Of a DNA stretch of 38,186 nucleotides, positions 1 through 38,186 are shown in pieces (positions within the stretch are counted from its first letter, which is position 1; every line of letters begins with the position of its first letter). Both the position numbers and the translations under genes were made by a program. The notes beneath the pieces are model-generated. The model was not told the DNA's origin. It was given only the letters and a program-made list of their open reading frames with translations, and did not search any database. Source of the stretch: Candidatus Omnitrophota bacterium (GTDB lineage: Bacteria > Omnitrophota > Gorgyraeia > Aquiviventales > Aquiviventaceae); contig JACPRA010000009.1 in the NCBI GenBank assembly GCA_016190215.1, forward strand, positions 1-38,186. The letters run 5' to 3'.

Positions 1-236
1 ACGGCCGGCGCGTCATTGAACAACTGGCAACGGATACGATCCCGGTCTCCCGCGCCGATGCGCTGAAGTTCTGCTGCAACGCGATCGCCACACCCGAAGC
101 GATCGTGCTGCACCGCGGGATCTCCGCCTCGCTTCGAACGACGCTGACGCGCCGCGGCTATGACGTCTACGAGCTGGACCTGTCGGAGTTTCTGAAGGCG
201 GGCGGCTCCGCCAAATGCCTGGTCCTGCGCGTGTAA
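1..236 (+). CDS. C-terminal fragment of amidinotransferase / dimethylargininase-like protein (truncated by window start)
   Basis: Frame from nt 3 reads GRRVIEQLATDTIPVSRADALKFCCNAIATPEAIVLHRGISASLRTTLTRRGYDVYELDLSEFLKAGGSAKCLVLRV*; the LSEFLKAGG(S/G)AKCL ending is typical of DDAH/arginine deiminase-fold enzymes. Confidence 0.7.
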   Translation, partial: GRRVIEQLATDTIPVSRADALKFCCNAIATPEAIVLHRGISASLRTTLTRRGYDVYELDLSEFLKAGGSAKCLVLRV

Positions 237-278
237 CTGTTCAATTCGCGATGGAATCTGTATACTCGTAAGCATCCC

Positions 279-1049
279 ATGCCGAAGCTCCGACACGGGC
301 TCGTGCTCTTCGCATTGCTCGGCGTCGCGGTCTATGCCCTCGCCGAAGACCTCACCTTGACCACCTACTACCCCTCGCCCCGCGGGGTGTATCAGTCGTT
401 GCGAGCCACGGAGGACCTGACCGTCGGCACCCGTGTCTCCAAAGGCACGCTCACCGTCGCCGGGGAGACAGTCCACACAGAATTCGGGGAGTGCCCGGCC
501 GGGTACGATTGGTACGATGAGAACGGCAACGGGGTGAAAGACTTTGAGGGGGAGTGCAAGCGGACCGGCATCGTCATCACCTCGCCGGGCTACGTGGGAA
601 TCGGAACGACCAATCCCGGATACACGCTGAATGTGAATGGAATTGTGAATGCGACCAATTTCTATAAGGGCGGCGTGCCGTTCGGCGGGGGAGGCGGTTG
701 CAGCGCGTCCGGAGATTTGTGCGCCTTTGCGGTGGGGTTCAGCCCTTGGATGACGACGAACTGTTATTCCGGCGCGGACTGCACCGGGACGCCCTACGGT
801 CGAGGCTACTCCAGCCAAACCGTGCTGTGGGAGAAACTGGGGGGCGGGGCGTTAGTTCGAAATCCGTGCGTCAGCCGTCGAGAAACCGGCCCGGGTCTCC
901 CCGGCACGTGTTTGAATTCGAGTCCGGGCGAGTCCTATTACGGTCCCTGGACTTGCGCGCCAGGTTACACCCCATCCAGCTTTATGATGCCCGATCCGAC
1001 AGGAAGCTATATCAGCTATTACCAGTGGGCCACGTGCACGAAACAATAA
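279..1049 (+). CDS. Secreted protein with N-terminal signal and EDLTLTTYYPSPRGVYQ motif; 'VGIGTTNPGYTLNVNG' tail-fibre-like segment
   Basis: 256 aa ORF with hydrophobic N-terminus ending ALA; shares modules with the next ORF. Confidence 0.7.
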   Translation: MPKLRHGLVLFALLGVAVYALAEDLTLTTYYPSPRGVYQSLRATEDLTVGTRVSKGTLTVAGETVHTEFGECPAGYDWYDENGNGVKDFEGECKRTGIVITSPGYVGIGTTNPGYTLNVNGIVNATNFYKGGVPFGGGGGCSASGDLCAFAVGFSPWMTTNCYSGADCTGTPYGRGYSSQTVLWEKLGGGALVRNPCVSRRETGPGLPGTCLNSSPGESYYGPWTCAPGYTPSSFMMPDPTGSYISYYQWATCTKQ

Positions 1050-1170
1050 CCCGGACACGTGCCAGGCACCGAATGTCCTGCCCTCAGGAGGGCGGCTAGC
1101 TTGTGTGGTGGAACGCACAGGGGACAACGTGCCCCGGACCGGGTGGTGATCTCATGGTAGCGAGCACCTA

Positions 1171-2043
1171 ATGCATCTACGACACTGGCTGGTCGCGGGA
1201 GTCGTCGTTGGGATCGCCGCCTACGCCCTCGCCGAAGATCTCACCTTGACCACCTACTACCCCTCCCCGCGCGGGGTCTATCAGGCGCTGCGCACGAGCG
1301 GAGATGTGATCATCGGCACCACCACCCCGCCGGCGCTGCCGCCCCGTCTCCATGTGGTCGGCACAGGTTTCAATCCGACCCTCCGGGTGGAGACCCCCAT
1401 CGCGGGAAGCGATCCCGCCTTCTTCGTGATCAACAGCGATGGCCGCGTCGGCATCGGCACGACGGACCCCGGCGTCACGCTGAACGTCAATGGCCAGTTC
1501 AAGCTCACTGATGGAACCCAAGGCGACAAGAAAGTTCTCACCTCGGATGCCAATGGGTTGGCAAACTGGCGGACGGCAAGTGGAACTCCAACCATCAGTC
1601 ACAAGACGTCGAATCAGAGTGGAATTGGGTGGATCGCTGACGCTGAGTTGCATTTTCCCCTCGGGGCCAACGAGACGTGGGTCGTCGAAATCCATCTCAG
1701 ACTGGTGAGAAACCCCGACTCAACGCATGCATACGTCGGATGGGATCTTCCCCTTGGAGCTTCTGCGTCAATCACGGGGTGCATGTTTTCGGAAAGCGAT
1801 TACCCTGGATACGGTTGTGGGGACGAGACGACCGTTGGCATCGGCATGCCGTTTGTCATGCGCGCTGCGGGGTTAAGTTCAGGCCAGCGGGAGCAGTTGC
1901 ACGCGTACACGGTCATCACCAATGGGGCAACCGCCGGGACGGCCCAATTGAAATGGCTCAGCCAAGGTGGGGCGCCTCCGGGTGGCTCTCCTTCGATGAC
2001 GGTGTACGCCGATTCCACGCTGATCGCTCATCAACGCCCCTGA
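1171..2043 (+). CDS. Secreted protein, tandem paralog of the preceding ORF
   Basis: 290 aa ORF; N-terminal 'YALAEDLTLTTYYPSPRGVYQALR' and 'VGIGTTDPGVTLNVNG' nearly identical to the upstream gene. Confidence 0.7.
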   Translation: MHLRHWLVAGVVVGIAAYALAEDLTLTTYYPSPRGVYQALRTSGDVIIGTTTPPALPPRLHVVGTGFNPTLRVETPIAGSDPAFFVINSDGRVGIGTTDPGVTLNVNGQFKLTDGTQGDKKVLTSDANGLANWRTASGTPTISHKTSNQSGIGWIADAELHFPLGANETWVVEIHLRLVRNPDSTHAYVGWDLPLGASASITGCMFSESDYPGYGCGDETTVGIGMPFVMRAAGLSSGQREQLHAYTVITNGATAGTAQLKWLSQGGAPPGGSPSMTVYADSTLIAHQRP

Positions 2044-2064
2044 ATGGTTCAAGACGGAGGGCGA

Positions 2065-2109
2065 GCAGCTAGCCGATCTTCGCGGCGAGGATGAAGTCGT
2101 TCTAGGAGG
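2065..2109 (-). pseudogene. Remnant duplicate of the 3' end of the adjacent pterin-4a-carbinolamine dehydratase gene
   Basis: ATCTTCGCGGCGAGGATGAAGTCGTT closely matches ATCTTCGCGGCAAGAATGAAATCGTT at 2141-2166; minus strand encodes NDFILAAKIG* versus NDFILAAKIDQLLSA. Confidence 0.6.
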
Positions 2110-2119
2110 TCGAGGAAGA

Positions 2120-2461
2120 TTACGCGGACAAAAGCTGATCAATCTTCGCGGCAAGAATGAAATCGTTTTCGGAGAGGCCGCTGAGGGCGTGGGTCGTCAG
2201 CTCGATCGTCAGGCGCTTGTAGCGGGTGAGGTGGAGATCGGGGTGGTGGTCGTCCGCTTCCGCGATGGGCGCAATGCGCTGGATCAGGCTTACCGCGTCG
2301 AGAAAATTCTTGCACGTCACCGTCTTGCGGATGGTCTTCCCGTCCACCAGCTCCCATCCGCTCACGTCCCGCAGGAGCGCCTGGGCCGCGCTCGAGGGCA
2401 AGGGTTCGACCCCGCCTTCGCACGGCTTGCACTTCCGCTTGGCTAACGGCTCCATCCCCAT
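2120..2461 (-). CDS. 4a-hydroxytetrahydrobiopterin (pterin-4a-carbinolamine) dehydratase
   Basis: 113 aa; ...GWELVDGKTIRKTVTCKNFLDAVSLIQRIAPIAEADDHHPDLHLTRYKRLTIELTTHALSGLSENDFILAAKID, classic PCD/DCoH motifs. Confidence 0.9.
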   Translation of the reverse strand: MGMEPLAKRKCKPCEGGVEPLPSSAAQALLRDVSGWELVDGKTIRKTVTCKNFLDAVSLIQRIAPIAEADDHHPDLHLTRYKRLTIELTTHALSGLSENDFILAAKIDQLLSA

Positions 2462-2474
2462 CTCTCACCTAGCT

Positions 2475-2516
2475 CAGGTACCAGGTACCTGGACTAACGC
2501 TGTACGCTGAACGCTG
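2475..2516. repeat. Degenerate heptamer array (CAGGTAC CAGGTAC CTGGACT AACGCTG TACGCTG AACGCTG)
   Basis: Six consecutive 7-mers in one phase; includes the perfect palindrome CCAGGTACCTGG. Confidence 0.7.
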
Positions 2517-2519
2517 TTC

Positions 2520-2993
2520 TTAGGTGGGCCGGTCAACCTTCTTGACCTTGTAGGGCACTTTGGCCTTCGGCAGCTCCAGCGTGAACTCGTCGCCCGCTTT
2601 CTTGCCCAGCACGCTCTTGCCCAGCGGCGAGGCGATGGAAATCCTGCCCTGCTGCGGATCGGCCTCTTCCGGCCCGACCAAGATATAGGTCACTTCTTCC
2701 TTGATCTGGATGTCGATCAAGGTCACGCGCGTGCCCATTCGGGCTTCCCCGGCGGCCACGTCCAAATCGTCAATGATCCGCACGTTGCTCAGCTTGATCT
2801 CCAGCTCGGTCAGGCGGGTGCCGACGTGCATGAGGTGCTCTTTGGCGGCGTGATATTCGCCGTTTTCGCGCAGGTCGCCCAGCGCGGCGGCTTTGTTGAC
2901 TTCCTGCTGCAGCTCCAGCTTGCGCTTCTGCAACGTCTTGTATTCGTCTTGAAGCTTTTTGAGCCCGACTTTGGTGAGATACGTTTCTGACAT
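2520..2993 (-). CDS. greA: Transcription elongation factor GreA
   Basis: 157 aa; MSETYLTKVGLKKLQDEYKTLQKRKLELQQEVNKAAALGDLRENGEYHAAKE... and C-terminal SPLGKSVLGKKAGDEFTLELPKAKVPYKV. Confidence 0.95.
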   Translation of the reverse strand: MSETYLTKVGLKKLQDEYKTLQKRKLELQQEVNKAAALGDLRENGEYHAAKEHLMHVGTRLTELEIKLSNVRIIDDLDVAAGEARMGTRVTLIDIQIKEEVTYILVGPEEADPQQGRISIASPLGKSVLGKKAGDEFTLELPKAKVPYKVKKVDRPT

Positions 2994-3044
2994 GGTAGGT
3001 CTAGCCTAGCGAGCGAGTCCGGCGCTGTCAATCCCCCGACGCCG

Positions 3045-4382
3045 TTACGCCGTCAACAGGATCGGCACCAGCCGCCCGCCCTGGGAAATGTTGACCACGC
3101 CCTGCGGCGACGAGCGCCCCAGGAACGCCACGCCGTCGGCGGTGGCCATCACCCCGACGATGACGAACTCCGGGGCGGTCTTCGAGCCGCCGCGTCCGTC
3201 CAGGAACGTCACGCGGGGCAACGGCACGGTTTCCTGCACCACCCAGGTGTCCGGGCGGGCCAGGGCGTCCTTCAGCACGCCGTCCCAGGCGGATTGCGTG
3301 AGCGTGGAGCCGATCGCGACTCCCTGCCCGCCATACGACCGGTTGGGCTTCAGCACCAGGCGGTCGCGGTGCCGACGCGCGAAGACCGGCAGGTCCACGA
3401 GGCGCCCCCGGAGGTCCGTGGTCTTCCGCTCCCGCAGGAGCCGGGTCCAGGGCACCCGGACTCGCAGCATCCGGCGCTGGGCCGGGGTGAAATAGCGGGC
3501 GAACTCCGGGCTGGAGAGCACCTCGCACAAGCTCTTGTGGTCAAACTCCCCCGCCAGCGCGGAGATCACCCGGTTGCGCCGGAACGCCTCGCGCATGGCT
3601 GTGACGTCGCCGCCGTGCCGCTCGATGGAGATCAGCTCGCTCAAGCTGCAGTCCCGGTAGAGCAGATCCACCACGATGTCCTTGTACATGAGCTCGTCCC
3701 GCCGCCACTCCAGTTCCCTGGGGTCCGCGACCACCGTCGGCAGTCCCTGCTGCTGCAGGTACTGGCTGACGAAGAGCATTTCGTCCGATCCGCCCACCGG
3801 CATCTCGCGGCGCTCCACGAACGCGGTCACGGCGCAGGGCCGCCGGATCGCCTGCGCGTGCCGGCGCAGCATGTGCATCAGCAGGTGCCGCGGATCGGCG
3901 CTGAGCTCGATGGGGCAGCCCTTCACCGCCGGGCGCAGGGTGGGCAGCACGTGCTCGGCCACGAGCTGATTGGCCATCGGCAGAAAGTGCAGGCAGCCCA
4001 CGCCCACCGAATTCCATTCTAAAATCTTGAACCGCCGCAGCCCGTCCCGTCGCTCGAGGATCAGGTTGGTGTCCAGCCGCTCAAAGATCGGGATGGGCGT
4101 GGGCGGGCCCTTCGGCGCGACGTCGGCCAGCCAGGCGCGCTCATCCGGGTCGAGCGGCAGGACCTGCTGCAGGGCCGGATCGGCAAGATAGTTCGAGAGG
4201 ACGGCGGTAATCGCCTCGCGCAAGCGAAGGCTGATGGCTTGTAACTCGACCGCATGCGCGCGGGAGAGGAGCCAGGGGACCGGGTGGATGGCCACCGGCT
4301 CGTCTGTATTGTCGCCTGTCTTGGGGGAGGTGAAGAGGGTGATGTGGCGCTGGCGGGCGCCGTCAGCCAACTGCGCGACCAA
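3045..4382 (-). CDS. ATP-grasp-like protein (circularly permuted ATP-grasp / glutathionylspermidine synthase-like)
   Basis: 445 aa; 'RLVLKPNRSYGGQGVAIG...' ATP-grasp-type segment; start position (TTG) uncertain. Confidence 0.5.
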   Translation of the reverse strand: MVAQLADGARQRHITLFTSPKTGDNTDEPVAIHPVPWLLSRAHAVELQAISLRLREAITAVLSNYLADPALQQVLPLDPDERAWLADVAPKGPPTPIPIFERLDTNLILERRDGLRRFKILEWNSVGVGCLHFLPMANQLVAEHVLPTLRPAVKGCPIELSADPRHLLMHMLRRHAQAIRRPCAVTAFVERREMPVGGSDEMLFVSQYLQQQGLPTVVADPRELEWRRDELMYKDIVVDLLYRDCSLSELISIERHGGDVTAMREAFRRNRVISALAGEFDHKSLCEVLSSPEFARYFTPAQRRMLRVRVPWTRLLRERKTTDLRGRLVDLPVFARRHRDRLVLKPNRSYGGQGVAIGSTLTQSAWDGVLKDALARPDTWVVQETVPLPRVTFLDGRGGSKTAPEFVIVGVMATADGVAFLGRSSPQGVVNISQGGRLVPILLTA

Positions 4383-4494
4383 TTGGCGGCGCCACGCCGG
4401 CGGCTGCCGGAGCAGCGCGGAGAGGAGCCGTGGACGATTCGGACGACGCGCGAAGCGGAACGTCCTGCTTCCTCTCTGGGTTCCGTGAGGCGCG

Positions 4495-5010
4495 CTACTT
4501 GCTGTAGCGCGGCTGCTCGGCTTTTGCGGCCTCGGCGGCTGGAACGGTGAGGGACGAGGAGTCGGGCGCGGGCTCCTGCCAGGCCGGAGCGCTCGTGGCC
4601 AGGTCCTCTGACGGCGCCGACCACGTGGCGGCCTGGCCGGCGGAGGTGCCGGAGACGCAGTTGTCGTATGAATCCGACACCGGGATCCCGTTGAATCCCG
4701 GCACCCAAAAGGTCACGATGTCCACCCCGCCTGAGAGGGCGCGCAGCACGGTGCAGCCCGCCCCTTTGCCCACGCCCACCAGCGTGCCCACGAGCGGCGG
4801 GCCGTTCTTGGTTTCATTGGCGATGTTCACGAGCAGATCCACGAAGCAGGTCGTCACGTTGATGAGCCCGCGGCCCAGCATCCCGGCGGTTTTTCGGCTG
4901 TATTCCGGCGACTCCGCCGCGGCATGGGCGGACGTCCGCGCCGCAAACGAGGTCTGCGCTCCGACGAGCGCCAGCGCCGCCGCCACCACCAGCGTCTTGA
5001 AATTCTTCAT
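4495..5010 (-). CDS. Small secreted protein, TIGR04073-like (exosortase-system-associated type)
   Basis: MKNFKTLVVAAALALVGAQTSFA signal; 'KTAGMLGRGLINVTTCFVDLLVNI...GVGKGAGCTVLRALSGGVDIVTFWVPG' resembles the protein at 35553-35906; RBS-like AGGAGG upstream. Confidence 0.55.
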   Translation of the reverse strand: MKNFKTLVVAAALALVGAQTSFAARTSAHAAAESPEYSRKTAGMLGRGLINVTTCFVDLLVNIANETKNGPPLVGTLVGVGKGAGCTVLRALSGGVDIVTFWVPGFNGIPVSDSYDNCVSGTSAGQAATWSAPSEDLATSAPAWQEPAPDSSSLTVPAAEAAKAEQPRYSK

Positions 5011-5020
5011 GCAACACCTC

Positions 5021-5353
5021 CTATGATGAGTTGGGTTGAGTGTAACGCGAAGCGGTAGTCGTGTCAATCGCGCGGGGTATTCGGCGCGCGGCGCGGATCA
5101 CCCGCCAGGCGATGCCGCCGACCAGCAGGATTGGCGTCCCGATCAGCGCCACGATGCTCAGCGCATAGGCCAGGGCCGCCCGCTGGGAGAGCGCCGGGTC
5201 GCCGCTTGAGAGCAGCGCATCCTTGCACATCGGGCAGGCCCAAGCGCTCGGAGACCACAACACGAGGCAGACAGCAGACAGCACACAACAGACAGCGACC
5301 TGCCAGGCAGTGTGGATGTTCCGTGTGCTGTGTGCTGTGTGCTGTGTGCTCAT
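5021..5353 (-). CDS. Small membrane protein of the cox cluster (CPMCKDAL motif, C-terminal TM)
   Basis: MSTQHTAHSTRNIHTAWQVAVCCVLSAVCLVLWSPSAWACPMCKDALLSSGDPALSQRAALAYALSIVALIGTPILLVGGIAWRVIRAARR; N-terminus encoded by a heptamer array. Confidence 0.6.
   Translation of the reverse strand: MSTQHTAHSTRNIHTAWQVAVCCVLSAVCLVLWSPSAWACPMCKDALLSSGDPALSQRAALAYALSIVALIGTPILLVGGIAWRVIRAARRIPRAIDTTTASRYTQPNSS
5267..5350. repeat. Degenerate heptamer inverted array (12 heptamers)
   Basis: GCAGACA GCAGACA GCACACA ACAGACA | GCGACCT GCCAGGC AGTGTGG ATGTTCC | GTGTGCT x4; inverted arms in one 7-nt phase, spacer 28 nt = 4x7. Confidence 0.85.
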
Positions 5354-5769
5354 CATAGGCGATACAGCATCCAATAAACGATCACGCCGGTCACGGACAC
5401 GTAGAGCCACACGGGGAACGTCACGCGCGCCAGCCGGCGGTGCGCGTCGAATTCGTGGCGCAGGGCCAGCCGCAGCGTCCGCCAGATCAAGGGCACGAGC
5501 GCGATCGCCAGTGCCGTGTGGGACGCCAGCACCGTGAAATAGAACGCGCGCGCCGCGCCCGCGCCGCGGAAGTGCACCGAGCCCACCTGGGCATGATAGC
5601 ATACGTAGCTCAACAGAAACGCCGTCGAGGTGGCGCACGCCGCCAGCATGAGGCTCGCGTGCGTCGCCACGCGGCCGCGGCGGATCGCCCCGAACCCCAC
5701 AAGGATGAGCACGCCGCTCGTGGCATTGAGCGAGGCATTGATCGTGGGGACCGCCTCGAGCCAGGTCAT
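5353..5769 (-). CDS. DUF420-like integral membrane protein of cytochrome oxidase cluster
   Basis: 138 aa with 4 predicted hydrophobic segments, next to SCO and ctaB. Confidence 0.6.
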   Translation of the reverse strand: MTWLEAVPTINASLNATSGVLILVGFGAIRRGRVATHASLMLAACATSTAFLLSYVCYHAQVGSVHFRGAGAARAFYFTVLASHTALAIALVPLIWRTLRLALRHEFDAHRRLARVTFPVWLYVSVTGVIVYWMLYRL

Positions 5770-6374
5770 CGCGTCGCGGACAACGCCCGGACATCCCGCA
5801 GCAAACGATCCGCTTCCGCCGGATCCTCCGCATCATAGTAGCCCCGCAGATGGCCCTGCGGATCCACCAATACCAGGCGCGTGCTGTGCGTAATCGGTTC
5901 GTCGGGAGGCCCCTCTTCTCCAACGGCCAGATGGAACCCGTCCCGGCAGAGCTGGTAGAGCGCGGTTTTCTCGCCGGTGACGAATATCCACCGCCCGTCC
6001 TGCGCGCGATAGCGCTCGGCATATGCCGCGAGCACCTCCGGGGTGTCCCATCCGGGATCCACGGTGAATGACACCCGCTGCACCTCCTGCGGCAGGCGCG
6101 ACCCCAGCGCGGCCATGCGATCCGACATCATCAGGCACTGGCCCGCGCACCGGGTGAAGATGAAATCCGCCACCCACGCCCGGCCGGCCAGCGTCGCCTG
6201 AGTGATCCGGCGCCCCTCGTGATCCATCAGCGAAAACTCCGGGAGCGCGCCGTAGTCCGGCGGCGGAGCGGCCCCAACTCTTGAACGAGCCCACGCAGCA
6301 AACAGCACACAGCAGACAGCACACACCGCGACCCACCTCTGTGTGCTGTGTGCTGTCTGCAGCCGCGTGTTCAT
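5766..6374 (-). CDS. SCO1/SenC-family copper chaperone-like protein
   Basis: 202 aa; FSLMDHEGRRITQATLAGRAWVADFIFTRCAGQCLMMSDRM... SCO-type CxxxC motif; STRLVLVDPQGHLRGYYD. Confidence 0.85.
   Translation of the reverse strand: MNTRLQTAHSTQRWVAVCAVCCVLFAAWARSRVGAAPPPDYGALPEFSLMDHEGRRITQATLAGRAWVADFIFTRCAGQCLMMSDRMAALGSRLPQEVQRVSFTVDPGWDTPEVLAAYAERYRAQDGRWIFVTGEKTALYQLCRDGFHLAVGEEGPPDEPITHSTRLVLVDPQGHLRGYYDAEDPAEADRLLRDVRALSATR
6296..6358. repeat. Degenerate heptamer inverted array (9 heptamers) overlapping SCO signal-peptide codons
   Basis: CAGCAAA CAGCACA CAGCAGA CAGCACA | CACCGCG ACCCACC | TCTGTGT GCTGTGT GCTGTCT; one 7-nt phase. Confidence 0.85.
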
Positions 6375-6378
6375 TGGA

Positions 6379-7242
6379 TTATCCCCGGTCCGCCACGAGC
6401 AGGGCCAGCAGAATCGGCAGGTAGCCCACCGACGTCAGGAACAGCCGCGTCGCCACGGCCGGCGAGCGCGTGCGGGCGGCGGAGATGGTCACGGCGCACA
6501 GCCAAATGCCGGCCACCAAGGCGCCGAGAAAATACCACAGGCCGGCCAGGCCGTACACGCTCGGCAGCAAGCTGGTCACCATGAGCGCCGCCGCATAGAG
6601 CACCATCTGCCGGGCGGTGCTCAGCCCGTCCGGCTCCACGACCGGGAGCATGCGGAACCCGGCCCGTGCATACTCCTCGCGATAGACCCAGGCGATCGCC
6701 AGGAAATGCGGCAACTGCCACAGAAACACGATGGCGCCCACCAGCCACGCCGCCAGCGGCAGCGTCCCGTGGGCGGCGGCCCAGCCGATCAGCGGCGGCA
6801 GCGCGCCGGGGATCGCGCCCGCCAGAGTGCACAACGAGGTCTGCCGCTTCATCGGCGTGTAGACCAGCACGTAGCTGACCACCGTCAGCACCGCCAACCC
6901 CGCCGTCAGATGGTTGACCGCGAACCACAGCCAGGCGCAGCCCAGCACGGAGGTCACCAGGCCGAAGACCAGCGCCGAGGACGGCGCCAGGCGGCCCGAG
7001 GGCAGCGGGCGCGACTTGGTGCGCGCCATCAGCGCGTCCGCGTCGCGCTCCCACCACTGGTTGAGGGCGCTCGCACCCCCGCCGGCGAGCGCCGCCCCCG
7101 TGAGCATGGCGGCCAGCCGGCCCCAATCAAAGACAGGCCGCGCGGCCAGCGCATATCCCACGCCGGCCGTCACGAGGGCCAGCGCCGTCAAGCGCGGCTT
7201 GGTGAGTCCCAGATAGGCGCGCACGATCCCGCGGGCGCTCAT
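6379..7242 (-). CDS. ctaB: Protoheme IX farnesyltransferase (heme O synthase)
   Basis: MSARGIVRAYLGLTKPRLTALALVTAGVGY...NQWWERDADALMARTKSRPLPSGR; UbiA-family motifs. Confidence 0.93.
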   Translation of the reverse strand: MSARGIVRAYLGLTKPRLTALALVTAGVGYALAARPVFDWGRLAAMLTGAALAGGGASALNQWWERDADALMARTKSRPLPSGRLAPSSALVFGLVTSVLGCAWLWFAVNHLTAGLAVLTVVSYVLVYTPMKRQTSLCTLAGAIPGALPPLIGWAAAHGTLPLAAWLVGAIVFLWQLPHFLAIAWVYREEYARAGFRMLPVVEPDGLSTARQMVLYAAALMVTSLLPSVYGLAGLWYFLGALVAGIWLCAVTISAARTRSPAVATRLFLTSVGYLPILLALLVADRG

Positions 7243-8060
7243 GATCCCACCTGTGCTGCGCGATGCGCGGCCGTCGAGATGACGCACGTGGAGGCCAAGA
7301 GCACGGCCCCGAGGACCACGTGCCCGGTGCTCATCCAGGCCCACTGCGCGCCGGTGCGCCACACCGTGATGCCGATGGCGGCTTGCGCCACCACGAGCCA
7401 GGCGAGGAGTAACGTGCGGGTGCGCCACGCGGCCGGCAGCTCCGGGGCCTGCCGGAGGCTCTGCGCCAGCCTGACCAAACAGACCACCACCACGACCGCC
7501 CAGGCGGCATGCCACATCACGAACCGGCCGGTATGGCGAATGATCGCCCCCAGCAGCAATTGGACGAGCAGCACCGCCATCGCTTGCAACCCCCGCCGGC
7601 GGATCCGCGGGGCGGCGGCACCCCATCCTCGCGCTTGCGCCCAGGCCGGAGAGGTGACCAGCGCCACGCACGCCAAGCTGGAAAACACGAGCTGTCCTAC
7701 ACACGCATGCGCGATGGAGACCGGGGCCGGCAACACCCACAGCACGGTCAGGCCGCCCAAGATCGCCTGCGTGATCACGGCGGCCAACGCGCCGCCGGCG
7801 AGCCAGCGCACCCACCGGCGCGGGTCCGTGCGCCATGTCCAGATCGCCAGCGTCGCCACCATGAGACCCACCAACCCCGCGATCAGCCGGTGCGTGTGCT
7901 CATAGCGGATGCCGCCCACCATCGGAGGGAACATCGTGCCGTAGGACAACGGCCAGTCCGGCACCGACAAACCGGAATCCGTGGACGTGACCAGCCCGCC
8001 GGCCGCGAGCAGGATCAGCGTGATCACAACGGTCAGTTGAGCGAAACGGTAGCGACTCAT
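7239..8060 (-). CDS. ctaA: Heme A synthase (COX15/CtaA family)
   Basis: MSRYRFAQLTVVITLILLAAGGLVTSTDSGLSVPDWPLSYGTMFPPMVGGIRYEHTHRLIAG... Confidence 0.93.
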   Translation of the reverse strand: MSRYRFAQLTVVITLILLAAGGLVTSTDSGLSVPDWPLSYGTMFPPMVGGIRYEHTHRLIAGLVGLMVATLAIWTWRTDPRRWVRWLAGGALAAVITQAILGGLTVLWVLPAPVSIAHACVGQLVFSSLACVALVTSPAWAQARGWGAAAPRIRRRGLQAMAVLLVQLLLGAIIRHTGRFVMWHAAWAVVVVVCLVRLAQSLRQAPELPAAWRTRTLLLAWLVVAQAAIGITVWRTGAQWAWMSTGHVVLGAVLLASTCVISTAAHRAAQVGS

Positions 8061-8087
8061 GGTCAAGTTAGGCTAGGACAAAGGTTC

Positions 8088-8235
8088 GGCCACGGGTGAT
8101 GCCGAAGCGTCGCACGCGTCTCCGCGTGCGACATTCCCGTCACCGCCTCGATGGCGGCTCGGTCACAGGGCAGCGACCAAGGCCCCCGGCCGAGGGAGTG
8201 CCGCAGCGCGCAGGCGATGCGGCGCACCCGTGGCC
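8088..8235. ncRNA. Candidate structured intergenic RNA element (multi-hairpin enclosed by an 11-bp stem)
   Basis: 8088-8098 GGCCACGGGTG pairs with 8225-8235 CACCCGTGGCC; internal hairpins 8109-8132 (10-bp stem), 8143-8157 (5 bp) and 8200-8223 (6 bp). Confidence 0.4.
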
Positions 8236-8263
8236 TCGGCACTGGTCGGACTGCTTCCTTGCT

Positions 8264-9981
<1,718 letters not shown>

Positions 9982-9985
<4 letters not shown>

Positions 9986-10749
9986 GTGTGTTGCTCCTGT
10001 TGCACCTGCGCCAGCCATGCGCGGAACTCCTCCGGCGTTTCAATCGTCACGAATCCCCGCATCCGGTAATGCCCCAACCCGCACAACTCCGCGCAGACGA
10101 TCTCAAAATTGCCCGTCACGGTGGCCTGCACCCAAATCCGGCTCGTCATGCCGGGCACCGCATCGCGCTTGATCCGGAACTGCGGCAAGAAAAAGCTGTG
10201 GATGACGTCCTTGGAGGCGAGGTTGATCAGCACCACCTGGCCGACGGGCAGGTGCAATTGGTTGATGGTTTCCAGGTCGTCGGCGGTATGGAGCGCGCCG
10301 TCCGGGCCGGCATAGCGGACGTTCCACGCGAACTGCTCGCCCTGCACCTCCAGCTCCAGCTGATGGGGCGGGGGCGGGCCTTGGATGTGCGCCCACACCC
10401 GCTGGCTGGCGACGGCGAGATAGAGCACGATGAGAGCCGGGATGACCGTCCAGATCAGCTCGGCGCGCGTGCTGCCGTGGATGTAGGCGGCCTTTGACCC
10501 GTCGCGCCGCCGGTAGCGGATCAGGAACCACAGGAGCGCCCCTTCCACCAGGAAGAACACCGCGCCGGTGATCGCCAAGACGATCAGAAACAAGCGGTCC
10601 ACCTGCGCGCCGTAGCTGGACACCGCCGGCGGAAACCAGAACCGGGCCCCGCCCTGCCCGAACGCCCAGGCCGGCTCAGCCGCCCCGGCCAGCAGCAGCG
10701 CGGCGGCGGTGAGCGCCCGATTCCAGCAAGAGTGCTTCACAGATTTCAC
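9982..10749 (-). CDS. Cytochrome c oxidase subunit II
   Basis: CuA site CAELCGLGHYRM; two N-terminal TM segments. Confidence 0.95.
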
Positions 10750-10752
10750 TGC

Positions 10753-11559
10753 TCACCCGGCAAATTCGAAATCCACGGACGCCGTCTCGCCGTCGCCCAC
10801 ATGGACCGTCTTCGTCTTGACGCCGAACTTCTCGTGCCAGGCTTCCAGCGTGTAGTCGCCGGCGGGCAAGCCCGTGAGCGAGAAGGCGCCGTCCGCGCCG
10901 GTCACGCCGTAGTAGGGGTGCGCGACGACGCCGACATAGGCCGCCATCCAGGGATGCACGTTGCACACGCACTTCACCATGATCTCCGGCGCCGTGAACT
11001 GCTTCTTGCTCTTCATGCCCTTGACCGGCTGGGCCAGGTTGAACGGCTTGCTGTTGGCGGGCTTGCAGTTGACGTTGTGCAGCGTCGCATCGCTGTTGGT
11101 GATCTCGAGGGGCTGGTTCACCTGGATGCCGATCACGTGCGGGGAGTACATGCACCCGTGCTGGTCCAGGGTCGCCGCCTGCGCCGGCGGGGTGAACGTT
11201 GTGCCCTCGAGGCCCGACTTGACGTACACGAAGACGTGCTGCAGCGTGCCGTTCGGGTTGACGACCACGTCCTGTTTCTCCACCGGCTCCTGGTGCTGCA
11301 GCTTGCATTGCGGGTCGGCGTCCATCTTGATGCGCTCGGCCGACGGCGCGGCCCCGGCGAACTTCACCGTCCCCTGGATCGTGCTTGAGCCGGCGGCTGG
11401 GGCGGAGGCCACCTCATCCGCGGCTTGGGCCAGTTGGATCGGCTCCCCGCCCTGCGCGTCTCCGCTGGTGGCGGCGGCATCTTGCGGGCGGCTGCCGCAC
11501 CCGATGGCGACAAGAACCCCCGCGACGAATATCCAGGCATGTTGGCGTTCGTATCGCAT
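10753..11559 (-). CDS. Cupredoxin-like / carboxypeptidase-regulatory-like lipoprotein
   Basis: MRYERQHAWIFVAGVLVAIGCGSRPQ lipobox; ...NSDATLHNVNCKP...MVKCVCNVHPWMAAYVGVVAHPYYGVTGADGAFSLTGLPAGDYTLEAWHEKFG. Confidence 0.75.
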   Translation of the reverse strand: MRYERQHAWIFVAGVLVAIGCGSRPQDAAATSGDAQGGEPIQLAQAADEVASAPAAGSSTIQGTVKFAGAAPSAERIKMDADPQCKLQHQEPVEKQDVVVNPNGTLQHVFVYVKSGLEGTTFTPPAQAATLDQHGCMYSPHVIGIQVNQPLEITNSDATLHNVNCKPANSKPFNLAQPVKGMKSKKQFTAPEIMVKCVCNVHPWMAAYVGVVAHPYYGVTGADGAFSLTGLPAGDYTLEAWHEKFGVKTKTVHVGDGETASVDFEFAG

Positions 11560-11579
11560 GGTGTTGCCCTCCTCTGAGA

Positions 11580-13064
11580 CTAGGCTTGCGGTTTCTTGAC
11601 AATCCACACGAGGCCGAGGACGACGACCCCCGCGGCCAGGATCCACAACCATGTCGCCGGCGCGCGCTCGGCGGCGGTTGACGGCGGAGCGGCCTCCATC
11701 ATCACATCCACCCAGCTTGACGTCGCCCGCTGCCCGCCGTTGCCGCCGTCCCAGACGGCAAACGCCACCGGCGTCAAGCGGCCCGGCGCGGCGCGCGCCG
11801 AGTTCGGCAGGGCCGGCGCCAGCGGGCGCGTCAGCATCACCTGCCACTGTCCATCGGCATAGGCGGATGCGGCTTCAATCGGAACGGCCGACGCTCCCCC
11901 CGCCTGCAGCAGCGGTTCGTACCGGCGCACCACTCCTTCGACGGCGCGGGAGGATGCGGCCGACCACACGCACAGATCCAGCGGCGGCGAAGACCGCATC
12001 GGCCACAGCTGCAGCGTCACGCTGTCGCCGAGCACCTTGGCGGAGGGCAGGGCCAGCGCCAGCGCGTCCGGCGCGTCGCCCCGGTCGTCCGTGGGGTCCT
12101 GCCAACTGACCAAGAACCGGATGGATTGGCCGTCCTGCGCGGCGCGGAACGACACCGTGCTGATCGTCTGGGCGCGGGCCCATTCCCCCGCCTCGTCCAT
12201 GGCATTGCGCAACCGCACCTCGACGCGGGGGGCCTGCTGCCATCTCGGATCGTCCAGCGACGAGGGTAGCCCGCCGTCCAGCCGCGGGGCGCGCACGATC
12301 ATGCTCCAGTTCGGCTCCTGCTGCAGCGACCGCACGTAGTAGGCCAGCTGCCACGCCTCCTCGGGCGTCGTCGCTTCCGCGTACGAGGGCATGGGCGTGC
12401 CGTCAATGCCGGCCAGGACCCGTGTGACAATCGCCTTCGGGTCGCTGCCGCCGCGGTAATTCCAGCCTTGCGTCAAATCCGCCGGGCGGGTCGCCCGCCC
12501 CCAGTTGTCCACCAGGGACGGCGCGGACGTGCCGTCGGCCCGTCCCTGCGCGCCATGGCAGGCCGCGCACCTGAGCTTCTCATACACCTGCTTGCCCGCC
12601 GCCAGATCCACGCGCCGCCGTCCCGGGTCGCGCCCCAGGTCCACGGGCTGCGCGGGCGAGTCCTCGAAGACCGGCGAGAGCGATTTGATGTAATACACCA
12701 GCTGCCACCGGACGGCCTCATCCAGGTGGCGCCAATCCGGCATGCCGCTGCCCGGCAGGCCGTCGGTCAGCGTGCGGAAGAGATCCTCATCGGCCGGGGC
12801 GGTGCCGGTGGCGGTGGAGCGGAATTTGAAGACGCCTTCGGTCAAGTCGCGGGGGCGGGGGTAGAGCCGCTTGGCGTCGTACCCGTCGCCGGCGGCTTGC
12901 GGGCCATGGCAGCGGGCGCAATGCTGCTCGAACGCCGCCCGCCCGGCGGCCGGATCCGGCTCAGGCTTGGCAGCGTCGGTCCGGGGGGCCAGCGCCCACC
13001 CGCCGATGCTGATGAGGCCGGCGAGCAATGCCCGCGCGGCGCTCAGTGATCTCCGATGTCCCAC
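11580..13064 (-). CDS. Di-heme c-type cytochrome with C-terminal ethylbenzene-dehydrogenase-like heme-binding domain and TM anchor
   Basis: CXXCH motifs CARCH and CAACH; EB_dh-like region VRLRNAMDEAGEW...RFLVSWQDPTDDRGDAPDALALALP; C-terminal TM. Confidence 0.75.
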   Translation of the reverse strand: MGHRRSLSAARALLAGLISIGGWALAPRTDAAKPEPDPAAGRAAFEQHCARCHGPQAAGDGYDAKRLYPRPRDLTEGVFKFRSTATGTAPADEDLFRTLTDGLPGSGMPDWRHLDEAVRWQLVYYIKSLSPVFEDSPAQPVDLGRDPGRRRVDLAAGKQVYEKLRCAACHGAQGRADGTSAPSLVDNWGRATRPADLTQGWNYRGGSDPKAIVTRVLAGIDGTPMPSYAEATTPEEAWQLAYYVRSLQQEPNWSMIVRAPRLDGGLPSSLDDPRWQQAPRVEVRLRNAMDEAGEWARAQTISTVSFRAAQDGQSIRFLVSWQDPTDDRGDAPDALALALPSAKVLGDSVTLQLWPMRSSPPLDLCVWSAASSRAVEGVVRRYEPLLQAGGASAVPIEAASAYADGQWQVMLTRPLAPALPNSARAAPGRLTPVAFAVWDGGNGGQRATSSWVDVMMEAAPPSTAAERAPATWLWILAAGVVVLGLVWIVKKPQA

Positions 13065-13148
13065 GAGGATGGCCTTCTTGGCAAACCGACGATTGCGTGG
13101 CGGATCTACGATTCAGTCAACGTATTCTATCGAACGGAGGAAGTGGCG

Positions 13149-14225
13149 TCAAACACCCGGCGAACGCGCCGTGGAAGCGGACGAGGGGCCGTCCCGTAAT
13201 CGCAGGCGGGCTTCCAGCGCGTCAACTTGCTCGGACAAGCGCTTGAGTTGGGCTGCGACCTTCGGCAGCCGGGAGAGGTAGACCCCTTCTTCGATGGTTT
13301 GCTTGATCGGGCGGTGCGGGTAGCCCCAGATGGTCTCACCGGCATTGACGTCCTTGATGATGATGGTGCCGCCGCCGGCCTTCACCCCGTCACCGATGCG
13401 CACGTGGTCCACCACGCCCACCTGGCCGCCAAGCACGCTTCCCGTGCCGACGGTGACGCTGCCCGCCAGCCCCACCTGGCCGCACAAAATCACGTGCTCG
13501 CCGATGACGTTGTTGTGGGCGATCTGCACCAGGTTGTCCACTTTGGCGCCCCGGCGCACGATGGTCATGCCGAAGGTGGCCCGGTCCACGCACACGTTGC
13601 AGCCCAGCTCCACGTCGTCCTCGATGATGACCGCGCCCACCTGGGGGATTTTCTGGTGGTGGTCGCCCATCCAGACATAGCCGAACCCGTCGCCGCCGAC
13701 GACCGACCCGCTGTGGATGATGACGCGGCTGCCGATCTGCACGCCGTCCATCAGCGTGACATTGGGCCCGATCCAGCACTGCTCGCCGATCGTCACCCCG
13801 GCGCCCACGTGGACCCCGGATTCGATGATCGTGCCGCCGCCGATCGTGGCGCGCTCCCGAATGACGGCGCATTCCTTCACCGCCGCGTCCGGCGCCACGG
13901 TCGCCGACGAGGCCACCACGGCCGAGGGATGCACGCCCCCCGACGGGCGGGGCGGCTGATAAAAGATCCACATCGCCTTGACGAACGCTTCCCGCGGCTG
14001 CGCGACCCGCAGCAGGTTCTTGCCGGCGACCGGGGCGATCCCCAGGGAGACGATCACCGCCGCCGCGCGGGTGCGCTCCAGGCCTTTGGCGTAGCGGTCC
14101 TCGGCAAAGGTCAGCTCGCCCGAGCGGGCCAGCTCCAGGGCGTTCACCCCGGAAATCGGCTCCGCCGGGTTGCCGATCAACTCGGCCCCGAGGCGCTCAG
14201 CGATCACTCGAAGGGGATAGGACAT
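13149..14225 (-). CDS. lpxD: UDP-3-O-acylglucosamine N-acyltransferase
   Basis: Left-handed beta-helix hexapeptides; N-term ...AELIGNPAEPISGVNALELARSGELTFAEDRYAKGLERTRAAAVIV. Confidence 0.92.
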   Translation of the reverse strand: MSYPLRVIAERLGAELIGNPAEPISGVNALELARSGELTFAEDRYAKGLERTRAAAVIVSLGIAPVAGKNLLRVAQPREAFVKAMWIFYQPPRPSGGVHPSAVVASSATVAPDAAVKECAVIRERATIGGGTIIESGVHVGAGVTIGEQCWIGPNVTLMDGVQIGSRVIIHSGSVVGGDGFGYVWMGDHHQKIPQVGAVIIEDDVELGCNVCVDRATFGMTIVRRGAKVDNLVQIAHNNVIGEHVILCGQVGLAGSVTVGTGSVLGGQVGVVDHVRIGDGVKAGGGTIIIKDVNAGETIWGYPHRPIKQTIEEGVYLSRLPKVAAQLKRLSEQVDALEARLRLRDGPSSASTARSPGV

Positions 14226-14337
14226 AATGGATTAGCCTAACACGCTCGTGAGTTCTTGACAAGAATGGCCGGGGAGTTACGTGTAATTTATGCGCCCGTA
14301 ACGCGAGCGTAACCTGAAATATCTATGCTGGGTTCAC

Positions 14338-14940
14338 GTGAATTTCGAGAGAAGACAGCGCACCGGAGGCCCGACCATGGAACGGGATGTGAACGTCGAA
14401 TTGCGGATGACGTCGGAGTGGGAGCTGGGGCCGCGGCGCTCGAGCGCCCCCGGCCTGCTTGCCGCCTGGAGCCAACCCGTCACTGAGCGCCCGACGCAAC
14501 TGAAGGAAGTCCTCGCCATCATCCGGCCGGAGCGCTGGGGCCCCACCAAAACCCGGCTGCAGCGGCTGCGCCTGTCGGCGTGCACGCAATCACGGGTGCT
14601 GGGACGCGGGAAAGGCCGCGGACTTCGGCGCGAGCCTGGTCCGGGAACGTCGGCCGACATCCGGTACCTGCCGAAGCGCATGATCTCCTGGATCGTGGAG
14701 GACCAGCACGTGGACGCGCTCATCCAGGCGATCCTTGAGGTCAACCAGCACGGCCAGCTTGGCGACGGCAAGATCTTTGTGCTCCCCCTGGATGACGCGG
14801 TCCGCATCCGCACGGGCGAGCGAGGTGGCGACGCCCTGCGCGCCCAGCCGTTCGAGCCGGTGCGCGGCACCTCGGCGGACGCGCCGGTCAACGCGGCGCC
14901 GGGATTACCGAAGGCCTTGCTCTGCCAGGTGGCAGGATGA
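14338..14940 (+). CDS. NifI2-like PII family protein with N- and C-terminal extensions
   Basis: LKEVLAIIRPERWGPTKTRLQRLRLSACTQSRVLGRGKGRGLRR...IRYLPKRMISWIVEDQHVDALIQAILEVNQHGQLGDGKIFVLPLDDAVRIRTGE. Confidence 0.85.
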   Translation: MNFERRQRTGGPTMERDVNVELRMTSEWELGPRRSSAPGLLAAWSQPVTERPTQLKEVLAIIRPERWGPTKTRLQRLRLSACTQSRVLGRGKGRGLRREPGPGTSADIRYLPKRMISWIVEDQHVDALIQAILEVNQHGQLGDGKIFVLPLDDAVRIRTGERGGDALRAQPFEPVRGTSADAPVNAAPGLPKALLCQVAG

Positions 14941-15266
14941 AACTCCTCCGGGCGATTGTGCGGCCTGACCGGGAAGAGGCCGTGGCGAACGCGCTGGAAG
15001 CCGCCGGCATCGTCTCGCTCACCAAGATGGATGTCCTCGGCCGCGGGCAGCAGCGCGGCATCCAGGTCGGCGCCTCGTTCTACGACGAGATCCCGAAAGT
15101 CCAGCTCCTGATTGTCGTCGAGGATGCCCAGGTGGACGCGGCGGTCGCCGCCATCGAGGCCGCGGCGAAGACCGGCCAATACGGGGATGGTAAGATCTTC
15201 ATCAGCCCGGTGGAGGCGGCCTACACCATCCGCACCGGTCGGAAGACGATGGACGGGCCGGCGTGA
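14937..15266 (+). CDS. NifI1-like PII family protein
   Basis: MKLLRAIVRPDREEAVANALEAAGIVSLTKMDVLGRGQQRGIQVGASFYDEIPKVQLLIVVEDAQVD...GDGKIFISPVEAAYTIRTG. Confidence 0.9.
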   Translation: MKLLRAIVRPDREEAVANALEAAGIVSLTKMDVLGRGQQRGIQVGASFYDEIPKVQLLIVVEDAQVDAAVAAIEAAAKTGQYGDGKIFISPVEAAYTIRTGRKTMDGPA

Positions 15267-15517
15267 CGGCGATGCTGGTGACGGTGAAACTGTTCGCCTG
15301 GCTGCAAGACGCCGCGGAAACCGACGTGTGCCGGGTGACGCTGGAGCCGGGGGCGCGCGGGGCGGATGCCAAAGCGGCCGTGGCGGCGCGATATCCGCGC
15401 CTCCGCGGGCTTCTGGATCCAACCCGGCTGGCGCGCAACCTGGACTATCAGCCGTGGAATTGCCCCTTGCTGGATGGCGATGAGCTCTGCTTCATCCCGC
15501 CGGTCAGCGGTGGATGA
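15263..15517 (+). CDS. moaD: Molybdopterin synthase small subunit MoaD
   Basis: 84 aa ubiquitin-like protein ending GDELCFIPPVSGG. Confidence 0.9.
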   Translation: MTAMLVTVKLFAWLQDAAETDVCRVTLEPGARGADAKAAVAARYPRLRGLLDPTRLARNLDYQPWNCPLLDGDELCFIPPVSGG

Positions 15518-15521
15518 GGTG

Positions 15522-15995
15522 ATGCGCTACCTAACGCACGATCCGATGACCGCGGCACGCATTGCCGATCTGGAGGCTTCGGTCCTAGGCAGCGGCTGCG
15601 GCGCCGTGGTGACGTTCCGGGGTGTTGCGCGTCCTGATGCGCACGAGGGCCGGCGGGTCTGCGCCCTGTTCTACGAGGCGTACCCGGAGATGGCGGAGTT
15701 CCAAATCGCCCGATTGGTGGCTGACGCGCCTATCCGGTGGCCTGTGCAGGCGGTGCGGGTGGCGCATCGCCTCGGCATGGTCGAAGCCGGCGAGTGCAGC
15801 CTCGTCGTCGTGGTGGCGGCGTCCCATCGGGCCGAAGCGTACGCGGCTTCGCAGCATCTCATCGAGTCCATCAAGCGCGAGGTCCCCATCTGGAAACAGG
15901 AGCGTTACGAGGACGGGACGGCCCGGTGGGTCTTCTCCTGCGCCGACGGACTCCATGTACCGACTCCGCTGGAGGCTGCCGATGCTGGCGTATGA
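15522..15995 (+). CDS. moaE: Molybdopterin synthase catalytic subunit MoaE
   Basis: ...GCGAVVTFRGVARPDAHEGRRVCALFYEAYPEMAE...HRLGMVEAGECSLVVVVAASHRAEAYAASQHLIESIKREVPIWKQERYEDGTARWV. Confidence 0.93.
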   Translation: MRYLTHDPMTAARIADLEASVLGSGCGAVVTFRGVARPDAHEGRRVCALFYEAYPEMAEFQIARLVADAPIRWPVQAVRVAHRLGMVEAGECSLVVVVAASHRAEAYAASQHLIESIKREVPIWKQERYEDGTARWVFSCADGLHVPTPLEAADAGV

Positions 15996-17466
15996 AGACG
16001 CGCTGAGGCGCCTCCTCGAAGCCGTCCCGGCCCCGCGCGTCGCGCGCCTGGAGCTGGATGACGCGCTGGGGTTGGCGCTGGCGCGCCCGGTGGCGGCGCG
16101 CCTGGACCTGCCCCGCTTCGACAACAGCGCCGTGGACGGCTACGCCGTGCGGCCGCGCCGCGGCGCCGCGCCTGATCTTCGTTTCCGCGTCATTGGGACC
16201 GCGGCCGCGGGATGCCCCTTCCCCGGCGCGGTCGGCGAGGGAGAGGCGGTCCGCATCTTCACGGGCGCGCCCCTTCCCCGCGGCGCGGAGGCGGTCCTCA
16301 TGCAGGAACAGGTGCGGCGGCAGGCTGGTAGGATTGCGATTGCCTCATCGCCCGCTCCCGGCCAACATATCCGCCGCCGGGGGGAAGACCTTCGCCGGGG
16401 CGATCAGGTGTTGGCCGCCGGCACGGTGCTTCGCTCTCAGGAGATCGGCACCTTGGCGGCGCTGGGCGCTCGCGCCGTCGCGGTGGCCGCGCGTCCCACC
16501 GTCGCGGTCCTCACCACGGGCGATGAGCTCCAACGCCCCGGCGCTCCCTTGAAGCCGGGACAGATTTACGAAAGCAACGGCGCGCTGGTGCGCGCGCTGG
16601 TCCGGCAAGCCGGCGCGACACCGCGATGGCTGGGAGTAGCGCCGGACGGCCTCCCGTCGCTGACCAGGGCGATCCGGCGGGGATTGCAGTCGGACGTCCT
16701 GGTGATCACCGGCGGCGTCTCGGTGGGCGACAAAGATTTCGTCCGGGCGGCGGCGCGCCGGTGCGGCGTGCGGCAACTGTGCTGGCAAGTCAGCATCAAG
16801 CCGGGCATGCCGTTCTTCGCCGGCCGGCGCGGGCGGACGCTGGTGTTCGGCCTCCCCGGCAACCCGGTCTCCGTCTTCGTGACGTTCGAAGAGCTGGTGA
16901 AGCCCGCGCTGGCGCGGTTGATGGGGCGCGCGTGGGCCGACGGGTACACGACGTCCGCCGCCCTGGCGACCGACGTGCGCGTGTCCGCGTCGCGCCGGAC
17001 CCACTTCATGCGCGTTCAGTGCGTCCCGCGCGATGGCCGGCTGCTCGCTCAGCCGCTCAACGGACAAGGTTCGCACCACCTGCGCACGCTCGTCGAGGCC
17101 GATGGATGGATCCGGCTGACGGCTGATGAGGGACCGTGGCCAGCCGGCGCGCCAGTGCTTGTTAAACAGGAGCGTGACACGCGACAAGTTATATGTGACA
17201 TGTCACATATAACGGGACGAGAGAAGCGTCACACGTATCATGTCACCTGTCACTTGTCACTTGTCACTTGTCACGGGATTCGTGCTGGCGGGCGGCCGAT
17301 CGAGCCGGATGGGACAGGAGAAGGCTTGGCTCCCCCTGGGCCCGCGCACACTCATCGAATCCGTCATCGAGCGGCTGCGGCCCGCCGTGGACCGCGTGGT
17401 CGTCATCGGCAACAGCGCCAACGCCACGCGGCTGCGGACGCTGCGCGTGTCGGAGGTGCTCATTGA
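15982..17466 (+). CDS. moeA: Molybdopterin molybdenumtransferase MoeA, with an aberrant ~100 aa readthrough C-terminus
   Basis: MLAYEDALRRLLEAVPAPRVARLELDDALG...TGDELQRPG...ITGGVSVGDKDFV...LPGNPVSVFVTFEELVKPAL; domain ends near LVKQE (~17170), then reads through the heptamer array into mobA out of frame. Confidence 0.88.
   Translation: MLAYEDALRRLLEAVPAPRVARLELDDALGLALARPVAARLDLPRFDNSAVDGYAVRPRRGAAPDLRFRVIGTAAAGCPFPGAVGEGEAVRIFTGAPLPRGAEAVLMQEQVRRQAGRIAIASSPAPGQHIRRRGEDLRRGDQVLAAGTVLRSQEIGTLAALGARAVAVAARPTVAVLTTGDELQRPGAPLKPGQIYESNGALVRALVRQAGATPRWLGVAPDGLPSLTRAIRRGLQSDVLVITGGVSVGDKDFVRAAARRCGVRQLCWQVSIKPGMPFFAGRRGRTLVFGLPGNPVSVFVTFEELVKPALARLMGRAWADGYTTSAALATDVRVSASRRTHFMRVQCVPRDGRLLAQPLNGQGSHHLRTLVEADGWIRLTADEGPWPAGAPVLVKQERDTRQVICDMSHITGREKRHTYHVTCHLSLVTCHGIRAGGRPIEPDGTGEGLAPPGPAHTHRIRHRAAAARRGPRGRHRQQRQRHAAADAARVGGAH
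17172..17276. repeat. Degenerate heptamer inverted array (15 heptamers) with 26-bp perfect palindrome
   Basis: GCGTGAC ACGCGAC AAGTTAT ATGTGAC ATGTCAC ATATAAC GGGACGA GAGAAGC GTCACAC GTATCAT GTCACCT GTCACTT GTCACTT GTCACTT GTCACGG; palindrome GTTATATGTGACATGTCACATATAAC at 17188-17213. Confidence 0.9.
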
Positions 17467-17860
17467 CGCCGCGCCGGGCTGCGGGCCGCTCATGGGCGTG
17501 TTCACCGGGCTCATGCACACGGCAACACCGCTGAACGTGTTCGTGTCCTGCGATATGCCGTGGATTGAAGGCCGGCTGATCGAACAGCTCCTGACCGCGT
17601 GCCGCGGCGGGACGGCAATCGCCGCCGGAGCGCATCCCGACGACGGCCCCCAACCCTTTCCGCTCGTCTGTCACACCGCGGCCTGCCGGACCATCGGAGC
17701 GCTGCTGGATGCCGGAGAGCGCGCGCTCCAGGCGCTGCTGCGCCACCCGCAGGCCTCCGTGGCCGCCGTCGAGGACCCAACGCTGTGGCGATCGTTCGCG
17801 AACGTCAACACCGCCGCCGACTATGCCCGGCTCGCTCATGAACACACTCTCGCACATTGA
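17240..17860 (+). CDS. mobA: Molybdenum cofactor guanylyltransferase MobA
   Basis: MSPVTCHLSLVTGFVLAGGRSSRMGQEKAWLPLGPRTLIE... MobA nucleotide-binding motif LAGGRSSRMG; start codon lies inside the heptamer array. Confidence 0.88.
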   Translation: MSPVTCHLSLVTGFVLAGGRSSRMGQEKAWLPLGPRTLIESVIERLRPAVDRVVVIGNSANATRLRTLRVSEVLIDAAPGCGPLMGVFTGLMHTATPLNVFVSCDMPWIEGRLIEQLLTACRGGTAIAAGAHPDDGPQPFPLVCHTAACRTIGALLDAGERALQALLRHPQASVAAVEDPTLWRSFANVNTAADYARLAHEHTLAH

Positions 17861-18341
17861 CCGCCGCGGGCGCGCCAGGATGGTGGACGTCGGCCGCAAG
17901 ACGCCGACGCGCCGCCACGCGCGAGTCCAGGGCGTGGTCCACGTGTCGCCGGACGCCTTCGCGGCCCTCCAGGCGCACACCCTGGCGAAGGGCGATGCGT
18001 TCACCGTCGCCCACCTGGCCGGCATCCAAGCCGCGAAACGGACATGGGAGCTGATCCCCTTGTGCCACCCCGTCCCCATCGAGCATGTCGAGGTCGCGTG
18101 CGAGCCTGAGGCGGCGACGACGACCATCCGGGTGACTGCCACCGCGACGACGACGGCCAAAACCGGCATCGAAATGGAAGCGTTCACCGCGTGCCTCATC
18201 GCCTGCCTCGCGCTGTACGACATGGTCAAAGCGGTGGACCCGTCGGCGACGATCACCGACGTTCAACTCGTCCAGAAGAGTGGCGGAAAGCGGGAATTTT
18301 CACGGGAAATTTCCAATGACCAAATTCCAAATTCCAAATAA
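17838..18341 (+). CDS. moaC: Cyclic pyranopterin monophosphate synthase MoaC
   Basis: MNTLSHIDRRGRARMVDVGRKTPTRRHARVQG...LIPLCHPVPIEHVEV...TGIEMEAFTACLIACLALYDMVKAVDPSATITDVQLVQKSGGK; stop codon lies in the repeat element. Confidence 0.95.
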   Translation: MNTLSHIDRRGRARMVDVGRKTPTRRHARVQGVVHVSPDAFAALQAHTLAKGDAFTVAHLAGIQAAKRTWELIPLCHPVPIEHVEVACEPEAATTTIRVTATATTTAKTGIEMEAFTACLIACLALYDMVKAVDPSATITDVQLVQKSGGKREFSREISNDQIPNSK

Positions 18342-18439
18342 ATTCCAAGCCTCAATGACCAACATTCCAAACGTTTGGAATGTAGTGCTTGGAGCTTGGT
18401 GCTTATTTGATGATTGGAATTTGGTGCTTGGTGATTTCC
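18305..18439. repeat. Long imperfect inverted repeat made of CCAA+NNN / TTGG+NNN words with a central 20-bp palindrome
   Basis: GGAAATTTCCAATGACCAAATTCCAAATTCC...CATTCCAAACGTTTGGAATG...TTGGTGCTTGGTGATTTCC; CCAA/TTGG words mostly spaced 7, with symmetric 11- and 14-nt gaps in both arms. Confidence 0.88.
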
Positions 18440-18461
18440 TCAGTGGTTCAGGAGCTGATTC

Positions 18462-18974
18462 ATGCGCGCAGCCATCCTCACGGTAAGCGACCGCTCGTTC
18501 CGCGGCGAGCGGCCGGACGGGAGCGGGCCGGTGCTGCAGCAGTTGCTGCGCGCCTTCGGCGCCGAGGTCATCGAGCTGACCGTTGTGCCTGACGAGGCGT
18601 CCGTCATCGCGCAGACGCTGATCCGGATGGCCGACGAGACCCGCTGCGAGATGATCCTCACGACCGGAGGCACCGGGTTGTCCCCGCGCGACGTGACGCC
18701 GGACGCCACGGCCCAGGTGATCGAGAAGCGGCTGCCGGGCATGGAAGAGGCGATCCGGCAGGAGAGCCTCAAACAGACGCCCTTCGCGATGCTCTCGCGC
18801 GCGATCGTCGGCGCGCGCGGGCAGACGCTCATCATCAACATGCCCGGCAGCCCGAAAGCGGTCCGGGAATGTTTCGCCGTGGTGGAGCCGGTCCTGAGTC
18901 ATGCGGTGAAATTGCTGCGTGATGAAAACCCGTATGCGGAGACTGATCACGTATGCCGTCCCTCACGCTCCTGA
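18462..18974 (+). CDS. mogA: Molybdopterin adenylyltransferase-like protein (MogA/MoaB family)
   Basis: MRAAILTVSDRSFRGERPDGSGPVL...ILTTGGTGLSPRDVTPDATAQVIEKRLPGMEEAIRQESLKQTPFAMLSRAIVGARGQTLIINMPGSPKAVRE. Confidence 0.93.
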   Translation: MRAAILTVSDRSFRGERPDGSGPVLQQLLRAFGAEVIELTVVPDEASVIAQTLIRMADETRCEMILTTGGTGLSPRDVTPDATAQVIEKRLPGMEEAIRQESLKQTPFAMLSRAIVGARGQTLIINMPGSPKAVRECFAVVEPVLSHAVKLLRDENPYAETDHVCRPSRS

Positions 18975-19687
18975 TCCTCATTTTTCTCGTCGCGCTGGTG
19001 TACGCCTCGGTCGGCCAGGGCGGCGCGTCAGGCTATCTCGCCGCCATGACGCTCCTGGAGTATGCGCCCGCGTTCATGGCCTCGAGCGCGCTGATCCTGA
19101 ACCTCTTCGTCGCCGGGACGGCCTGGCTGATGTTCCGGCGCGCCGGCCATGGGTCGCGGGAACTGCTCTGGCCCTTCGTCGCCGGATCGGTGCCGGCCGC
19201 GCTCCTCGGCGGGTGGCTGCCGGTGTCGCCGCGGACGTACGGCGGGCTCCTGGCGCTCGCCCTGGTGGTGGCGGCCGTCCGCCTCTGGCTGCCGGCGGCG
19301 CAACCGCCCCGGCGGCTGAACCCGCCGACGAGGCTCGCCGCCGGCCTCATCGGAGCGGCGATCGGCTTGGTTTCCGGCATCGTGGGCGTCGGCGGCGGCA
19401 TCTTCCTCAGCCCCCTGCTGATCCTGCTGGGCTGGGCGGATCCGAAGCGCTCCGCCGCCGCTTCCGCCGGGTTCATCGTCGTCAACTCGGCCGCCGGGCT
19501 CGCGGGGCGGGTCGCGGCCGGGCGGCTCCTGATCGGAACGTGCTGGCCCTTGATCGGCGCGGCATTCCTGGGGGGCCTGGTTGGTTCGCGATTGGGGGCG
19601 CACCGATTTTCGGGCCTGTGGATGCGGCGCCTGCTTGCCGGCGTGCTGGCCGTCGCCGCCGGCAAATTGGCGGTCGCGCATGGTTGA
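18953..19687 (+). CDS. TauE/SafE family sulfite exporter-like permease
   Basis: Multi-TM; VALVYASVGQGGASGYLAAMTLLEYAP...GIVGVGGGIFLSPLLILLGWADPKRSAAASAGFIVVNSAAGLAGR. Confidence 0.85.
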   Translation: MPSLTLLILIFLVALVYASVGQGGASGYLAAMTLLEYAPAFMASSALILNLFVAGTAWLMFRRAGHGSRELLWPFVAGSVPAALLGGWLPVSPRTYGGLLALALVVAAVRLWLPAAQPPRRLNPPTRLAAGLIGAAIGLVSGIVGVGGGIFLSPLLILLGWADPKRSAAASAGFIVVNSAAGLAGRVAAGRLLIGTCWPLIGAAFLGGLVGSRLGAHRFSGLWMRRLLAGVLAVAAGKLAVAHG

Positions 19688-20027
19688 GATCATCGCGGTC
19701 ATCCGGCGGAAGCGCCGGACGGCGACCACCGCGGAATTGGAACGCATCCGCTGCGCCGGCTACTCCCAGTGGTCCGTCTTGGGCCGGGGCCGTGAGCGGG
19801 GGCTGCGGGACGCCGGCGGGGGTGCCGGCGTGCCCTTTCTGCCGAAGACGCTGTTCCATCTCGTCGTCGAGGATGCCGACGCGGCGGAAACCATCGAAGC
19901 CCTCATCCGCGCCAACCAGACCGGCGAGTTCGGAGACGGGCGGATTTTCGTCCTTGAGGCCGAGCAGGCGTACCGAATTTCCACTGGGGAACACGGACCG
20001 TGGCGACAGGTGACAAGTGACAGGTAA
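19680..20027 (+). CDS. NifI2-like PII family protein (second pair)
   Basis: MVEIIAVIRRKRRTATTAELERIRCAGYSQWSVLGRGRERGLRD...VPFLPKTLFHLVVEDADAAETIEALIRANQTGEFGDGRIFVLEAEQAYRISTGE; stop codon inside heptamer array. Confidence 0.85.
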   Translation: MVEIIAVIRRKRRTATTAELERIRCAGYSQWSVLGRGRERGLRDAGGGAGVPFLPKTLFHLVVEDADAAETIEALIRANQTGEFGDGRIFVLEAEQAYRISTGEHGPWRQVTSDR

Positions 20028-20064
20028 CATGTCACATGTAACTTGTTGCGTGTCACGTGTCGCG
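20002..20064. repeat. Degenerate heptamer inverted array (9 heptamers)
   Basis: GGCGACA GGTGACA AGTGACA GGTAACA TGTCACA TGTAACT TGTTGCG TGTCACG TGTCGCG. Confidence 0.88.
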
Positions 20065-20086
20065 ATCTGAGGAGGGTGTCGCGGTT

Positions 20087-20404
20087 ATGAAACTGATTAA
20101 AGCCGTCATCCGGCCGGATAAAGAAGCCGAGGTCGTCCGGCGGCTCGAGGAGGCCGGCTTGCCGGCCCTCACGAAGTGGGATGTGCTCGGCCGCGGCCGG
20201 CAGCGGGGCATCCAAGTGGGGGCGACGGTCTACGGGGAGCTCCCCAAGCTCTGTGTGATGCTGGTCGTTGAGGACAGCGAGGCGGCGAAGGCCCTCGAGG
20301 CGATCATGAGCGCCGCCAGGACCGGCCATCCGGGCGACGGCCGGATCTTCGTCAGCGAGGTCAAAACAGCGTACACGATCCGCACCGGAAAATCGGATGC
20401 GTAA
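20087..20404 (+). CDS. NifI1-like PII family protein (second pair)
   Basis: MKLIKAVIRPDKEAEVVRRLEEAGLPALTKWDVLGRGRQRGIQVGATVYGELPKLCVMLVVEDSEAAKALEAIMSAARTGHPGDGRIFVSEVKTAYTIRTG. Confidence 0.9.
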   Translation: MKLIKAVIRPDKEAEVVRRLEEAGLPALTKWDVLGRGRQRGIQVGATVYGELPKLCVMLVVEDSEAAKALEAIMSAARTGHPGDGRIFVSEVKTAYTIRTGKSDA

Positions 20405-20408
20405 CAAA

Positions 20409-20497
20409 GGAAACGAGTGATGAATTGTGAATGGCGAATGCTGAAGGATGACTGAAAATATGTGTTCAGCATTCATGATTCAGCATTCATCATTTCC
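20409..20497. repeat. GAAT+NNN heptamer inverted array
   Basis: Arms 20418-20445 and 20465-20492 (inverted) match 23/28; all 5 differences fall in the variable trimers between conserved GAAT tetramers. Confidence 0.85.
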
Positions 20498-20512
20498 TAA
20501 AGGAGGCGGACA

Positions 20513-21739
20513 ATGCGGCTGAAGGATTTTGCGAAAAGCGGACACCCGCCGACGCTGTTCTCGGCGTTTCTGTACTTCGACATCAGCTTCATGGTGTGGG
20601 TGCTTATCGGCGTGCTCGGCGTCCACATCGCGGGCAGCTTCGGGCTCACCGCGAGCCAGAAAGGCTTGCTGGTGGCCATTCCGATCCTAGGAGGCTCGCT
20701 GGTGCGGATTCCCCTCGGCGTGCTGGTGGACCGCATCGGCCCGAAACGGACCGGCATCCTGGGCCAGCTCCTGGTGATGCTTCCCCTGGCGTGGGCGTGG
20801 CTGTTCGGGCACAGCTTCCACGAGTTCCTGGCGCTCGGGCTGCTGCTGGGGATTGCGGGGGGCAGTTTCGCCGTGGCCTTGCCGCTGGCCAGCCGGTGGT
20901 ATCCGCCGCAGCACCAGGGCTTGGCGATGGGCATTGCCGGCGCCGGGAACAGCGGCACCGTGCTGGCCGCGCTGTTGGCGCCGCGCCTGGCTGAGCGCGT
21001 CGGCTGGCATAACGTGTTCGGCTTGGCGCTCATCCCCGTCGTGGCGACGCTGCTGCTCTATAGCCTCCTGGCGAAGGAAAGCCCGTCCCAGCCCGCGCCC
21101 AAACCGCTGCGGGATTACTTGGGCCTGTGCCGCGAGCGCGACACGTGGTGGTTCTGCCTCTTTTACAGCTTCACGTTCGGCGGCTTCGTGGGCCTGGCGA
21201 GCTTCCTGACGATCTTCTTCCACGACCAGTACGGCCTCGCGAAAGTGATGGCCGGCAACTTCACGGCCCTGTGCGTCTTCGCCGGGAGCTTCCTGCGCCC
21301 GGTCGGCGGCTACCTGGCGGACCGCTTCGGCGGCACGCGCATGCTGGCCGTCCTCTTCGCGTGCGCCTCCGTCGGCCTCATCGCCGTCGGCACGCTGCCC
21401 CCCTTGTGGCTGGTCACCACGCTGCTATTCTTCGTGATGGCGGTCCTGGGGATGGGGAACGGGTCGGTGTTCCAGTTGGTCCCGCAGCGTTTTCGGAAGG
21501 AAATCGGCGTGGCGACGGGCGTGGTGGGGGCCGCCGGCGGGATGGGCGGATTTTTCCTGCCGTCGTTCCTGGGGGTGTTGAAAGATTGGACCGGGTCGTA
21601 CGGGTCAGGGTTCCTCTGCTTTGGTGTTGCCGGCCTGGTGTGCTTAGGGCTGCTGCGCGTCGTCCGGCAAGGGTGGCATCTCTCCTGGCTGTCCACCGCC
21701 CTCGAGGCGATGCGCGCGCAACCGCAGCCGGAACCGTGA
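20513..21739 (+). CDS. MFS nitrate/nitrite transporter (NarK/NasA-type permease)
   Basis: MRLKDFAKSGHPPTLFSAFLYFDISFMVWVLIGVLGVHIAGSFGLTASQKGLLVAIPILGGSLVRIPLGVLVDRIGPKRTG...NGSVFQLVPQRFRKEIGVATGVVGAAGGMGGFFLP. Confidence 0.93.
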   Translation: MRLKDFAKSGHPPTLFSAFLYFDISFMVWVLIGVLGVHIAGSFGLTASQKGLLVAIPILGGSLVRIPLGVLVDRIGPKRTGILGQLLVMLPLAWAWLFGHSFHEFLALGLLLGIAGGSFAVALPLASRWYPPQHQGLAMGIAGAGNSGTVLAALLAPRLAERVGWHNVFGLALIPVVATLLLYSLLAKESPSQPAPKPLRDYLGLCRERDTWWFCLFYSFTFGGFVGLASFLTIFFHDQYGLAKVMAGNFTALCVFAGSFLRPVGGYLADRFGGTRMLAVLFACASVGLIAVGTLPPLWLVTTLLFFVMAVLGMGNGSVFQLVPQRFRKEIGVATGVVGAAGGMGGFFLPSFLGVLKDWTGSYGSGFLCFGVAGLVCLGLLRVVRQGWHLSWLSTALEAMRAQPQPEP

Positions 21740-21742
21740 GGA

Positions 21743-21798
21743 GCGCGACACGTGACACGTAACAAGTTACATGTCACCTGTCACATGTTACATGTGAC
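21743..21798. repeat. Degenerate heptamer inverted array (8 heptamers)
   Basis: GCGCGAC ACGTGAC ACGTAAC AAGTTAC ATGTCAC CTGTCAC ATGTTAC ATGTGAC. Confidence 0.88.
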
Positions 21799-23095
21799 AG
21801 GATGTGTGCTGGCCCTCAGCCTCCTCGCCGCCGGCCGCGCGGCCGCCGAGGCGCCGCCGGAACAGTCGGCCGCCCCGCGACCGTTCGCCTTCACCGCCGG
21901 CGGGGAGGTGCGTTACCGGCTTGAGCTGCGGGACGACTTTACGTTCAACGACGACGCGTATGAGGACGACGCCGTCCATCTTCTGCGCACGCGCCTCCAC
22001 TTCGACCTGAAGGCGGGAACGCTCGCACGGCTCTTCGTCCAAGGCCAAGACGCGGAGAGCTTCGCCGGCAGCGGCCTGAACCGGACCAATACGTCCATCA
22101 ATCGGCTCGACCTGCGCCAGCTCTTCGTCGAGCTCAAAAGCCCGGTGGAGGCGCTTCCCGCCACGCTGAAAATCGGCCGCCAAGAGCTGGTCTACGGCGA
22201 CCAGCGGTTCGTCGGCGCCTTCGACTGGTCCAACGTGGCGCGCGTCTTCGACGCGGTCAAAGCGAGCTGGGCCCCTGCCGCATGGGCGCAACTCGATGGT
22301 TGGTTCAGCCAAGTGGTGCTGACGGATCGCGTCCGGCCGGATTCGGCGGACCATGGAGAAAGTTTCTACGGCCTCTACGGCGCGTTCAAGCCGATCACGA
22401 ACCACAGCTTGGACGCCTTCCTCTTCGTCCGCCACGACCGCGACAACGAGCTGCGCGGGGAGATCACCAGCCGTCGCGGCCAGCTCAAGGAATACACGGT
22501 CGGCTCCCGGTTCAAGGGTAAGCGCGGCGCGTGGGATTACGGGGTGGAAGGGGCGTGGCAATTCGGCTCGCGCGCCCATGAGGACATCCGGGCCTGGGCC
22601 TGGCACCAGGAGCTGGGCTATACCTTCGCGGAGGCGCCGTGGAGCCCCCGCCTGGGGATGGAATACAACCACGGTTCCGGCGATGAGGACACCGGCGACG
22701 GGACGGTCGGCAGCTTCGACAACCTCTTCCCCACGAACCATCCCTACTACGGCTACATGGATGTCGCCGGCCTCCGTAATCTGGACCACCTCGAGGCGAA
22801 CCTGACCCTCAAGCCGGCGAAGCCGCTGACGGTCCTGGCAAAGTACCACTGGTTCTTCCTCGACACGAACAAGAGCGCCTGGTTCAACGCCGGCCAGGGC
22901 GTCATCCGCGCCGCGGGGGCGAGCGCCAGCGAGACGTTGGGCCAGGAGGCGGATTTCTTGGTGAAGTGGCAGGTCAACCAACATGTTGACACGTTGCTGG
23001 GCTACTCGCACTTCCATGCCGGCGCCTTCGCGCGGGACACCGGCGCCCACGATGACGCGAACTTCGCCTATTGGCAAACCACGGTGAAATTCTAA
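21785..23095 (+). CDS. Outer-membrane porin, alginate-export (AlgE)-like
   Basis: Signal MLHVTGCVLALSLLAAGRAAA; EVRYRLELRDDFTFND...KIGRQELVYGDQRFVGAFDWSNVARVFDAVK...; terminal aromatic-rich strand ANFAYWQTTVKF. ORF is open from 21752. Confidence 0.82.
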   Translation: MLHVTGCVLALSLLAAGRAAAEAPPEQSAAPRPFAFTAGGEVRYRLELRDDFTFNDDAYEDDAVHLLRTRLHFDLKAGTLARLFVQGQDAESFAGSGLNRTNTSINRLDLRQLFVELKSPVEALPATLKIGRQELVYGDQRFVGAFDWSNVARVFDAVKASWAPAAWAQLDGWFSQVVLTDRVRPDSADHGESFYGLYGAFKPITNHSLDAFLFVRHDRDNELRGEITSRRGQLKEYTVGSRFKGKRGAWDYGVEGAWQFGSRAHEDIRAWAWHQELGYTFAEAPWSPRLGMEYNHGSGDEDTGDGTVGSFDNLFPTNHPYYGYMDVAGLRNLDHLEANLTLKPAKPLTVLAKYHWFFLDTNKSAWFNAGQGVIRAAGASASETLGQEADFLVKWQVNQHVDTLLGYSHFHAGAFARDTGAHDDANFAYWQTTVKF

Positions 23096-23106
23096 CCCCC
23101 GCGCCG

Positions 23107-25299
23107 ATGCCGTCTCCTGAGCGCGTCACCATGCAGGTGGTCCAAGACACCGGGGAGATCATTGAAACCCCGCTCACCCCGGAGGATCTGGCCCTCTCCT
23201 GGAAGAAAAGCGTCTGCCCGTACTGCGGGGTCGGCTGCGGCGTCCTGGTGGGCAGTAAAACAGGGCGCGTCCTCAAGGTGCGCGGCGACCACAATCATCC
23301 CGCGAACCACGGCCTGCTCTGCGGCAAAGGCGCCACCCTGCCGCAGATGGTGCACACGCCGGACCGGCTTGCCCATCCCATGATGCGCACAGCGCGCCAG
23401 GCCGGCTTGCAGCCGGCCTCCTGGGACGACGCGCTGGGGCGGATCGCCGCGGAGTGGCGGCGGATCATCCGCGATCACGGCCCGAATGCCGTGGCCTTTT
23501 ACGTCTCCGGCCAGCTGCTTACCGAAGACTACTACGTCGTCAACAAGCTCGCCAAAGGGTTCCTCGGCACCAACAACGTGGATTCGAACTCGCGCCTGTG
23601 CATGGCCAGCGCCGTGTCCGGCTACATGACCTCGCTCGGGGCGGATGCCCCGCCGGGCTGCTACGCCGACATCGAGCTGGCGGATTGCTTCCTGCTGATC
23701 GGCACCAACACCGCGGCCTGCCATCCGGTCACGTTCGAGCGGATCCGCCGCCGCAAACTGCGCGCGCCCGGCCGGGTGAAGGTGCTCGTCGCGGACCCGC
23801 GCAAGACCCGCACCGCCGACATCGCCGATATCTACCTGCCGATCCGGCCCGGCACTGACGTCGCACTGCTCAACGCGATGCTGCACGTCCTCGTCCGAGA
23901 CGGCTTGACCGACGCGCGCTACATCCAGCGGCACACCAGCGGCTGGGACGCCATCGCCGCACTCGTCGAGCAGTATCCGCCGGAGCGGGCGGCTGAGCTT
24001 TGCGGGGTGGCGGCTGATGCCATCATCGCCGCGGCCCGGCTCTTCGGGCGCGCCCGGGCGGCGATGAGCTTCTGGAGCATGGGGCTGAACCAATCCACCC
24101 ACGGCACCGCCAAGAACAACGGCGTCATCAATCTCCATATGGCCACGGGTCAGATCGGCCGTCCCGGTGCGGGCCCCTTCTCGCTGACGGGCCAGCCCAA
24201 TGCGATGGGCGGACGCGAAACCGGCGGGCTCGCCCACCTGTTGCCGGGGCATCGGTTGGTGGCCGACGAATCGCACCGCCGGGCGGTCGAAACCCTCTGG
24301 GGGCTGCCGGCGGGCCGCATCAGCCCCACGCCAGGCCTCACGGCGGTGGATCTGTTCAAGCAGATGGCGGAGGGCCGCGTGAAGAGCGTGTGGATCCTTT
24401 GCACCAACCCGATGGTGTCTATGCCGAACCTCTCCCTGGCCCGGCGCGCGCTGGAGCAGGCCGAGCTGGTCATCGTCAACGACATCTATCACCCCACCGA
24501 AACCACGCAACTGGCCGACGTGCTCCTGCCGGCCGCCCAGTGGTCGGAGCGGGACGGCACCGTCACCAACTCCGAGCGCTGCATCTCCTACCTGGAGCAG
24601 GCCATCGAGCCGCCAGGGGAGGCGCTGCCGGACTGGCAGATCCTGTGCCGGTTCGCGCAGATGATGGGGTGGGGAGAGGCCTTCGGGTTCGCGAATGCCG
24701 AGGCGGTGTACGAGGAATACAAATCGCTCACGCGCGGGCAGGACTTGGACATCGGCGGAGTCACGTACGACCGGCTCAAGCAGGGGCCGCTCCAGTGGCC
24801 CTGCCCGACGCCGCAGCACCGCTCCACCATGCGGCGGTACACCACCGGGGTCTTCAGCCACCCGGACGGCAAGGCGCGGTTCCTCGCCCACGAATATAAA
24901 GCGCCGGCCGAGCCGCCGGACGCGCAGTTTCCGATGGCGCTGACGACCGGCCGCGTGCGGGACCAGTGGCACACCATGACGCGCACCGGCAAGATCCCCG
25001 TCCTGATGAAGAAAGAGCCGGAGCCGTTCCTGGAGCTCCATCCTCAGGATGCCGCGCCGCTGGGCATCGGCGAGGGGGACCGGGTCACCGTCCGCTCCCG
25101 CCGAGGCGAGGCGTCGGCGAAGACCCGCCTCACGACGACGATCACGCCGGGCACCTGTTTCATGCCGTTTCATTGGGGCGGACTATGGGGCGAGGCCGTC
25201 GTCAACCAGGCAACGACCGACGCCTATGATCCGACCTCGAAGCAGCCGGAGCTGAAGTTCTGCGCGGTCCGACTTGAGAAAGTGACAAGTGACACGTGA
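23107..25299 (+). CDS. Assimilatory nitrate reductase catalytic subunit (molybdopterin oxidoreductase)
   Basis: [4Fe-4S] motif CPYCGVGCGVLVG...GLLCGKG; ...NSNRLCMASA-like region; ...DQWHTMTRTGKIPVLMKKEPEPFLELHP. Stop codon inside heptamer array. Confidence 0.92.
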   Translation: MPSPERVTMQVVQDTGEIIETPLTPEDLALSWKKSVCPYCGVGCGVLVGSKTGRVLKVRGDHNHPANHGLLCGKGATLPQMVHTPDRLAHPMMRTARQAGLQPASWDDALGRIAAEWRRIIRDHGPNAVAFYVSGQLLTEDYYVVNKLAKGFLGTNNVDSNSRLCMASAVSGYMTSLGADAPPGCYADIELADCFLLIGTNTAACHPVTFERIRRRKLRAPGRVKVLVADPRKTRTADIADIYLPIRPGTDVALLNAMLHVLVRDGLTDARYIQRHTSGWDAIAALVEQYPPERAAELCGVAADAIIAAARLFGRARAAMSFWSMGLNQSTHGTAKNNGVINLHMATGQIGRPGAGPFSLTGQPNAMGGRETGGLAHLLPGHRLVADESHRRAVETLWGLPAGRISPTPGLTAVDLFKQMAEGRVKSVWILCTNPMVSMPNLSLARRALEQAELVIVNDIYHPTETTQLADVLLPAAQWSERDGTVTNSERCISYLEQAIEPPGEALPDWQILCRFAQMMGWGEAFGFANAEAVYEEYKSLTRGQDLDIGGVTYDRLKQGPLQWPCPTPQHRSTMRRYTTGVFSHPDGKARFLAHEYKAPAEPPDAQFPMALTTGRVRDQWHTMTRTGKIPVLMKKEPEPFLELHPQDAAPLGIGEGDRVTVRSRRGEASAKTRLTTTITPGTCFMPFHWGGLWGEAVVNQATTDAYDPTSKQPELKFCAVRLEKVTSDT

Positions 25300-25308
25300 C
25301 AGGTGACA
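25281..25308. repeat. Short single-orientation heptamer array (AGTGACA AGTGACA CGTGACA GGTGACA)
   Basis: Four in-phase 7-mers at the nasA/moaA junction. Confidence 0.8.
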
Positions 25309-25313
25309 CTTCA

Positions 25314-26294
25314 ATGATTGATCAATTTGGACGACACATCACGTATCTGCGGATCTCGGTCATTGATAAGTGCAACCTGCGCTGCTTGTACTGCGTGCCG
25401 CACGGATGGGTGAACCGGAACCGGTTCGCGGACCTCTTGACCAACGAAGAGCTGCTGGCGCTGGCGGGGATCTTCGCGGAGCTGGGCATCCGCAAGATCC
25501 GCCTGACCGGCGGCGAGCCGCTGCTGCGGCCCGGCCTGGTCGAGTTGATCGCGCGCCTGGCCGCGCTTCCCGGCATCGAGCAGATCGCCATGTCCACCAA
25601 CGGCGTGCTGCTGGCGCGCTGGGCCGGCCGGCTCAAGCAGGCGGGGCTGCGCCGGCTCAACGTCAGCCTCGACACGCTCTCGCGGGAGACGTTCGCGCTG
25701 GTCACCGGCCAGGACCAATGGCAGGACGTCGTCGCCGGCATCCAGGCGGCGCAGGCGGAAGGGTTCGAGGCCGTCAAGATCAACACGGTCCTGATGAAGG
25801 GCGTCAACGATCATGAGATCCTGCCGCTGGTGGAGTTCGCCATCGCGCATCGGCTGGAGCTGCGGTTCATCGAATGGATGCCGACGAACCCCTTCACCAA
25901 CACCGAGCGCGAGGACCGCTTCCTCTCGAATGAGACGGCGCAGGCGGCCATCGAGCAGCGCTACCGCCTGATCGCGGACGACCCGGACCCCTCGTCCCCG
26001 GCCCGGAGCTTCCGAATCGAGGGGACCGGCGGACGGGTGGGGTTCATCAACCCGCTCTCCAACTATTTCTGCGCCCGGTGCAACCGCGTCCGCCTGAAGG
26101 TGAACGGCCGGATCAAGACGTGCCTCCATGGGCAGGAAGAATTGGACCTGAAAACCCTGCTGCGCTCCGGCGCGCCGCGCGAGGCAATCGCGCGCGAGAT
26201 CGCCACGACGGTATTTTTGCGCCCGGAGCAGCATTTTCTCAATCGCGCCGACGTCGCCCATCGCGATTTCGTCATGACGGAAGTGGGAGGATAA
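25314..26294 (+). CDS. moaA: GTP 3',8-cyclase MoaA
   Basis: Radical SAM CNLRCLYC; GG at C-terminus; CARCNRVRLKVNGRIKTCLHG. Confidence 0.95.
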   Translation: MIDQFGRHITYLRISVIDKCNLRCLYCVPHGWVNRNRFADLLTNEELLALAGIFAELGIRKIRLTGGEPLLRPGLVELIARLAALPGIEQIAMSTNGVLLARWAGRLKQAGLRRLNVSLDTLSRETFALVTGQDQWQDVVAGIQAAQAEGFEAVKINTVLMKGVNDHEILPLVEFAIAHRLELRFIEWMPTNPFTNTEREDRFLSNETAQAAIEQRYRLIADDPDPSSPARSFRIEGTGGRVGFINPLSNYFCARCNRVRLKVNGRIKTCLHGQEELDLKTLLRSGAPREAIAREIATTVFLRPEQHFLNRADVAHRDFVMTEVGG

Positions 26295-26296
26295 CG

Positions 26297-28753
26297 ATGG
26301 ACGCGACGCGCCTGGTGGTCGTCGGCAACGGGATGGCGGGGATGTCGTGCCTGGACCGCATCCTGCAGTACCAGCCGGGGTTTGCCGTGACGGTCTTAAG
26401 CGAGGAGCCGCACTGCAACTACAACCGCATCCTCCTCTCCTCGGTGCTCGCCGGCGAGAAGACCCTCGAGGAGATTTACATCAACACCCCGGAGTGGTAC
26501 GACCAGAACCGCATTGACCTGCGGCTGGGCGTCAAAGCGGTGGACGTGGACGCCGCCGGCCGGACCGTCACCGCGGCGACTGGAGAAACGATCCCGTACG
26601 ACAAGCTCCTGCTGGCCACCGGCAGCGTGCCGTTCATCCCGCCGATCGAGGGTATCAACCTCGACGGGGTCTTCGTGTTCAGGAACCTGGCGGACGTGCA
26701 GGCCCTCCTGGAGCGCTGCCGGCAGCGCGGGCACGCCGTGGTCATCGGCGGAGGGCTGTTGGGGCTTGAGGCCGCCCGCGGCCTGCTCAACCAGGGCATG
26801 AAAGTGACCGTCGTCCACCTCACCGACCGGCTGATGGACGTGCAGCTCGATGTGGCGGGGGGCGCCTTTCTCCAGCGCACGATCGAGCGGCTGGGCATTG
26901 ACGTGCGGCTGAACCATAAAACGACGAAGTTGCTGGGCGATCGGCGCGTGGACGGCGTGATGTTCGAGGGCGGCTCCATCCTGCCGTGCGACCTCGTGGT
27001 CATCGCCTGCGGCATCCGCCCCAGCGTTGAGCTCGCCCGGCGGGCGGGCCTGCAGATCAACCGCGGCATCGTCGTCAACGATCACCTGGAGACGAGCGAC
27101 CCGAACATTTTCGCGGTGGGCGAGTGCGTTGAGCACCGCGGCAAGGTCTACGGCCTGGTGGCCCCGCTCTACGACCAGGGCAAGGTGCTGGCGGCGACCA
27201 TCACCGGCCACAAGGGACCGGGGTACGAGGGCTCGACGCTGGCCGCGAAGCTGAAGATCATCGGCGTGGACGTCTTCTCCGCCGGCGAGGTGCAGGTGAC
27301 CGGGCCCGAGTGCGAAGTCGCCGCGTATCAGGACGAAGGTACTGGCGTCTACCAAAAGCTCGTGTTCCGCCGGAACCGCTTGGTGGGAACGATCCTGGTG
27401 GGCGACGTCGGCCGCGCGAACCGCCTCTTGGAGCTGATCCGCCGCCAGGAGCCGGTCGGCGAGCAGCGCTACCGGTTGCTCTTCGACACCGCCGAGGCCA
27501 AGTTGGGCGCGGCGGAAGACGTGATGTCCCGCGCCGATGAGGAGATGATCTGCGGCTGCGTGGGTGTCACCAAAGGCCGCATCATCGAGGCGATCCGCGG
27601 GCAGGGGCTGAAGAGCCTGGCCGGAGTGAAGACGTGCACGAAAGCCTCCACCGGCTGCGGCACGTGCACGCAACTCGTCGAAGGCATCTTGCGGGCCGTC
27701 GTCGGCGACCAGGTCGAGGAGAAGAAGAACCACTTGTGCGCCTGCGTGCCGTTCCCGAAGGCGCAGCTTCGCACCATGATCCAGACGCAGCGGCTCAAGA
27801 GCGTGCAGGACATCCTCGACATCTACGGCAATGGTGCGGGCTGCGGGTTCTGCAAGCCGGCCTTGAGCTTCCTCGTGGATGAGGTGTGGCTCGGCGAGCA
27901 TCACGAAGACCGCTCGGCGCGGTTCATCAATGACCGCGTGCACGCCAACATCCAGAACGACGGGACCTTTTCCGTCGTACCCCGCATGCCCGGCGGAGTC
28001 ACCTCAGCGGAGCAATTGCGCAAAATCGCGGACGCGGCCGACAAGTACCAGGTGCGCATGGTCAAGGTGACCGGCAGCCAGCGCCTCGATCTCCTCGGCG
28101 TCAAGAAAGAGGATCTGCCCAAGATTTGGGCCGACCTGGGGATGCGCTCCGGCCACGCTTACACCAAGGCGGTCCGCATGGTCAAGTCTTGCGTCGGCAC
28201 GGATTTCTGCCGGTACGGCACGCAGAATTCGATCACCACCGGCATCAAGCTCGAGGAGCTGCTCGAAGGGCTCTATACCCCGGCAAAAGTGAAGATGGGT
28301 GTCGTCGGCTGCCCGCGCAACTGCGCCGAGGCCACGGTCAAAGATATCGGCCTCGTCGGCTTTGAAGGGGGCTGGCAGGTCGTCATCGGGGGCGCGGCCG
28401 GCAAGCGAGTGCGCGCCGCCGACATCCTGGCCACCGTCCCCACCACCGAGGAAGCGCTCGAGGCCGCCCTGCTCTTTTTCCAGTACTACCGCGAGCGCGG
28501 GGAATATCCGGAGCGGACCTACGATTTCGTCGAGCGCGTCGGGCTGGAAACGATCCGCCGGGAAACCGTGCTGGCCTCGCCGGAAAAGAAGCAGGCCTTG
28601 TTGGACCGGCTGGCCAAAGCAAAAACCAAAACAGTCAATCCATGGGACACCGAATCGAAGCAGCCGGTGCACCCGATGCAGTTCACCGATTTCGTCCTGC
28701 CGAAGGACGCCGAGGCGCTCCGGAATCAGCCGGCCGCCCCGGCAGGCGGATAA
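26297..28753 (+). CDS. nirB: Nitrite reductase [NAD(P)H] large subunit
   Basis: MDATRLVVVGNGMAGMSCLDRIL...CNYNRILLSSVLAGEKTLEEI; BFD cysteines; siroheme/4Fe4S motifs CVGTDFCRYGTQNS and GCPRNCAEATVKDIG. Confidence 0.95.
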   Translation: MDATRLVVVGNGMAGMSCLDRILQYQPGFAVTVLSEEPHCNYNRILLSSVLAGEKTLEEIYINTPEWYDQNRIDLRLGVKAVDVDAAGRTVTAATGETIPYDKLLLATGSVPFIPPIEGINLDGVFVFRNLADVQALLERCRQRGHAVVIGGGLLGLEAARGLLNQGMKVTVVHLTDRLMDVQLDVAGGAFLQRTIERLGIDVRLNHKTTKLLGDRRVDGVMFEGGSILPCDLVVIACGIRPSVELARRAGLQINRGIVVNDHLETSDPNIFAVGECVEHRGKVYGLVAPLYDQGKVLAATITGHKGPGYEGSTLAAKLKIIGVDVFSAGEVQVTGPECEVAAYQDEGTGVYQKLVFRRNRLVGTILVGDVGRANRLLELIRRQEPVGEQRYRLLFDTAEAKLGAAEDVMSRADEEMICGCVGVTKGRIIEAIRGQGLKSLAGVKTCTKASTGCGTCTQLVEGILRAVVGDQVEEKKNHLCACVPFPKAQLRTMIQTQRLKSVQDILDIYGNGAGCGFCKPALSFLVDEVWLGEHHEDRSARFINDRVHANIQNDGTFSVVPRMPGGVTSAEQLRKIADAADKYQVRMVKVTGSQRLDLLGVKKEDLPKIWADLGMRSGHAYTKAVRMVKSCVGTDFCRYGTQNSITTGIKLEELLEGLYTPAKVKMGVVGCPRNCAEATVKDIGLVGFEGGWQVVIGGAAGKRVRAADILATVPTTEEALEAALLFFQYYRERGEYPERTYDFVERVGLETIRRETVLASPEKKQALLDRLAKAKTKTVNPWDTESKQPVHPMQFTDFVLPKDAEALRNQPAAPAGG

Positions 28754-28754
28754 G

Positions 28755-29069
28755 ATGCCGACCTGGCGCTTGGTCACTGAGTGCGGTACGATCCCGGTGC
28801 GGGAAGGCCGACGGGTGATCTGCGGGAAGGAGGAAGTTGCCCTCTTCAATCTCGGCGCCGACGCCTACCTGGCGGTGGAGAACCGCTGCCCGCACCGCCA
28901 AGGCCCGCTGGCGGACGGCATCGTCGCCGGCACGTCCGTCTACTGCCCCCTGCACAGCTGGCGCATCAACCTCGAGACCGGCTGCGCCATCAGCGGCGGC
29001 GAAGGCTGCGTCAAGCGCTACCCGGTCAAAATCGCGGACGGCAAGATCTATCTGGCCTTTGACGACTGA
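28755..29069 (+). CDS. nirD: Nitrite reductase small subunit / Rieske-type ferredoxin
   Basis: Rieske motifs CPHRQGPL and CPLHSWRINLETG. Confidence 0.93.
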   Translation: MPTWRLVTECGTIPVREGRRVICGKEEVALFNLGADAYLAVENRCPHRQGPLADGIVAGTSVYCPLHSWRINLETGCAISGGEGCVKRYPVKIADGKIYLAFDD

Positions 29070-29088
29070 CCAAAACAGAGGGGTGGAA

Positions 29089-29865
29089 TTAGGTCGACTC
29101 CTTAAATTTTAAGGAGCCGATCAATTGCAGGAATCTTGGACGGTATAGTTTTAGGACAACCAGATAGCACGAGTGATCCGGATACAGGCCCCGCGCAGGC
29201 GTGAAATGACAAGGCATGAACCGACGCAACATGCTTGCGACTTGTTCCAGTCCTGGCCGATTGACGGACCGAACACGAATACCTCCGTTCGGTACGAAGC
29301 AGGCTTCGTCATCAAAGAACGCTTGCAACCATGCTTTCACTATCTCATCAGGTGCGGAAAGAATCGGCTCTGCAATCCACCAGTTCCTGGATTTTCCTGC
29401 TCCAAGATTTTGCAGCAATTCCCAAGCGGCTTTTGATCTCACCACGACTCGGTGATATTTAGCTTCGTGTCTTGGCGTCAATCCAAATACCTCTCCCACA
29501 TCGTGCATGAATGATTGGAGCAATCCAACTCGAAGATTGGTGTAACCAAAACCAAACCGCCGCCGATAATATCCGGCTCGATACGCTTTCAAATACCCGT
29601 AATGATCGCGTTCTTTGTAAGCAAACAGGTGTCCATCACCGCAGACATGGGCATGCACTCGCGCTAACGCGGGGGTCACTTGGGTAGGCAGCAGGCATTT
29701 TCTCGGAGACCGCTGCCGAATGATCTGAAACCGTGTTAAGGCATTATTGACAGCAGCTGTGGAACGCGCCAGTTTGGCTGCGATCTGCATGATGGGAAGT
29801 TTCTCGTCGAGGAAGAGGTTGCGCAATCGGTGCTTTTCGTCTTCACTCCAAATCTGATAATCCAT
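29089..29865 (-). CDS. LAGLIDADG-type homing endonuclease with N-terminal HTH
   Basis: Motif 1 LARVHAHVCGDGHLF and motif 2 VKAWLQAFFDDEACFV; N-term SEDEKHRLRNLFLDEKLPIMQIAAKLARSTAAVNNALTRF HTH-like. Located outside the adjacent group I intron. Confidence 0.8.
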   Translation of the reverse strand: MDYQIWSEDEKHRLRNLFLDEKLPIMQIAAKLARSTAAVNNALTRFQIIRQRSPRKCLLPTQVTPALARVHAHVCGDGHLFAYKERDHYGYLKAYRAGYYRRRFGFGYTNLRVGLLQSFMHDVGEVFGLTPRHEAKYHRVVVRSKAAWELLQNLGAGKSRNWWIAEPILSAPDEIVKAWLQAFFDDEACFVPNGGIRVRSVNRPGLEQVASMLRRFMPCHFTPARGLYPDHSCYLVVLKLYRPRFLQLIGSLKFKEST

Positions 29866-29870
29866 CTTGT

Positions 29871-29911
29871 CAAACAACAAGAGACTGAGAAGATTGCTCT
29901 CCTCAGTCTCT
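29871..29911 (-). terminator. Rho-independent-like terminator downstream of initiator tRNA
   Basis: Minus strand AGAGACTGAG-GAGAGCAATCTT-CTCAGTCTCT followed by TGTTGTTTG; 10-bp stem. Confidence 0.75.
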
Positions 29912-29930
29912 GTCTCAGACCAATAGGATC

Positions 29931-30220
29931 TAGCGGGGGGCCGATTTGAACGGCCGACCTTCGGGTTATGCATACCACCACAGCTTTCGCTGCTTCACCA
30001 ACATTCCTTGGCGAATTTGTGGTCTGGACTATACCTTCATCCGCCACAACCCATTAGCGGATGCCCGCCGTCTAGTCTCTACACCTGCCCCACAGTATCA
30101 TGGGGATTGGCTCGGTATTACCAGTGAAGGCTTCACCGAATTTGACGGGAATTGCCTCAACCGTTACCGGCTGAGCGGCCCTCTTGAGCCCGACGAGCTA
30201 CCTGGCTGCTCCACCCCGCA
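29931..30220 (-). tRNA. Initiator tRNA-fMet (CAU), intron-interrupted; exons 30220-30187 and 29970-29931
   Basis: Spliced: TGCGGGGTGGAGCAGCCAGGTAGCTCGTCGGGCT^CATAACCCGAAGGTCGGCCGTTCAAATCGGCCCCCCGCTA (74 nt, no encoded CCA); GGG/CCC anticodon stem, 1-72 mismatch and A11-U24 as in bacterial initiators. Confidence 0.95.
29971..30186 (-). other. Group I intron (IC3-like, ~216 nt) inserted between U33 and C34 of initiator tRNA
   Basis: 5' exon ends in U, intron ends in G; P1 GGCU/GGCC with U.G wobble; P7 GACTA...TAGTC in GAGACTAGACGGCGGGC / AAGGTATAGTCC; P8 CATCCGC/GCGGATG; CAGC-GAAA-GCTG hairpin. Confidence 0.92.
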
Positions 30221-30262
30221 GCGAAGACGAAGGCTGATTATAGCGCGTTGCGAGGTGGAGGG

Positions 30263-31869
<1,607 letters not shown>

Positions 31870-32001
31870 CTACGCCGGCGACGGAGGCAAGCGAAGGCGG
31901 CAGACTCGTTATCTTCTTCCCTATCAATAAATAAGCAGAAATAGCAAATTCCCCCGTTTCGTTGACAGGCTCTGCGCGCGTATGCTATAGTCAGTGTTGA
32001 C

Positions 32002-33699
32002 ATGAACAAAGACACGAACAAACGCATCCCCGTCGTCAGAAAACTCCGATTTTTCTGGGAACTCCACTGGGTCAAGCTGGCGTGCATCTTGGTCCTGCTG
32101 GTCTGCATCCTCATGCCTGTCTTCGTGTTAAGCAAGATCGACTCCTACCAGCGGCTGTACATCATCGCCCTGTTGTCCATCTTCCCCATCGAAGCCATCT
32201 TGAGCGCCGCCTTCTTCGTCGTGTTCCTCTACTGGCTCCACTACGGCGGCGGCAGCTTCAGCAAGATGAACAAAAGCATGATCCGCGGCGACCAGGTGAA
32301 CGTCCGCTGGGATGAAGTCATCGGCATGGAAGAGGCCAAGCAGGAAGCCGGCGAGGTCGTGGAGCTGCTCCGGGACCACCTCCGGGTGGAACAGATCGGC
32401 GGCAAGGTGCTGCGCGGCGTGCTGCTCTCCGGGCCGCCGGGCTGCGGGAAGACCTACCTGGCCAAAGCCATCGCCACCGAATCCGGCCTGCCCTTCCTCT
32501 CGGTGTCCGGCTCGGAGTTCATCGAGATCTTCGTCGGCACCGGGCCGGCACGCGTGCGCAAGATCTTCAAGAAGGCGCAGCAGATGGCCCGGATCGAGGG
32601 CGGCTGCATCATCTTCATTGATGAGCTTGACGCGGTAGGCACCTCGCGCGGCGCCGACCTGGGCTTCGGCGCGCAGACCGAGCGCAACAACACCGTCAAC
32701 GAGCTGCTGGTCCAGATGGACGGGTTGGAAAGCTCCCGCTACAACATCGTGGTCATCGCCGCCACCAACGCCAGCGAGGCCGTGCTGGACCAAGCGCTGC
32801 TGCGCCCCGGCCGGCTGGACCGCAAGATTTACGTGGACCGCCCCGGCCTCGACGACCGCCAAAAACTCTACGCGTTCTACCTGACCAAAGTGAAAACGGA
32901 CCCCGGCGTGGACACCGCGCGGCTGGCGCGCCGGTCGGTGTGGAAGTCGCCCGCCGACATCGAGAACATCGTCAAGGAAGCCGCGCTGATCGCCACGCGC
33001 AACAAGCGCGACATCGTCACCTCGAAGGACCTCTCCGACGCGCTGGAGCGCATCGAGATGGGCTTTAAGCGGCGGCGCAAGATGAACGAGGGCGAGCGGC
33101 GTCGCATCGCCTACCATGAATCGGGCCACATCATCGTGACCTACCTGCTGCACCCGACGGACGACGTCTTCAAGGCCTCCATCGTGTCCCGGCGCGACGC
33201 GCTGGGCGTCGTGTACCACCAGCCGCGCGAAGAGCTGTTCACCTCCAGCCGCGACCGCATCCTCGCCAACATCAAGGCGGCGCTGGGCGGCTACGTGGCC
33301 GAAAAACTGAAATTCGACTCCACCTCCGACGGGGTCGCCGCCGACTTCCAGAACGCCATGCTCCAAGCGCACCAGATGGTCTGGCGGCTGGGCATGGGGA
33401 GCAACGGCTTCATCGGGGATTACGAAGTGCTGCTGGGGTCGTCCATGTTCCGTGGCGCTTCTCAGGGCGAGCGGCTCTCGGACCGCACCAAAGAGCGGCT
33501 GAACGAGGAGACGCACGCCATCCTGCTGCAGTGCTTGAAGGATGTCGACACCCTGCTTCGGGCCGAAGACAAGCTGCTGGAACGGTTCGCCACGGAGCTC
33601 CTGAAGAAAGAAGAGCTCGACTACGATGAGATCGAGGCCATCTTCGTCGAATTCGGCAAGCAGCGGATTTTCCCCGGCCCGACCGCCGCTCCCGCGTAA
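32002..33699 (+). CDS. FtsH-like AAA+ zinc metalloprotease
   Basis: Two N-terminal TM; Walker A SGPPGCGKT, Walker B IIFIDELDAVG, SRH, zinc motif HESGH. Confidence 0.88.
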   Translation: MNKDTNKRIPVVRKLRFFWELHWVKLACILVLLVCILMPVFVLSKIDSYQRLYIIALLSIFPIEAILSAAFFVVFLYWLHYGGGSFSKMNKSMIRGDQVNVRWDEVIGMEEAKQEAGEVVELLRDHLRVEQIGGKVLRGVLLSGPPGCGKTYLAKAIATESGLPFLSVSGSEFIEIFVGTGPARVRKIFKKAQQMARIEGGCIIFIDELDAVGTSRGADLGFGAQTERNNTVNELLVQMDGLESSRYNIVVIAATNASEAVLDQALLRPGRLDRKIYVDRPGLDDRQKLYAFYLTKVKTDPGVDTARLARRSVWKSPADIENIVKEAALIATRNKRDIVTSKDLSDALERIEMGFKRRRKMNEGERRRIAYHESGHIIVTYLLHPTDDVFKASIVSRRDALGVVYHQPREELFTSSRDRILANIKAALGGYVAEKLKFDSTSDGVAADFQNAMLQAHQMVWRLGMGSNGFIGDYEVLLGSSMFRGASQGERLSDRTKERLNEETHAILLQCLKDVDTLLRAEDKLLERFATELLKKEELDYDEIEAIFVEFGKQRIFPGPTAAPA

Positions 33700-33712
33700 C
33701 ACCGCTTCCCCG

Positions 33713-34546
33713 ATGCGCTCCGCTCTGCCTCGCCTGCTGGCGGCGGCACTCAGCCTGGCCCTCGCGGCCGGCTGCGCTCCCACCTACCGGCGCGAAGACG
33801 TCGCCAAGACCGTGCAAGCACTCTGTCAGACCGAGCACCGCCTCGATGTCTCCGCGCGCCAGATGGGCGACACCATCGCCGTGCACCTGCGCCACGAGGG
33901 CATTTTAGACCGGCAGGGCAACCAGATCGGCCTGGCCGCGAACGCCAATGAGGTGCTGGGCAACGTGCTCGAAGTCCTCCACCGCGTGCTCCTCAGCTCC
34001 CAGCCGATGATGCATTTCTATCTGATCCTGGTGTCCGATCCCGCCGTGCCCGGGGCCTATCTCACCATCGTGCGCTACATGGAGGACGTGCGGCGCGCCA
34101 ACGCCAACATGATCCCGCCCACCGAGCTGTTCGCGCGCACCATTCTGGACCTGAAATACGACGCCAACCTGCCCAACATCAACTTTGACCAGATCACGCT
34201 GAGCGACATCCAGCTCCAGCAATTCCTCAGCTGGCAGCTCGCGAAGCGCCTCCAAGGGCACCTGACGACGTCGCTGCAGCAGCAGGGGTTATCGGTGGCG
34301 GACGTGGGGCCGTGCCAAGGGGACTTCAAGAACGGGGAGTTTGTCTTCACGCTCAACGTGAATCTGCCCGAGGGGGCCGCCGCGCAACAGGACGTCACGC
34401 AGCAGCTCTTTCAGGACGCGACCAGCGTCATCTCGAAGGTGCTGGCGGATTACCGGTTTCAATCCTTCGATGCCATCCGGCTGCTCCATCCCGCCACGGG
34501 GCGCAGCATGCTGCTGCCCCGCTCCAGCCTCGAGCTTTTCCGGTAA
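33713..34546 (+). CDS. Lipoprotein of unknown function
   Basis: MRSALPRLLAAALSLALAAGCAPTYRREDVAKTVQALCQTEHRLDV... lipobox AAGC. Confidence 0.65.
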   Translation: MRSALPRLLAAALSLALAAGCAPTYRREDVAKTVQALCQTEHRLDVSARQMGDTIAVHLRHEGILDRQGNQIGLAANANEVLGNVLEVLHRVLLSSQPMMHFYLILVSDPAVPGAYLTIVRYMEDVRRANANMIPPTELFARTILDLKYDANLPNINFDQITLSDIQLQQFLSWQLAKRLQGHLTTSLQQQGLSVADVGPCQGDFKNGEFVFTLNVNLPEGAAAQQDVTQQLFQDATSVISKVLADYRFQSFDAIRLLHPATGRSMLLPRSSLELFR

Positions 34547-34559
34547 CTAAGACCCGTCG

Positions 34560-34608
34560 CTCGTATCTCGTGAAGCGAGATACGCTTCACGAGGCGCGCT
34601 TCACGCTG
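34560..34608. repeat. Heptamer-phased inverted repeat between convergent genes (probable bidirectional terminator)
   Basis: CTCGTAT CTCGTGA AGCGAGA TACGCTT CACGAGG CGCGCTT CACGCTG; perfect 11-bp stem CTCGTGAAGCG-AGATA-CGCTTCACGAG (34567-34593). Confidence 0.65.
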
Positions 34609-35222
34609 ACGCGGCGTCCTTGGACGCGCGCGCGGCCGCTCAGCATCAATGTGATGGCGTGAGGATAGAGCCGGTGCTCCACGCGGTGCACGCGCTTCAG
34701 CAGGGCCGCTTCCTTCTCGCCGGGCCGGATCGCCACAGCTTCCTGCAGGACGATGGGGCCGTGATCCACCTCCTCATCCACCACGTGCACGGTCACGCCG
34801 GTGACTTTCGCCCCCCAAGCCAGCGCATCGCGCACAGCGTGCGCGCCGGGAAACGCGGGCAGCAAGGCGGGATGGATGTTCAGGATCCGGCGCGGATACC
34901 GATGGACCATGATGGGGGAGAGCACGCGCATGAACCCAGCCAGGCACACGAGGCGAACGCGGTAGGGGGTCAGGATTTCAAGGAGGCGCCGGTCAAACGC
35001 GTCCCGGGAGGGAAAATCTCCGCGCCGCACGACGATCGCGGGGATGCCCGCGCGCGCGGCGCGTGTGAGCGCAAACGCCTTCGGTTGGTCCGACACCACG
35101 ACCGCCACCCGAGCCCGGAGGCGTCCGCGGCGCGCGGCGTTGATGATCGCCTGCAAATTGGTGCCGCTGCCGGAACAGAGGACGGCGACGGCGGGCAGGC
35201 GCTTAGGCGAGGAGCTGTTCAA
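34587..35222 (-). CDS. purN: Phosphoribosylglycinamide formyltransferase
   Basis: VAVLCSGSGTNLQAIINAARRGRL...HPALLPAFPGAHAVRDALAWGAKVTGVTVHVVDEEVDHGPIVLQEAV. Confidence 0.95.
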   Translation of the reverse strand: MNSSSPKRLPAVAVLCSGSGTNLQAIINAARRGRLRARVAVVVSDQPKAFALTRAARAGIPAIVVRRGDFPSRDAFDRRLLEILTPYRVRLVCLAGFMRVLSPIMVHRYPRRILNIHPALLPAFPGAHAVRDALAWGAKVTGVTVHVVDEEVDHGPIVLQEAVAIRPGEKEAALLKRVHRVEHRLYPHAITLMLSGRARVQGRRVSVKRAS

Positions 35223-35532
35223 TGCGGCGCACCAGCTCTTGCTTGGGCTGCACGCCCACGATCCGGTCCACTTCCTGGCCGCCCTTGAAGAGCAGGAGGG
35301 TGGGGATATTCATCACGCGGTATTCCGCCGCCACGGACGGGTGCTCGTCCACGTTGAGCTTGCCGATCGTCACCCGGCCCTGGTACGTCCCGGCCAATTC
35401 CTCGACCAGCGGGGCGACCATCCGGCAGGGCCCGCACCACGCCGCCCATAAGTCCACCAAGGCTGGCGTGGACGATTTCACGACGAGCTGATCAAAGTTT
35501 CCAGCGGTCAATTCGACGGCTGCGCCTGCCAT
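35203..35532 (-). CDS. trxA: Thioredoxin
   Basis: DLWAAWCGPCRMVAPLVEELAGTYQGRVTIGKLNVDEHPSVAAEYRVMNIPTLLLFKGGQ. Confidence 0.95.
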   Translation of the reverse strand: MAGAAVELTAGNFDQLVVKSSTPALVDLWAAWCGPCRMVAPLVEELAGTYQGRVTIGKLNVDEHPSVAAEYRVMNIPTLLLFKGGQEVDRIVGVQPKQELVRRIEQLLA

Positions 35533-35552
35533 TCCAGGGTCCTCCTCGCTGC

Positions 35553-35906
35553 TTACTCTTGAACGTCTTCGGGATGCAAGAGAAATTCCGGCTGCATGAT
35601 CGGCTCATAGCCCTGCGGAATCGGAAACGGGAAGGTCACAATTTCCGCCACGCCGACCACCGTGCGGGCGATCGTGCGCCCCAGCCCGATCAGCAATCCC
35701 CAGGACATGGCGGCCACCGGCCCCCGCTCTTGGTTCATCGCATAGATATTCACCGGGATTTCGAGGACGCCGCCTCCGGCGTTAGCCAATCCTCGGCCAA
35801 GCTTCCGCACGATCTGGCGGCCATCAGCCGCCGCAGGAGCCATTGGAGCGACGCACCAGAGCGCTAACGCGATCGCCAAACTCTGTGTCAAGATGCGTGT
35901 CTTCAT
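35553..35906 (-). CDS. TIGR04073-like small secreted protein (exosortase-system-associated type)
   Basis: MKTRILTQSLAIALALWCVAPMAPAAADGRQIVRKLGRGLANAGGGVLEIPVNIYAMNQERGPVAAMSWGLLIGLGRTIARTVVGVAEIVTFPFPIPQGYEPIMQPEF. Confidence 0.7.
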   Translation of the reverse strand: MKTRILTQSLAIALALWCVAPMAPAAADGRQIVRKLGRGLANAGGGVLEIPVNIYAMNQERGPVAAMSWGLLIGLGRTIARTVVGVAEIVTFPFPIPQGYEPIMQPEFLLHPEDVQE

Positions 35907-35964
35907 CAACGAAACAACCTCCCTGGTTGCGTGGTGAGACGGCAACTTATTATAGCGTTTAATA

Positions 35965-38013
35965 TTAGCGTGGAAAAGCCTCACGAAGCCCCCCGTCCAC
36001 CGGCAGGAAGCACCCGGTGGTTTTGGCGGACCGGCGGGAGATGAGGAAGGCCACCGCCTCGGCCACGTCTGAGGGCAGCACCTTGGCGCGCAGCAGGTTG
36101 CGTTGCTGGTAGAACACTTCCAGCGCCTGGGGAGCGACGCCGTAACTGCGGGCCCGGTCCGGCGCGATCGTCTGCCATAACCCGGACCCTTCAAAGACCC
36201 CGTCCGGGTTGACGAGATTGACGCGGATGCCATGCTCCCCGTTTTCGATGGCCAGCACCCGCGCGAGCTGGGTCTCGGCGGCCTTGGCGGCGCTGTACGC
36301 GCCGAAATCCTTGCCCGGGGCCGGCACGTTCTTGGAGGAAATGAACACCAGCGACCCGCCCAAGCCTTGCGCCCGCAGCCACCGGACGGCCGCGCGCGCC
36401 ACCAGGAAATGGCCGGTGGCATTGACCGCCAGGCTGCGCTCCCATTGTTGGAGCGACAGCCGGTCAATTGACGCCACCATGGCGATGCCGGCGTTGGAGA
36501 CGACCGCATCCAGCCCGCCGAACACCCGGCGCGCGCGGGCGAAGGCCTGCGCGATGCTGGCTTCCCGCGTCACGTCCAGCGCCACCCCGAGGGCGCGGCG
36601 GCGCCCGGCGCGCCGGTTGAGCGCGTCCGCCAACTGCTCCACCGCCCGCCGGCTCAGGTCGGTGACGACCACCGTCGCGCCTCGATTCACGAGCAGCTCG
36701 GCGATCGCCCGGCCGATCCCGCCGGTGGCCCCGGTGATCAGCACGATCTCCCTCGACAGCTCCGCTTCCGGGGGCGCCAAGGATAGCTTATACAGCTCGA
36801 GCGGCCAATACTCCACGCCAAACGCCTCGCGCGCGGTCACGGCGGTATAGCCGCCGGCACGCGTGGCATCGCGCATGATGCGCATGGCGTGCCGATAAAT
36901 CGTGGCCACCATCCCGGCGTCGGTGGCGTCTTTCCCCGTCGTGAGCATCCCAACGCCGGGCATCAAGATGACGCGGGGCGAGGGGTCCTGCAGGGTCTGG
37001 CCCGGCTGGTGATAGCGGGCAAAGTAGCGGCGGTGCTCAGCCGCGTAGCGATCGAGGTGGCGGCGGATCTCCTGCGCCGCCGTCGAGGGCGGTCCAACCG
37101 GCCGCAGGATCAGCGGCAGCCGTTTCGTCCGCAGCATGTGGTCCGGGGTCGCCGGGCCGATGCGCGACACCTCCGGCAGGCGGCGGGCGTTGACGAACTC
37201 CAGCACGTCCGCGTCATCCCAGAAGGCGAGGTGCATCTTGCGCTGCCGGCTGATCCCGTGCCGAAGGATCGGCAGCCATGCCTCCAGCAGCGCCTCGCGG
37301 TGAGCCGGCGGCAGAGCGCGGCTGGCGGCCGCAGACCAGACCCGCCGGCGGCGAAGCTGCGCCAAGAACCGCTCCGCCCTGGAAACATAGGCGATGGTGC
37401 GGCCATAGCTGATGCGCCCATCCGAGCCCCAGGTGATCAGCCCGTGCTGTTCCAGCACGGCCCCTTCAGCGTCCGGGTTGCGCCGATACGCCTCGGCCAC
37501 CCGCCGAGAGAGCGCGAAGCCGGGTTGAATATAGGGAATCCACAGCAGCTTCGGCCCCAGCACGCGCCGCACCAGCGCCGCTCCATTGGGCGTGTTGGCC
37601 AGCGCCAAGATGGCATCCGCATGCGTATGGTCAATGTCCGGGTGCGGGATGAAGGCGTGCAGCAGGGTTTCCACCGACGGGCGCGGGGCTTTCGGGTCGA
37701 TCAGGCAGCGCTCCAGGCAGGCGACCATCTCGTCGTCGCTCATCTGCCGGCGCGCCAAGAGCCCCTGCAAGGGGGCCAGACGCAGGGGGGCGAAGTGCCG
37801 GGGCTCGCAGCCTTTCAGGTTGGAGCCGCTGCCTTTCACCCACAAGACATCTTCGAGCGCGCCGGAGAGGTCCGGCGCGCGGCATTTGGTGGAGGTGTTG
37901 CCGCCGCCGAAGAGGCCCAGCGCCTCTTCGTCGCCGATCAACCGGGAGCGATAGACCAGGGCATCCCGGGCCGATAGGCCGGCCGCCGCGCGTGGAGACC
38001 AATGGTGTTTCAT
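35965..38013 (-). CDS. Bifunctional class II aldolase / short-chain dehydrogenase (RhaD-like fusion)
   Basis: N-terminal aldolase (GGGNTSTK..., HTHADAILALANTPNG, EQHGLITWG); C-terminal Rossmann VLITGATGGIGRAIAELL...SNAGIA...YSAAKAAE. Confidence 0.88.
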   Translation of the reverse strand: MKHHWSPRAAAGLSARDALVYRSRLIGDEEALGLFGGGNTSTKCRAPDLSGALEDVLWVKGSGSNLKGCEPRHFAPLRLAPLQGLLARRQMSDDEMVACLERCLIDPKAPRPSVETLLHAFIPHPDIDHTHADAILALANTPNGAALVRRVLGPKLLWIPYIQPGFALSRRVAEAYRRNPDAEGAVLEQHGLITWGSDGRISYGRTIAYVSRAERFLAQLRRRRVWSAAASRALPPAHREALLEAWLPILRHGISRQRKMHLAFWDDADVLEFVNARRLPEVSRIGPATPDHMLRTKRLPLILRPVGPPSTAAQEIRRHLDRYAAEHRRYFARYHQPGQTLQDPSPRVILMPGVGMLTTGKDATDAGMVATIYRHAMRIMRDATRAGGYTAVTAREAFGVEYWPLELYKLSLAPPEAELSREIVLITGATGGIGRAIAELLVNRGATVVVTDLSRRAVEQLADALNRRAGRRRALGVALDVTREASIAQAFARARRVFGGLDAVVSNAGIAMVASIDRLSLQQWERSLAVNATGHFLVARAAVRWLRAQGLGGSLVFISSKNVPAPGKDFGAYSAAKAAETQLARVLAIENGEHGIRVNLVNPDGVFEGSGLWQTIAPDRARSYGVAPQALEVFYQQRNLLRAKVLPSDVAEAVAFLISRRSAKTTGCFLPVDGGLREAFPR

Positions 38014-38186
38014 GAGGCCACGATCGTACCATTGGGACGCAAAGGGACGCAAGGAGTTCGCTTCCCTGGTAGTGACTCAGTGTGACGGGTCCTGCCGCTG
38101 CGCGACCCCCACCGTCCTCGCCGCGCCGCACTATCGGCGTCGCCGGCTGCGGGCGGCGGGGTCCCCCCGCTCCGCGTCACCCGTCA

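Follow-up and report, generated by a model that had tools for sequence, protein, structure and literature searches.

We report that inverted arrays of short words are a real, genome-wide class of DNA in the metagenome-assembled genome of an Omnitrophota bacterium (G000; 980 kb, 79% complete). They resemble small selfish hairpin elements, of an unusual class. In our judgement the chances are about even that they are palindromic insertion elements: small, dispersed, non-autonomous hairpin inserts with a turnover of words. The evidence comes from 403 of the 980 kb, made up of 20 stretches and the window (the whole stretch of 38,186 nt that was analysed, contig C4), in which self-match was scored at lags 2-24, and from relatives diverged beyond strain level that are likewise metagenome assemblies; the statistics are uncorrected for phylogeny. 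The gene content of the window includes GreA, SCO1, an MFS transporter, an alginate-export porin, a molybdopterin oxidoreductase and MoaA, and the nearest named homologues of a window protein are found in Candidatus Omnitrophota MAGs at 58-75% identity.

A scan at lag 7, set beforehand as the test of the proposed array family, returned 85 segments in the 403 kb against 1 in a dinucleotide shuffle of the same sample (one shuffle). The harmonics at lags 14 and 21 gave 59 and 11 segments, and each of the other lags gave 0-9. The sampled sequence holds 63 listed array loci, and a 201-base BLAST query around 5267-5350 had 67 matches in G000 (both strands counted). A sequence-only reading of the window had named ten array loci, eight of which are real arrays with best lag-7 scores of 12.0-27.0, to be read against a per-window maximum in a shuffled 38-kb window with a median of 9.6 and a 95% point of 13.6. 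The ten loci are as follows (strand given where one is assigned).

2475..2516: marginal relic of three CGTTCAG-type units (AACGCTG/TACGCTG) adjoining a CAGGTAC repeat, downstream of greA; lag-7 score 10.8, inside the shuffled-window range; fold z -1.4.
5267..5350: CAGCANA inverted array, left arm 5267-5296 and right arm 5323-5350 (arm scores 14.4 and 22.6; fold z -4.4), directly downstream of an ORF ending at 5353 on the minus strand.
6296..6360: CAGCANA inverted array in the N-terminal (signal-peptide-like) end of the SCO1 frame 5766-6374 (minus strand); fold z -3.4.
17173..17274: GTGACAN inverted array between two genes; score 25.6; fold z -3.4.
18305..18439: CCAAATT-type inverted array; score 14.0; fold z -8.4.
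20002..20064: GTGACAN inverted array with no spacer, between two plus-strand genes; score 25.2; fold z -5.9.
20409..20497: GAATGNN inverted array just upstream of the MFS gene; score 12.0, arms detected independently; fold z -4.2.
21743..21799: GTGACAN palindromic array, flanked by the MFS gene and the alginate-export porin gene; score 27.0; fold z -2.8.
25280..25308, plus strand: a GTGACAN arm on its own, located at the molybdopterin oxidoreductase stop codon; score 17.6; no fold of its own.
34560..34608: not an array but an 11-bp hairpin; lag-7 score 5.6 (not significant); fold z -4.7.

The arrays at 18305 and 20409 have weaker lag-7 scores and draw support from their folding; hairpins are stable in most of the window arrays. 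Inverted arms, which had been claimed for many of the listed loci, are the general case; the locus listed at 25281-25308 is a single arm. The word of the array at 5267..5350, CAGCANA, recurs at dozens of other places in G000.

The anatomy of the arrays is fixed. Arm length peaks sharply at 30-31 nt, equivalent to four 7-nt units plus about 3 nt. Of 120 pairs of adjacent arms 111 were classified: 108 are inverted, their words identical or similar, and 3 are direct, in keeping with the claim that each locus has its own word and a reverse-complement arm. All 50 CAGCANA pairs point inward. The consensus words of the two arms of an inverted pair differ at no position in 33 cases, at one in 53, at two in 17 and at three in 5. 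In CAGCANA, the commonest family, N is C in 56%, G in 32%, A in 8% and T in 4% of units and the other positions are 82-99% fixed, so mismatches are indeed concentrated at certain word positions. The tetramer-plus-trimer grammar first suggested is no more than an approximation, since in a typical word five or six positions are fixed and one or two vary. Paired arms yielded 65 distinct words, and in just two rotation classes does the reverse complement also serve as a left-arm word. A weak common grammar, approximately S-W-S-M-R-G-D, runs through the words (2.37 nats per word, against 1.98 +/- 0.06 for letter-shuffled words). Preservation of the 7-nt phase across the spacer is weak overall, gap lengths modulo 7 being mildly non-uniform over all inverted pairs (25, 18, 17, 17, 12, 11, 8), and clearer in CAGCANA, where 19 of 50 pairs fall at residue 1, some of them sharing a copied spacer. 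Seven is the dominant unit length and not the only one: relatives carry inverted arrays of the same four-unit plan built from 8-mers (for example GTTTGCGC and AGTGGCCC) and, in G008, from a 9-mer (TTGAGCCCG).

Ordinary heptamer microsatellites, made by polymerase slippage and given inverted arms by template switching, are an improbable account of this anatomy. Heptamers are over-represented among bacterial repeats, for which a polymerase-footprint hypothesis has been cited (PMC4692102), and perfect tandem units do occur in some of our arrays. Yet slippage would not give a sharp arm-length peak at four units, and it sits poorly with the predominance of convergent over direct partner arms and with variation confined to set word positions. 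What slippage looks like may be seen in viral contigs, where CAGCANA arrays are single, lack a matching partner arm and are for the most part longer and uniform; these look like ordinary microsatellite behaviour and provide a useful contrast. Growth by two-step doubling (7 to 14 to 28) was also considered and rejected: ABAB arrangements were not enriched (19, against 43 AABB, with detection favouring AABB), and unit identity is flat with distance, at 0.886, 0.877 and 0.880 for lags 7, 14 and 21.

Coding sequence makes up 89% of the G000 sample according to our home-made gene caller, yet 68 of 98 arms lie almost entirely in intergenic DNA. The median distance is 5 nt from a stop codon to the start of the array that follows it and 18 nt from an array to the next start codon; of 44 junction arrays, 41 have co-directional genes on either side. 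Tandem gaps that lack an array have a median of 14 nt, so this position is what would be expected of any tolerated insert and does not prove a function. A fixed unit number and polarity, a location just past stop codons between co-directional genes, stable hairpins and periodic mismatches might nonetheless be read as selected sites, whether four-unit arms recognised by a protein or an mRNA fold controlling the stability or coupling of neighbouring genes. We regard this as decidedly improbable, because the same operons of close relatives lack arrays, dozens of words are used per family of genomes, arrays occur inside the PurL reading frame, no T-tract was found adjoining CAGCANA elements and a search of Rfam gave no match to the arrays. 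Hairpin terminators, one of three causes proposed earlier, are unlikely for related reasons: the arrays sit between co-directional pur genes and even within the purL frame, and no T-tract follows the arms. A selected perfect stem, with better pairing of the arms at the variable position, was likewise rejected. Agreement between arms at N of CAGCANA was 0.32, compared with 0.41 for shuffled partners, and none of 500 shuffles gave a value as low; the stems therefore carry regular mismatches.

The arrays differ in presence between relatives. None of the six window arrays between 17173 and 25308 has a counterpart at the orthologous junction in L029, the absence being clean in the case of 20002..20064, and arrays of G000 are absent from the orthologous sites of the same-genus genome G001. 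Lag-7 segments per 100 kb range from 0.6 in G001 to 21 in G000, 27 in G017 and 42 in G024. The pairs G000/G001 and G003/G025 are too diverged for exact insertion boundaries to be placed. CAGCANA arrays were found in 13 of 59 relatives, every one of them from the same family or order. A second word class, G-N-GTA, is present in 39 of 237 Omnitrophota and has a scattered distribution across many families, its reversed control pattern giving almost no matches, and several G-N-GTA loci show the same inverted design built from other words. In all, hairpin-forming inserts number in the hundreds across the Omnitrophota carriers.

The word at a given site changes as well. We compared the pur operon across the family. 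In ten genomes arrays occupy the junction that precedes purL, and almost every genome uses a different word there. PurL itself has array-encoded in-frame inserts, again of many different words, at two loops in most genomes (loop 1 after IGMIGLI, loop 2 before R.DALLFGES). These inserts are stop-free in every genome except G004, and PurL of G001 and G006 is without them. A common word is found at loop 2 in G000 and G017 and at loop 1 in G016 and G024; some other genera have no common word at a given loop, and 8-mer arrays occupy both loops in G013 and the second loop in G002. Both loops align with length differences against the PurL of solved structure 3viu, which fits the expectation for tolerant sites. 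The pur junctions and PurL loops thus strongly support the claim of one architecture whose interchangeable words change between relatives at the same junction. Replacement of words, and even of periods, at fixed sites with a shifting lexicon is new as far as we could find.

Such replacement might suggest that words are rewritten in place, by a DNA-synthesis or hairpin-conversion process that steps by 7 nt (sometimes 8 or 9 nt), makes about four units and overwrites the old words. Different words and even periods at the same PurL loops and pur junctions of related genera are consistent with this explanation, as are the in-phase switches of word along some arrays (L102:9391, L135:2434), the failure of unit identity to drop with distance and the grammar shared among arrays. 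However, no array was caught changing its word in our data, the array-bearing genomes have no reverse transcriptase, and pairing between arms at the variable position is poorer than between shuffled partners, the opposite of what copying of one arm from the other should leave. We therefore consider rewriting, which corresponds to the templated heptamer-stepping proposed in the sequence-only reading, unlikely, though it deserves to be weighed. In a more specific form, a dedicated Omnitrophota process would write, at preferred sites, about four copies of a 7-, 8- or 9-nt word in the form of two convergent arms with regular mismatches, and could overwrite arrays while keeping site, unit number and polarity; this we hold to be quite unlikely. 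A linked reverse transcriptase had also been suggested. This suggestion fails, and with it an origin by DGR, retron or DRT, as RVT_1 (PF00078) was found only in the array-free genome G012.

Some elements are found as whole copies at separate places. Two GATGAT-type elements of G000, separated by 11.6 kb, share 94% identity across 96 bp spanning the hairpin, and their flanks differ. The spacer AGGAAACGCCGTAATGAAATGC is common, whole or in part, to eight CAGCANA loci of G000 whose flanks are otherwise unrelated; most spacers are unique to one locus. One element of G022 is present as seven near-identical copies. Six of these were compared, and five lie within a MITE whose inverted ends are TAGCAGGCTGCGGAAAAAC...GTTTTTCAGCACCCTGTTA; this set thus reflects hitchhiking, and the inference of mobility from it is weakened. 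A mobile element class is the best fit of the three causes originally proposed, given that some whole elements recur at unrelated sites and that arrays vary in presence; no transposase could be tied to it. That the arrays are standard MITE or REP/RAYT elements moved by one known transposase is very improbable, and as a general account this is largely refuted. The arrays are, to be sure, small, dispersed, palindromic and intergenic, like elements of both kinds, and a true MITE in G022 carries one. Yet at 49 CAGCANA elements target-site duplications were at the shuffled level only, and no end consensus or extended outer stems were found; many unrelated words coexist within each genome. No transposase tracking array load across the genomes was found either. 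The Y1 (tyrosine, REP-type) transposase PF01797 was not found in array-rich G017 (93% complete) and G024 (78% complete) but occurs in array-free G001 and G006, and a RAYT or Y1 transposase was rejected as mobiliser, presence being uncorrelated with array load.

The hairpin nuclease SbcCD may bear on the persistence of the arrays. SbcCD cuts hairpin DNA in other bacteria, and SbcD is missing in 27 of 27 genomes of the family, whereas 13 of 14 control genomes score; weak matches to SbcC, mostly long open frames, were judged to be SMC-like proteins. The absence of SbcD may thus let palindromes persist. It is missing in array-rich and array-free genomes alike, so its loss was rejected as the cause of array-richness and only a permissive role remains.

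Under the insertion-element reading, each element would comprise two convergent arms drawn from one word family, an arm having about four 7-nt words (31 nt), with roughly 5-50 nt of spacer between them. New sites would be occupied by entry of an element or by its formation there, and elements would persist wherever an insertion is nearly harmless. Such places are the short gaps that separate a stop codon from the following ribosome-binding site, signal peptides, and protein loops of variable length. Dispersal would be the main source of arrays, the moving form may be a single-stranded hairpin, and lack of SbcCD would let arrays persist. Single arms could then be decayed or half elements, and the word at an occupied site might be replaced over evolution either by the landing of a new element or by concerted change of all units. 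Presence and absence at orthologous sites, fixed arm length and convergence, and copied whole elements support the reading, as do array starts about 5 nt past stops, the in-frame PurL loop inserts, the absence of SbcD and the patchy spread over the phylum. Against it stand the lack of a load-tracking transposase, of target duplications and of conserved ends, the mostly unique spacers, the location of the best multi-copy set (G022) inside a MITE and the absence of SbcD from array-free relatives too. A common word grammar and the same design at periods 8 and 9 are likewise unexpected for unrelated element families.

Our literature search found no description of such arrays in Omnitrophota. Cyanobacterial STRR, by their general description, are degenerate intergenic heptamers and in this resemble the arrays; to our knowledge they comprise few defined words and no convergent-arm rule has been described for them. 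The arrays are also like TAACTGA repeats in being abundant intergenic heptamers that are patchy across lineages. TAACTGA direct repeats are known from Beggiatoaceae, some Cyanobacteria and Bacteroidetes (PMC4679880), and those of Beggiatoaceae, unlike our arrays, consist of one word, are nearly all direct and lie mostly just upstream of start codons (PMC4679880). STRR heptamers have also been mentioned for Calothrix, and GGGGA(C/T)T heptamer repeats for Nostoc (PMC4692102). For in-frame tolerance the best analogue is provided by Rickettsia palindromic elements, small palindromes that are found between genes and in frame inside conserved protein genes without evident benefit (PMC2229807), just as our arrays are inserted in frame at two PurL loops. 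Those elements form families of 105-146 bp with shared sequence (PMC2229807), whereas the arrays, with their 65 words and mostly unique spacers, share a building rule. If our reading is right, they constitute a class of hairpin DNA defined by this construction rule (about four words per arm, convergent, of fixed polarity) and not by sequence, and family-based repeat annotation would therefore miss them. The PurL loops and pur-operon junctions would then be natural experiments: the same site carries different words in sister genera, making the origin of heptamer repeats directly testable.

The nearest known kind, compared by published description, is the GGGAATC repeat of Xanthomonas, with which the arrays share the heptamer unit, the four-unit majority and the convergent pairs, and which qualifies the earlier claim that no counterpart had been described; for the changing vocabulary, no precedent was found. 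Each Xanthomonas genome has 70-75 convergent pairs, the majority of four units (Rehm et al., 2015, PMC4692102). The 7-nt unit has set variable positions, about 90% of the repeats are intergenic, near the upstream ORF and with few between divergent genes, and 83% of sites are kept between the two species (PMC4692102). Omnitrophota arrays are also mostly intergenic and near the upstream ORF. Unlike GGGAATC, a single G-rich word per genome, they comprise many words and 8- and 9-nt versions, and they change word at the same site; set against published descriptions, we found no precedent for the 7/8/9 periods. Judging by the published Xanthomonas data, a class of this kind, if correctly recognised, would span at least one phylum and extend beyond it. 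The four-unit number of GGGAATC has been linked to G-quadruplexes (PMC4692102). The dominant words CAGCANA, GTGACAN, GCGACAA and others have no G-tracts, unlike the quadruplex-capable word GGGANTN of Xanthomonas. Omnitrophota words are thus mostly unable to form G-quadruplexes, so their four-unit rule needs another explanation and, if our reading holds, does not require such structures.

The four-unit plan of the heptamer arrays, with their convergent inverted arms of 7-nt words, is shared by inverted arrays of 8-mers and 9-mers in stretches of three compared genomes, and 8-mers also occur in genomes G013 and G002 at the PurL sites, the two in-frame loops that carry array-encoded inserts.

Stretches with 8-mer or 9-mer inverted arrays, by genome
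G017: L097, L098, L124, L149, L156
G029: L066, L068
G008: L134, L170

In genome G022, an AGTCCAT inverted array sits within a MITE with the ends TAGCAGGCTGCGGAAAAAC and GTTTTTCAGCACCCTGTTA (stretches L214, L224, L231, L236 and L241); arrays are therefore able to hitchhike on other mobile DNA. SbcD, part of the SbcCD hairpin nuclease, was detected in 0 of the 27 family genomes, array-rich and array-free alike, with 13 of 14 control genomes scoring, and the nuclease may be missing entirely from the family.

Further features were located in the window:
279-1049 and 1171-2043, plus strand: tandem paralogues with a common N-terminal LTLTTYYPSPRGVYQ motif
30010-30205, minus strand: group I intron (RF00028, 58.1 bits)

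The sequence on either side of the intron resembles an initiator-type tRNA (GCGGGGTGGAGCAGCCAGGTAGCTCGTCGGGCTC ... ATAACCCGAAGGTCGGCCGTTCAAATCGGCCCCCCGCTA) that is interrupted in its anticodon loop, with one half in each flank; ARAGORN made no tRNA call in the window. The tandem paralogues, which had no Pfam match, have relatives in the same-genus genome G001. A repeat distinct from the arrays, ATGATCCTTCGAC...CTCAGGATCATGGTGAGC...AGTCGAACCATGAT, lies in stretch L012 (purQ/purS junction) and at about 13505-13585 of L029, the stretch used for orthologous-junction comparison, and the junctions that it occupies differ between the window's own genome (G000) and L029.
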